A DNA stretch of 64,000 bases from Rugalucina vietnamica (Eukaryota; Mollusca; Bivalvia; Lucinida; Lucinidae). The stretch is taken from NCBI GenBank assembly GCA_964017185.1, contig OZ024875.1, positions 48,067,986 through 48,131,985 of the forward strand, written 5' to 3'. Both the position numbers and the translations under genes were made by a program. The notes under the pieces were generated by a model, which saw only the letters and a list, made by a program, of their open reading frames with translations, had not been told where the DNA came from and ran no database searches. Position 1 is the stretch's first letter. The number at the start of each line of letters is the position of its first letter. Shown piece after piece: positions 1 to 64,000 of the stretch.

Positions 1-385
1 ATAAGCAAACAGTAAGTTATCCAAGATGTGATGCCGCAGTGCACAGAACGTGACGTCCCATAGCATTGAGCTATTCGTTTTGCTTAGAAGTTCCATAGAA
101 AAATAAAATAAACTTAACAGCACGCCTGTTATCGCTAAAGTAAAAGTGGACTCACGCAAATGATAATGATGGGCATTCTATTCGCCATTAACTCGTATAA
201 GCCAGTATAGCCCCAGGTGTGACGCCGCAAAATGCGGTGTCCCATCTGAGGCTATTCTGTTTGTTTAGAGAAAATACTCCGAAAATGAGAGAAAAATTCA
301 AAATCACTCCTGATGCCCCTTAAAATGACAGTGGACTCGCCCAAATGATAATGATGGGTGAATCCATTCGTCATTAATGGGTTAA
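1..385. repeat. two-copy direct repeat, ~185-bp unit
   Basis: Two adjacent diverged copies of one unit occupy the left edge. Landmarks recur about 185 bases apart: AAATGATAATGATGGG at 158 and 343, and GTGATGCCGC / GTGACGCCGC followed by a CCCAT block. It lies in the intron upstream of the first visible exon of the cyclic nucleotide-binding gene. No reading frame or family is recognised. Confidence 0.6.
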
Positions 386-419
386 TTAATATTATAATGG
401 GAATTTGATACTGTTCTAG

Positions 420-3400
420 GAACTTGCAATAGTGAACAGAACACCTCGTAATTCTACAGTCATAGCCAAAGAGACCTGTGAATTTCTAAGCATATCTGTA
501 AAGGTAAGAGTTAAATATATGTTGATAAAAATATGGGGGGGGGACAAATGTGTACACATAATATGACAGCAGCTACCATGTACTCACATTTCAGGGATGA
601 CACAAAAGTAAATAAAATAGTTGTTACTTATTTCAATTGCTGTCCTTCCGCAGTTGAGCAAAGCAAGTAACATTTTCAACAGTCTCTGCTTAAGTCTTAG
701 TAGCTTAAACCGAAGTAGGACCCATTCACTTTCTCATTAATAATTTTACTCAGATGAGTTATATTTTCATGGGATTTATGAAATGTGCAGTCGCATTTCT
801 TAAAATTAAACGATTAAAGTAACACGTTGAGTGATTGTTGGATTTCTCAAGAAAATTATTCCCATGACCGCTTTTGTTTATCCTTTCAATGCAAGTTACA
901 CACTCCTCTCTTCTGTAATTGTCAACCACTCGTCTTTCGTCTTGTATAATTATTGGAATAACTGGCGGTCGATTCGACGAAAAGTCTTTGACTGAATCTT
1001 AAATGCAGACATACCCCTGCCAAATCACGTTTAACTGAATATTTGCTTTCAACAGGATTACCACAAGATATTCATGGCCGGTGGTGTGAAAACAGTAGAC
1101 GATCCAGACCAAGAAATATTTCTCAAGTAAGACTTCATTCAAGGCTATGTATAATTGATAAGATATTTTTACATATCATATGCCTTTGCTTTCCTCTTAG
1201 TATGAATAGGTAGATGGTTAGCCCCTGGCAACTGCATTCCAAAAATATATAAGTGTAAAAAAGATATTTACTTACTTGGTGCGTACTTTATGATTCATCA
1301 ACGCTGAAAACACGCTTGTTTAACAGTTTTATTTTTCTTTTTGTCTTCTAGAACCTTAAGCTACCTCTCCGATTGGCCTACACATATCCTCAAAGATCAT
1401 CCGACAAAGTGCAAGTTCTTATACTTCAAGTGAGTGACGATTCAATTACCTCCAAATGATTCTATTAAAACAAAAAATGAGATTAAAGCAAACGTACCTG
1501 AATCCCAGTCAAGTGAGCCAAAGTGATGCTTGTGTCAATATTATGACAGTCTTTTATAATAAGAATATAAAACTGGGCGTACTGTTTTCCTTCGCACATG
1601 AGTAAGTCTGAACCCCCTTTGCAAAGAACTTGGCCAGCGTTCTCAACAGAATTCAATTGATCCTTTTAATGAACTTTCCGAATCTGATAACAATAAGAAG
1701 GTACAAGCAGGCAAAGATCATCAGAAAAAGATTCCCACTCCAAAAACCGAGGTGGGAAAAACAAACTAACAATCAGATACTTATACCACGAAAACATATC
1801 GTAAGCCGAATGAGCAGCTATTTTTTCCACTAGGTGGCCACTCAGTTACCTAAACTTAGTGATCCATTCAGCCTAAGTTTGAAAATTATATGTTTTACAC
1901 TGTAGGAGAGATGAAGTAATAACAACAGACTCACATCATTTGGACTGGGTGGTTATAGTCAAATCGGTGAGCAAGTTTCACGGTTTTTATCAATACGTTT
2001 TTATCAATACTTTTTAAAAGAAGTAATAAAAAGACATTAGTTAATCAAAATCATAACTACTTATTTTAAAACTTGTTAAATTACTATATATTTAGAACTT
2101 GTATTATTTTGACAACTGAACATAGTAGCAATACATATATATTAGTAACTTTCGACAATCCAGCAATGCCTTGAGATGCCATGGCGTTTGTTGGTCCTAA
2201 ACTTTAGCGTTCGCTTTTGACACAAGCTTGAAGTTTTCATGATACTGAACACAAGTTGCCATGCCAGTTGTCAATCAGATTTAATTTCATATACAGGGCA
2301 GTGTGCAAGTTTTAAAGAAACTGAAAAGATGTGAGGCCTTCGAATGGAGAAAGAAATCAGGTAATCTTGACTGACAATCCAGTTTGTTTTAATTCTAACA
2401 AAAATATGTTTTATTTCTTTCGTCTGTTTTGCTAATTTTGCATTAATGTCTTCCAATTATGTCTAACTTAAAGGTCTTTTCACAGTTTGATTAAGAATTT
2501 GCTTTGAATACATTAGACTATCGCATGACTGGAGTATGTTAGTTCTTTTAACTACAAATGGGTTCATGAACGTATGGTCTGTTTGACCGGTGTCTATTTT
2601 ATCTTGAAACGGGATCCTTTTTTGCGACAAAATATCCAACAGTTTACATCAGTTATCCTGTTACACAATTCCACGAGGTTTTTTTTTTTGTTCTGTATCA
2701 GCACCAGCTTGCACTGAGGTATGAATGTAGAACATATCGGGCGTTGTCTCTCTGTAGGTAAACCAGAACCAATGACTGCCAGTGAAAAGCGAGAGTTTGG
2801 TCTGCAGAGATCAGAATGGCGTCGTATCTTGCCAGAGATTAACGTGCCTTTGAATGACCCTGAGGAAGCTGATGACGTCATATTGAGTAATGGTCGACCG
2901 GAACCTTTTCAGCATCCTGGCAGTAATGATCAGCAGCAGGCACCAGTGAAGAAGGCTCCACAAATACCAAACCTTTGGCCTTTCAAGTAAAGAAAAATAC
3001 TGATTTTGATTATTGTGACTGATTATTGTTTGGGAACCAGATAAGATTTTTAAATATACTAGTAATCAGGTGATATCTTTTGAAATAATTCACATCATAC
3101 TGACAGTTCTGTTAAATAAAATATTAAATAAAATATTTAATGAAACCAAATGGGTCACCCTCATAAAATAAAGAAGTTACTTACTTAATTACTAAAATTT
3201 TGCAACTCTGTGATAGAAGAAAAAAACCTTTAGGGGAAGCAATGATCAAACTAAATTCAGGAATCTGTCAGTACTATAATGATGCAAATTACTAAACAAA
3301 AATCAAATCACAAGAATTGGACCACACTAAGTATTCTAACTGAATGAAAAACTCATTCCGTGAACAAGGCTACTTAAAAGGAAAAATCACACTCCAAACG

Positions 3401-5946
3401 TAAAGACAAGATACTAAACCTTAAGTCAGTCACACCCAACAGAGGGAATTTTACAACATAAACACCGCGCTGGAGAATGCTCCGAAATAAACAACTTGGG
3501 GCCTTTGTAAATAAACCAGTTGCCGCATTTAAAACATGGCTGTATTGTCGATAAAATTTGTTTTGACTGCAGGGTTGACCTATCTGAAGTGGAATTCGGA
3601 AAATACATGGAAGATGAGTTACATTTCACAAGAGTGGTACCGTCAGTACAGATCATTGAGTCTTCAACCAGAGAGATGAACAAAGACACTCAGAAAGAGA
3701 AACCAGCAAAAACCTTTGGCAGTAGATTAGGTAAGGAAAATGTGTGTTTACTGTTTTATTTATTAAATTAGACAACCTTGTTTTTATGTAAAGTAGGAAT
3801 AAAATTTGCAATCCCAATCCAAAACACCAGGCGGAACAGAAAGTACATCACAAAACGTCACAGAGTGTTACACTCATGTAATACGCATAGCAGTGCTTCA
3901 GAAATTAATTATTTGACTTGTAATCATTAATTCCACCGTGTTCTATGTTGTGCTTCCTATTACTGTCCTTTTCTTGTTTAATCATATCGACAATGGGTTG
4001 GGATGTCAAATGTCACGTGATTTAAAGGATTGGTTCCACACAACTTGTCTGGTCACTTCATCTGTGGGAAGAGAACTAAACCCTGTTTTTTTCTATACGA
4101 ACTCGGTGGTAGGACATGAGCAATTAATTATAGTTCAATAGTGTTTATAAAAATGGAAGTAAATGGAAAATTCTTATTTAATCAAAGGTGTCCATTCATA
4201 TGAGCTCCGCAGTTAATTGATCTAGGTGGAAAAGTGCGGTTCTCGTTTGTAATGTACCTTTGTTGTTTCAGGAGTATCAACTGCAATCCGTCGACAAAGT
4301 GTTCTGGAAGAAGAAGAAAAGGAATTACTGGGATTTCAGCCTCATATACGTACAATTATGGAAGAGTTAGACGGCTTAGGTGTACAGGAAAAGGTAAGAC
4401 TATGGTATTTACAATGAGTTGAACGTGGTGTTTGGTGATTTCTTTAGTAAGTAGACTATCCGCTTCCAATGAATCAATATAAACAGTTTTCAGAGTAAGA
4501 TTAAGTGCTAGTGTACTGTGGAGGACTTGTCCGTGAACATGAAGTATTGAAAAATGTGGGAGACATGCTGCGGGGATGTGTTGTTAAGATGGTGCAGCTG
4601 TCCACTGTGGGCATTAAGCAAACATTTTTCTGATATTTCAGGACACGCCTGATCCAGAGGACGAAAATCCAGAATTTGTTCATGTCCAAACTCTTACCAA
4701 AGGACAGGCATTTGTAAGTCATCCTATCTATTTCTAATACAAATTCATGAATAAGGACAACATGTTAAACGTAAATTCCTAGAAGTGTATAAAGTTATTC
4801 GCATTTATTGTCGTTTCAGTTAACAATTTTCGATGAGATTCAAGTATGCTTTATGTATGACTGTAACAAGCGAAAACAATTTCTTTCTTCCCTGACGGGA
4901 ATCGAACCAGATTCTCCCGAGTGGTAAGCAAACACTAGATGTCACGTCGCTATTAAAGCCGGCTTGTACCGTAAGGCAGTACAAGTGTAATATATACCTA
5001 TACCCTGTGACATAAACAAAACGTTTTACCTTTGTATGCTTTCAGGGACTGGCCGATATGTTTATCGGTGACCAGCCCAGTTTTTCGGTGGTAAGCAAAG
5101 GAGCCGACTGTCTTCTTATCAACAAACAGTTCTATCAAGAACATGCCTCTGAAAAACTCCTAAGAGAAGTCAGACAAAATGTAAGTCTATTACAAAAACA
5201 ATTTATGCAATATTTAGAATTTTCTGATGCTATAAAAATCAAAGAAAACAAAGCTCGATTTTTTTTCTATTTTTCTTGATTTTTGCTGAAAACATTGTGT
5301 GTACACGTTAGAACCGTTAGAGCAAAAACAAGGTATACCCTTGTTCATCCCAGTTTAACTATACAGTAGATATATGGGGCTTAAGGGGGTATACATTTCC
5401 CGTTTATGTTATCCTGATGATTGTTTTCATGAGTGTCAGCCGATTTGTTTCAACAATGTAATACGTACGTATAATAAAGAAGCTTAAGTTTGTGAAACAA
5501 GATAAATCGAAAGTCCAGGAATTGCCACAATACAGTACATTAGTCTTTTCAAATCTACAATAATATACAATAATAATAAGCAACACCTAATGAAATACTC
5601 ATTAAGAATGATGAGTAGCAAGCTACTGTGGTTTTATATTTTCTTATTGATATGTTTGTATGGTTTGTATGGTCGCTTGCGCATAAGTTGTTTATTTATT
5701 TTTTTTATTTTTAGTTTTCGGATGGGCAGTGACAAAAACGCATTTTATGTCTATAACAATGACATTCTATTCCAGCTTTGCCCATTTCCATCTGACGAGG
5801 AGCTACAACAGGGCTTACAGCTGAGCGTGGACTGGAACGCCTTTAGGAAACTGACATTAGACACAAGTCTGAAGAGACTGACTCAGAGACGGCAAATGAG
5901 GAATGACTTGAGAGGAACCAAAGTGATGGAAGCGTTCAGTTACTGA
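420..5946 (+). CDS. CNBD2: cyclic nucleotide-binding domain protein, CNBD2-like, 3' part of gene (5' end outside window)
   Basis: Eleven exons join in one frame with GT-AG borders: 420-503, 1056-1126, 1352-1429, 1906-1966, 2297-2360, 2758-2986, 3573-3730, 4272-4393, 4642-4713, 5046-5180 and 5776-5946 (stop TGA). They total 1245 bases, giving 414 residues. The first exon reads ELAIVNRTPRNSTVIAK, a phosphate-binding cassette with the Glu and Arg that hold cyclic nucleotide. A second domain begins with FKRDEVITTDSHHLDWVVIV and GSVQVLKKLK, and ends with GLADMFIGDQPSFSVVS and LLINKQFY. About 190 charged residues without a recognised domain (exons 2758-4713) separate these two halves. In the second domain the Glu/Arg pair is missing, so it probably does not bind nucleotide. 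The C-terminus (LCPFPSDEELQQ onward) is basic. Naming as CNBD2-like is from family memory; a nucleotide-binding protein is certain, the exact orthologue less so. The start codon and the first part of domain one lie upstream. Confidence 0.82.
1700..1852. repeat. dispersed repeat, family X copy 1 (intronic)
   Basis: This intronic stretch matches three other places in the window (about 43010-43140, 44050-44225 and 49725-49885). Shared landmarks are GGCAAAGATCA, a GTGGGAAAAAC block, ACTTATACC, TCGTAAGCC, GAGCAGCTATTTT and GGTGGCCACTCAGTTACC. It has no coding potential that I recognise and the element type is unknown. Confidence 0.6.
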
Positions 5947-7790
5947 AATGGGAGGAGTTATTTATGTGATTTCGAATAACCCATGGATTTGTTTTCCTGT
6001 ACATTTTCTGTGTCACGGTATATGGCAGTGTTCTCTACTGTCAAACAAAAGCCCTCATAGATGACCATGAGTAGGATAGACTCTGTATATATAAAGATCA
6101 TGTCAGCCCATATACACAGTCTTTACTACTACCATGTAGAACAAACGCGAAATGTTGCTACTTGTATGCTGTTATTGGTTTTATTGCTTATAACCAAATC
6201 AGTTGCATTTCATACATGTTAATTCCAACAACATGATGTTTGCGCTCAGTGATGGCACATGCTGGGTGATTTGTATTATTTTAAGTGCTAGATTTGCTTG
6301 TTTTGTTAAAAATTGTTCAGGTATAATAGGTTTTGAACTAAAATTTATATTTTTGATACAAAATATTAAAATTATGCCAAAATATCCCGTTTTATATGTT
6401 TTCTGTTTCCAATCCTACATTACATCTTACATCAATACTTGCAATGATACTAGTCAATCACAACTGATATGCACTGCATCCCTGTAACATTCGCTTTCTT
6501 GTTTCTTATTCGCCTGAAACGCTAGCTTACAGATGACCCTATTATTACCATCCAGTCAAAATAATGACAAAAACAACAATTAACTATCGATATCGTTGCA
6601 AAGGTCAGAAAGATCAAAATCAGTGTCTATCAATACAGCTTCGTGTATTAAACTCAGTCTTCAATTCTCATATATAGGACATACATGTACCATCAAAACA
6701 TGTTCCTAATCTTCGACGCAAGAGGAACAATGTAAGCAAACCCGTTGGATCAGGTCCAAATTTTGGTAACGACCAGTTTCAACTTTGATGGGGAAACTTA
6801 GCTATAGAGATCCTCTATGCTTTCTAGACAATAAGGTTCAACACGAAAATCACTTAAGTTTTTATACATACGAAGTTTGTTTGCACCAGTACCTCTGCGA
6901 GAAGAGGTCCAATTTCAATCACAGTGCCATTTCTCGACAAAGTCTTAATACATTCTATTAACAATCAAAGAACATATGACTTAACTCAACAAGATATGAA
7001 ATTTGGTAAATTATCCTAAGCATTATACTTTTGGAATTGCTTCTTAACTTTAAAATTCCAGTTTTTACAAGAATCGGAACTTTTTAGATCACATCACTTA
7101 AACACTTTCTTGTTTATTCAACTATCATCCATGTTCACAAAACGGCAACAATGATTTAAAACAGACTTCTATATTATGCACTACATTGGGTACCATGCAG
7201 GAGGGTCTGGATGGGGGGGGGGTCCTGGTATTCACTAATCACTAAAGACTTAGCCATTTATTCACTGTCATTAAAATTTTGGCTTATTCAATAAAATTAG
7301 CTCAAATATTCATTAAAATATGATAATTACTAGTCACGCCTTCTTCGCCCAGCAAATATCCATAAGCAAATAGGTGTTCCCCACCTAAGGCATCCTCTAT
7401 CTCAAGCCACACGGGCTAGTTTTATGATGTTAAATTGTAGACTGCTGTGTGCAACATTGATATTAACATAATGAGAGAATAGAAGCATATATACTCTGCT
7501 AGACCACAAAGCCTCATATAAGCATTCCGAAATAGTATACCGATTTAAATCCCCTTTTAAATCTGTTGGGAGTATAATCCCCTCCTCCTTAAATACTGAA
7601 TACGCCCTAAGTTTTACCCTGAATCTTTCTCTTCAATTATAAATACCAAAGTTTATTTAAGAAAAAATGTAACTCCAGGGGTAAAAGTTATAATACATGT
7701 AAAATGCTGTTGTTTTTATTTAGTAAACTATGTGATGTATGGATTTGTGCCTGTGCCTGATTGTACAATACATTTTATTATTTATTATTA
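5947..7790. other. AT-rich sequence after the CNBD2-like gene, no gene seen
   Basis: This holds the 3' untranslated region of the preceding gene and intergenic DNA. I see no convincing exon or a clear polyadenylation site. Around 7195-7330 a G-run and ATTCACTAATCACTAAAG-type sequence matches, in opposite orientation, the ATTCATTA-rich stretch near 48930-49145. Confidence 0.5.
7195..7335. repeat. dispersed ATTCATTA-rich repeat, inverted relative to ~48930-49145
   Basis: It opens with GCAGGAGGGTCTGGATGGGG and continues into a run of CATTAAAAT/ATTCA words. Near 49120-49145 the complement of the same opening follows the same kind of word-rich tract. Two copies in opposite orientation suggest a low-complexity-rich interspersed repeat. 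Confidence 0.5.
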
Positions 7791-7890
7791 TCTTAAATAC
7801 CGAGCGAGCGAGGAAAAAAATATATGTAGCGCCATATATATTGCAAGATAGATTTTCATTAACGTTCTTAGTGCTGCCTTGTTTCTGATT

Positions 7891-7892
<2 letters not shown>

Positions 7893-7927
<35 letters not shown>
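7893..7927. repeat. A(35) homopolymer
   Basis: This is an uninterrupted run of 35 A bases. It could be the tail of a plus-strand retroposed sequence, but I cannot define a body for it. Confidence 0.9.
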
Positions 7928-7928
<1 letters not shown>

Positions 7929-7984
7929 ACTATAGTAATTATGTTCTGTCCTATAAAAAAGCATAGTCCGGTAGAAAAGAGCTG

Positions 7985-8332
7985 AATTCAGAGAGGACCT
8001 GGAATTGAGTTCTAAAGTTTTTTTCTTTACTGAATTTTGTTTAGCAGACCTTGCCCTTGAAGAATCCAAGTGATGCCACTTTGGCATCATTGAGCATTTT
8101 GATATATTCAAGATGGTGTCCAAGATGGAAGCCAGAAATAACAAAAATCAATATTTTGCGTCTGAGGGGACCCGGAATTAAGTTCTAAAGTGTTTTTCTT
8201 TACTGAATCTTGTTAAGCAGACCTAGCCCTTGAAGAATCCAAGTGATGCCACTTTGGCATCATTGAGCATTTCCATATATTCAAGATAGTATCCAAACTG
8301 GAAGCCAGAAATAGCAAAAATCAATATTTTCT
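7985..8332. repeat. two tandem ~170-bp units, related to an inverted copy at 48240-48400
   Basis: Two head-to-tail copies start near 7990 and 8161. Both carry GAATTGAGTTCTAAAG-like sequence, TTTACTGAAT, GAAGAATCCAAGTGATGCCA and the hairpin TGATGCCA-CTT-TGGCATCA. A third copy lies near 48240-48400 on the opposite strand. The spacing and dispersion indicate a mobile repeat of unknown class. Confidence 0.75.
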
Positions 8333-8639
8333 AGGCGTTAATTATTACTGTTATAATTATTCAAATTATAAATAATTCTCTAGATTAATTAATAGAATAA
8401 TTATTTAAAGAATTAGTCTTATAGTGCCTAATCTTATAATCAAAATTCGATTGGTATCTTCTTGGTGGGTGTTTAGATTTGACTAGCTGTTTATTTTAAT
8501 AAAATTCGAAGAAGATAGAGAACTAAAATGTCGGAGCAGCTTTATATTGTTATTTTGTAGGATGTTATTATGGTTAGTCACTATGAATTCGTTATTTGAT
8601 GTATTGAAATACAGTTAAAATAACCTGTTGTCCCCTTTT

Positions 8640-9100
8640 AAATGGATCAGTCCAAAATTACGCCATAGAGGGCCCTCTGGTACTCGTTTCAATAATTTTA
8701 CAATGGGTTTCAATACTTGCTGCGGGGAACCAATCAGTTGGGTTTTTGATTCATGACAAGCTTGACTTACGTCGCCATTTTGTTTTCTCGAGTCGGTGAT
8801 TCCATAGCGTATCCTCGATGGAAATTTCGTGCTTTTAATATGCGAATTTGTGTGTTTATTGGACTGACGTGCGGTGAGTAAATTTTTCTTTGCATGTTTA
8901 GTGAGTTTTTCGCAAACGAGGGTATAAAACGTTAGATTTGGGTCTCGATTTGTGTTTGACCTGGTTTCGTTAAATCACCTACGGCTCTGTAGACCAATCA
9001 AATGCCGTCGATTTGGAGGTGTGGCTCTGTCGACCAATCAAATGCACAACTGACGTGAAGAATGTGTGTCAAGCTGCTGTGACCTGCACTATAATGTAAC
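8640..9100. promoter_or_regulatory. CpG-containing, CCAAT-rich promoter-like stretch with a possible splice donor
   Basis: Three CCAAT words occur (ACCAATCAGTTGG near 8730; GACCAATCAAATG near 8992 and 9034, the last two in a short direct duplication). CpG is commoner here than in the flanks. A consensus donor follows TGACGTGCG near 8872 (GTGAGT). The ATG at about 8840 would encode a short hydrophobic start (MRICVFIGLTC) before this donor. No downstream partner exon is identified. This is only a candidate, and it lies outside the transposon end at 9250. Confidence 0.3.
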
Positions 9101-9246
9101 AACATGATTTCCGATTTTATTCAGACTGGCTTGTAATGACATTATGATTAACTAAGTTTTCTTCGATGTCAATTCAATCTAACCTAACAAGTTTACCACA
9201 TTATACAGTTTATGCTGAATCTGAATGGTTTACTGTTGATTCTTGA

Positions 9247-9290
9247 TATCACAGTAGCCCATAATCCTTTGCGCGGACGTGACATCCGGT
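9247..9290 (+). repeat. left terminal inverted repeat of the ISL2EU-like element
   Basis: This 44-bp block matches the complement of 29193-29236 at 42 positions. The mismatches are at repeat positions 11 and 22. It contains CCCATAATCC and GCGCGGACGTGACATCCGG. Similarity stops beyond CCGGT. Confidence 0.85.
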
Positions 9291-9353
9291 TAAGAATCGC
9301 CATCTTGTAAACAGTGTAATCCGATACACAACAGAATTTGACAATAAAATACA
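9291..9353 (+). other. possible noncoding first exon of the YqaJ gene
   Basis: Directly inside the left end is CGCCATCTTG, a YY1-type word. AAATACAG followed by the donor GTAAAA comes at 9354. The next good acceptor before the YqaJ start codon is TTTTTCAG at 13023. A promoter in the terminal repeat with a short untranslated exon would explain this layout. It is inference from splice signals only. Confidence 0.3.
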
Positions 9354-10079
9354 GGTAAAATAAAGGTCGTTTAGTTAAAGTTTGCTATTCCAAACATTAA
9401 AAGAAGTATTTGTTTGGCAATATATGATGATGGCTCCTTTCAGTTAAGCCAGATAAACCATTAATTCGACACCGAAATTGCCTTAACATTGGCGGGTGGG
9501 GTATTCGAATATTCGGCACCCGGGTCCAAAAAGAACTTATATTTAAACGAGAACGTATGGAATTTTATCTTATATTTTCTTTTAAAAGTAGTAACCAATA
9601 ATTAAGGAATGAAGTATTAAATAGTTTTCTGTTGATAGCACTGTTTTTTGGGGTGTTTTGTAAGTTCGAACTTAGGCCAATTTTGACCAATAGAGTTCGT
9701 ACCTAGAAATTATAGCATTTGTACTGCAGACAACTAATTATTATTTACATTTTTAGTTAGTCATCTGACTTGTAATGGTGCTAATAGATACCATGTAATG
9801 TATAACTTGATGTGGTTGGCCAAATTGGTAACATGTTGCCATGAATTTAGATGGGTGTTTATTCATTCTCACAATCATGACAAATGGTCAACCTATACGT
9901 TGATTTGCGGTGCTGACAACTGTTTGAGGGGTTTAACGCTGATTTACCTGAGACAAAAAATGGCAGCGACCAGTAAATAAATTGTTGATTTTTCATTTTT
10001 TGTTGTGTTGACGCTGTACAGAAAAACAAGCAACATGTCAAAGGGACTATGATATTATGTTATGCACTAGTAATTGTAA

Positions 10080-10340
10080 CCAGCCCCCCGCCCCCACCCC
10101 CCACCTCAGCCCCAGGCCTGGGGAATAGAGGGAACTTTGACTTTTGGTCCAGCAAATCCCCGCTAAAAGCCCCACCCTGTGGAGACTGCTCGTTGGTAAA
10201 ACCACTGCTGTTTTCCCCGCAGCCTGCTATCTTTTCATTTCATGGCCCTCTTTGGCTATATAAAGCAAACCCTGGGTATTTCCCCCACACTGCGGTGGCA
10301 AAACTTTGGTCAAAGCAGCGATAATTCTGGCTCCAAAAAA
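10080..10340. repeat. dispersed repeat, inverted copy of 36023-36295
   Basis: A C-rich start is followed by TTGGTCCAGCAAATCCCC, CCTGCTATCTTT and GGCTATATAAAGCAAACCC. The stretch near 36023-36295 contains the complements in reverse order (GCTTTATATAG, GATAGCAGGCT, GCTGGACCAAAAG). It is an interspersed repeat of unknown class within the transposon. TATATAAAG here is not evidence of a promoter. Confidence 0.7.
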
Positions 10341-11587
10341 ACCTTGGTAGAAAATCTCTCGCCATGCCAAAACTAGCGAGAAATTATGACGTTTCTGTGG
10401 GAAAACTGGCAAAATGGTTTGTGAAAATAAATGTTTTGTACGAGATTTTTCGTCCCATTTAGTCAATTTCAATGAGATTTTCGGCCAAAAAATGAGAGAA
10501 TCTCTCACAATCTCCCCAGAAAATAATCCCTGTCAAAGCACTGTTCATTTCCACGGCTATCCCCCATCCTCCCCTGGGTCTGGGGGCAGTGGTTACAAAT
10601 ATGCATTAGTTTTAAGAATATGCCATGCACCTGGTGGTTGATTCAAGCCTTTAGGGATGGTTTTGCATATAAGCAATTAGAGATGGTTTCGAGTACCCAC
10701 CCAAAGGGTTAGTCATTTTGTTTTAATCATTTACCCCGCTTGATCTGTAACTGACTGTATTTTCCAACGCCTACATAAATCATCAGCAGCAGGGCATATT
10801 CACAAAATATACATGTATATTTCTACATTTAGCATATGGCATGCTTTTAGAAAGAGTATATATGCAAATATGGACGAAATAGAACCACTTCGTCATTTTA
10901 AGCACCATCAAACTTGCGTGAAACCCACCATATCAGCGTACAGATTGACCAGTGTGATTCTTTTCATTTACTTCAGGTGCATTTACCACATTTTCCCCTG
11001 CACTAGGGGGTAGGAGGCTAATGGAATTTGGAAGATTAGATCCCTGCCTATTTCCACTACCATCTCCCGCCCTCCACCATTAGTTGAGAAGGGTGGGGGC
11101 AATGGCTCTGGTTACATATATATAGTGTTAAAGAAATTTAACATAAGCACCGGCATAATTCGTATAACAGTGGCCGCATTGTTTATTGTCTCCTCCCCGA
11201 CAGACTGAATCCTGTTTTAATTGTTTTGTTAATGGAACACAGATCCAATATGACCTTGCCATTGATATGTTTACAAAGTGGCATTATAATGAAAATATTT
11301 GTTTGGCCATTCTGTTAAGTCTTATTGGAGCAGAGTTTTTTTTCTAACACTGTCAGTCACTTGTAAACAAACCACTGCAACTCAAAACAAGCAGTCTCAA
11401 AGACTGAAAAGCTAAAAAAATCTCTGCGGTTAACTGATACCTGTGTTTGTGGTTGCTGCTTTAAAGCAGCTGATCTGTGTCTGTTTTTCAATAACATGTA
11501 TTTATATAAGGCATAAAAAAGTTTCTCAGGCCCTAGCTTTTTTTCTGGCGCAAAAAAAAAAAAAAGTGTCCTCATTGTGTCAAACTC
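10341..11587. other. no gene or named repeat seen
   Basis: Frames are short and split, and no domain is recognisable. A CCCCATCCTCCCCTGGG stretch (10562) and a GGGTGGGGGCAATGG stretch (11091) hint at decayed G-rich repeats. A fragment with AAAGCAGCTGATCTGTG near 11461 resembles the core of the GAGCC hairpin elements. Confidence 0.4.
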
Positions 11588-11819
11588 GAGCCGCAACATG
11601 AGAAATCATGTCTTCGGGGTTTCCCACAAGTCTGCCACAAACCGGCCTGTGCAACTACAGAAGAGGACTTAGCTTGTAATTGTAGATTTAACAAGAGGAT
11701 TTGTACTATCCATATACATGTAGCTGAAACAAAGGCACTGATCAGCTGTGCCGTGTGCAGCTGATCTGTGCCTACGGTTTTGAATAGGCAAGAATCTGGT
11801 TTTCTCATGACATGGCTCT
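11588..11819 (+). mobile_element. GAGCC hairpin element, copy 1 (diverged)
   Basis: It starts GAGCCGCAACATGAGAAA and ends TTCTCATGACATGGCTC, the two ends being rough inverted repeats. The internal hairpin GCTGATC...GATCAGC is recognisable but degraded. The flanks do not match, so the target duplication has been lost or the ends are altered. Family description is under the copy at 15297. Confidence 0.7.
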
Positions 11820-12120
11820 TATTATTATTTCATGTGTTTTAAAATAGATTTTAACTAGCTTTTTGGCAAAATTTGTTCAAAATAAACCACAAACATAATT
11901 TGTACATAGATTCCTTCATATTTGATGCAAATCTTAAGTAGTATATATATATATATACTTGGTATTGGCCGTTTGCAGAAAATAAAATTGGCCTCATTCA
12001 ATTTTGTAGAAATAAAAAAAAAGCTTCCCTCATCTGCTCTGACATGTTTTTTTGTTTTTGTTTTTTTCTAAAAAATGTGGCCAGAGAAACTATTTTTTTG
12101 TCCTAAAAAGCATTTTTTTT

Positions 12121-12934
12121 ATCGCACCTGCTTATAGCAGGGTGGGATATAGGAGTTCAAAATTCCGTTCGTTCGTTCGTCCGTCAATATTTACGTCGAA
12201 GTTTAGTTTTCTCGATATCAGAGATAGCTGTGAGTCTGAAACCTTGCATAGTAATTGTCCCTGACACACCGTTCAAGCACGCGCCTTAACCCGGTGCCCT
12301 TGACCTATATTTCACGGTCCACTGACTTTGAAAATTTTTACATCTAAGTTTGGTTTTCTCGACATCAGAGATAGCTGCAAGTCTGAAACCTTGCATAGTA
12401 ATTGTCCTTGACATACCCTTCAAGCACGTACCTTAACCCGGTGCCCTTGACCTATATTTCACAGTCAACTGACTTTGAAAATTTTTACGTCGCAGTTTGG
12501 TTTTCTCTACATCAGAGATAGCTGCGAGTCTGAAACCTTGCATAGTAATTGTCATTGACATACCCTTCAAGCACGCACCTTAACCCGGTGCCCTTGACCT
12601 ATATTTCACGGTCCACTGACTTTGATTTTTTTTTCGTCGAAGTTTGGTTTTCTCGACATCAGAGATAGCTGCGAGTCTGAAACCTTGCATAGTAATTGTC
12701 ATTGACATACCCTTCAAGCACGCACCTTAACCCGGTGCCCTTGACCTATATTTCACGGTCCACTGACTTTGAAAATTTTTTCGTCGAAGTTTGGTTTTCT
12801 CGACATCAGAGATAGCTGCAAGTCTGAAACCTTGCATAGTAATTGTCACTGACATCCCTTCAAGCACGCACCTTGACCCGGTGCCCTTGAACTATATTTC
12901 ACTGTCTATTGACTTTGTCCGATGCAGGTGCGAT
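12121..12934. mobile_element. inverted-repeat element with a core of five 147-bp tandem units
   Basis: The ends are perfect 11-bp inverted repeats, ATCGCACCTGC at 12121 and GCAGGTGCGAT at 12924. Between them five units repeat with exact spacing: the word GCATAGTAATTGT recurs at about 12246, 12393, 12540, 12687 and 12834, each 147 bases apart. A TTCGTTCGTTCGTCCGTC microrepeat precedes the core. No protein frame is expected. This design, short unique ends around a tandem core, resembles the bivalve pearl-type non-autonomous elements, but family assignment is inference. It lies in the presumed intron before the YqaJ coding exon. Confidence 0.8.
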
Positions 12935-13056
12935 ATCGACCTCCGCGGAGTTCTTGTTTGTGGTGATGTAGCTCATATTATGCAGCAAAGTAAAATCCTG
13001 ACACCCATTTCATTTCTTTTTCAGACAGATAACCAGTTTAGAGGTATGAAGTCAAG

Positions 13057-15225
13057 ATGCCACCAAAAAGGGTTACTCTGGGACCTGAGCCACCTAAACC
13101 AAAAGAACGCCGTGTGCTAGCTGAAACCAACAAAAGACTGACATCCTTCAATGATGTTGCTGCATTAAAGGCAGTTGAACTGAAGCAGCTGTGCAGATCC
13201 CATGGGATTAATGAAACGTATCCGAAGAAAGCGAAGCAAATTTTTGTGTGTCATGTCCTAGGACTGTCTACAACTGGCCATGCCATCACTGAATCTAAAG
13301 TGTCTGAACATTTATCCAATGCACAGGCAGAAGAGCTGGAACAACTCACTATTAAGAGACTATGCCAGATCGTGAACTGGACTAAAGACCTCACTAGTGT
13401 TCCAGATGTGGAAGAAAGTTCTGTGAAGAAATATCTGCTACAAACAAATTGTCTTACAAAAGAGTCAGCAAGAACGTATAAGATCACACGACCCTATCAG
13501 CTGAAGTCAGGTGTCCATTCCATGAGATATTATGAAAACATGGACTCGGAAACATTTTGTATTATTACATCCAGAGTGAATCCTTCGCAGTCCACTAGTC
13601 CAGAAGAAGTGAAGGTTGTGTTTGCCATAATAGACAAAATTACAGGAATGCCATATGGTGGTTTTTGTACATGTACTGTTGGGTATTCAGAGAGGTGTGG
13701 ACATATTGGTGCTACCTTATTCAGACTTTCAGACCTGGTAGCTAGTGGTGTAAAGGAGATTCCAGATGATGACAGTTCTGTGACTTCTCAACTGTGCAAA
13801 TGGACTGATCCCAAAGGGGCAGCATCAGATCCCTCAATCATGGACGAGTTGACTATTTCCAGTAAGACAAAACCTGTCAGACGTACCCTGGGCGACTTCG
13901 GAAAAAAAGTGGCAAACCCAAATCCTCCAACTTATGACGCCGTTTTGCAGTTGAAATCAGCCCTAGCATCAGCGACTCAGCATCTCGGCCAGTACTGTCC
14001 AGCTGTTCATGTGTTGAACTGCAGTCGATTCAGTGTTTCTCCTTCCATGGAACCAAGTGTTGTATGCGAATCGCTACCTGATCATCTTGACATTGACAGC
14101 CCCCTCATCGCATACAACAAAGAAGTTTCTGTGGAGTCATTACCAATGTCAATAGTGAACATACCATGTGAAAATGTTGACACAGACACCTTCATTAAGA
14201 AAATCAGTTATAGTGAAGAAGACATTCAGAAAATTGAATCTGTAACTAGGGGACAGTGTAACAATGAGCATTGGTTTGAACAACGTCAGGGGGCCATAAC
14301 AGCATCCAAGTTTGGTAAGGTACTGAATGTGATTGAGAAAAACAAGTCAACATGTGATTCCTTATTGAAGGAGATACTGAGAGACACCTCATATAGAAAA
14401 GGAGCTAAAGTGACTGTGCCAGCTTTGAAATGGGGACTGACACAGGAGAAGAAGGCTAAATCTTTATATCTCGGTAAATTCCAGCGGTTTCACTCTGATT
14501 TGACACTGAAGGAAGTTGGCCTAGTTGTGTATCAACCATACCAGTTCATCCGGGCCAGTCCTGACGGTATTGTGTCATGTAAATGCCATGAGAGCAGACT
14601 TCTCGAGGTTAAATGTCCTTATAGTGCCAGATATATGACAATTGCTGAAGGTGTATTTAACAAGAAAATTAAGTACCTGGAGAGTGTAAACGGACGATAT
14701 GTGCTGAAAACAAATTCCCCTGAAGGATATTATGAGCAAGTTCAAGGCCAGATGGCAGTACTGGGACTAAAGAGCAGCAATCTCTTTGTATGGACTGTGA
14801 AAGACAGTGTGACAGTGCATGTCCCATTTAATCAGCAATTCTGGGAAGACAGACTTCTACCAGCGTGTTTGAAGTTTTTTAGAGTACATGTTGTGCCCCG
14901 ACTGCTGGCACGTGCAGGCCCTGTGTGTATTGTGTCACCAGCACATGATGATGATGATGTTAGTGTAACTGTAAGTCAATTAGGTTCTGAAATGGCGGAA
15001 GAGACAGTGGAGTTCAGATGCGGGCAGTGTCAGAAACTGTTACCGGACAATGAAATATTAGCTGACAATTCTAATGCAAGTGTTGGTTGTGATTGTCCTA
15101 ACTGTGAAGGTTCCTGTAGTGTCTGGTTTTGCTGGCCGTGTGCTAAGTATGATGAGGAGTACCAGGAATCTGGGACGGACTGGTACTGTCCTACTTGTAC
15201 TAGAGACTGTGACATTGTGTACTAA
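13057..15225 (+). CDS. SWIM zinc finger / YqaJ-type nuclease / PHD-like protein of the transposon
   Basis: A single open exon encodes 722 residues. An acceptor (TTTTTCAG) ends at 13023 and the ATG at 13057 is the first long-frame start. Residues ~28-75 look SAP-like. At about 203-222 FCTCTVGYSERCGH is a SWIM zinc finger (CxC...CxH). From ~400 to 620 is a YqaJ/lambda-exonuclease-like PD-(D/E)xK nuclease: GAITASKFGKV, WGLTQEKKA, SPDGIV with Asp503, LLEVKC with Glu517 and Lys519, then YYEQVQGQM with Gln563. All expected catalytic residues are present. The tail (~655-720) has paired cysteines (CGQC, CPNC, CWPC, CPTC), resembling a PHD finger. It probably cuts or resects DNA during transposition, in the nucleus. 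It faces the transposase gene 6 kb away. No frameshift is seen, so it is intact. Bivalves carry many relatives; a domesticated role cannot be excluded. Confidence 0.9.
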   Translation: MPPKRVTLGPEPPKPKERRVLAETNKRLTSFNDVAALKAVELKQLCRSHGINETYPKKAKQIFVCHVLGLSTTGHAITESKVSEHLSNAQAEELEQLTIKRLCQIVNWTKDLTSVPDVEESSVKKYLLQTNCLTKESARTYKITRPYQLKSGVHSMRYYENMDSETFCIITSRVNPSQSTSPEEVKVVFAIIDKITGMPYGGFCTCTVGYSERCGHIGATLFRLSDLVASGVKEIPDDDSSVTSQLCKWTDPKGAASDPSIMDELTISSKTKPVRRTLGDFGKKVANPNPPTYDAVLQLKSALASATQHLGQYCPAVHVLNCSRFSVSPSMEPSVVCESLPDHLDIDSPLIAYNKEVSVESLPMSIVNIPCENVDTDTFIKKISYSEEDIQKIESVTRGQCNNEHWFEQRQGAITASKFGKVLNVIEKNKSTCDSLLKEILRDTSYRKGAKVTVPALKWGLTQEKKAKSLYLGKFQRFHSDLTLKEVGLVVYQPYQFIRASPDGIVSCKCHESRLLEVKCPYSARYMTIAEGVFNKKIKYLESVNGRYVLKTNSPEGYYEQVQGQMAVLGLKSSNLFVWTVKDSVTVHVPFNQQFWEDRLLPACLKFFRVHVVPRLLARAGPVCIVSPAHDDDDVSVTVSQLGSEMAEETVEFRCGQCQKLLPDNEILADNSNASVGCDCPNCEGSCSVWFCWPCAKYDEEYQESGTDWYCPTCTRDCDIVY

Positions 15226-15296
15226 TTACTTAACAGAAGCCTACAGTTACAGTAATTGAGATTTAAGAGATTATCATGAGAGAAAACCTGTTAAAT

Positions 15297-15530
15297 GAGC
15301 CGCATTGTGGGAAAACCAACAATGTGGTTTCCTAACAGGTCCGACACAAACCGACCTGTACAAGCACAGAAAAGAACTAAAAGCTTGAAATTTTGGTTTT
15401 AAGTAGGAGAGGAATTGTACTATCCAAGTAGCGAAAACAAAGGCGCTGATCAGCTTCACAGTAACTGTGAAGCTGATCAGCGCCTTTGTTTTCGCCTATG
15501 CAGATTGTTTGTTTTCCCATGAGGCGGCTC
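15297..15530 (+). mobile_element. GAGCC hairpin element, copy 2 (best preserved)
   Basis: A 234-bp element with ends GAGCCGCATTGTGGGAAAAC and GTTTTCCCATGAGGCGGCTC, inverted repeats of one another. It is flanked by a perfect AAAT duplication (15293-15296 and 15531-15534). Near its right end a palindrome at 15431-15495 has 31-bp perfect arms around a 3-base loop. No coding frame exists, so it must move through another element's enzyme. About ten copies or fragments lie in this window; five show 4-bp duplications made only of A and T. Confidence 0.88.
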
Positions 15531-16195
15531 AAATGATGACATTTTAGTTTTTGAGCATGAAAAAGTTCAGACTCAGCTGAGTTGAGCATGCAAAAGGTTT
15601 TATGATTTATGTACATGTATGAGCTGCTGCAGGGCAAACCCAACTAAAGCTACATGTACTTACAAAACTGGTTTTGGGAATGGTTAGAATGCACATAAGT
15701 TTGACCTAAAGCTGATCATCCATTATCATGAACCAGCTCATAATTAATTTTTGGGCTGTAAGTTTTAAGAAGCTGGTAATTACTTTGTCATTTCTTTGTC
15801 GCAACTTATATTTACATGTAGCCATAATGTGGAAACGTCTTCCATGATTCTGATCTGTCCCAACACAAACTTGGTTGTACCCGAACAAAATTTGGCTATA
15901 GAATTAGAATGAAAAAATTTAAATTAGGATGGGTGGTGCTATCAAGGTACCAACATGTATTTACATGTACTTACAATAGCTTAAAATGTGCTTTTAATCA
16001 GTGTATTTGTTTAAAACCACTGTTGCCATCATCATCAGTAAAGTTATGAAATGTAAATGTGTATGAATTATGTAGTGCTGCTTTTGAGTACAAAAAATCT
16101 AGTGCTAAACATGTGATTTTAATTTTAAAGTATTATAAACCAAAAATCCTTTGATTTTCAGTATGTCTTTCAAATCTTGACAAATAAGCCCCAGT

Positions 16196-16390
16196 ATTGC
16201 ATATTGTGGTTTAACGTCTCAGTCAACAATTTTTTCAGCCATATAGGGACGAAGCCATCAGTACATGGATATTAACCAGTATTCTAGAGAATGAATGTGT
16301 CCTGCTCAACGACTCAACATAGTGCCCAAAGTCGGGGTTGAATCATGGACCCCTTGATTCAGAGTCTGATGCTTTACCACTGGGACAACA
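16196..16390 (-). mobile_element. tRNA-derived SINE, minus strand
   Basis: On the minus strand a tRNA-like head reads TGTCCCAGTGGTAAAGCATC (A-box region), a CAGACTCTGAATCA anticodon arm like tRNA-Gln, and ATTCAACCCC as B box. Downstream comes TTGTTGACTGAGACGTTAAA, resembling the conserved tail shared by many mollusc SINEs. There is no intact tRNA cloverleaf with matching acceptor arms, so I call a SINE rather than a tRNA gene. Confidence 0.7.
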
Positions 16391-16607
16391 TGCTCCTGAT
16401 TTTGATTTATGCCTTCATCAATGTGAGATTTGTTGAGGCACATCAAGACAATTTGGTCCAGTGTGGACAGAAGTATGCTATTTATAAAGTCATTCATATA
16501 TTATGTCGATGTTTATATATATGTCAATTTTTAAACCAAATGTCTTTCATTCATGTTTATATAGATTTATATGTCAATGCTGATCATTCATGTTGATATA
16601 GATTTAT

Positions 16608-16837
16608 GAGCCACCTCTTGGGAAATCCAATGAGGATTTCTTACCAGGGTTGACACAAACTGGCCTGTACAGGCACAGAAGATGGCTAGAGGCTGGAAAT
16701 TTTGGATTTAGAAGTAGAGGATTCATACTATCCCTGTAGCGAAAACAAAGACGCTGATCAGCCTACCGTTACTGCGAAGCTGATCTGCGCCTTTGTTTTC
16801 ACATATGCAGATTGTTGGTTTTCTCATGTGGCCGCTC
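16608..16837 (+). mobile_element. GAGCC hairpin element, copy 3
   Basis: It runs from GAGCCACCTCTTGGG to CTCATGTGGCCGCTC, with TTAT duplicated at 16604-16607 and 16838-16841. The internal hairpin is present but one arm carries substitutions (GATCAGCCTACCGTTACTGCGAAGCTGATC region). Confidence 0.85.
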
Positions 16838-16969
16838 TTATGTGTGGAGGTTGAAACCACGTCTTTCATTCATTTTTATATAGATTCATATATGTCAATG
16901 TTGAAAAACAAATGTCTTTCATTCATATTTTAAATAGATTTATATTTCAATATACATGTATTAAATGTT

Positions 16970-17110
16970 CTGAAAACCTGGCTCAAGGGCTTGTGGCCAG
17001 GCAAGACAAAAACCAGTAAAGGATTTAGCCACTGCTGAGAAGCTGTGCATTGGTTTTCTGCACCCATTTTTGCATATAAGCGTACTTTCTCATGTGGTAG
17101 CTAAATTTAT
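16970..17110 (+). mobile_element. GAGCC hairpin element fragment (decayed)
   Basis: The words ACCTGGCTCAAGGG, GGCCAGGCAAGACAAA, GAGAAGCTGTGCATTGG and TTTCTCATGTGGTAGCT follow the order of the family but are shortened and altered. No flanking duplication is visible. Confidence 0.4.
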
Positions 17111-17556
17111 ATGAGCAAGGCTGTACAGCATGCAAGTTGTGAATCAACTGTGAGCTGTTATACACATACAAACCTAGCAATAAGTGGGTGGAAATGGAAG
17201 CATGGCAAATTTGATATAAGATAGCATATTTGTTTGTAAATATTTATCAAGCTTGATACTTTTGCTATACTGGAATTTTTTTGACTGTGCCTGTTTCCCT
17301 CTGACATTATCATAGACAAGAATTTGTTGATCAGAATGCTTCAAATAAGTGTTTACAAGATGGTAAACAATATATGACCACATGCTTCACATGGCACTGC
17401 AAAAATGTGAAACAAATAAGTGTCCCTATTCTAGTACTTACAAAACTTTATTATACGAGGTCAGCTGGCACAGTCAAAGAAACTAACAGCCTGTATTTTT
17501 CTCTAGCAACAGTCAAGGTAGTGAAAATTGGTGGACACATCTGACAAATAATATAT

Positions 17557-17797
17557 GAGCCACCTGGTGGGAAAACCAACAATGTGGTTTCTGAACAGGT
17601 CCGACACAAACAGACCTGTTCAAGCACAGAAAACAGCTAGAAGCTTGAAATTTCGGATTTAAGTAGAAGAGGAATCGTACTATCCAAGTAGCGAAAGCAA
17701 AGGCGCTGATCAGCTTCGCAGTTCGCAGTTACTGCGAAGCTGATCTGCACCTTTGTTTTCGCCTATGCAGATTGTTGGTTTTCCCATGTGGTGGCTC
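17557..17797 (+). mobile_element. GAGCC hairpin element, copy 4
   Basis: The ends GAGCCACCTGGTGGGAAAAC and GTTTTCCCATGTGGTGGCTC are flanked by ATAT on both sides (17553-17556 and 17798-17801). In the hairpin the TTCGCAG word is duplicated, making a larger loop than in copy 2. Confidence 0.87.
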
Positions 17798-18654
17798 ATA
17801 TGTATCTTTTCCAAGTGTTGGGTTGGACGGCTGTCCATAGTGCTAACGGACCTGAATCTGCCTTCAGTGCAATGATAAAGATGATGTACTGGATTGGAAT
17901 ATAAATGTAACACATGTTGTGAGAATATGTTTATTTTTATATATAGAATTAGTACTTACTTATAAAGCAATAGTTCGCCAAAGAATTCAATTTATTATAG
18001 AAAAAAAGAAAATAAATAGTAACATAAAAACAAAACCTGTGTTGTGGATTTCATCAATTTCCATGTAAAAAAAAGGAAACTAAAGTAAACTGAGCCGTGT
18101 CATGAAAATACCAGCCTTTCATATTTATCCAAAACAATGATGCAGATCAGCTTATTTCAGCTGCCTACATGTTGGTGATAGTTTTTTTGGCTTCGTGGAT
18201 TGTATAAGCCTAATAAAAATCTATCTTCTATAGCTGCTCAGACAGGTTTGTGTACGAACAGCAAAATGATCCCAAAGACAGTTTCTTTCATGTCATGACT
18301 CAAGTTAAATCTATCCTGTAGTGTACACAGAACTTTCTGTTTACTAGGCAAGACCCATACTACAGTGCTCAGCAGTAAACATGGCAGTGATGTCACGGTT
18401 TTACTGTTAGGAATATGAATAAAATAAATACATTTGACCAATAGGAACATACACACCATTCATATTTTTAACGGCAAATTTCTGAAGTCACTGCCATGTT
18501 TAACGCAGAGACCTGTACATTCCTTGTTTAAGAAAAACTATAGATATAAATAGTAGAGGCGATGATGGAATATGTGTCCAATCAAGTATGGCTGATAACC
18601 ACTGTTCGGCAAATTTTCCTGGTACATAAGCTGGGCCAAAGAAACCTGATTTTT

Positions 18655-18810
18655 AGCTCAGCTGGGCCTAAGGCTCACCATGTGAGTTTATAGTATACTC
18701 ATAATCTGGTGTTCATTCGTTGTCTGCCCACAATTTCAAATGCTATGTCCTAACATGACTGAAAAATTGTTAACTGGGATGTTAAGCCACAAATCAAAGA
18801 AACCAACCTT
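18655..18810 (+). repeat. fragment of the 'agctcacctgagc' family followed by a SINE-like tail
   Basis: TAGCTCAGCTGGGCCTAAGG and GTGAGTTTATAGTATACTC resemble the opening of the large elements at 37048 and 39182. After it, AAATTGTTAACTGGGATGTT and AAGCCACAAATC resemble the SINE tail at 16196. This looks like two old insertions side by side. Confidence 0.5.
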
Positions 18811-20715
18811 ACTTCACATGGATCATCATTAAGGAATAAGGAAGGAGAACATAAAATACATATATGTACATTAATTAGATGTTTTTGTTGTTGTTGTTTA
18901 ACAAAGACACAAATAAGTTGCACAGAAAAAGCTAGGACAATCAGTGCCCTTCGTATGGCCTCAAAGCAAGCACAATCCCTCTGCTTTATTTCAAGCATGT
19001 AGCTGTGCAGCCTGCTTTATGTCAGACTTTGAACATGTACCAAATGTTGCATCAACGAAATGGATTTAGTGACCTAACATGATATTTGTGTAATAACATA
19101 TTATTTATTTATTTGAGTGACACATATCAAATTTATACAACTACATGTACATACAATATATACAGATTTACAACCAACTTCTCAAAAATATCTGGTCACC
19201 CAAAATTGTAAGAATTATGAATTGAATACTTTTGAATAAATTTGGTTGATATGTTTTTACTATTAAATACTCTATTCCCATCCTAAAAATGATTTTTGAT
19301 GTGTAAGAGGTTTTAGCAGCTTATGTAATACATATATTATATGATTTTTAAATTGACAAAAAATAATGTAATCGAGTAGTTGAAGCACATGTGGGTGACC
19401 TGATTTTTTTTTTGAGGAGTATATTTGATATCCTAAGGGTTGCCTCACTTGGTCCGAAAAAATTTTTCTCACACTGACATCTTGGCGCGCGGTCTCTAAT
19501 GACAGTATCCATCTATAAAAATTTGAAAGTTGTAGTGACACACCAATCAGAACTTAATTAAACATAAAATACACTTCTGGAATCTGGTTTAAGACTGCCC
19601 AAAAAAACATTGATGTGGACAAAATCATTATAAAGTAATTTGACTTGAATCTGGTATTTTCAAAACTTCCTGACATTTCCACATACCAATAATTCCAAAT
19701 TTCCCTGACATTTTGCATTCACTGACCATGAAAAAATTTAAAGTTTCCTGACTTCCCTGACATGTGGCAACCCTGAATTCTTGTCAGTAAAGACTTACAT
19801 TTGAGACAGCAATTTTCTTTAAAGCAGAATACATATATCACAGATTTACAGAATGTACATTAATTATATACTTAAAATACTTTGAAACAGAATGAGTAAA
19901 AGCAACTACCAAATAGATAAATATAAGTCTAGAAATCTAAGTTTTGCAATAAAACTTTCCTTTCATATGAAAGATTTTACACTATGTACTTAAGACAGTA
20001 CCACAGCTGTAAAACAACCTTAAATATACTATAGTATTAAAATCAAATCAGTGCAATATTTGTAAAAAATGACTGAGGCTAAGAGATTTTATATCACAGG
20101 CAATATAATTACTTTAAAATTGCAATAAGAAGTGAATCCTTAATAAGAAAACGAAAAAGAATTGCCTAAAACTAAGACAAATTAGTGATGCAAACCTTGG
20201 ATTATTTATTATCATAGGCATATGGTAAAACTATATACACATTTAGCAATAAAACTGGGTTAACCCATTTATTTAATATTTATATTAGTTAAAATATGCA
20301 TCATTTACAAATTATAAATGTAAACATGTATCCAAAAACAAAGACATAAGCTGAAGGCTATTTGCAGCTGATCAGCACCTTCATTGTGATAACCTAGTAC
20401 AATCCTCACCCCCTTGAGTTCATAAAGCTTTCAGTTTCATGCTCAATACCAACAATCAATAAGCTTTTTAACATTTATCAAAAGAATTAATGATAGGTTT
20501 TGAACCAGAAATTTACAAATTGATCCAGGCTTGTGATTGCTTACATTGATTACTTAAGTACTAGCAGTTTATATTTGATGCTTAGCTCGGTTGAGCCTGA
20601 AAAGTCTTATTCAGGGCATATTCTATCTACACGTATTTAGTAAGAATAGAGGGAACAGGAATCGACGCAATTAAATTAAAAGTCACAACATAGACACCGG
20701 ATGGGAAAGAAAATA
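18811..20715. other. AT-rich stretch without a recognised gene
   Basis: Open frames are short and of low complexity. At 20340-20410 AAACAAAGACATAAGCTGAAG and GCAGCTGATCAGCACCTT look like a decayed GAGCC-element core. Nothing else is recognised. Confidence 0.45.
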
Positions 20716-20898
20716 CAGGTCAACCTCATTATAACGCTATCTTTGGGGCCCATGGAAACAGACTGTGTTATAGGTGAACCGTGTTATAATGTGGTTATTT
20801 ACAATAGGCATATAGCAAAATAATTTGGGAGCCATGACATGACCTTGTAATATTGAAAACCGCACTATAATGAGGTACGTTATAATGAGGTTGATCTG
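20716..20898. mobile_element. mariner-type miniature inverted-repeat element
   Basis: CAGGTCAACCTCATTATAAC at the left and its near-complement GTTATAATGAGGTTGATCTG at the right bound 183 bases. Both sides carry TA (20714-20715 and 20899-20900), as expected for Tc1/mariner insertion. It has no coding frame. Internal copies of the GTTATAAT word continue the inverted symmetry. Confidence 0.8.
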
Positions 20899-21046
20899 TA
20901 CATAAAAAAACACAACAAAACATTGTTACAACAACACACTCGAAGAGTAGAATGACTAGCTCTTTCCCAACAAGGTAACCATCCGGCCAAGTTTCAACAG
21001 GAACAAAATCCTCAGTCAATCATTTTGTGATCATCACCTCATATAT

Positions 21047-21268
21047 GAGCCGCAACATGGGAAAACCAACAATCTGCAAAGGTGCAGATCAGCTTCACAG
21101 TAACTGCGAAGCTCATCAGCGCCTTTGTTTTCGCTACACAGATAGTACAATTCCTCTACTTTCTAAAGCCAAAATTTCCAACCTCTAACCATCTCCTGTG
21201 ACTGTACAGGCCGGTTTGTGTAGGACCTGGTCGGAATCCAAATTGTTGGTTTTCTCATGCACAGGCTC
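21047..21268 (-). mobile_element. GAGCC hairpin element, copy 5 (opposite orientation)
   Basis: The ends GAGCCGCAACATGGGAAAAC and TTCTCATGCACAGGCTC are flanked by ATAT (21043-21046 and 21269-21272). The hairpin lies next to the left end here, so the element is inserted in the other orientation from copies 2-4. It lies just downstream of the transposase stop codon. Confidence 0.87.
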
Positions 21269-21380
21269 ATATAGTTTGTAAAGCCAAAACTTCTTTCTGT
21301 TGTCATTGTACATAATGTATGTTTTTTTTGTATCAGACCTAGTCAGATAATTGATAATTCTATTACATTAACAGCTTCCC

Positions 21381-24103
21381 TCAATGTTTTTGTTTTACGA
21401 TTGGCATTTGGAAGTTAGTCAGATATGCACAAACCACAAATATCTGTTCTATGATATCTACCATATTCAATCTAATGATACGTTCCAAGAGATAAAATGT
21501 TTTAATACGCTGGATGATTCTCTCAATGTGTATACGAGCTTTTGCCACATATTCAGAACGTTCGGCTTCTTTTGAGGTCATTTGTGGGCGGTCTCTACCT
21601 TTGAATTCGGGTATCACTAATTTCACACCCCGTTTCTTCAAGTCACTCGCAATATTGAATCCTCGGTCTGCCATCACGGTTTGATCTGGTTCCAAGCCTT
21701 CTATCAACCCTTCACTATTCATTGTAATATCTTTATCAGAGGCTCTTCCACCCCAGGCTCTAGACACATAGTTCACTGCTAAATTTGGAGATAGTCCCAC
21801 AAGAAACTTAACCGTGTCATGATGCTTGTAGTTTGAAAATGTCTTTTTCCTGGCATCTAAGTTTGAGGCTCTTTGTACATATAATTCAGTACAGTCAAGT
21901 ACCACTTTTAAGTTTGTGAATGACTCGTAACACTCCGCGATATCAGTATCAGAACTTTGCATTTCAAACAGTAACTTGAGTTCGACACAAAGAAAGTTGA
22001 TCCACGTACTGAAGACACTCGATATATGACTTACACTAGTGTCAAAGGATCGGGCTAAATCTTCATTGAAGTTTCCGGTTTTCAGTTTCACCAGTACCAG
22101 GAACAGTTCTTCTTCAAATGAAAATTTCCGAGCTGGACCCTTTATAGGAGTACCAGTAGAACAGTCACTAATGTTGGTTGTAGATCCTCTCCAATATTTA
22201 AGATTACCATCACATCTTGTCTTTAGATACTCTGTTAACGCATGGAACACCTGGTAGTTTGGCAGGTTGGTATAGAACTGAAACTTATTATCATCCTCTT
22301 TTACATTTTCCAGTCTTAACAGTTTGGATTTTAACGACTCGTTCTCTTTTTGTAATTTTTCCAATTCACTTTCAACCTCCACATCAATGTCACTAGAAAG
22401 GCTGTCCCGACCGGTATAGATATAATCATGATCAGGCACAGTTTGGTTGAATGAGTAGCTCAGTTTTCTTTTGGGACGACCAGCTTGCAGATTTTCACTG
22501 TCACTGTCGCTTCTCTTTCTCTTCTGGGAAAATGCCTGCTCTACGGGTGATGGTGTGTCATATCCTGAAATAGTATATGATATTTGCTATTACAAATCTA
22601 AGAAACATAAAGAAAACCTACCTTTTCTTTATGCAAAATTTAAAGTGCAGACCAGTAATTACCTGTAATGCAACCAACTTTCTTACTTTGCATATTGATG
22701 CAACATTGCATACCATGTGATGAAAATGAATGTGGTGCCGTGATATGACTGACTGAGCAACAACTGACAGTGAAGCAATTAACACTTTGGAGTCAGTTGT
22801 AGCCAAATTAATTCCACTTTCTCATCATCACACTCCATTTTGTCATATGCCATGATGTTGCATCAATCTGCACAGTAAGACATTTGGTGGCATCACAGGT
22901 ATATAGGGTGAATAACGGCTGAACTGACCAGCGCATTTGTATTTGCTCAAGTATTATTAATCTGAAAATTCAGCCAATGTTCAAAATTTTTTGCTGCACA
23001 TGATTTGGATTATGTTATATATAATTCAACTTTTTCTACATTGACCACCGACAGTTTACAGGGATTAATTAGGCCCACATGGGCGGATCCAGAATTTCTG
23101 GAAGGGTGGTTCAAATCCATCAAAAGGGGGTTCGTTTTCAACAAATTACCTAACTTTTCATAAATTTCGCCATGAAAATGAAATAATTTGATCCCAGAGG
23201 GGGGTTCAAGCAGACCACCCGAACCCCCTCTAAATCCACCACTGGCCCAGCAATTTAATATTTTGCCCAAAATTTGTGCAAGTGATGTTACTTTTTTTTT
23301 ACGGTTATCATAATAAATATTGACTCACCTGCTTTCCTGGCACTCTGTGTCATACGGGGTTTTGTCTTGTTCCTGGGAAAAATACTTGGAACAAAAGCTG
23401 GGTTGTCTGGAAAGTCCACCTTCTTCCCTGAAATTTATATCCAAGATGTATGAGATATGAATTTTAGGAAAAAAAGCCGCTCACTCGGCTTACAATATGT
23501 GGGGTAAGTGTCTAGAATTGCTAGGTTTTTTCCTACCATGGTTGTCTTAACTTTCTGTTTCTTGTGAAGTAATTTCAAATAACTCAATCTGAATATTAAA
23601 TATGTCACTGTTTATCCAAAAACCTGTCAGCGAATTAGGTTTCACAATATTAAAACGTGTGACAAACTGAGACATTGTTTACGAAAGTACGAAAACTGGT
23701 GGTGAAAAAATAAAAAAGTACGAACCGGTTTAGGCGCGAATTTCATAGTTAAAATATGTATTTTGCACTGTGTTAAGTTTGTAAAAAGACAAAACAAACC
23801 TCCGACAAAATGTTCCGAGCAAACAGTTGACGATTTTGAGGGCTCGAATGGAACGGTTCTGACTTTAGTTGAGCTGACATCTGTTTCGTCCGGTAATCTT
23901 ATCTCGACATCACGGCGGATTCTGTTTAGCCAAAGTTGTCTTCTTTTCGCATCTGATGGGAATTTGTAGAAGGAAACCTGTTTTCCAAGACGTTTACATT
24001 TCCCTCGAGAGTTAGAACAACCAGGAACACAACAAAAGTCACCAGAAGAGCCATTAACTTCCGGTTCCGGTGGAAGACGAACTGAAAAATTTTGACAGCT
24101 CAA
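21381..24103 (-). CDS. THAP-DDE transposase of the ISL2EU-like element, three exons, intact
   Basis: Minus-strand exons 24103-23800, 23427-23329 and 22564-21381 join with GT-AG borders to 1587 bases, 528 residues and a TGA stop. Residues 24-98 form a THAP zinc finger (CCVPGC...CSEHF, with FPSD and LWLNRIRR); AFVPSIF after the first splice is the THAP AVPTIF-like end. A basic stretch (QKRKRSDSDSE, GRPKRKLS) and a leucine-spaced coiled coil (ELEKLQKENESLKSKLL) follow. A helix-turn-helix (FSFEEELFLVLVKLKTG) precedes the DDE_Tnp_4-type core: Asp in VVLDCTELYVQ, Asp in MADRGF, Glu in RIHIERIIQRIK. The catalytic triad is complete and no frame is broken, so it may be active or recently so. It should bind the terminal repeats by its THAP finger and cut there. 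Upstream, its promoter region is displaced from the right end by the LINE. The ATG at 24103 is the first in frame; an upstream untranslated exon is possible. Confidence 0.88.
23069..23258. mobile_element. GGCGGATCCAG/CTAAATCC miniature element in transposase intron 1-3 region
   Basis: It begins ATGGGCGGATCCAGAATTTC and ends CCCCCTCTAAATCCACCAC, roughly inverted. Two others of the same type lie at 36505-36685 and 48421-48600. It sits in the intron between the second and third transposase exons, so it need not harm the protein. The superfamily is undecided (PIF/Harbinger- or hAT-like). Confidence 0.65.
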
Positions 24104-24351
24104 AGTTTTCGAATTTTTAAATTGAAATACTGCAGAAATATAGAGAAAAATTGCTGATGATAATTCAGAATTGGGTTATTAAAGGGTTGTATTTGACTAT
24201 ATTGGCGATTGGTGCACTGGATGGTTCAACGAAACAAAGATTTTGGAGGATATCGAGAGGAATCTTGGAAAGCGGCCGCCAGCGATTTTGGATTTTTCAT
24301 TTGTTTTGCTTGATCCTTTTAAGTACCCTTGTCCCCCCTTGTAGTTTAAAT

Positions 24352-25296
24352 ATGGCAACACAAAAGAAGGGCCAGAGAGCTCCGTCAGAAGCTGATGTTT
24401 GGCAATGTGAAGGGTGTAAGAAAACATTCGTGGATAAAAACTCAAGGCTCTTAGTATGCGAATACTGTGACAATGTTTATTGTATAGAATGCCTACAGCT
24501 GACGGCAACGGCGTATAACGTATGTAAGAAAACAAACCTGCACTGGTTTTGCCCGAATTGCGAAGACAAGGTCATGAAAAATATTAGAAGTGACAGAGAA
24601 ATAGAGGAACGTTGCGCAGAATTTCTACAAAAAATTGAAGGTCGCGTGGGTGCCCTCGAAAGCCAAATAACAACTAAAGTTGATGAGAAACAGGTGAGAG
24701 AAATTGTAGAAAATATGTCAACGGAGGGTCAGGCTAAAGAGTCCCATGGTCAATCGCAGGAAACTGTGCTAGCTACAGTAAAAGACTGTCGTGATAGCAT
24801 TAACCGAGAATCAAATTTCATTATGTTTAGAGTAGAGGAACTGGATTCGGATGAACCACTGGAGCGAAAGGAAAACGATGTGAAATTTGTAAATGACTTT
24901 TTATACTGCATAGATGCCAGGGAGGTCGAAGTGGCAAATGTTACAAGAATTGGAGCAAGGTCAAAGAACAAAAATGAGAAAAAAGACAGACCGATAAAAG
25001 TCACATGCAAAAGTGCTGAACAAAAGCGTGAAGTCATGCGTAAAGTAGTTAATTTGAAATTCATCACAGAGGGGTCGGTACATGAGCGTTTTAAGAAGGT
25101 TAGTGTCTCGCACGACATGTCAAAAGCCGAAAGACAGGTAAATAAGCAGAAGTTAACTGAGGCTAAATTAAAAACTGCAAATGAAAGCCAAGAGGGAAAA
25201 TTCATCTACAAGGTACGCGGGCCACCGTGGAATCGGCGGACAGTCAAGCTTCGGGTGAGAGAAGACACACTCGAGGAGGGGGTGGAGGCAGATTAG
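24352..25296 (+). CDS. LINE ORF1, PHD-like finger plus coiled-coil protein
   Basis: ATG at 24352 (MATQKKGQRAPSE) opens a 314-residue frame. A cysteine/histidine cluster (WQCEGC, LLVCEYCDNVYCIECL, HWFCPNC) at about residues 17-70 forms a PHD-type zinc finger. A long charged helix-rich region and a small RNA-binding-like fold (FIMFRVEEL...VTRIGAR) follow. ORF1 proteins of this kind bind the element's RNA. The same frame is open upstream to 24151 but lacks a recognised domain there, so I take the later ATG. It overlaps the start of ORF2 by about 70 bases in a different frame. No break is seen. Confidence 0.82.
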   Translation: MATQKKGQRAPSEADVWQCEGCKKTFVDKNSRLLVCEYCDNVYCIECLQLTATAYNVCKKTNLHWFCPNCEDKVMKNIRSDREIEERCAEFLQKIEGRVGALESQITTKVDEKQVREIVENMSTEGQAKESHGQSQETVLATVKDCRDSINRESNFIMFRVEELDSDEPLERKENDVKFVNDFLYCIDAREVEVANVTRIGARSKNKNEKKDRPIKVTCKSAEQKREVMRKVVNLKFITEGSVHERFKKVSVSHDMSKAERQVNKQKLTEAKLKTANESQEGKFIYKVRGPPWNRRTVKLRVREDTLEEGVEAD

Positions 25297-28200
25297 AGGG
25301 ATCAAAGAACAATGTAAATAGTAATGTAAATACTCGTTCGTCAGTTGACGTTTCAAATTTGTTTTGTTATTATACAAATGTTGACAGTTTATCAAATAAG
25401 TGGGACGAATTTTGTGCTGACATTAAAAGTAAAGGCAGGGAGCCTGATATTATTATGTTAACTGAAGTGCTACCAAAAAACTTTAGGTTTCAACTAACCA
25501 GGGCAGAGATTGCTTTACAGGGATATGAAATGTTTCCTGAATCATTTCCGAATAATATGTCCAGAGGAACAGTTATTTATATTAAAGAGACTCTGAAAGC
25601 AGTTGAGGTAAAATTTGACACAAATTTTGAAGAGAGTACATGGGTAAAAATCAACCTTAAAGGTACAGACTGTCTTCTCTGTGGGTGTATTTATAAAAGT
25701 CCATCAAATTCTGCTGTAAACGAGGTGCATTTGAGAAACTTGTTAAAACATGTAGCTGAAAATAGACAGTTTAGTCACGTGATTGTGGCAGGGGATTTAA
25801 ATTATCCTGACATTAAGTGGGAAAACTGTAACGCTGAAAAAGAGGAGAGTGAACTATTTCTTGAATGTCTTAGGGACTGTTTTTGGTACCAGCATGTACA
25901 AGACTTCACACGGTTCAGAATAAATCAACAACCTTCTGTGTTAGATCTAATCATGACAAATGAAGAGGATATGGTTGTAGACCTGGAATATTTATCCCCA
26001 TTGGGAGCCAGTGATCACAAAGTACTAACTTTTCAGTTTAATTGTTACTGCAGTCATACAAACAACTATAGTACACATTTTAATTACTATAAAGGTGATT
26101 ATGAGTCATTGAGAGAAGAGCTGAAGATAAACTGGAAAGATGAACTAGGCACAGGTGATGTGAATAGCATGTTAAATAATTTTATGGAGCGTGTGACCGC
26201 GGCCAAGGAGAAATATATCCCACGTTCACGACCATTCCCGCGTAAAGGAACAGTACCTTTGTGTAAAAATACAGTTGAAGCCATTAAGCGAAAACACAGA
26301 ACATGGACAAGGTTCATTGAATCTCGTGATGAAAATTCTTATAAACTGTACGCAAAAGCAAGAAACAAAGTGAAATGGCTTGTAAGGAAAGAAAAATGCG
26401 CTCGTGAGAAAGAAATTGCTCAGACATCAAATTCTAACCCTAAGAATTTCTGGAAATATGTAAACTCGAAACGCAAAACAACGTCAAGTATATCGGAATT
26501 GCATACTAAGAGACAAGATTCAACTTTTATTGCTGAAAGTGATGAGGATAAAGCCGAGGTATTGTCAGACTTTTTTAGTAGTGTTTTCACTAAAGAACCA
26601 AGTGGTGAATTGCCCAATTTGAAACAAAGAAATTACACAACTAAATCATCTGACGATTATTTTGAAATAGAGACAGTTAGAAAGTTATTGACTGGTATAA
26701 ATACATCAAAGTCACAGGGTCCTGATGGTTTACACCCAAAGTTGATATATGAACTGGCAGATGTAATTTGTGAACCTTTAACTATGATTTTCAACAAGTC
26801 TTTTGAATCAGGTATTGTACCAGATGAATGGAAAAAGGGACAGATAACTGCATTGTTTAAAAAGGGAGACAAAAAGCTAGCATCAAACTATCGCCCAGTC
26901 AGTCTTACCAGTGTTGTAAGTAAAATATTTGAAAAACTGATTAGAACTAAGATTGTTGATCAAATGAATAGTAATAACTTGTTTAGTGATAAACAGTTTG
27001 GTTTTATCGGGGGCCGATCTACAAGTTTGCAGCTATTGACAGTACTGGATAAATGGACAAAAATATTAGATGATGGGGGCACTATAGATGCGGTGTATAT
27101 GGATTTTATGAAAGCGTTTGATAAAGTCCCCCATCGTCGTCTCATCGTTAAACTACGGGCTTATGGAATGAGTGAAAAAATGTGTAATTGGGTGGAGAAC
27201 TTTTTATATGATAGAAGGCAGCGAGTACAAGTAAACGGACATTTTTCAGAATGGGCGAAGGTTACTAGCGGTATTCCTCAGGGTTCAGTATTGGGCCCCG
27301 TTCTGTTTGTGATATATATAAATGACTTGCCGGATTCAGTGATGTCAGAAATAGCCCTTTACGCCGACGACACTAAATTGTCCAAAGAAATACAGTCAGA
27401 CTCTGATGTAATTGTCGTACAGGACGATTTATTTATCTTGCAAGATTGGTCAGATGACTGGTTGCTATTATTTCATCCAGATAAATGTATAGTTATAAGG
27501 ATTTGTTTACCCTGGAAATGTAACATTGATAAGCCTGAATATTTCATGCGAAAATCAGATGGTTCTATAGTCAAACTGGAGGTCAGCAGCTGTGAAAAGG
27601 ACATTGGAGTTTATATTGATGAGCATTTAACATTTGAAACACATATTGTCACTAAAGTGAATAAAGCTAATAGTGTAATGGGTATAATTAGACGATCATT
27701 TACTTTCTTGGATGAAGAAATGTTTGTACTGTTGTTTAGGGCTCTCGTACGCCCTATATTGGAGTACGCCCAATCCGTCTGGAGTCCTTATTTGAAGAAA
27801 CATATAGATATGATTGAAAATGTACAACGCAGATCAACAAAAGTAATACCAGGATTCAAAAATTTGACATATGAAGAACGATTAAGGAAGTTGAAATTAC
27901 CAACACTGAAATACCGTAGGCTAAGGGGGGATATGATTGAAGTTTATAAGATTTTACATGGAATCTACGATAAACGGGTAACAGCTGAATTATTTAAATG
28001 TCTCGGATCAAGCTCGGACGCGTGGTCATTCATTCAAACTGGAAAAACACAGATGTCGACTAGAAATACGTAAAAATTTCTTCACTTCAAGAGTGGTAAA
28101 TGTGTGGAATTCTTTAACGGAGAAAGTGGTTTGTGCACCAAGTGTTAACGCCTTCGAAAATCGCCTTGACAAGCTGTGGGCTGACCATCCGATGAAGTAC

Positions 28201-28326
28201 AACCCAGACATAGAATACAACCCATATGTGGCAAACCCGGGGACTGGAAATAGGAGACTTGCCACAGTACAGTCTGATGAGGAGCTGAACATAGAGGCCT
28301 CTGGCCTGCGTTCAGAATCAACATAG
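25227..28326 (+). pseudogene. LINE ORF2, endonuclease-reverse transcriptase, one frameshift near 28017
   Basis: From 25227 the frame runs 948 residues to a stop at 28071-28073. An apurinic-type endonuclease comes first (YYTNVDSLSNKWDEF, PDIIMLTEVLP, VAGDLNYPDIKW, LGASDHKVLTF). Reverse transcriptase follows with motif A YMDFMKAFDKVPH, motif B SGIPQGSVLGPVLF and the catalytic ALYADDTKL. The C-terminal family tail continues in another frame: TRGHSFKLEKHRC, FFTSRVVNVWNSL, to a stop at 28324-28326. A single extra base near 28016-28018 (the G run in TCGGACG) explains the switch. All catalytic motifs are intact, so the copy is young but its C-terminus is broken. It may be a sequencing error. Confidence 0.85.
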
Positions 28327-28374
28327 GTAAACATAGGTAGGTAATTATTTTTACCCAACATTTTGACACTGGCT

Positions 28375-28455
28375 ATCCGCACGACGGTCGTGCCGATAAC
28401 GCCGCTTATCGGCACGACCGTCGTGCGGATAAGCGGCGTTATCGGCACGACAGGG
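28375..28455. repeat. CpG-dense nested palindrome 1
   Basis: The palindrome at 28375-28430 has perfect 25-bp arms around CGCCGC. The same words (ATCGGCACGAC, GTCGTGCGGATAAGCGGC) then repeat in the next bases, so alternative hairpins can form. It is strikingly CpG-rich in an AT-rich neighbourhood and directly follows the LINE 3' end. Confidence 0.85.
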
Positions 28456-29002
28456 AAATCGATATTAAAATGTTAAAACTGTTTAGAAATGGGTACATTT
28501 TAAGTTGATAAATATTATACACTGGCTTCAAAACTGAAACAGAATATTACCCATGCAGGAATGTTTTACTTTTTAATTAACAAAATTATTATTTTGCTGA
28601 AATTGGCTTACCTGTGAATTTACCAGGACCTGAATTTACCTGTAAAAATCAGTCATGCGTATGCGTAAATGAGAAAATAACTATCGACTCGTAACCTAAA
28701 TAATAAAAGAATGTGGTAATCCAACAGAATAAATAGCCTTTGATTTTAACAATGGAGTATGGAAACATTTCAGTAACACAATTAAAAAGCATTTTACAAT
28801 AGTTATATTTTTCTCCGCTGTTAGAAATCTACTGTGATTCAGTTAACATCAGCTGGAACAATCAAAACAAACTAGTTTTCTTATTCGTAATTAACACAAA
28901 TGTTATTTTCGAATGTATACATATAGCTGAACACATAATTAATTTATTTAATGACAAATTAATAGCTTAATGCATACATGAGCTTGTTAGAAAATTTCAT
29001 AC

Positions 29003-29132
29003 TCCCGTCGTGCCGATAGCCAATACCTGTACCATTGGCTATCCGCACGACGGTCGGGCCGATAACGCTTCTTATCGGCACGACTGTCGTGCGGATAAGC
29101 GGCGTTATCGGCACGACCGTCGTGCGGATAGC
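29003..29132. repeat. CpG-dense nested palindrome 2, next to the right transposon end
   Basis: It uses the same words as palindrome 1 in more copies: GTCGTGCCGATAGCCAAT pairs with ATTGGCTATCCGCACGAC, and further arms pair across the AACGCTTCTTAT and AAGCGGCGTTAT spacers. It ends 60 bases before the right terminal repeat. It is another copy of the same motif, probably subterminal transposon sequence. Confidence 0.85.
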
Positions 29133-29192
29133 CTCAGCCCAACATTTTGGGTGAAGTGACGCGATCGGCCATTGTTGCGGAAGTCTAATTAG

Positions 29193-29236
29193 ACCGGATG
29201 TCACGTCCGCGCAAGGGATTATGGGTTACTGTGATA
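29193..29236 (-). repeat. right terminal inverted repeat of the ISL2EU-like element
   Basis: It is the complement of 9247-9290 with two differences. CCGGATGTCACGTCCGCGC and GGGATTATGGG are readable on the plus strand. The last element base is proposed as 29233, followed by AT. Confidence 0.85.
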
Positions 29237-29997
29237 AGGCGAATACGCTAAATTGACAATAGAGTGGTCGAAAGAAGTGAAATCAGTATCTGGCTAATTT
29301 TCTTAATTGGCCCATTTATTTTTCATTCACTACTTTAGGTCACTACCTCATCCTTGGTTAAGGGTGTGTTTTAACAGGCAGAAAATCGTTTGTAATTTTG
29401 TTAAAAATCGCTCCGATGTGGTTCGTTTTCTACTTTCATTTTGACCGGAAATAACACATGGCCGAGTAGCTCTTTTTATGGAATATCGTACATTTTATGT
29501 CAGCTTGAAGCATAATGATGCTTGAAGTAGCTGATATTTGTAAGTTTCTATCTGCTCGATGATCAGTTTATTTAACAGAGCCAGTGAAGTCGAACAAAAC
29601 GAATGACAAGTTAAAACTTTTCGAAAATGCTTACTTCTCTGCACTGTTTTGCATTGTGATTGTATGAACATTTTTATTTGGCATCCTGGGACAATAGAAC
29701 TTGGGCTAAGATGCATTGTTTGGCTTACAGATTTTTCTCGAGATGCATGTCTGTGTTTTTTCAAAGTGTTTATAGGTTTATTTAATAGCCTAACGCATCA
29801 GTTTAACTGAGTTAGGCGTAAAAAAATAATAGCTGTGTTTCCGCTTACCCGACCGACCCTGTCTCAACCCGCCGACTCTGCTATTTTTATGGTTAAAATA
29901 AAAAAATAAAAATTACGACATCCGACCCAGCATTTTCTGTAGCCCGACCCAAGCATTTCGTGTCGCGGGTTTTGTTGGTTTTTCTGATATGTCTCTG
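29237..29997. other. no gene seen; decayed repeat near 29826
   Basis: No convincing exon is present. At 29826-29960 TAGCTGTGTTTCCGCTTACC followed by CCGAC words resembles the inverted AGCGGAAACACAGCTA at about 34713, so a small dispersed repeat is present. Confidence 0.4.
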
Positions 29998-30077
29998 ACA
30001 GGTTGGGAACACAATTTCATTGATCTACTGTAGTTCAAAGCATCTCCTGTAGATCGATCGATCTTCCTAAGTGCACG
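29998..30077 (+). repeat. ~80-bp inverted repeat, left arm (partner 32871-32950)
   Basis: ACAGGTTGGGAACACAATTT through GATCGATCGATCTTCC to GTGCAC is the near-exact complement of 32871-32950. The arms lie 2.8 kb apart. They may be the ends of an element, or two copies of a repeat in opposite orientation. Confidence 0.8.
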
Positions 30078-30321
30078 AAAATCGAGACAATTGTTGTCTC
30101 GTATATGTTTGTGAAAAAATTGCAACATCATTGCTCGTACGATTTTCAGATTTTGTGGTTGCGGTCTTATTTGTGAAAAGAACTAGAATTTTCACCGACC
30201 AAGTTTTTGCAGAAATCAGTGTTTTTTATGGGTATTACCGTTGATTTTGGAGAAAATTCATTTTCCAAGGTAAATTCTAGTTTATTACCGTTTTCTTCTT
30301 CAAGGTTCATGTCAAACTCAC

Positions 30322-30419
30322 GTTCGCTTCCATTTTGGAATCCAAGGGCAATAATTAGGTCGCTTATGATGCTGAAAAAACGCATTTTCAGAATCATCAT
30401 CCAAATGTATGGAGGCCAT
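30322..30419 (-). other. possible first coding exon, minus strand
   Basis: On the minus strand ATG at 30419 opens MASIHLDDDSENAFFQHHKR and then NYCPWIPKWKRT, ending at a consensus donor GTGAGT (30321-30316). The peptide looks protein-like rather than random, but no partner exon is identified. It lies between the inverted arms at 29998 and 32871, so it may belong to an element there. Weak evidence. Confidence 0.25.
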
Positions 30420-31373
30420 TTAAAGTCATAAGCTCTTAATAGTCGCTTTATAACTGTTTGTGACTTTTAATCGCTGTGATTGTTGTTCTGCAGGGAAAAA
30501 TGAAATTTAGCAATAATTGTGAATGTAAATAGCGAAATTGGCGGACCGTGGAAACACCCCAAACCAACCCAAAACACACTAAACCATCCCAAACCACTTG
30601 AAAACCACCCAAACCTTATATTTAGCACACACTGGCAAACTACCTCAAACATACGAACTATAGTACAACCCATGTCTTTATGGGATTCAGAACCCTAAAC
30701 CCCCAACTAAGTCGCATGTGGGGCTAATATGGGTATACACATAGCATATGGTTTTGCCTTGAAATAAGAAACCCATAGACATACATGTATGTATGTATGG
30801 GTTTCTTATTTATTAAATGTTTTAACTCTTTTCATTTTCAAACTCTCTGACTATTGCTTTCGCTGGTTGAGTTAAATAGTTACATCTGCGTATCCAAAAA
30901 TGTGAGTGATAAATATTGGATGTCATGTCATGCCTTCATGTTTTCAGAGTTACAGCCAATAATATGCCAAATGCCGCTATATCACTAGACAGTGTATAGT
31001 TTGCAGCAAATAGACTATTGTACTGCTATATTTTATCTTAGTAAGTACAATATTTGTCCTTTTATTTTTTTCCCAGGATTCTTGGGGGCTTTCTGAATTG
31101 TGGTTACGCCACTCTATAATAAAATTTTAGTTTAAAAGCAAGGCTTACAGAGTTTAGCAATCTAAGCTGACTGACCTCAAACGACGGTCACCTACTTGTA
31201 AGAATTTGAAAATTTGTTCGCATTATCTGAATATGCTTTTTGATACACTTGATACACGCTCTCTCAAGACCCATGATTATAAAGCGGATAGCACACTAAG
31301 GCATTATTTTGGTGCATATTAAACGAGTTTTGATGTATCAGTTTGACCGGTAGCGTTAATATAACGTTAACAT

Positions 31374-31650
31374 ACCGGTCCCGATAGCGTAATGGTTAGA
31401 GCGTCTGCCTCGGAAGCGGAAGGTCGTGGGTTCGATCCCCGTGTGTGTCATATCAAAGACGCTAAAATGGTATCAGTGGCTACTTTCTTGGCGCTCAGCA
31501 TTATAATTCAAGCACTGGATTATTTTCTCCAAAAACAGTTGTAAATATAATAACCTCATTGATAGAAATACTGTAATTATGTTAAAGTGATGGTTGGTTG
31601 CGGGCATTGAAGTTCTATCATCGGGGTCCTACTACTACTACTACTACTAC
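31374..31650 (+). mobile_element. tRNA-derived SINE, copy A
   Basis: A tRNA-like head shows an A box (TAGCGTAATGGTTAGAGCG) and B box (GGTTCGATCCC). It is followed by a tail with CAAAGACGCTAAAATGG and GGCGCTCAGCAT. A second copy at 33455 shares head and tail, which rules out a single tRNA gene. Confidence 0.75.
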
Positions 31651-31659
31651 TACTACTAA

Positions 31660-32034
31660 CACTGGGTGCTTCCTTGGTCCCGATATAAAAAGGTTTTATT
31701 TGACTTTTGGTACCGGGTTGTTTCATACTACATTAACACAGCAAATCCCCCAAAAAACAGAGTCGACAATAACATTAATTGATTAATTTATATCACTTAT
31801 TTAGAGTATCAAATACAAAATTACTTTAAAATTGCATTCAAACCACTATTTTATGTCTTGAAATTATTTCAATGGCGTCATAAATGAGAATTAAATCAAA
31901 TCATTGACCAAATTCTATCAATTATTTTAGAAAAAAAATCTGATACCAGAATCAAACAAAAACAAATCCTATCGGGACCTATAGTAAAAATAAAACAAAA
32001 CCTTTTTATATCGGGATGAAGGAAGCACCCAGTG
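31660..32034. mobile_element. inverted-repeat element, CACTGGGTGCTTCC ends
   Basis: The left end CACTGGGTGCTTCCTT and CCCGATATAAAAAGGTTTT recur, complemented, at the right end. The body is 375 bases and AT-rich with no frame. It inserted in a CTA/ACT microsatellite (31630-31659). Target duplication is not clear. Confidence 0.8.
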
Positions 32035-32039
32035 ACCAC

Positions 32040-32365
32040 TATTCCCGGGGGTGATACTTGGATATAAAATGGGTATGTATGAGCCCCGCTAGGTTAAAAA
32101 GGGGGGCTTAGAGAGCTGATCAAATGTAAAAAATGGGTGCTTTCAGAGCTGGTCGAACTGTAAAAGTTGTGCCTTTAGAGCTGATCGGACTGGGAAAACC
32201 GGGTGTTTTCAGAAAAAGTGGGTGCTTTTAGAGCTGATCTAACTGAAAAATTGGGTGCTTACAGAGCTAAAAATCTCAAAAAAGGTGGGCTTTAGCGGGG
32301 CACATACCCGTACTGCCTGACTATGGGAGCCCCCCCCCCCCCCACCCCCGGCCCACTACTACTAT
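32040..32365. repeat. short tandem units bounded by inverted words, C-rich tail
   Basis: GGGTATGTATGAGCCCCGCT near 32070 is roughly inverted by TAGCGGGGCACATACCC near 32303. Between them about five ~38-base units repeat GGTGCTTTCAGAGCTGATC-like words. A C(14) run and CACCCCCGG follow. Confidence 0.65.
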
Positions 32366-32870
32366 ACCCGTTGTGTAAAAATCAAATGTGACGATACAAC
32401 GTATTTATGTAGATATAAATGTAAAAACTTCAATACATTAACTATTTTAACAAAAAAAAAAAAAAAAAAAGACAATATCGGTAATTTAAGAATACGATTT
32501 TCTGATTTTATATCATGGCTCGTATTATCCTCCGTAGGTGATGCTGATCTGGCAGAAGATGCTGGTTGTTGAGGCTGTAAGCGCCTCAGCCTCGTTTCCA
32601 GATACGGAAATGCAACGCTTAGAAGGTTGTCAACAACTCGACGTAGAAAAAAGAGAGGTATTTATCATTAGAGGCATCCTAGAGAGAAAAACAACAAAAA
32701 AGAGCGTTTTTATCATAAAAAAGCAGTTTGTACAGCAAAATTTCGTCGCTCGATTTTGCCACACTTGGTTGTTTGCGACGCATTTTAGAATAACAATGAA
32801 ATGTGTATACCCACCATCTTGCAGATCTGGACTAAATATGTGTAACTTTTAAGTTTACCGTGATTTTTGT

Positions 32871-32950
32871 GCACTTAGGAAGATCGATCGATCTACTTGA
32901 GATGCTTTGAACTACAGTAGATCAATGAAATTGTGTTCCCAACCTGTCTG
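32871..32950 (-). repeat. ~80-bp inverted repeat, right arm (partner 29998-30077)
   Basis: GTGCACTTAGGAAGATCGAT to CAACCTGT mirrors the left arm almost exactly, differing mainly in the CTTGAGATG region. Confidence 0.8.
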
Positions 32951-33040
32951 ATAGTTTCAGCATCTATTCTGTTGTATCGAAGAGTTCCCCCGATTATTTA
33001 GCGAGACTCCGTCGAAATGACGTAGAATTTGGTGTCATTT

Positions 33041-33300
33041 AGAAGCCACCGTGGCGCTGTGGTTAAGCCATTTGCCTTGTTAACCAGAGATTGTAGATAC
33101 GATCCCGGGTTTCTCAAGTCTTTCGTATTGAGACTATAAACCGAGGCCCCATGACAATTTTCCAGAACAAACTGCTCACAAGGACATACTGTGACAGGGC
33201 TGAAGACTGTGCTGTGAATAGTCTTCAGACATGACTTACGGACAAAATCTGTACCCACACACACTCACACTGACTTCATGCGTCTTCAACTGGCATACGA
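33041..33300 (+). mobile_element. second type of tRNA-derived SINE
   Basis: CCACCGTGGCGCTGTGGTTA then AGCC, GTTAACCAG and GATACGATCCC give tRNA-like A box, anticodon and B box regions. A non-tRNA body with GTATTGAGACTATAAACC and a CA-rich end follows. Only one copy is seen here. Confidence 0.55.
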
Positions 33301-33454
33301 GTTAACTGAGCCATTCAGGAGTTTATTCCACTGTGAATTAGAAATGTCTTGTTCTAAAAGTGAATATACCGAAGGCATGTCACAACACTTCAAAGTGTTC
33401 TTAATTAAACAAACTTTTCTCATCTGAGTCTAACCTGTCTTTCTGCAATATGAT

Positions 33455-33735
33455 ATACCGGTCCCGATAGAGTAATGGTTACAGGGTCCGCTGCAGAAGT
33501 GGGAGGCTGTGGGTTCAATCCAAGGCCGTGTCATTCCAAAGACGTTAAAAAATGGTACCAGTGGCTATCTTGCTAAAATGCGCTCAGCATTTATTTTAAG
33601 GCAAACACTGGCTTCTCTCCACCTACTCCTACCTCCCCCTCAAAATAAAATGACTTCAATGATAGAGTATATGGCATACTGTAAATATGTTAAGATGATA
33701 GTAAGTGGCGGGTAATGTAGTTTTATCATCAGAGA
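33455..33735 (+). mobile_element. tRNA-derived SINE, copy B
   Basis: ATACCGGTCCCGATAGAGTA begins a head with B box GGTTCAATCC. The tail CAAAGACGTTAAAAAATGG and GCGCTCAGCAT matches the copy at 31374. Differences between the copies are many, so both are old. Confidence 0.75.
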
Positions 33736-34299
33736 CTTGTGATGGTAATCATACCGTAACTCGGGGATAGCAGAGACCTCCTAGGGGTTGGAGTATAATA
33801 CAATCAGAATAAACAGGTGTTGCTTTCAGAGAATTCTTCAGTTGTGCATTCTAGGGACTGAATACTCCCCCATCCAAATCCCTGGTGAATGATGTCATTT
33901 GGCATGTCACCAGTAAACTACATGTATTCAGATTCAGTAATCCCTTATAAAGGGAGTCCCTGCATTTGGCATTTTCGTTGGTTCAGTTGCAGTTGCAGTT
34001 GTACAGTGGGCTGAGGTGACCCGGAACAGATATGCAGGTACAGTTATAGTTTTGAATTCGGGAGTAGTCTTTTTATCGAAATTTACATGTTGATGGTTTG
34101 TGTTCTTCAGATTTCGTTTTGAAAATGAAGCTGTTTATTTCTTATTAGTTTGTCAATACAGGCCTTTCCTGCTAAGTTGCATGCAATAAGAGTATTGTTG
34201 TGTGAAATATGTCAGATTATACCATCCCCTAAATTGTTTGTATTGGGGTTTTGCATCGCAGTCAACTTTATTTAGGTCATGTTGCCATTGTTGGGATGC

Positions 34300-34410
34300 A
34301 TATCTGAGAGGTTTCTTTCTGGAGGACAAGACCCAGTGCTGGTGGGATTCCAACACAGTACTTTATAGTTCAGCGAGCTCTACCACTAGGCCACCCTGCT
34401 CTCAGAAAGT
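34300..34410 (-). mobile_element. tRNA-like SINE head, minus strand
   Basis: On the minus strand GGGTGGCCTAGTGGTAGAGC gives an A-box region and TTGGAATCCCACC a B-box region. The arms do not fold into a proper tRNA. Fragmentary. Confidence 0.45.
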
Positions 34411-34594
34411 GGTCTATGAACAAGATGAGACTGAAAGTTAATCAACCTCATTTGAGGCAAGGAGACTGAATCTTATTATAAAATATGTTGCCAGTCTTTG
34501 ACATTGATGGGTTCACATGGCTGAAGAACGTAAACCTCATACCTTTGCGCGGCATTGACCATTTTGACCTTTTTCAATAAAAACTGCGTATAAA

Positions 34595-35960
34595 AAAATT
34601 ACATTTACCTACCTACCCAGGCTACCCTGGATTTTTTTGCGTAAAAATAATTTAAATTAAAATGAAAATAAAAAGATTTTCCTACCTACCTACCCTAATT
34701 TTTTTCAGACCGTTAGCGGAAACACAGCTATTTATACCCCCGGCATTTATGCCGACGGGTATATAGTTTTCGCTTTTCCGTTCGTCTGTTCGTCCGTTCG
34801 TATGTTAGTTAGTTAGTTAGTTAGTTCGTTTCTTCGTTCGTAATTCCGGAACGTTCGTGGAATTTACGTCAAAGTTTTGGTTAAAGTTTCTCTAGGTGTG
34901 TATATCTCATGAACCAATGGTCAGAAACCATTCATATTTGGACCATAGGTACCCTATAGGGTTTGCTTTGTTTCCATGAGTTCGGACCCCAGGGTCCATG
35001 CCTGGGGGTAGGGCTGGAGGTCAAAATCTAGGTCACCTTTAAAGTATGCTGATTACAATTTTAATGTTTCTTCTCTAAGTCTATATCTTGACAAACAATC
35101 ACAGGGATGTATTCTTATTTAGTTTGTAGATACCCTATAAGGTTTGCTTTTATATTCCATGTCACCAAACCCTGGGTACCGTCCCCAGGGGTGGGGCTAG
35201 AGGTCAAAATCTAGGACTTATTTATAATACAAGTATGGTAAATACCAATATAAATTTTCTGTAAGTCTATTTTATTGACATCCACAAAGCCTTATCAGAA
35301 AGCATTCATACTTAGACCATAGGTACCATGTAAGGTTCAGACTCTAGGGTCCATGTGCGGGAGGGGGGGGGGGGGCTAGAGGTCAAAATCTAGAACTTCT
35401 TTTAAAAAAAAAATTCTATTCTTTTCTTTACCAATATGTTTAGAAATGATTCATACTTGCACCATAGGTACTCAGTAAGGTTTGCCTTGTTCCTAATGAC
35501 ATTAGACTCTAGGGTCCGTGCCCAGGGTGGGGCTAGAGGTCAAGACCTAGGACATTTTATATTTTTTTTATTTTTTATTTTTTTTATTTTTTTTTTTTTT
35601 ATTTATTTTTTTTTTTTTTTTTAATATTATTGAAGAATGACATTCTACTTTACGTCTAGGACCGAGGACCTGACCCTCAATGTCCGCGATCAAGTCCTAG
35701 ATTGAGTATACAAGTCAGCTCTGTATACTGCTTTAAAATAGATCTGTCATTCTACTACACTCCCCCTCCACATGGTTTTAGACAGTGCTTTTTGCAAAAA
35801 GATGTACTTGTTTAGGGCCCTCTCTTTTATCAAGAATTGAGGTTCAATGTGTCACTGTCAGTGTGCATGTCTGGGTTGGGGGCGATGGGCTAAGGGGTGG
35901 GGGCGTGGGAGGGAGCTACCAGCCGGGGGTATCCGTGCCTCTCAAGGCACTTTTTCTAGT
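34595..35960. repeat. tandem-core element 'CCCCCGGCATTTATGCCG' and attached repeat
   Basis: A short repeat with TACCTACCTACCC and AGCGGAAACACAGCTA precedes an element opening ATACCCCCGGCATTTATGCC, with TTCGTCCGTTCG and TTAGTTAGTTAG microrepeats. Its core has four diverged units near 35013, 35202, 35380 and 35537, marked by GGGGCTAGAGGTCAAAATCT. A long T-rich run (35547-35622) lies in it. It ends near CCGGGGGTATCCGTG at 35923. No coding frame is expected. Confidence 0.75.
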
Positions 35961-36022
35961 TTTTTTAGGCCTTATGATGTTGGTTCACCCTATAAAAACG
36001 GTGGTACTAGATGTTTTTGGCA

Positions 36023-36295
36023 CTGGTAAGACACAGATAGCTGTAAAAATGAGCGGGTCTTAGACCAAAATTTTGCCATGGCAGTGCGGGGAAGATATTT
36101 CCAGGGTTTGCTTTATATAGTCAAAAAGGGCTGTGAAAAAGGAAAGATAGCAGGCTACGGGGGGAAAACAGTGGTGGTTTTGCCAATGAAAAGTCCTGGC
36201 ATGGGGTGGGGATTTTAGCAGGCATTTGCTGGACCAAAAGTAGAGTCCCGGCTTTTCCCCGAGGCTGGGTTGGGGGGGGGGGGGTCTTGGTTACA
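36023..36295. repeat. dispersed repeat, inverted copy of 10080-10340
   Basis: GGTTTGCTTTATATAG, GATAGCAGGCT and TTTGCTGGACCAAAAG are the complements of words at 10080-10340, in reverse order. It ends in a G(12)-type run. The pair lies 26 kb apart, one inside the transposon and one outside. Confidence 0.7.
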
Positions 36296-36504
36296 AATGA
36301 CTAGTGCAGAATCACATGACGTTTATATGGTCTTCAAAATCATGAAGTGCACATAAGGCATGTAAAACACTAGAAAAGTAACAGCCGTCTGGTTGCTAGA
36401 GATTTTGTTCAAGCATAGTTAATAATGATGTTTCAGCTATTTTGTTTTTTAAAAATGAGAACCTAACATTAACCAGTGTATTTATAAAGTCAGTGGCTAG
36501 AGAC

Positions 36505-36685
36505 ATGCACGGATCCAGAGGGTGGGGACCGGGGCTCTCCCTGGAATTTGAAAATTTTACCTACAAAAAGGTAATTTCGGGATTTTTTGGGGGGTTAGAC
36601 CCCCCCCCCCCTTGTCTGTGACCAAAAATTACCATTTTCGTTGGAACCTCTCTCATGAAAATTTCTGGATCCACGCATGAGAGAT
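36505..36685. mobile_element. CGGATCCAG miniature inverted-repeat element
   Basis: ACATGCACGGATCCAGAGG at the left and TTCTGGATCCACGCATGAG at the right are inverted. A central GGGGGGTTAGACCCCCC hairpin is present. The type is the same as at 23069 and 48421. Confidence 0.7.
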
Positions 36686-37047
36686 AGGGTACTGTACCTC
36701 TGGCCTGTGGGCTTAAGATATGGTACCATATCTTTAGCCTATTGTCTAAATGTATGGTATTGTATCTTTAGCCTATATATCGGAAATGGTTAAAGGTACG
36801 GTATAAATTAAAAGTTTATAATAAAAATATTTTCAGAAATCATTGCAAGTATTCTAGTGAATCGTAAATGAAAAATAAACATTTATGATGTTTACCGGTG
36901 ACTTGTTTTTCTCATAATTTCTTGGATGGGCAAGCTGTACACATGTACATGTAGAATAATATCTCAAATATTGGTTCCGAGATAATATTAACAGTAGTAG
37001 CATTAATTGTTAATGGGTAGGTTTGGTAGATACACAGCTTTTTTTAG

Positions 37048-38569
37048 CTCACCTGAGCCGAAGGCTCACAGGTGAGCTTATAGTATACCCATGCTCCGTC
37101 GTCCGTCCGTCCGTCGTTCACAATTTCAAAGATCTTCTCCTCTGAAACCGCTTGGCCAATCAAAGCCAAACTTCATGTGGAGCATCCTTAGGAAGGGGGA
37201 ACGAAAGTTTATATAAATGGTCCAGGTCACATGACCAAGATGGCCGCCATGGCTATAAATAGCAAAAACCTTTAAAAATCTTCTTCTTCAGACCCAGTGG
37301 GCCGATTTCCACGAAACTTGGTATGTAGCATCGGGGACTTGGGCCCATTATAGTTTATATAAATCATGACCCTAGGATGACCTTGACCTATTTTACGGCA
37401 AGGTCAACTTGGGTCACCAATGCATTTGAATGGGAAAAAATGGTAAAATGCTATTTAATGGGTAAAACTTACTGGGAATAGGCAAATGGACAGAAGATTA
37501 ATGTTAATGGAAAATTTTAGCCCCTGGGGGGTTGTCTGCCCCTGCCCCGGGGCTATATACATGTCTATTTCCATAATGATGAAACATCTTCTCCCCTGAA
37601 ACCGCTTGGCCAATCAAAGCTAAACTTCATATGGAGCATCCTCGGGAAGGGGGAAAGAAAGTTTATATAAATGGTCAAGGTCACATGACCAAGATGGCCG
37701 CCATGGCTATAAATAGCAAAAGCCTTTAAAAATCTTCTTCTCCACAACCAGAAGGCCAATGATTTTGAAACTTGGTGTGAAGCATCAGTGACTGGAGCTC
37801 TACAAAGGTTATATAAATCATGACCCTGGGATGACCTTGACCTATTTTACGGCAAGGTCAACATAGGTCGCTCATGCATTTGAATGGGAAAAAGCGTTAA
37901 AATGTCATTTGTATGGAAAAACTTGCAGGAAATGTGCAAATGGGCTAAAGATTGATGATTCTGAAAAAATTTGGACTCCATGGGTCTGTCTGCCCCCACC
38001 CCGGGGCAATATACATGTATATTACAGTGATATTCAAATATCTTCTATTCTGAAACTGCTTGGCCAATCAAAGCCAAGCTTTATGAGGAGCATTGTTAGG
38101 AAGTGGCAAAGAAAGTATGTATAAATGGTCAAGGTCTCATGACCAAGATGGCTGCCATGGCTATAAATAGCAAAAACCTTTAAAAATCTTCTTCTCCAGA
38201 ACCAGTAGGCCTATGATTTTGAAACTTGGCATGAAGCATCAGGCAATGGAGCTCTACAAAGTTTATATAAATCATGACCCTTGGATGACCTTGACCTATT
38301 TTACGGCAAGGTCAACATAGGTCGCCCATGCATTTGAATGGGTAAAATTGTTAAAATGTCATTTGAAGGGCAAAACTTGCAGTAAATTGGCAAATGCACT
38401 GAGGTTTTATGTTTTCAAAAAAAAAATGACTCCAGGGGTTGCTCTGACCCGGCCCTGGGGTTATATACATGTACATTACCATTCTAGTCAAACATGTTTA
38501 TTGGTATATATCTCGGGGTTTCAGGTGAGCGTTTACAGGACCATTGGTCCACTGGTTTTATTTAGGCAT
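37048..38569 (+). repeat. 'AGCTCACCTGAGCC' element with three ~430-bp tandem units
   Basis: It opens TAGCTCACCTGAGCCGAAGG and GGTGAGCTTATAGTATACCC, then TCCGTCGTCCGTCC. Three units follow, each holding CTTGGCCAATCAAAGCC, GTCACATGACCAAGATGGC, ATGACCTTGACCTATTTTAC and TGCCCC. It ends GGTGAGCGTTTACAGGACCA near 38540. A sister element lies at 39182 in the same orientation. These are repeat units, not genes, despite scattered short frames. Confidence 0.85.
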
Positions 38570-39181
38570 TACTGATCAACACGCCAACAGGGCATGTGGT
38601 ATTAAGGTAGGATTGTTCCGTGATACATTTATTCAAATTGTAATTCGTCCCATGATGTTGCGGTTCCTCAAAGTTTAGTGTATATGAACATTGTCATGTT
38701 CACATTGTTATGAAAATGCCTCAAGGTGTGAAAGGAGCAGTGTTTGTCCACCGCTCACGGGTACAATAAAAACATGTTAGGGGATATTCTAGTTTTTATG
38801 ACACTTGAGCCTGGCCGAAAGAAAACATATTAGAACTTTTTAAACAAAGACTTAAGTGCAGTTTCCACACAGCTTATCACCAACACCCCTGCTTCACTAC
38901 TTATAATTAACAAAATTCCTAAATATCCAGTCTTACATTCATCTTAAACAAGATATGCACTTGCGTTTTTCTACACTTTAAGAGTCTCTCTTATAGAACT
39001 GAATCAAATATTAAAAACATTTTAATATTAATATGATGTTTGTTTTTCACACTTTGAGACGCGGGCATGGTAGTGATGGTTAAGCAACTTATCATGGCTA
39101 TATAATATTATTATCATCTGAATGCATCTTTGGAAACTTTCATACTTTTTTTTCAGCTGCTGTGTGGCAGGCTGCAATGTT

Positions 39182-41137
39182 TAGCTCACCTGAGCCGAAG
39201 GCTCACAAGGTGAGCTTATAGGATGGCCATGTTCCGTCGTCCGTCGACAACGATTCCAAAGATCTTCTCCTCAGAAACCGTTTGGCCAATCAAAGCCAAA
39301 CCTCTTGTGAAGCATCCTTAGGATGGGGGAACAAAAGTTTATATAACTGGTCCACGACTCCAGGTCACATGACCAAGATGGCCACCATGGCTATAAATAG
39401 CAAAAACCTTTAAAAAATCTTCTTCTCCAGAACCAGTGGGCCGATTTCCACGAAACTTGATAAGTAGCATCGGAGACGCATGCCCATCATAATTTATATA
39501 AATCATGACCCTAGGATGACCTTGACCTATTTTACGGCAAGGTCAACTTAGGTCGTCAATGCATTTGAGTGGGAAAAAATGGTAAAATGCTATTTAATGG
39601 GTAAAACTTACTGGGAATAGGCAAATGGACAGAAGATTAATGTTAATGGAAATTTTAGCCCCTAAGGGGTTGTCTGCCCCTGCTCCGGGGCTATGTACAT
39701 GTAGATGACCATAATATTCAAACATCATCTTCTCTGAAACTGCTAGGCCAATCAAAGCCAGACTTCATGGGAAGGGGGAATGAAAGTTTATATAAATGGT
39801 CAAGGTCACATGACGAAGATGACCACCATGGCTATAAAAAGCAAAATGTTTAAAAATCTTCTTCTTCAGAACCAGAAGGCCTATGATTTTGAAACTTTGT
39901 GTGAAGCATCTGGGAATGGAGTTCTACAAATTTTATATAAATCATGACCCTGGGATGACCTTGACCTATTTTACAGCAAGGTTAACTTAGATGTACCATG
40001 CATTGGAATGGGGAAAAATAGGAAAATGTAATTAAATGGCAGAAAACTTGCTAGAAATGAGCAAATTGACAGAAGATTTATGTTTAAGAAAATATTTTGG
40101 GCCCATGGGGTTGTTTTCCCCTGCCCAATGGCTATGTACATGTATATGACCATACATAATATTGAAACATCTTCTCTGAAACCACTAGGCCAATCAAAGC
40201 CAAACTTTTTGTGGAGCATCCTTAGGAAGAGGGAATGAAAGTTTATATAAATGGTCAAGGTCACATGACCAAGATGGCCGCCATGACTATAAATAGCAAA
40301 ATGTTTAAAAATCTTCTTCTTCAGAACCAGAAGGCCTATGATTTTGAAAGTTGGTGTGAAGCATCTGGGAATGGAGTTCTACAAATTTTATATAAATCAT
40401 GACCCTGGGATGACCTTGACCTATTTTACGGCAAGGTCTACTCAGGTTGTCCATGCATTTGAATGGAAAAAAATAGGAAAATGTCATGTAATGGCAGGAA
40501 ACTTGCTAGGAATGAGCAATGGACAGAAGATTTATGCTTATGAAAATATTTTTGGCCCAGGGGTTGTCTGTCCCTGCCCCGGAGCTATATACATGTAGAT
40601 GACAATAATATTCAAACAGCTTTTTCTCAGAAACTGCTTAGCCAATCAAAGCCAAACTTTTTGTGGATCATCCTTAGGAAGAGGAAATGAAAGTTTATAT
40701 AAATGGTCATGGTCACATGACCAAGATGGCCACCATGGCTATAAATATAAAAAAAAATTAAAAAACTTCTTCAGAACCAGAAGGCCTATGATTTTGAAAC
40801 TTGGCATGAAGCATTAAGGAACGGAGTTCTACAAAATTTGTATAAAATGACACTGGGATGACCTTTAACTATTTCACGGCAAGGTCAACTTAGATTGCCC
40901 ATGCATTTGAATGGAGAAAATTGTTAAAATGTCATTTGAAGGACAAAACTTGCAGTTAATTGGCAAATGGACTGAATTTTTATGATTTGAAAAAGACATT
41001 GACTCCAGGAGTTATTCTGACCCTGCCCTAAGGTTATAGACATGCATTGTACCATTCTAGTCTAACAAGTTTATTGGTACGTGTATATATCTCAGGTCTC
41101 AGGTGAGCGTTTACAGGACCATTGGTCCTCTGGTTTG
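39182..41137 (+). repeat. 'AGCTCACCTGAGCC' element with four ~430-bp tandem units
   Basis: The opening, unit words and closing GGTGAGCGTTTACAGGACC are the same as in the element at 37048, but it has four units. Unit number differs between sisters, as expected for unequal exchange or slippage inside the core. Confidence 0.85.
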
Positions 41138-41269
41138 CAGGACAAACCCCAATTTTGTAGGACAGTTCTATATATAATCATAGTAATTTTGGTATTTTTT
41201 TGCCAGACATTTGTCTGACAGAATAAATTTTTTTTGTCAGACAGAATTTTGCTGGTTTTGACTGACAGG

Positions 41270-41456
41270 GCCTGACACAAACCGACTTGTACAAGCACAG
41301 ACAAGAACTAGAACGTTGAAATTTCAGATTTCAGTACAAGAAGAATTGTACTATCCGAGTAGCGAAAACAAAGGCGCCGATCAGCAGTTACTGCCAAGCT
41401 GATCTGTGCCTTTGTTTTTTACTATAAAGATTGTTGTTTTTCCCATGTGGCGGCTC
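41270..41456 (+). mobile_element. GAGCC hairpin element, left end missing
   Basis: GCCTGACACAAACCGACTTG through GTAGCGAAAACAAAGGCGCC and CAGCAGTTACTGCCAAGCTG to CCCATGTGGCGGCTC follows the family. The left terminal GAGCC is lost in a TTTGTCAGACAG-rich stretch. It is followed by ATAT. Confidence 0.8.
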
Positions 41457-41483
41457 ATATATCATTCATTGATTTTTCCATAG

Positions 41484-41612
41484 GCTTTCAATTCGTATGA
41501 CATTGACAAGAATGGTTTTATCACCATGAAGAAGATGACTGACATCATTGATGCTATTTCAAGCATGGTTGAGAACTCAAAGATGAAGATATGCCAGAGA
41601 AGTCAGGAAGAG
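41484..41612 (+). pseudogene. orphan EF-hand exon, neuronal calcium sensor-like
   Basis: After an acceptor (TTTTCCATAG) an open frame reads AFNSYDIDKNGFITMKKMTD and IIDAISSMV, matching the exon of NCS/recoverin-type proteins that holds an EF-hand. The calcium loop is DIDKNGFITMKK; the twelfth position is Lys rather than the usual Glu, so calcium binding is doubtful. The frame then loses the family pattern; the words ATGCCAGAG in another frame suggest a frameshift. Possible donor GTTTCT at 41613 is poor. No neighbouring exon of such a gene is found, so I treat it as a relic exon. Confidence 0.6.
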
Positions 41613-41654
41613 GTTTCTCTCAGATGGAAATGGTTAGCTTTTGTCAAAGCTTAT

Positions 41655-42375
41655 CAGCTCACCTGAGCTGAAGGCTAATGGGGAGCTTATAGGATGGTAC
41701 TCAAGCCGGCATCCCTGCATGTGTGCGTTCACATTTTCAAAGATTTTCTTCTCTGAAACAGCTTGACCAATCAAAGCCAAATTTCGTATGAGCATCTATA
41801 GGATGTTGGGACCAAAGTCCAACGTCTATATAAATAATTCAGGTCACATGACCAAGATGCTCAACTTTGCGTGAAGCATGAATCACTAAAGTACTACAAA
41901 GTATATATAAATCATGACCCTGTTTAGAACTTGGCATATTTTACTGCAAGATCATCATAGGTCGCTTATGCTTTTGAATGGGAAAAACTGGTTAAATGTC
42001 ATTTAAAAAGAATATCTTGCATGGAATGGGCAGCAGGACTGAATATAAATGATTCTGAAAACTTTCCACCCCACAGGCTCATCTGCCCCTCCCCCCATTT
42101 TGTGAAGAAGTAGGACTGAATATTACTGATTTTAAAAAAGATAAGACCTCAGGGGTTCATCTGCTTCCACCTGGGGGCAATATTATGTATACAACCATAA
42201 TTTTTAAACCTCTTCTCAGAAACTGCTTGGCTTATCAATGCCAACTTAAAGGAAGTGGGAACCAATGTGTATACAAAAAATCCTGGTCAAGATGGCTGCC
42301 ATGCCCATGCATGGTAAAATCCACGACTTCTTTTCTTTTGTCCAGTGAATGTATTTTTTGACTCTTAGGAGAGCG
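41655..42375 (+). repeat. older copy of the 'AGCTCACCTGAGCC' element
   Basis: It opens CAGCTCACCTGAGCTGAAGG and has CTTGACCAATCAAAGCC, GTCACATGACCAAGATG and ATCATGACCCTG words, all diverged. The tail TTAGGAGAGCGTTCATTGCA corresponds to the closing of the younger copies. Confidence 0.7.
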
Positions 42376-43009
42376 TTCATTGCATTTGGGCTAATTGTTG
42401 AGATTCCTAATTCCTATGAATGAGTTACTTGATTCTAAAGCACCTTTAAATATTTTTCACAAGGGGTGTTGCTGGTATTTCAGACAGGATGTAGCTGCGA
42501 TGTCAGGTCAAAACTAATATCATATAATAAATCAGCTTTTAATCTCAACTGAAAATTTGTAAAAACCTGTTTAAAATCATATTGATTCCTAATTTGATTT
42601 GAAGAAGAGTGTCAATACAAATGCTGTAAATGCCATGTACAGATAATTTTGAGCCTGGGTCAAAAGATAGAAAGCCCAATGGATAAACACTCAAAATTAG
42701 TAACTTTTTAATTTCAGGCTGGAGAACATTTTTCTGCTTGCTGCAATTATAATGTTGCAACTTCATGGTAATATGTTTGATTAGCACTGAGGTGAACCCA
42801 AGAACAGCCCTAAATCAGCAAATCTTTTATTGGTATGTAGATTTTGCTCATGAAAATATTCTTCCTCTTCTGCTCATACAAATGTAACATTAGTCTGTTG
42901 TGAAAGAAATTTGCATTAAACACTAGTAACCTGCCTATGGGAAGCTAACCTGTGAACTGGAGGGCTTATAGGATAGAATGGACCGTAGCTGTTTACCATG
43001 GGGGACCGG
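42376..43009. other. no gene or named repeat seen
   Basis: Short frames only. I see no domain, RNA gene or clear repeat here. Confidence 0.4.
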
Positions 43010-43140
43010 TAAAGTATTGTAAGCCAAATGAGCAGCTATTTTCCCAATAGGTGGCCACTCAGTTACCTTAACTAAAATATGAAAACATACATAAGGCGCC
43101 AACAGCACCAAAAATTTTAAACACCAAGACATAAAACAAA
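43010..43140. repeat. dispersed repeat, family X copy 2 (partial)
   Basis: GTAAGCCAAATGAGCAGCTA, CCCAATAGGTGGCCACTCAG and ACATACATAAGGCGCCAACA match the copy at 44050 and the intronic copy at 1700. Confidence 0.65.
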
Positions 43141-43149
43141 AAGAACCAC

Positions 43150-43570
43150 CACAGAAGTATCTAAAATCTTCTACTCCAGAGCTAGTGCACCAGTTTCAAC
43201 AGAACTTGGGATGTTGCAGGCGGAAACAATCTATGCTTATAAATTACGACTTTCACTGTCATTGACCTACTTGAGGCAATAGTGAACTCTAGGTTTCCTG
43301 GGCATTTGGTTTGGGAAAACTGAAGAAAATGTCATTGAGAGGGAAAATCTTGCACAAAATTAGCAAATTGACAGAATATGCTGCATGAGTCTGACCAACA
43401 ACAACAACAACAACAACAAAAAGGATCCCAAGAATTTATCTGTCAGCACATTGGATTGATATACATGCATTTGACCATTTATAGTATTCATACATGTTTT
43501 AATATTGTTATTCATGTATATACCAGACCTCAGGTTATCATTTACTAGACCATTGACCCTTTCGTTTCAG
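43150..43570 (+). repeat. decayed unit of the 'AGCTCACCTGAGCC' element
   Basis: CTTCTACTCCAGAGCTAGTG, TGACCTACTTGAGGC, GCAAATTGACAG and the closing CCTCAGGTTATCATTTACTA match the unit order. A CAA microsatellite (43399-43420) interrupts it. An acceptor-like TTTCAG at 43569 is followed by a short open frame, too weak to call an exon. Confidence 0.55.
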
Positions 43571-44049
43571 AGAACGCCAGTCTCAAATTAGGCCAGTTCT
43601 TTCAACCACCAGCTCATCAACTCAGGCAGTGCTAAATGCAGAGATATTCCTTGGAAAAGATGACTGAAAGAAATTACTTTGTCATTCATGGAATTTGATG
43701 ATCATTTTCAAAATTTGTTGAGCTCATTGGCTTGAAAATGACAAGTATACCAAAAACCATGACAGTTTTAATAAATGGTGAAAAAAATATGAATTGAGAT
43801 GGACTGCAAACATAACAGAAACAGTAAGAGTGTTTGATGAGAATGCTTCAGACAACGCGGCAATTCTTGGTCTACACATTAATGTCCAGTACAAAAGAAA
43901 ATATTGAAATGCTGAAATGCTCAGTTTAAGTAAATGATAAATGGATACTGTGTCTTTTTCTTATTAAAACCGACAATGTCTGTGATATTGAACTCTAAAA
44001 ATCTGATTACATATCATAACATTCTTCACAGAACACATACAGTATTTTA

Positions 44050-44440
44050 AAAAAGGTACAAGTAGGCAAAGATCAGGAAAAGGCACAATCAGAAAAAGAA
44101 TCCTACTCCAAAAACCCGAAGTGGGAAAAAAAAACAAGCTAACAATCAGGTACTTATACCTTGAAAACATTTCGTAAGCCGATTGAGCAGCTATTTTCCC
44201 AATAGGCGGCCAATCAGTTAACCTAACTAAAAATATGAAAACATACATAAAGCGCCAACAGCACAAAAGTATTAAACACCAAGACACAAAACAAAAAGAA
44301 GCACCACAGAAGTTTGCATCTGAATCTGAATGGTTTACCAGTGACTCGCCAAATTGAGAATACTTCACAAGGGGTTGCACCAGGAGGGAAATCAGTCCAA
44401 CACATATGCCATCTCAAAAACAAGTTCTACCTCAACTGAG
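44050..44440. repeat. dispersed repeat, family X copy 3, plus repeat Y
   Basis: Family X runs 44050-44290 (GGCAAAGATCAGGAAAAGGC to CATAAAGCGCCAACAGCAC). Next, 44310-44400 (ATCTGAATGGTTTACC, GACTCGCCAAATTGAG, CACCAGGAGGGAAAT) matches 50205 and 51945. This adjacency also occurs at 49725-50430, so X and Y may be parts of one longer repeat. Confidence 0.65.
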
Positions 44441-46826
44441 CCAAAGACTCACTGGTGAGCTAATAGGTGCTAGTTTAGCTAAAAGGATTGGCATGTCATG
44501 GCGCCAGTCGGCTTTGTCAATTTTATTTGTACATGATAAATGAAAATCTCCTCTAAACCTCATGGTGTATATTAACCAACTTTCAAATCGAAATCTTATT
44601 CCAATTTGTCACAACGTTTCCCACAGTAATATCTTAGAAATGCCTAAGAAACAAAATTTGACATCGCCACAAAATGGGTTAAAGTCATCGTTGGATCAAA
44701 TAGTGACTGCTTTCCCAGTTTTGTTTGGTTTACTTTAGTTAAATGATGGCTTATTTATCTTTCCAGTCAAATTATTTTGTCATAGTGAGAAGCCACTACT
44801 TTCTGGGTTATAAACTATGTCAAATCTGCCTTCGTTTCTAAAAACTTTCTAGTAATATGATGGAGATAATTCATTTTGCATGTAGCAACGCCATATATAA
44901 TATGAATACTTCATATTATATTTTTCTTGTTACATATATGGGACAAATCTATGGCTTGATTTATTGGTTTGCTCTTGAGTAAGGCATGGATAAAGAAGTT
45001 ATGAAACATAACAGTTCATAACAAGTCATAGCATTTTTTGTAGCTTTAAGAAACAAAGATGGCATCCAAGATGGCGGCCATGATAAGAAGCACAAAACAC
45101 AGTTTTACCTGTTCACATTTGAGATGCTGTGCTTATGTAAACATTTTGTGTAAGACACTGTATTTTACGAAATGGGGGCATGTCTTTTTCACCAATTATC
45201 TAATTACAATATGCAGGATGGCATCCAAGATGGTAGTCAAAACATCAAAACTGTATTTCATGTAGTTTTACGCTTGTGTTAACTGTGCAATACTTCATTT
45301 CTTTGGCAACCTGCATAATAATATACATGTCATCCATCTGTGTATCATGTCAGTCCAGTCTAATTTTGGCCATAATCTATTCAGTGCTAAGAGCTTAGCT
45401 GTTTCCGAAAATTTTGCCAAGTAGTAGCTCATATATGAACGCGGTTCAGACAAAAGAGGTCTGGGCCGTAAAGTACATTGTATGCAATTAAGATTTAAAA
45501 ACCAAATAAATTTGTAATATTTGGCATGCTCTGATATTTATGCCAAACTGCTTCAGAGTGTTCAAAACACTCACGTTAAGAAACATACTTCTAAGCAATG
45601 TTTAAAAATATTTGACCCAATTTAGGAATATGTCTTTGATTTAGACTCCTCGTGTTAATTCTCGAACTTGCAGCACAATAGTCTGGCGTTCGTTGCCTGT
45701 TTAAAACGGGCTACTGATGAGGGTTCATTACCCGAAATTGCGCAATATAGTCCATACTATCTCCCTTTGAATGTTGTTACTGCTTCCAAAGGATCAAACC
45801 TTTATATTTTTTTTTGATATTGTAAAACAATCCAAGACACATATAATATCTTATGAGACAAAGATATAAGTATCACGCATATTGCCATGGTAACCGATGT
45901 GCCATAAGAAATACCCTCATTTTAAGAAAAGGTACGCACTTTGTTGTACATATTTTATCAAATTGTGTGTGAACTTGTGCCAATTTCATAATCTGAACAG
46001 TGGTATAGGTGTTGAATTTCAAGGAACACATAGACGTTTGAGAATTTCAGTCATAGATTCTTTTCAGTACAATGGTATAAAGACGTTAATATCACCAATG
46101 TCAAAACGCCATCAATATTTTTATGGCGTCATGCTACACACCTTTTGATTCTCATATATTTATGGAGATAATCTCTTCAAACTCTCAGGAAATACTCAGC
46201 TAAACCTGGTCTTTCACATTGTTATTTATCTATATATTAATTTTGAATTTTTAGGACATAAGACCCCTCTTGTCCGATCTTGGCCCATATATATTAAGCT
46301 ACACAAGAATCACAATAAGACGACACAGTAGCCCATACTCTGAATTGAGAGGTTGATGTTTTGAGTCCGCCACAACAGAGTTGTGCATGCCATGTTAACC
46401 TTTCCATAGTGCTGAATATAATAGTACTGGTTCATACCAATGCTCCATCTAAACATGACTGATTGTTATTTAAGAAATAATTTTACTTAACAGTGAATTA
46501 TCGTGATTAACGCGGGATGTTGGAGGGTAGATTGCGATGTATTAATTCACGACGGTATGAAAGATAAATGTTCAAATCGCATGTTAACATTTTTAGAACA
46601 CAACTGTCTGTTCATTTATGTATTTATTGTTGTCTTGGCAAGAATGAAGATTGTACAACCAAGTCCTGCTCAGCAGCAACCGCAGAATTGGAATTAAATA
46701 ACCATCTTGCAATACCTTGATCACAATGCTATTACCAATGACATAACAATAGCTGATTGTGTCGCATTCTGAAAGGGCATGAACACTGAATTAAATCAGG
46801 TAAGGATCAAAATCTTTTTTTATTCC
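44441..46826. other. long gene-free stretch
   Basis: At 44431-44470 CTCAACTGAGCCAAAGACTC is a remnant of the 'AGCTCACC' family. CCAAGATGGCGGCCATGATA near 45068 and GGATGGCATCCAAGATGG near 45217 form small repeats. Otherwise only short frames are present. Confidence 0.45.
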
Positions 46827-47090
46827 CTATCGTTTCTCGACATCAATAATGGCAGGCCTCTGTTTCACTGGTGATGACTTTTCCCCAACAATGCTTAGTC
46901 TGTGAGTCAGGTACTGAAAACATAACAGTACAAATGCATCTGTGCCATCTATAGTGGCTGAAATCCTTTTCAGATTTTCAAGTGCTGCCAAAACCATTTG
47001 CTGCATACGGATGCCCCCTTCTTCATGGGTGCTTTTCATAGCACTTCTTTCAATGACAATACCCTTGCAAACTTCTGAAAGAACGTACAT
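46827..47090 (-). pseudogene. decayed fragment of a repetitive bivalve coding family
   Basis: An 87-residue minus-strand frame reads IVIERSAMKSTHEEGG, then AALENLKRISATIDGTDAFV and LLCFQYLTHRL. I recall similar 'THEEAD...DTDVFVLL' proteins as high-copy, probably element-derived genes in bivalves. No domain with known function is recognised. It is only a part of such a protein and has no neighbouring exons, so a relic is likely. Confidence 0.5.
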
Positions 47091-47099
47091 GTCATCTTC

Positions 47100-48239
47100 T
47101 CCCTTTTAAACTATCAACTTAGAATTCTGATTGTCTGCTACACTAATTTACTAATAAGTTTAATCAGCTACAGTTGGTTTTCTATCACTGTCTGTACAAC
47201 ACTTTGTGGGAACAATAATTGCATGTTTTGTGACATTGTTGTGCAAAAAGTTTATCTACCAAATACCAGGTAAACATCATTCACTTTTGGGTTAGTTTGG
47301 AAATTGTCCACATTGTACTTTGACGGACCATTAGAAGACCAGTATATAAAATGACAGATTGAGTCATCTGATATAGAACAAATGATTTTCTTTTTATTTG
47401 ACCCACATATACTTTTGTTTGTGATACTATCTTCGTCTTGCTTTGAATATCACCTGTATATGTATCTGCAAATATCAAGGTTGTTTTGGCAAACTCATGT
47501 GCTAATGTGTTTATGCCTATGTCATATGACCTTGCCTGTTGTCCAAATTACTCTAGTGCTAATCAAGATGGTAGCTACTGCTTCATTATTACCAACTGTA
47601 AGATCATTTATACTGTTGCTTGAGTTTCTACATATTAAAAATTGCCTCATTAAAGCTTGTATATTATTTGCTTTCAAACCGTTTCATTGTTTTTGTACCT
47701 AGTTTGAGATCTTTATCAACACTCGCTACCTTTTCACCCATCCTTCCACCATCTTGAAATACACAATATTAAAATACAAACTTGCTCTATTATCCTTTAT
47801 CTTAATAAGGCAAAATGTCTAGAGTAATGACTTTTAAGTGCTAAGTGTATTTAGTGCGGGAAAATGTTAAATCTCAATTCTAGGTCAAATTCGTTTTGCG
47901 CAAGAAATCATGGCTGCCTTCTTGAATGTCATCTTTAATATGATAATTACTGCATCTTGATAGACAAACTAGCTTGAGCAATGTATCTGAAAGTTAAAGT
48001 GCTAATTGTATGAATCAAAACTTGAAAGTAAAACCAAAAACATAAAAAACCTTGACTTATTTATGTTTTATAAGAAAGATGACAGCCATCTTGTATCCTA
48101 TCTTGAAAAACTGTGATAGAATGTACATACTTACACAAATCTGATACATATTCATCAATTGGCACTGAAATAACCACAGTTTTACCAGATAAAAACAATC
48201 AGAGACCGTATTAAAGAATAATTTTATATTCTGGCCGCC
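47100..48239. other. no gene seen
   Basis: Frames are short. Words such as AAATCTCAATTCTAGGTCAA near 47872 resemble the repeat at 48240, so decayed copies of that repeat are likely. Confidence 0.4.
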
Positions 48240-48400
48240 ATCTTAAACGCCATCTTGAAAATACAAAAATGCTCAATGATGCCAAGGTGGCATCATTCAG
48301 ATTCTTCAAAGGCAATGTCTACTGAACATGATTCAGTAAAGAAAAAAACTTTAGAACTCAATTCCAGGTCAATTTTGTTTTCTGCCGGACTAGCAAGACG
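48240..48400 (-). repeat. inverted third copy of the ~170-bp repeat of 7985-8332
   Basis: TCAATGATGCCAAGGTGGCA and ATTCAGTAAAGAAAAAAAC, then TTAGAACTCAATTCCAGGTC, are the complements of the unit at 7985. The TGATGCCA hairpin is kept. Confidence 0.75.
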
Positions 48401-48420
48401 ATGTCCATCCACAGAAAAGA

Positions 48421-48600
48421 TTATCAGTGGCGGATTTAGAGGGGGTTCAAAGGGTTCGCTCAAACCCCCCTCTTGGCCCAAATTATTTTATTTTCATGGG
48501 GAATTTCAAGCGATTTTGTGTGAAATTAGGCAAACGAACCCCCCTTTTCTAAGTTTGAACCCCCTCTTCAGAAATCCTGCATCCGCCCCTGATTATCATT
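48421..48600. mobile_element. TCAGTGGCGGATTTAGA miniature inverted-repeat element
   Basis: The ends TCAGTGGCGGATTTAGAGGG and GCATCCGCCCCTGA are inverted. TTA lies on both sides of them, a possible 3-bp duplication as made by PIF/Harbinger elements. Internal CCCCCCTCTTGGCCC and GAACCCCCTCTTCAG words add symmetry. Confidence 0.7.
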
Positions 48601-49724
48601 ATAGGATTGGAACATACATAAGGACAAAGTGGGGTAATAGAATAAAAAGACAATACACATAGCATATGCAAACAAAACTGGCTCAGTAAACATCCAGAAT
48701 GATTCAATTTATTTTCTCTGCCTTCAAATGACATTTCTTTTTCAATTGGTCCATGAGGTGAGTCCCTACATGCTTGGCTTCAGGACATATGTCTTTCCAA
48801 ACATTCAAGGATTTCTGAAATATGAATACTACATTTGAACTAAATCGGGTCTGGGGACGTCCAGGCCCCAGAAAAAAAATAAAATTCTGGAATGTCAAGG
48901 AGGCCATCTAAGACAATTCCATAGCCAAATTTTAGCATATTCATTATTCTTTAAAATGTTATTATTCACTATTCATTATGTTACTCCGCTATTCATTAAA
49001 AATTTACATTCATTCATTATTCTTTAGGACCATTATTCACTACTCATTAAATTTTTTGCTCTTTATTCTCATTAAAAATTTTTCTCATTAAAAATTTCAG
49101 GCTATAATTCATTAATCATTATACCCCATCCAGACCCTCATGCAGTATCGCCATTTACAGCAGCCACTGGAATGCATTTACCAACATTTTGGAAATATCT
49201 AGCAGTTCGATTTTGGACCGCCTGAATACAACTAAAAGATTCTATTCCCCATATTGAGGCGCCATTACATAATTATCGGACACACAATACTCTCATATAA
49301 CTTATAAAAGACATTATATGGTAAACCACCAAATGACTTTGCTTTAGCTATAATGAGACCTAATGCTCTATTTGCAGATTTAGCAACAGTAACTGCTTTT
49401 GCTGTTTTTGAAAAGTCTAAAATTTCAGTTAAAATGAGACTCAACCACTTCCAGGATTATATCACCAACTTAAAAAACTACATCCGAACGAGAAATCAAT
49501 GGTGTTCGGAAGTGAACTATGTTTGAATTCGATTTATTTATCTCATATTTTCGGCATCAAATAAAGAATGAAATAATGTATATCATTTAACCTTTAAAAT
49601 GTACCATACATATTTGATAAATGCATTTAATGCGTTTAGAGACGTGTGATTGTGACATTCAATTGTAAATGTTGGCTTTTAATGACTGGTTAATGACTGG
49701 TTAAAACTTGACGTCTCCGTGTGT
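48601..49724. repeat. mostly gene-free; ATTCATTA-rich repeat at 48930-49145
   Basis: Between 48930 and 49145 ATTCATTA, ATTCACTA and CATTAAAAATTT words recur densely, ending CATCCAGACCCTCATGCAGT, the complement of the opening at 7195. The rest shows nothing recognisable. Confidence 0.5.
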
Positions 49725-50430
49725 GAGGGTAAAAGTAAGCAAAGATCAGGAAATGATGCAATCAGAAAGAAATTCCCATTCCAAAATCCGGAGTGGGAAA
49801 AATAAATTGACAGTCAGGTACTTACACAGAGAACATATCGTGAGCCAAGTGAGCAGCTTTTTCCCAATAGGAGGCCACTGAGTCACACTATGTCAAGTGT
49901 TACAGTGATGCTAGCAAACTTGACTGGAGACCCCTCCAACAAACTCATTCCCGTCTCTGTAGGTTTATCACAGTATTCACGGATTTGTGGTAGAATATAT
50001 CAATTCCAACACCGGTGTGTCCAACTATTGCCACTTTATGGCTTTCCACCAATTCCACAACTGAAAGGAATGCTACAAGTATCTTTTAATAATTCCCCCT
50101 TGCCAGTGTGTCCCAGAGAGGGTGGTATGCTTACCAGCCATTGAAGTGTCCAAGGAAGCAGTTTGCAAGCTGTGCCACTTCAGATCCTAATTAAGATCCT
50201 CACATTGTGTTTATTTAAATTCAGAATCAGAATAGTTTACAGGTGAAACGTCAAACTGAAAATACCACACCAGGGGGGGGTGGGGCTTGACCGAAGGGGA
50301 TTAGTCCCGAGCTCTCACAAGAGAAGTAAATTTAGTCACACAATCATCTGACATTTCAGCATAGGAGATCAGAGAATCGGGGAGTTCATTCCAATCTCTG
50401 ATAGTCTGAGGAAAAAAACTATGTAAATAG
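49725..50430. repeat. dispersed repeat family X copy 4 and repeat Y
   Basis: 49725-49885 carries GCAAAGATCAGGAAATGATG and TCGTGAGCCAAGTGAGCAGC. 50205-50430 has CAGAATCAGAATAGTTTACA, CACCAGGGGGGGG and CATTCCAATCTCTGATAG, like 51945-52110. The 84-residue frame at 49890 between them has no family resemblance. Confidence 0.6.
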
Positions 50431-51054
50431 GCATTTGTACTTGCTGAAGGTATCTGAAATGACAATGAATTTTGTTTCCTACAACGCCTATTTTGAGGAT
50501 AAGGTCATCCTTGGGTACTTTGCTTTCCCTTTTAGACCTCAGAATCAGAATTGTTTAACCCCTCCTCCCCACTTGTAACATTTTATCTTTACTCATCTCA
50601 CTATCTCAGCTTGCACTTATATCTTTTTTATTTCAGCATTAATAGCGCACACCTGTCTATCTAGAATGTCTGCCAATGCGTGAGACATAATTATACAAGA
50701 TTAAAAATACATACATTGATCGAAATGCTTTCAAGGAATCTGCTCCTGGCAATTCGTACAGTGAGGCTTAGGTGAATATGGTGCTGAGCGACATTCTCGA
50801 CAATTCACCATTTTTTTAATTATCTACTAGTTCCCAGCTTACTGAAATCAATATTGGAAAATACAATAGATCTACAGGTAACCAAAAAACCATTTGTGGA
50901 ATTGTCAGTTTGATGTTTCATCAGTAAACTATTCTGATTCTGAGTCTCGATTGTTGACTTTTTTCCTCAGGGGGATTCGATTACCTATATTTCCAATATT
51001 GATTATGTGTAAGCTGGAAACCAGCAGATAATGCAAAAATGGTGAATATAAAGA

Positions 51055-51330
51055 GACATTTTACTTTACGCGGGTGTTCCCAGTGATCGGGGGAAAATAG
51101 CACCCGTTACCTTTTGGTGAGAAACGACCACGAATCGCGTACGTTTCGGTCCATAAAAATCCTTGACGGCTCCATTCATCAAATGCGCATGCGTAATTGG
51201 CAGAAAAGCCTTCGAGGGGACATTTCAATGAAAAATTGTCCAAAAAGCTCATCAGACAGCTGTCAATTATTTAAAAAATATCTTGTACGAAGCTTGCAGT
51301 CAGCATTTATATATAGGCAGGCAGGTTAAT
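51055..51330. promoter_or_regulatory. CpG-containing region with NRF1-like site, candidate promoter
   Basis: ATGCGCATGCG at 51183 matches the core of the NRF1 palindrome and CpG is denser here than nearby (CGCGGG, ATCGCGTACGTTTCG). The downstream untranslated exon of the BTB gene starts at 53892, so this could be its distal promoter with a first exon I cannot define. There is a 63-residue minus-strand frame too, without a recognised family. Confidence 0.3.
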
Positions 51331-51944
51331 TATATTATAACATCTGGTTTGTCCCATTCACTTGTTTTTAGTCTCCTTGCAACAACAACAAAAAGAATTT
51401 CATGTTTGTGGCCAAAATACAAGTTTATGCTTTTCTAAAATTTCTTGACATCTAGTGCTTTTGCAGTGTACAGTCATGATATTTTTGTCGATATATATGG
51501 TTTTGCCAAAACCAATGGCATACAACCTTCATGTCCAATGGAAAGACTTAAGCTAACACCGGAGAGCATCATGAGGACATTTCCCTTTAATATTAACTAG
51601 ATACAACATCTGAACATGGCAGAATAAAGGCAGTGAAGATTGTAAAATGTGATTTAAACAAGAAGTTCGAATTTTATCTGGACCACCTAGAAATGGCTTT
51701 GTGCATAAATAGGTAGCCTTCAATCGACTGTCCACCATGTCCCTCAACAAAGTCATCATCACTGCACCTTCTCAAGCTGCCATTTACAAAATTTCAAAGG
51801 GATATGGGATACTGAAGAGGCCCTGACAGAATATTTAGGGATATTGGGAAGCACATTTTGGTGATATTTGCCAAAATAAGGGGATATTTTTCCAAATAGT
51901 TAAAGGGATACAGGATGCTGGGAAATCCCCTTCCACGGCCTCAA

Positions 51945-52110
51945 TTATCTGAATCTGAATGGTTTACTGGAGACACGCCAGATTGACAATACTTCAGTAA
52001 GTTCACCAGGGGGTGCGCCAGGAGGGAAATTATTCCCTGGCTCTCACCAGATGCAAACTTGGATGCTCAGTCATCAGACATTTCAGAGAATCAGGGAGGT
52101 CATTCCAGTC
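51945..52110. repeat. repeat Y, best copy
   Basis: ATCTGAATGGTTTACTGGAG, GACACGCCAGATTGAC and CACCAGGGGGTGCGCCAGGA agree with 44310-44400 and 50205-50430. The class is unknown. Confidence 0.6.
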
Positions 52111-52224
52111 CCTGATATAGCCACATTTGTATGCTTCTTTGCTACCTGTTACCGTCAACTGCTTGAGCATAAAGGCAGGAAAGGTACAGTTCCCGGAGTT
52201 CCGTGACCAATATTGATTTCTTTT

Positions 52225-52996
52225 TAGCTCGCCTCGCCTGTACAGGAAGAGCTATTGCAGTCGCGTTGGCGTCGCTCTAATGCTAAAGTTTTTGGTCAAA
52301 GTTTTTATAAGTCTATATCTCTTGAACATGTGGATGGATTAAGTTGATACTTTGCATGTTGATAGATATTGATCTGAAGTTTTAATCTGTATCATCATGA
52401 CCCACATGGTTGACCTTGAGGTCAAGGTCACGGACTTAAGAAATTTTGTGTTAAAGTTTTTGGTTTAAGTTTTTGTAAGTCGATATCTCTTGAATGTGTA
52501 GATGGATCAAATTGATACTTTGCATTATTGATAGATATTGGTCTGAAGTTTTATGCTGTACCATCACGACCCACCTGAGTGACTGTTAGGGCAAGGTCAC
52601 AGACTTCGAAATTTTGTGTTAAAGTTTTTGGTTAAAGTTTTTGTAAATCTAGGTTCATGTATCTTTTGAATATGTAGATGGATGAGTTGATACTTTGCAT
52701 GTTGATAGATAATAGTTCCATCATGACCCACCTGAGTGATCTTTAGGTCAAGGTCACAGACTTTGTGTTTAAGTTTTTGGTTAAAGTTTTTATAAGTCTA
52801 TATCTCTTGAATATGTTGATGGATCAAGTTGATATTATTTTGCATGTTGGTAGGTACATGTATTGGTCTGAAGTTTAATGCTGTACCATCACGACCCACC
52901 TGAGAGACCTTGAGGTCAAGGTCATGTGTCATAGATTTTAATAGATTTAGTGACAAAGCACAAGTCAGGCGAGCTACGCTGTCCTGCGACAGCTCT
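52225..52996. repeat. tandem-core element, 'AGCTCGCCTCGCCTG' type
   Basis: It opens TTAGCTCGCCTCGCCTGTAC, with AGAGCTATTGCAGTCGCG, and closes CAGGCGAGCTACGCTGTCCT, then GCGACAGCTCTTA. About four 160-170-bp units lie between, with AAAGTTTTTGGTTAAAG, TCTATATCTCTTGAA and ACCTTGAGGTCAAGGTCA. It has the same architecture as the element at 12121. Confidence 0.8.
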
Positions 52997-53625
52997 TATT
53001 ATGAAAGAGTAGCTTAATACGGACTGAATCAGTTAAATCAAGTATATGCTATCAGTACATTGCACATGTTTGTCAACTTGGTGCTTTCCATTTTGACAGA
53101 AAATAATTTCTGTTATAATTTCTGTTTGTTCTTGTCCTCACTGAATTTTCCTGTTATGTTACTTCATGGTTTTCATACAGCTTAATGTTCGTACACAAAA
53201 TGTTGGTCTTACCATCATGATGTCTGAACGACCAATTGATGTGACAATTTGAGTGTCAAAATCGACAAAAACGCCTATTTTAAATATCTGAGAATTATAT
53301 CGTGACTTGAAGGTGACGGCTTACATATTTTTGCCTAAAGTCATTCACATTATGTTTAGGTGAAAGTTAACTTCTGTGACAAGTCTGAGATACCTTGGAA
53401 AGTGAATAGGTTGCTTAATTTTAGAGAGATATCGATTTTCTTATTACTCAGGCATTTTATTACTGTGCATCCAAGTGACACCTTAATTCACAATTTTCCA
53501 AGATTTTGCAGACCTGCCAGGTCGATAGGAATTGCCGTTTACTTCCTATGATCTATTGGAAACAGGTCCCCGGTTGTCACACCGATGTTACAACCTTTTA
53601 TGAACCTGACTAAGTCTTGTTAATT

Positions 53626-53845
53626 GCCCATGCGAAAACAAAAGCGCAGATCATCTGTGCAGTAACTGCACAGCTGATCAGTGTCTTTGCTTTCGTTACA
53701 CAGATAGTACAATTCCTCTTATTCTTTACAAGCTTCTAGCCTTCTGTGACTGTACACATTGCCAACCTGGTTTGTGTCAAACCTGGTTGGATCCTCAACC
53801 CCAAAGACTCGGGTATTCTACTAATTTCTAGTGTTGTGGCTCTTT
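53626..53845 (-). mobile_element. GAGCC hairpin element, left end damaged
   Basis: GCGAAAACAAAAGCGCAGAT and CTGTGCAGTAACTGCACAG, GCTTTCGTTACACAGATAGT then GTTGTGGCTC at the end follow the family, hairpin first. It lies just upstream of the BTB gene's exon. Confidence 0.75.
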
Positions 53846-53965
53846 TTTTGTCCGAAAGAGTATTCAGTATTATTTTCCATTAATATTTCAGGTTCCCAGT
53901 GGATTATCTAGGAAGTTCTCATCCATGACTTTTCTGAAGCAAGTTTGATTTGAAAAAGTATCACA

Positions 53966-56106
53966 ATGTCATATCCAATACATGAGGATGAAGAGACGAC
54001 TAGGCACAGCCTACCGATATTCCCAACATCAGACAGAACAATGTCCCTAGGTCAGGGCAGTCTCTTCGACAAGAAACAGGAGTTCAACATCCTTGAAAAG
54101 TTAAAGCAGCTACGCGACAATAAGGTGTACTGTGACGTGGTGTTGGTTGTAAGAGGAGTGAAACTGGAGGCCCATAAAAATGTCCTAGCAGCGTGGAGTC
54201 CATATTTTGCAACAAGACTGTTCCCAGGTCGCTCTGATGTGTTCAAAGACACTATTCTTGTTAATTACGACTCTAGCGAGGTGTTTGCAGATCTGCTAGA
54301 TTTCATGTATAATGGATATGTAGCACCGAGAGAGACCAACTTTCTACAGTTACTGCACCTGGCTGTGAGTTTTCAAATAGAAATGCTGAAAAACTACTGT
54401 GAGGAGTTCTTGAGATGCAATTTACACCTGGGAAATTTCGTGAGCACATACTTTCTGAGTAGAAAATACAATCTGGATAGTTTAGAGGAGTATATTGTAG
54501 GTTTCCTGCAGTTGAATCTCTCAGATGCAGTAAAACAAGGTGAATTTCTTTCATTGACGGCCAGAAAGTTTAACACTTTGCTTTCCAAAGGATGGATGGA
54601 ACAAATCAAGCCTGAAATCAAACTGTTTCTGATTATTAGTTGGGTGGGGTATGATGTCCAGGAAAGGGAGAAATTCTTGGTGTTGCTACTCGGTCATATA
54701 GACTGGTCTTCCGTGGCCAATGACTTTCTACTGGAAATAAGTCGAACAGACAACTTCTTTACCTCTCATGAATCTAGTCTGTATCTACTTTTACAGACCC
54801 TCTACAGTGCTGGAATCGCCATTGGTCCTTATACTGAAACTTTCCCCACACTGCGGGAAACACATGAGCATATACTTAATGAGGTTGTTGATACTAGTCT
54901 GCTACAAATAGAAGTTGAGCCCTTTTATCCAGCCACTATTGTGGTACTTGGTAGACCAGGGCATAAAGATCAGAGCATTAATACAATTCCATGTAAAGAA
55001 CTTAATAAAGATCCTGTAGATATAAGAGATGCTAGTATGAACACTGATGTAAATAGTGAACATTTTGAAAAAGTTAGAGAAGACGAATTGAAATATTCAA
55101 CTATAATAGTAGACCCTTATCAACAAGAACAAGAAGAACTCAGTGTAGATCATCCTAACGTTGAAGGTACTTTGACAATTGAAGCTAACACTCAAAATTT
55201 TGATGAGGTTGGTCAGTTCATAGAAGCAGAATTGAAAGAATTAAACAGAAAGAGTTTGGAACAGGCATCAAAGGAAACTGTTGAGGCTAGTCAAACAAAT
55301 GAGGAAGAGGTTGAAGAAGTAGTGCCTGCTCAAAGAGCAAAGTCACCTAGAAGAAGAAAAGCAGTGAGAGGGGGAGCAGGTCGGAGGGCGAGAAAAACAA
55401 AGATTATTATTAAAGAAGAAAAAATAGCGGAAGTGTCCAGTCAAAATAACGATAAACATGATAAAGCCATTGAAAATAAGGAAAATGATGAAACTGCTGA
55501 AAATCATGTAGAAAATGATAAATTCACTAAACATCATGTCGAAAATGACTTATTGGACAAAACTGAACAATCAGATAATGATAAAAAGCGATCAACTAGG
55601 AAATCAAAACGGGTAGTTAATTATAAGATTAAGTTAGCTAAAGATACTGAGAATGAAGAATCTGAGGGTGAAGAACATCTTGTTAATGATACAAAACAAT
55701 TAGCACTTGAGCAGCAAGAAAATGGTAAAGTTGTACCAAGTATTCCTAGTGATGTGGAGGAAGATTCTAATGACAGTGTAACTGATAAAACATATGAACC
55801 AAAACAAACAGAGGATACTGCTGAGGATGACTATGAAACAATGAAAAAGACTTTTCAGAGATTCATGAACAAGGGTAGGAAAAGAAAACATGAACTGTTC
55901 ACTTGTACAGAACCAGGCTGTTCATACAAGACAATTGTTCCAGGAAGGCTTGAGAGGCATAGGGACAGAGAACATGAGAGAGCAATAGATCAGAAGTGCA
56001 ATATCTGTCTGTTTACATCAAAATGTGTACGGACATTCAATAATCACATGAAAGAGCATATACCTGGGCCACCTTTCAAATGTGATGAACCACGATGTAC
56101 TTATAG
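53966..56106 (+). CDS. BTB/BACK/C2H2 zinc-finger transcription factor, first coding exon
   Basis: An untranslated part starts at the acceptor TATTTCAG (exon from 53892). ATG at 53966 has A at -3. 713 residues and two bases are encoded before the donor GTGAGT at 56107. Residues ~40-152 are a BTB domain (KVYCDVVLVV, LEAHKNVLAAWSPYF, FMYNGYV). ~153-290 resemble BACK. A long acidic, Asn/Glu-rich linker holds a basic nuclear-signal-like patch at ~456-479 (SPRRRKAVRGGAGRRARK). At 642-713 three C2H2 fingers begin: FTCTEPGCSY...HRDREH, QKCNICLF...HMKEH, and FKCDEPRCTYR, which is completed by the next exon. BTB-zinc-finger proteins dimerise and bind DNA in the nucleus, usually as repressors. I cannot name the orthologue. 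Confidence 0.88.
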
Positions 56107-56189
56107 GTGAGTATGACTAACTTTTTGAGCCACATGATTAGAAATCTGGTGTTGGGGTTTCCTGACCATGCATGACACAAACCTGGCTC

Positions 56190-56324
56190 ACTGTTACAGA
56201 TAATGTCTATATATCTGATTTATACATTGAGTGAGACTTTCTGTTAGACTGTACTAAACTCATAAAAAACGTATCTGTCCCACAATGACCAGAACTTTGT
56301 TAACTGGAACTATAAACCACTAAC

Positions 56325-56355
<31 letters not shown>
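56190..56355 (+). mobile_element. SINE 3' part with A(30) tail
   Basis: GTTAACTGGAACTATAAACC resembles the SINE tail near 16196 and 18768, and a 30-A run follows. A GAGCC-element fragment (56126-56190, GAGCCACATGATTAGAAA) lies immediately upstream. Both are in the intron of the zinc-finger gene. Confidence 0.6.
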
Positions 56356-56358
<3 letters not shown>

Positions 56359-56407
56359 TCAGAGAAGAAAGCAGCAATTCCTATATAGAGGAGACGGTGG
56401 GCAGGGA

Positions 56408-59400
56408 AATTTTTCGTTTCGCACAACACCCTCCACATACTAGGTTTGATACTATGGGTGGCTTCTTTGATCAATATAAAGAGCTTCTAGCCACGTTGTC
56501 GCCCTGTGATATGGTGCATTTGTCCTCCAGAAGCCGTTACGTATGTTACCCATTCAAACCAGAAATGTGCTCTAAGTTTGTAAAATACACTATGAATCTC
56601 TAATCTAAATTCCAAACCTAAATGTATTAATATCATCGGATGAAAGAATGTTACGGGCACATATATTGATATATTTAATCATTTTCATGCATCGATGGTG
56701 TTACGTATGTTACATTCTCACAACAGCCTGTGTAAATGTTAATTACAGAACAGTAAGCTATTTTAATATACTTCTCTTTGCGAATTTCACTTTAAATACA
56801 CTACGGGTGGCTTTGTTGATCAATATAAAGATTTTCTATGTACGTTGTCGCCCTATGGTATGGTGCATTTTCCCTCCAGAAGCCGTTACGCACGTCGTAT
56901 GTTACCCATTCAAAACAGAAATATACTCTAAGTTTGAAAAAAGCACTATGAATCTCTAAAATAAATTCCAAACCTAAATATATTAATGTCATCTGATGAA
57001 AGAATGTTACTGGCACATGTGTTGATACTTTTAATCGCATATATGCATCGATGGTGTTACGTATGTTACATTTTCAGTACAGACTGTTCAGAGTTTAATT
57101 ACTGAACAGTAAGCTTTTTTAATATACTTTTCCTTGCACATTTATATTTTAGATACACTGGTCTAAAAGACATTTATTCCTTTTCTTTTACAAACTTATC
57201 ATCATGTCATTCCTTAGTCGTAAGTTATTGCATATAGTCCACAGTAACTCGCTTCAGATTATACAAGGACTATGAACAGACAAGTTTGAAGAAAAGAAGA
57301 AAATATATACAACCATCTTGTTGTAGATCAATCACACATATGCCTTCTTTAAGTTGAATGCTCACTGCTTTGCAAGAAATGTGTACTTTTGATTGGTAAA
57401 TATGGTAACGTAACTATGTAACACATAATTATTAGATATCAAAAATCAGTTTTAATGATTTTAATGCGGATAAAATGCTCGTCGCTGTATGTAATTATGA
57501 TTTAGCACTAATTTAGAAATCATGTAAGATATAACAAAAATTCAAGAGTGTAATACGGTTGTCAGTGAACTTAAAGCGCCCACACCCAAACCACAAAATC
57601 CCAAAGCATGTTTTACACCATTGTTAGTATCCAGTGTTATGGAATGACATTATCAACACCGTCGGTCACTATTTCTTAAGTTACCTTTCACAAAGCTTGC
57701 CAATATTAGTAAGCAAATATCAATGCGGGTGACGGGCGATTTAATGGTAACGTATGTAACACATTTTTCACTTAAAATTTTAGGTGTTAAAACCTAAGGA
57801 AAACAAATAGTAATAAGATATAATAATCGTCACCTAAAGATTGTTTTCCGATTTCCGGATTATGAAATGACTCGCCGGCCATACAAAAGCACAACTCTGC
57901 GCATGCTACTTCGTTTTGTCTGGGTTCAGGGCAGATGTGAGACAAGCCAAGTTCTGCTTGCGCGTGTGCCAGGTGGGGTTTTTTTTCTCGGGGTTCTCCC
58001 GTTTTCGCCCAGCCTACCGGTTTGCCCGTCTCATATGAGCTGAAATAATGTTGAAAGGGAAGTTAAACGGAACAAAAATTGTTCAGTCCTTGGTCATGAG
58101 CACTGCTTCAATATAAGTACCATTGATGTTCCAGATATTGCCTGATGCGGTTGTTTTGTTTGATTTTGAGTTGATGCTTAACAGCCTAGTCAACAGCTAT
58201 TGTCATATTGAGACGTTGACTCCATTTTATGGGACTTTTGTTCGAAAATCGGATGCCATGACATCCAAACAATGCTTTAAATATAACCACCCAAGTAAGC
58301 CACTACGGCTTATACGTATAGATGGTTTGATTTTTAAACACTTTTCCTGGTCAGGCTCAGACCTGAGTGGTTGACCAGTAATAAGATGGTCAGTAAGTAG
58401 CGTATAAGCTATGCCTGGAGGCAAAATAAGCCCATCTATTTCTTAAGGACCCGATGAGCGGGGCCTATATTCCCACCCGACCAACCTTCTGAGGGATTCT
58501 GCTTTGGCTGATACGGTTGAGCGTTTCTGCTAAGGCTGAAAACACGTTTTTGAAGTTTTCATGTTATAAATGTGTCATCAAACGATCATGCTTTGGTGGT
58601 ACATTTTCATTGGCAACAGAACAAGTGACGGACACTAATTACACTTGAACCAGATTGCCCAGCAGATGAACAGAATCGGCAAATGGGTTTTCGTACACCT
58701 TCTTATGTGCTGTCGGGAGTGTACAAGGTAGTTTGTGATTGATCGCTTTTCTCAGCAACATTCCAAGCTTTCGTTTTACCAATGCCATTGTGTGGTGTCT
58801 CACCTAAACTGCCTTACTGTGTAGTCATAACTTCTATTTTCTTGAAGATATGGAATGGTCGAGAGTCTCACCAGGACATCAAGGCTTGCTCAAAACGACA
58901 GACTGCTAGTATCGTGCTTTTTCAGGATTTCCAGCGTGGAACCATAATGTGTTGCAATCATTCGGCTAGAATAGAGAGCAGCATAAAACCAAGACATCTG
59001 ATTCAGATGATTGTACCGTCAGAAGCATCGTGGTTGTTATGAAAATTTGCGTATCTGTGTCTTCATTGTCTAAAGTGCAGTTACGTCATCCCTGGCAAGA
59101 AAGCATTTTCGTTATCTGTAAAAACGCATACACGTTGTTTGCACATCCTGTTCTTTGTTCGGATTTTCACACCGAGGGCCCTCAAGTAATTCACATTTCG
59201 TGTTATTACTGCTTTACATTGGATTTTGCCACTCCTGGTGTAGCAGGGCTAAATAATGTCCTTCTTTCTCGTTCAGCCGGTCTGATGGATTTACTCTACA
59301 GATATATATCAAACACTACGTCAAATCAATAGTTTCGAAAGGCGCATATAAGCTGTAAGGAATACCACATATCGTATAAAATAAATGGGTCCAGGAGTTT

Positions 59401-60398
59401 GAGGATAATATCCGCATCTAGTTGGATGCGACTGTCAGTGTGATATTTGCGAAGTCTTTGTCTTCCTAAGTCATTAAGTTCGCACATGTGAAAGATTCAT
59501 CGTGAACACTCACAGAATTTGGACGCTTGAAATTTCTGATTTAATAAGAAGTTTGAATTATCTGTGTAGAGTAAACAAGTGTGCTGATCAGCTGTGCAGT
59601 AACTGCATCTTTGTTTTCATATAGGAAGAATCTGGTTTTCGCATGAAACGGCTCACTATATATACATTTATATTCACCAAAATGAAATCTACCCATGTTT
59701 GAACATTAAGGTGTTACATACGTTACCATGAGCATACTTGCAAGTCACAGGCTGTGTATTTTAGCACACTAAACATGTACTTATCATAGCGTGTGTAAAA
59801 TAGAACTAAATAATTTACACAAACATATAACAGTTATTCATTTTGATATTTTTGCTGATACGCCTACTTTTCAAATATTACAGCATACTGCGGTACCATT
59901 AGGAAATGTTAAATTATTTAAATAAAATAAATTAAATATTTAATATAAATATATGATTTTGTGTAATAGCCAAGTTGATCTATTGGTCAGTAAGAAAGGA
60001 CCTATCGTTTTTGAAATATGAAGAAAGAAATGCCTAAAACAAAAACGTTTTTGAACCCAAACCCCTAATTTCACGCCATAGATGTAGAAGTAACGTTTGT
60101 AACACCGTTTACTGTCTAATTTCAACTTTTAAAGGTCATAAAGCATGTCCGTAAAATTGTTCTAGTACGTGATATAATTAGCGTTGTTGCATGATTAAAG
60201 TGGGTGGAGCATAGTAGGTTTCGCTATTTTTTTAGTACAAATATATTTTGAACATGTAACTTATGTAACGAGCTACAGAAACATTGTGCACCACTTTCCG
60301 GGGCGACAACGTGCCTAGAACTCATCTAGGATGACCAATGGACCAATTGCATATCGCAAACAAAGTATGTGGAGGGTGTTGTGCGATTTCGTTAAATA
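56408..60398. mobile_element. ~4 kb inverted-repeat element in the zinc-finger intron, with GTTAC-pair motifs
   Basis: The ends share a perfect 23-bp inverted block (56419-56441 and 60364-60386), and weaker similarity runs ~150 bp inward through CACGTTGTCGCCC and TGGTGCA words. A ~350-bp unit is duplicated at the left (from ~56457 and ~56806). A motif, GTTACGTATGTTAC or close variants in either orientation, recurs at 56536, 56700, ~56884, 57056, 57747, 59712, ~60091 and 60257. No transposase or other known domain is seen, so it looks non-autonomous. A GAGCC-element fragment (59500-59655) is nested inside. Confidence 0.75.
59500..59655 (+). mobile_element. GAGCC hairpin element fragment inside the 4 kb element
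   Basis: GACGCTTGAAATTTCTGATT, GTGCTGATCAGCTGTGCAGT and TTTTCGCATGAAACGGCTC follow the family order, with the left end missing. Confidence 0.6.
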
Positions 60399-60763
60399 CG
60401 GTAGATACAGAATCTAGCGTCTTGCCTAATAATAGATACAGATGGGATAGGAAACAGTTTTTCTATTTTGCCAATTATTCATAAGCCATGGTCAATCCGA
60501 CATGCTTTCTGCATCAGGAAAATATGTCCGTGCAATGAATACCCCCTTATACCCCACTTTTACATAGTGAAACTGTGGTATGCAGGGGTATACCTATTTT
60601 TCTCATCTTTGCTTGAAAACATACAGATTGTGCAGTTCTAACGTGTACACACAATCTATGTTTTGAGCAAAATAAGAAAAATGTAGAAAATTTTCAATTT
60701 TTACAACTTAAGAAAAATATGTCTATTACATGGGCATGTTTTCGTAATGTGTATATTATTCAG

Positions 60764-60891
60764 TCATGAGAAGATCAGTGTGCTACTCCAACACCGGACA
60801 GTCCACTCAGATGAAAGACCCTATGCTTGTTTCTGTGGTATGAGGTTCAAGTGCAGCAATACACTCTTACAGCACAAGAAGACACATTCAG
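60764..60891 (+). CDS. zinc-finger gene, second coding exon
   Basis: An acceptor (TATTCAG) joins in phase to the exon ending at 56106: two bases AG plus T make Ser. The spliced sequence completes the third finger (CDEPRCTYR + SHEKISVLLQHRTVH) and encodes a next one, YACFCGMRFKCSNTLLQHKK with THS. The exon ends with one leftover base before the donor GTATAG. The exact fit of a finger across a 4.7 kb intron supports the model. Confidence 0.85.
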
Positions 60892-61283
60892 GTATAGAAA
60901 ATGTCAATATAATTGTGCTTTTTTTTAGTAAGTGAAGTCCAACGTCCAATAGTTGAAAATAAATATAATAATTCTGGTATTTAGTATTTACTGATATGCA
61001 CAAAATCTATCTTACATCGCTAGCTATGTTGCTTATGAAATATTTGATGGCTTTTGACCAAAGAAATAGATTTTAACAAACAGAGCATACCCTTGATTCA
61101 CACTCTTTAAACTGAAAAAAGTCAAAACTGCACCTGAGATTCTATATCTGCAACAATTTACATCTGACATCTTCCAGCAATGCTCGGAACATTTTCATCT
61201 CAACTGAACTGGGACTTTGTTTTCATACACGCACAAAAAAAATTGTTGTCATGACATAGTTTATACGATTATTTATTTTCAGG

Positions 61284-62743
61284 ATCCAAAGACTTGCAAT
61301 TTCCTGGGTGTGATACCTGTTTCGCTTCAAAAACACAATGTTACTACACATGTTGCCCCATTATGATACATAGTTGTACCTGTGTGATGGTCTAAAACTC
61401 AAATTGTTGCAACTCAGAGTCACTATTGATATAGTTTGACATTCCTTTACAGGATCCAAGGATTGGCAATAGAGTGTTTTGCGACAAAGAACACAATGTT
61501 ACAACACATGGTCACACACCATGATACTCGACCATATCTTTGTGATCAGTTAAAACCCACAGTGTTACAACTCAGGATCAGTGTGATTTTACAATATTTT
61601 TCAGGATCCAAGGATTGGCCATGTCCAGAGTGTAACAGCTGTTTTGCTACTAAGACCACAATGTTACAACACATAGTCACATACTATGATATTCGACCAT
61701 ATCTTTGTGATCAGTCCAAACACACAGTGTAACAACTCGGGATCAGTGTGATTTTACAATATTTTTCAGGATCCAAGGACTGGCAATGTCCGGAGTGTGA
61801 CGGCTGTTTTGCTACAAAAATCACAGTGTTACAACACATGGTCACACACTATGATACATTACCATATCTTTGTGACCAGTTAAAACCAACAGTGTTACAT
61901 CTCAGAATCAGTGTGATTATACAATATTTTTCAGGATCCAAGGATTGGCAATGTCCAGAGTGTTACGGCTGTTTCGCCACAAAGAACACAATGTTACAAC
62001 ACATGGTCACACACTATGATACTCGATCATATCTTTGTGATCTGTTAAAACCCACAGTGTTACAACTCAGGATTAGTGTAATTTTACAATATTTTTCAGG
62101 ATCCAAGGACTGGCAATGTCCGGAGTGTGATACATGTGGCACTACAAAGAACACAATCTTACAACACATGGTCAGACACTATGATACTCGACCCTATCTC
62201 TGTGACGACTTAAAACATGCCCTAAAAAACTCAGGATATGAATATGATGTATTCATTTTCAGGATCCAAGGACTGTGACAACTGTTTTGCTACAAAGAAC
62301 ACAATATTACAACACATGGTCACACACTACAATACTCGACCATATTTTTTGATTAGTTAAAACCCACAGTGTTACAACTTGGAATCAGTGTGATTATACA
62401 ATATTTTTCAGGATCCAAGGATTGCCAATGACCGGACTGTGACAGCTGTTTTGCTACAAAGAACACAATATTACAACACATGGTCACACATTATAATACT
62501 CGACCATATTTTTTGATTAGTTAAAACCCACAGTGTTACAACTTGGAATCAGTGTGATTATACAATATTTTTCAGGATCCAAGGATTGGCAATGACCGGA
62601 GTGTGACGGCTGTTTTGCTACAAAGAACACAATGTTACAACACATGGTCACACACTATGACACTCAACCTTATCATAATTGTGATCAGTTAAAATCCACA
62701 ATGTTACAACTCGGGATCAGTATGATTTTACAATATTTTTCAG
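61284..62743 (+). repeat. tandem array of nine ~165-bp units copied from an acceptor plus zinc-finger half exon
   Basis: Nine units start after CAG at about 61281, 61450, 61602, 61767, 61932, 62097, 62260, 62409 and 62573; the tenth is the true exon at 62744. Each has a branch/acceptor tail (ACAATATTTTTCAG) and a finger reading SKDWQCPECDGCFATKNTM, LQHMVTHYDTRPYLCD, but lacks the second finger and the donor. Units 4 to 6 are open and in frame with each other (165 = 3 x 55) and keep both Cys and both His. Others are broken: Cys to stop in unit 9, second His lost in unit 3, deletions in 2 and 7. Used as exons, they would read through into the next unit. Confidence 0.8.
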
Positions 62744-62911
62744 GATCAAAGGATTGGCAATGTCCGGAGTGTGACGGCTGTTTTGCTACAAAGAACACAA
62801 TGTTACAACACATGGTCACACACTATGATACTCGACCATATCTGTGTGATGAATGTGGGTTCTCTACCAAGTTCCAGTCTCACCTCACCGCACACAAGAG
62901 GATACATGCAG
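62744..62911 (+). CDS. zinc-finger gene, third coding exon (parent of the tandem array)
   Basis: It follows in phase from 60891 (G + GA). It encodes SKDWQCPECDGCFATKNTM with QHMVTH, then YLCDECGFSTKFQSHLTAHK with RIHAG, two full C2H2 fingers. It ends with one leftover base before the donor GTACAT, which fits the exon at 63967. It is the only copy in the array with second finger and donor, so it is the functional one. Confidence 0.85.
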
Positions 62912-62981
62912 GTACATGTACATACATGTATTTATTTGCTTAGTTTAGTAATTTTAATAGAATTTATAACACTTGGGGAGT

Positions 62982-63120
62982 GTTTTGGCTATGTGGTAGA
63001 GCTTTATTCTGGATAAGCTGTCCCAGGTTCAAACCCCACTTCCTTGTCTTGTGTTCTTGAGTAGTTGGTGGCTGCTTCATGGTTTAAGTTTTGGTTTATT
63101 GTTTTCTAACAGTCCTTCCA
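62982..63120 (+). mobile_element. tRNA-derived SINE head and body
   Basis: TTGGCTATGTGGTAGAGC gives the A box and GGTTCAAACCCC the B box. The body GTAGTTGGTGGCTGC follows, then TTAAGTTTTGGTTTATTG. It lies in the intron after the finger exon. A tRNA gene is unlikely because the arms do not pair. Confidence 0.6.
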
Positions 63121-63268
63121 ATTTGCCAATCATTCAGAGTAGATTGAATCAATGATCAGGCTCTTAAATGTTAGCGGTTTCTTTTCCCTCTTTATGAGGC
63201 ATTTCTCTTTGATAAAATTTTGGATCTAAATTTTAGCATTATCATTACAACTTTATGTTGTTTTAATT

Positions 63269-63503
63269 GAGCCGCGTCATGAGAAAACCAGATTTTTGCC
63301 TAGGCGAAAACAAAGGCGTTGATCAGCTTCGCAGTTACTACGAAGCTTACCTGCGCCTTTGTTTTCACTACACCAATAGTACAGTTCCCCTACTTTCTAA
63401 ATCCAAAATTTCCAGCCTCTAGCCATCTTCTGTGACTGCACAGACCGGTTTGTATCGGACCTGGTCGGAAACCCTGAAGACCGTTTTTCTCGCGCTGCAG
63501 CTC
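63269..63503 (-). mobile_element. GAGCC hairpin element, copy in zinc-finger intron
   Basis: The ends GAGCCGCGTCATGAGAAAAC and GTTTTTCTCGCGCTGCAGCTC have AATT on both sides (63265-63268 and 63504-63507). The hairpin (GGCGTTGATCAGCTTCGCAG, CTACGAAGCTTACC) lies near the left end. Confidence 0.85.
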
Positions 63504-63511
63504 AATTAATC

Positions 63512-63934
63512 TAGGCCGTACTTGATATAGCCAATCTGATTGATCCGATCGACCGGAGCATACAGATTCTAAATCAAGTAGTCACAATGGAGCGTGACGA
63601 AGCACTCCGCCGTCCAAGATGGTGTGGTCGGAGCAAGTCACGTAACCTGCTCTAAAAAAACATGGGGTCAACAATGTTTCAATGCGAGGAGTGCAAAATT
63701 TATTTCTTCAGCATGGAGGTGTTTGTGAGACATCCATGCGTATTGCAGGGTAATAAACACGCCGTAAATCAAAATCATTTAAAGCAACAATTTTGACTTT
63801 CAAACATTATTGCTTTTCCTCACTTGTTTTAGTAATGGGAATGCACTTTGTTTGCCCACTTTCCCTTGATTTAGCGTGCTGCTCGGATCAATCCGATCAC
63901 TCTTAAAATTTCTAAATCAAGTACGCCCCTAAAG
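63512..63934. mobile_element. small inverted-repeat element, CGTACTTGAT ends
   Basis: TAGGCCGTACTTGATATAG at the left and the complement of ATCAAGTACGCCCCTA at the right are inverted, with a second inverted pair (TTGATCCGATCGACC, CGGATCAATCCGATCAC) just inside. It includes MGSTMFQCEECKIYFF, a finger-like peptide with a donor after GCGTATTGCAG, which may be chance or an alternative first exon. Confidence 0.55.
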
Positions 63935-63966
63935 TTATGATGTACATGTTTTCAATGTAATTACAG

Positions 63967-64000
63967 GGGACGTGTTTACATGTCAGTTTCCAAACTGCCA
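63967..64000 (+). CDS. zinc-finger gene, fourth coding exon (cut by window edge)
   Basis: After TTACAG the leftover G plus GG gives Gly, then DVFTCQFPNC, the start of another C2H2 finger directly following RIHAG of the previous exon. This in-phase continuation supports the whole gene model. The rest lies outside. Confidence 0.75.

Follow-up and report, generated by a model that had tools for sequence, protein, structure and literature searches.

A single transposon of 20,002 bp lies at 9241-29242 of the window, the 64,000-nucleotide stretch of Rugalucina vietnamica contig OZ024875.1 (genome 1.09 Gb) that was analysed and to which the positions in Table 1 refer. Its span was fixed by empty sites and it has AT on both sides. 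Within it two genes converge, a nuclease gene on the forward strand and a transposase gene on the reverse strand, and the element is large (20.0 kb) because of nested insertions.

Table 1. Features of the transposon and its target site, in window positions.
Feature	Positions	Strand	Remarks
Left AT target-site duplication	9239..9240	.	Single AT at junction in empty sites
Left terminal inverted repeat, 50 bp	9241..9290	+	44/50 identical to right end; inner 44 nt 95%
Nested dispersed repeat in left arm	10060..10316	.	Limits approximate; 83-92% identity among scored matches
147-bp tandem array, 5 copies	12186..12917	.	Upstream of nuclease gene
Nuclease gene, single open frame, 722 aa	13057..15225	+	Single exon
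Palindromic MITE-like repeat, ~245 bp	15292..15535	.	67 bp past nuclease stop
Further copies of this repeat	~16605-16844 and ~17550-17803		
Fourth copy of this repeat	21037..21273	.	Adjoins transposase stop
Transposase exon 2, with stop codon	21381..22564	-	HTH_Tnp_4 and DDE_Tnp_4 domains (Pfam, gene model)
Transposase intron, 1,235 bp	22565..23799	-	Predicted; GT...AG, phase 1 both sides
Transposase exon 1, remainder	23800..24056	-	THAP domain
LINE within transposase exon 1	24057..28343	+	PHD-like ORF1; ORF2 with endonuclease and reverse transcriptase
Rest of insert	28344..29137	.	Inverted arrays of 33-bp palindromic units
Detached first 35 coding bases of transposase	29138..29172	-	
Right terminal inverted repeat, 50 bp	29193..29242	-	Outer bases common to three copies
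Right AT target-site duplication	29243..29244	.	Paralogous empty sites

The 44-nucleotide arms at 9247-9290 and 29193-29236 were 95% complementary. A 33-place core of the end, allowing up to three mismatches, occurred four times in the 1.09-Gb genome against none for the reversed control, and these four were the two window ends and two lone right ends elsewhere. Matching 44-bp ends 20 kb apart, as an earlier note on this DNA had described, are therefore present, and the two further right ends are the other genomic copies that it had proposed to look for. Past the arm the three right ends agree over nine further bases, made up of six element bases, the AT and one other, before their sequences diverge. 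Comparison of the flanks located the insertion within a copy of another dispersed repeat, paralogous copies of which served as empty sites. With the joined flanks as query, all 40 scored matches (362 candidates) crossed the junction; the ten that were fetched all carried the single AT there that the earlier note had anticipated, the site reading G/AT/A. The matching ends and the AT duplication of the 20-kb element are proven. One element lies between the two ends, as had been claimed for 9250-29233, but its true limits fall slightly outside that span.

No left end of the subfamily other than that of the window occurred genome-wide at up to three mismatches to the core, and the left boundary therefore rests on one copy and the empty sites. 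Likewise, the fetched 30 kb of the C9 copy and of the C12 copy of the subfamily held no window-like left end, other matches having 19-20 mismatches in 44, a level that the window itself yields by chance. When the left arm was used as genome query, the nested repeat within it dominated the matches: 40 of 2,963 candidates were scored, of which 39 fell in that repeat and the 40th was the window itself.

The attribution of the size of the element to nested insertions was correct in kind, these being repeats, MITE-like copies and a LINE insert. The insert, 5,081 bp at 24057-29137, is mostly LINE, which was 99.16% identical to a copy on C13 over 4,289 bp, the match beginning at 24057. The C9 copy holds the palindromic MITE-like repeat at the same place (over 21097-21273), and its last common ancestor with the window copy already carried at least one nested repeat.

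The nuclease combines a weak SAP-like start, a SWIM-type CxCx8CxH motif, a YqaJ/lambda-exonuclease domain and a cysteine-rich PHD-like end. Pfam matched YqaJ (PF09588, E 1.7e-22) in the window nuclease and called neither SWIM nor PHD; on six related nuclease stretches it called SWIM in one and PHD (E < 0.001) in two, with no call in one. The SWIM motif was complete in nine of 14 aligned loci, represented by its second half only in four and absent from one, and the catalytic E, D and E-K motifs were kept in all 14 loci compared. Pfam matches for the transposase were DDE_Tnp_4 (E 2.3e-40), HTH_Tnp_4 (E 2.2e-12) and, for the THAP exon, THAP (E 6.1e-12), so that the convergent SWIM/YqaJ/PHD nuclease and THAP-DDE transposase genes of the earlier note are indeed present. 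All 14 loci compared, a few near-identical ones among them, conserve the catalytic D, D and E of the transposase, and no solved structure was similar to it at E 0.1.

Both genes had been described as intact and the element as complete. The nuclease has an open frame, but in the transposase gene the insert parts the first 35 coding bases from the rest of exon 1, and the frame from the start codon stops after 12 residues, which does not support a complete element. In the C12 copy the start codon runs on into the THAP exon without the insert found in the window. The window copy is without a normal transposase because the LINE-bearing insert splits exon 1 of the predicted gene, and the element is probably unable to move by itself. 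Full autonomy would call for intron-like splicing of the insert out of the transposase transcript or for use of an alternative start. Among two donors and five acceptors examined at the insert edges there was one in-frame GT...AG combination, but both of its sites are weak by eye (AAT/GTTGGG; TTCGAAAACTTTGAG) and the 5-kb insert contains inverted repeats; an alternative start is opposed by the lack of an in-frame ATG ahead of the THAP domain and by exon 2, whose first in-frame Met comes past the HTH match. We consider an autonomous element very unlikely.

Among the scored matches, the C9 copy is the only one of the subfamily whose two-exon transposase is open. Over the 475 codons shared by two transposase copies there were six synonymous and two nonsynonymous changes (dN 0.0018, dS 0.0198), a split whose binomial chance is 0.003-0.011 when 70-77% of random changes are taken to be nonsynonymous. 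These data, eight changes in all, point to a family that was under selection while it spread. The recent activity or selection suggested earlier thus holds for the family, though not for the window copy in its present state.

The family may persist by mutual help, with the 20-kb window element mobilized in trans by the C9 transposase, although we regard this as doubtful. Among the scored matches, the window keeps both ends and a full-length nuclease and the C9 copy an open transposase. Against this reading, four residues are missing from the C9 protein just past its second catalytic D.

An open nuclease frame alone is weaker evidence for recent activity or selection. The idea that selection for a role in the host preserved the gene once the transposon was dead would fit three facts: among 62 scored matches no other copy of its subfamily is full-length, the frame of the gene is open, and the transposase next to it is split. 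In neutral simulation with the indel rate of the intron, frame survival was only 0.03-0.09 at 0.65-1.0% divergence (0.002 at 2%). Without indels, however, it was 0.39-0.53 at the same divergence (0.15 at 2%), open nuclease frames are frequent in other families of the genome, and the nuclease paralogues are all too distant for a dN/dS test. Such a host function appears very unlikely.

Genome-wide, 62 of 148 nuclease candidates and 103 of 274 transposase candidates were scored; 62 of 64 nuclease match rows were used, two second stretches of already listed loci being dropped, and all 103 for the transposase. A scored transposase match lay within 20 kb of 53 of the 62 nuclease loci, and all 53 pairs, that of the window included, were convergent, although these are not 53 independent events because several of the 62 loci are near-identical. 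One relative, C9:51478503-51483089 (4,587 bp), carries both genes in this arrangement, is bordered by AT at either side and has matching ends of 16 bp. Another copy from its family agrees; an exact-match search for the right end of a third gave nothing. This family resembles the window element in its convergent pair, the AT flanking it on each side and a stretch of TTATC close to the end (the right end in the window), and differs in its 4.6-kb length and in the other sequence of its 16-bp ends; over the matched parts the nucleases are 34% and the transposases 39% identical. The closest relative, C1:62.70-62.71 Mb, gave no convincing matching ends, its strongest inverted match falling in the dispersed palindromic repeat. 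None of 15 further related loci had a window-like end, the best match showing 19 mismatches in 41; their ends may fall outside because most of these loci span only 1.5 kb beside the match.

Given these pairs, it is extremely unlikely that the nuclease and the transposase come from different elements and were bracketed by matching ends by chance. The C9 copy, with no nuclease match in its fetched 30 kb, and C12, where the fetched 30 kb beside the right end held no more than exon 1 and a portion of the intron, would be compatible with separate origins, but the empty sites define a single insertion, close pairs are consistently convergent, and the 4,587-bp relative encloses both genes.

Deep co-inheritance of the two genes was also considered and is not supported, because recent duplicates drove the first Mantel values. 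Fourteen loci were prepared, with C1:21.4M excluded throughout as a near-duplicate of C9:59.1M, and distances, anchored on the window proteins, were near saturation. For 13 families the correlation was 0.62, a value reached by 3 of 20,000 permutations, and for 11 it was 0.50 (230 of 20,000); it vanished with the 10 left when near-identical families were collapsed (r -0.05; 30,151 of 50,000); those 10 plus one close relative gave 0.25 (2,696 of 50,000).

We are confident that the window holds one ISL2EU-type transposon with good ends and a nuclease gene, whose transposase was split by a younger LINE. By analogy with its family, the DDE transposase, guided by its THAP and HTH DNA-binding domains, would have excised the element via the inverted ends, and joining into AT within the dispersed repeat copy would have produced the 2-bp duplication. 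The nuclease, lambda-exonuclease-like and with its catalytic residues kept, might most plausibly have served end processing or repair around excision. Later, a young LINE inserted in exon 1, past the start codon but ahead of the THAP domain, and the window copy would now be mobile only if another copy supplied transposase. An ISL2EU-type insertion defined to the base, together with its empty sites, is now available, from a family caught while its copies decay in complementary ways. Many families here have the convergent pair, so the role of YqaJ is testable on young near-identical copies, for example the C9:59.10-59.13 Mb group.

The window nuclease resembles lambda exonuclease and YqaJ nucleases (PDB 1avq, 6m9k; aligned SPDG and LExKC motifs, E ~8e-5), and differs in being transposon-borne and joined to SWIM and PHD-like zinc-binding motifs. 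No description of a SWIM-YqaJ-PHD nuclease in a transposon was found in the accessible portions of the ISL2EU and YqaJ-transposon literature. The PIF/Harbinger transposase belongs to DDE_Tnp_4, and the window has a related DDE transposase. PIF/Harbinger elements are, however, described with a three-base TWA duplication and a Myb/SANT partner (PMC4482050, PMC9179366, relevant passages), whereas the window has AT and a YqaJ nuclease with no Myb/SANT match in Pfam. ISL2EU is a group of the PHIS (Harbinger-like) superfamily, in which groups are set by target-site duplication composition, and the function of the YqaJ partner is stated to be unknown (PMC4482050, relevant passages). The authors of PMC9179366, in its relevant part, knew of no reported proof that ISL2EU is active, and added transcription data from fish.

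The ISL2EU assignment, already suggested by the earlier note, is supported by target-site duplication, domains and gene layout set against published descriptions. The inverted repeats (50 bp) lie within the 6-259 bp range of the group. It departs from the group in two secondary traits given in PMC4482050: the window ends begin TC (AC and AG in two related families of this genome) where GG is usual, and the empty site is G/AT/A and not A/AT/T. Of the two intact ORFs of a potentially active element only the nuclease is open. Autonomous ISL2EU consensus sequences average ~4.8 kb compared with 20.0 kb here, and SWIM and PHD-like motifs are not mentioned for ISL2EU in the sections of PMC4482050 that describe it. 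The window element is a well-delimited new ISL2EU member, recently crippled and non-autonomous as it stands, which shares with the group as described there the AT duplication, a transposase gene with THAP, HTH and DDE domains, here with the THAP exon detached from its start codon, and a second gene with a YqaJ exonuclease domain.

A repeat search of the window (C7:48067986-48131985) identified inverted arms of 44 nt (9247-9290 and 29193-29236) that were 95% complementary. The genome (1.09 Gb, 47 contigs) was searched with a 33-place end core, allowing up to three mismatches; four matches were obtained, and none with the reversed pattern. Two of these were the ends of the window element and the others lay at C9:29205531 and C12:12092785 (C numbers denote contigs of this genome); the matching ends proposed in an earlier note are therefore real. 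Past the arm, the right ends of the window element and of the C9 and C12 copies had nine bases in common (six from the element, the AT and a further base), after which their flanks were unrelated; the terminus was thus moved outward. The left terminus reads AT/TCTTGATATCACAG and the right AT/TCGCCTTATCACAG, the two ends being identical at 44 of 50 bases.

Empty sites were sought with an 802-base query made of both flanks and one AT between them. Forty of 362 candidate matches were scored (95-98% identity; 39 nearly full length) and all 40 spanned the junction, showing that the element had inserted into one member of a dispersed repeat family. The empty site with a single AT anticipated in the earlier note was present in all ten paralogous sites fetched from these 40, the AT lying exactly at the predicted point. 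The element, flanked by the AT duplication, therefore occupies 9241-29242 (20,002 bp). The flanks, 8839-9240 and 29245-29644, belong to this dispersed repeat, of which the genome has at least 40 copies sharing 95-98% identity.

Features of the window element
Feature	Position	Strand	Remarks
Nuclease open frame	13057-15225	+	722 codons
Transposase exon, HTH_Tnp_4 and DDE_Tnp_4	21381-22564	-	Pfam
Transposase exon, THAP	23800-24056	-	Pfam
Transposase intron	1,235 bp between the two exons	-	predicted only; GT...AG borders, matching phase
Rest of insert	28344-29137		33-bp palindromic units in inverted arrays, past the LINE match
Palindromic repeat, ~245 bp	15292-15535, 16605-16844, 17550-17803, 21037-21273		four window copies

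The two genes are convergent, and the earlier note had both intact. The C12 copy is a fragment that retains exon 1, some of the intron and the right end. After that end, without any insert, comes a start codon with a frame open into the THAP domain. In the window, bases 24057-29137 separate the transposase start codon from the THAP exon; the frame from the start codon stops after 12 residues, and the window THAP exon has no in-frame ATG ahead of the THAP domain. The transposase gene is therefore split, and the claim that both genes survive fails. Removal of the insert in frame by one weak splice-site pair is formally possible. The insert begins at a LINE start, and over 24057-28343 it matches a C13 LINE copy at 99.16% identity; six bases of the C12 copy are missing at the insertion point. 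The 33-bp arrays may be a separate foldback insertion or the LINE tail.

The C9 copy encodes an open two-exon transposase with a start codon (489 aa, C9:29208529-29211239), lacking four residues shortly past the second catalytic D, and has a separate insert of ~3 kb ahead of the start codon; no nuclease match was found in the fetched 30 kb around it. The window and C9 introns differ at 16 of 1,234 positions with three indel events, while the 475 shared codons contain eight differences, six silent and two replacement. In the absence of constraint, a replacement count this low has a probability of 0.003-0.011, so the transposase was probably working during most of their shared history. The open nuclease frame alone is weaker evidence of selection: its neutral survival would be 0.39-0.53 without indels at 0.65-1.0% divergence (0.03-0.09 with the intron indel rate) and 0.15 at 2% (0.002 with indels). 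The arm of the ~245-bp palindromic repeat has ~101,000 genome matches per strand at up to three mismatches (reversed control, 0). The repeat beside the transposase stop has a counterpart at the corresponding position of the C9 copy over 21097-21273; at least one nested insertion therefore predates the separation of the two copies. Several other ISL2EU-type loci contain this palindromic repeat or adjoin it.

The nuclease contains a YqaJ domain (Pfam, E 1.7e-22) and aligns to lambda exonuclease (E 7.8e-5) across the SPDG and LEVKC motifs. A SWIM-type motif (CxCx8CxH) and a cysteine-rich PHD-like end were read directly from the sequence; Pfam called neither SWIM nor PHD in this protein, and the end weakly matched the ING2 PHD finger in PDB (E 0.047). 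Among related nucleases, Pfam called SWIM (1.7e-4) and PHD (5e-5) at locus L024 and PHD (7e-6) at L015, and neither with comparable scores in the four remaining stretches examined. A weak SAP-like start scored below the Pfam cut-off in the window (0.012) and two relatives (0.014 and 0.0025). By eye, the PHD histidine position is apparently cysteine in the window (WFCWPC vs WFHWKC at related locus L002). The LINE ORF1 (24121-25296) offers an odd parallel, a PHD-like zinc finger (E 3.1e-4) with, by eye, cysteine for the usual histidine. Pieces of a nuclease gene relative, 297 bp each, lie at C11:8499220 and C11:7441846 (90% and 87%); the surrounding stretches match at 96% over 765 bp, so the pieces look like copies of a single fragment, perhaps a captured one.

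Genome-wide, 62 of 148 nuclease and 103 of 274 transposase candidates were scored. A scored transposase match lay within 20 kb of 53 of the 62 nuclease loci, convergent in 53/53 (median gap 1,139 bp), counts that include the window and near-identical copies. Catalytic residues of nuclease and DDE were kept in all 14 loci compared, some near-identical. A relative at C9:51478503-51483089 is an element of 4,587 bp, with matching ends of 16 bp and an AT at either side; a second copy (C2:2432041-2436681) shows the same, and the right end of a third (C13) was not found by exact match. Five further ISL2EU-type copies, four at C9:59.10-59.13 Mb and one at C1:21.40 Mb, are 98-99.98% identical over ~4.05 kb and likely represent a recently active family. 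Three of the C9 copies lie head to tail at ~5,650-bp spacing and the fourth is inverted; a left flank common to two copies suggests tandem duplication, and the flanks of the others differ. Nine fetched copies of a second ISL2EU-type family (~95-98% identical) have differing flanks and, in most, the same AT-adjacent end.

By analogy with the family, the DDE enzyme would transpose the element by cut-and-paste; least certainly, the YqaJ nuclease may help end processing or repair. PMC4482050 gives the function of this partner in ISL2EU as not known, and the authors of PMC9179366 knew of no reported proof of ISL2EU activity. Among the ISL2EU traits in PMC4482050, the GG start of the ends and the A/AT/T target were not seen in the window element, whereas the AT duplication, THAP-HTH-DDE transposase and YqaJ partner are common to both; the element and its relatives fit ISL2EU.
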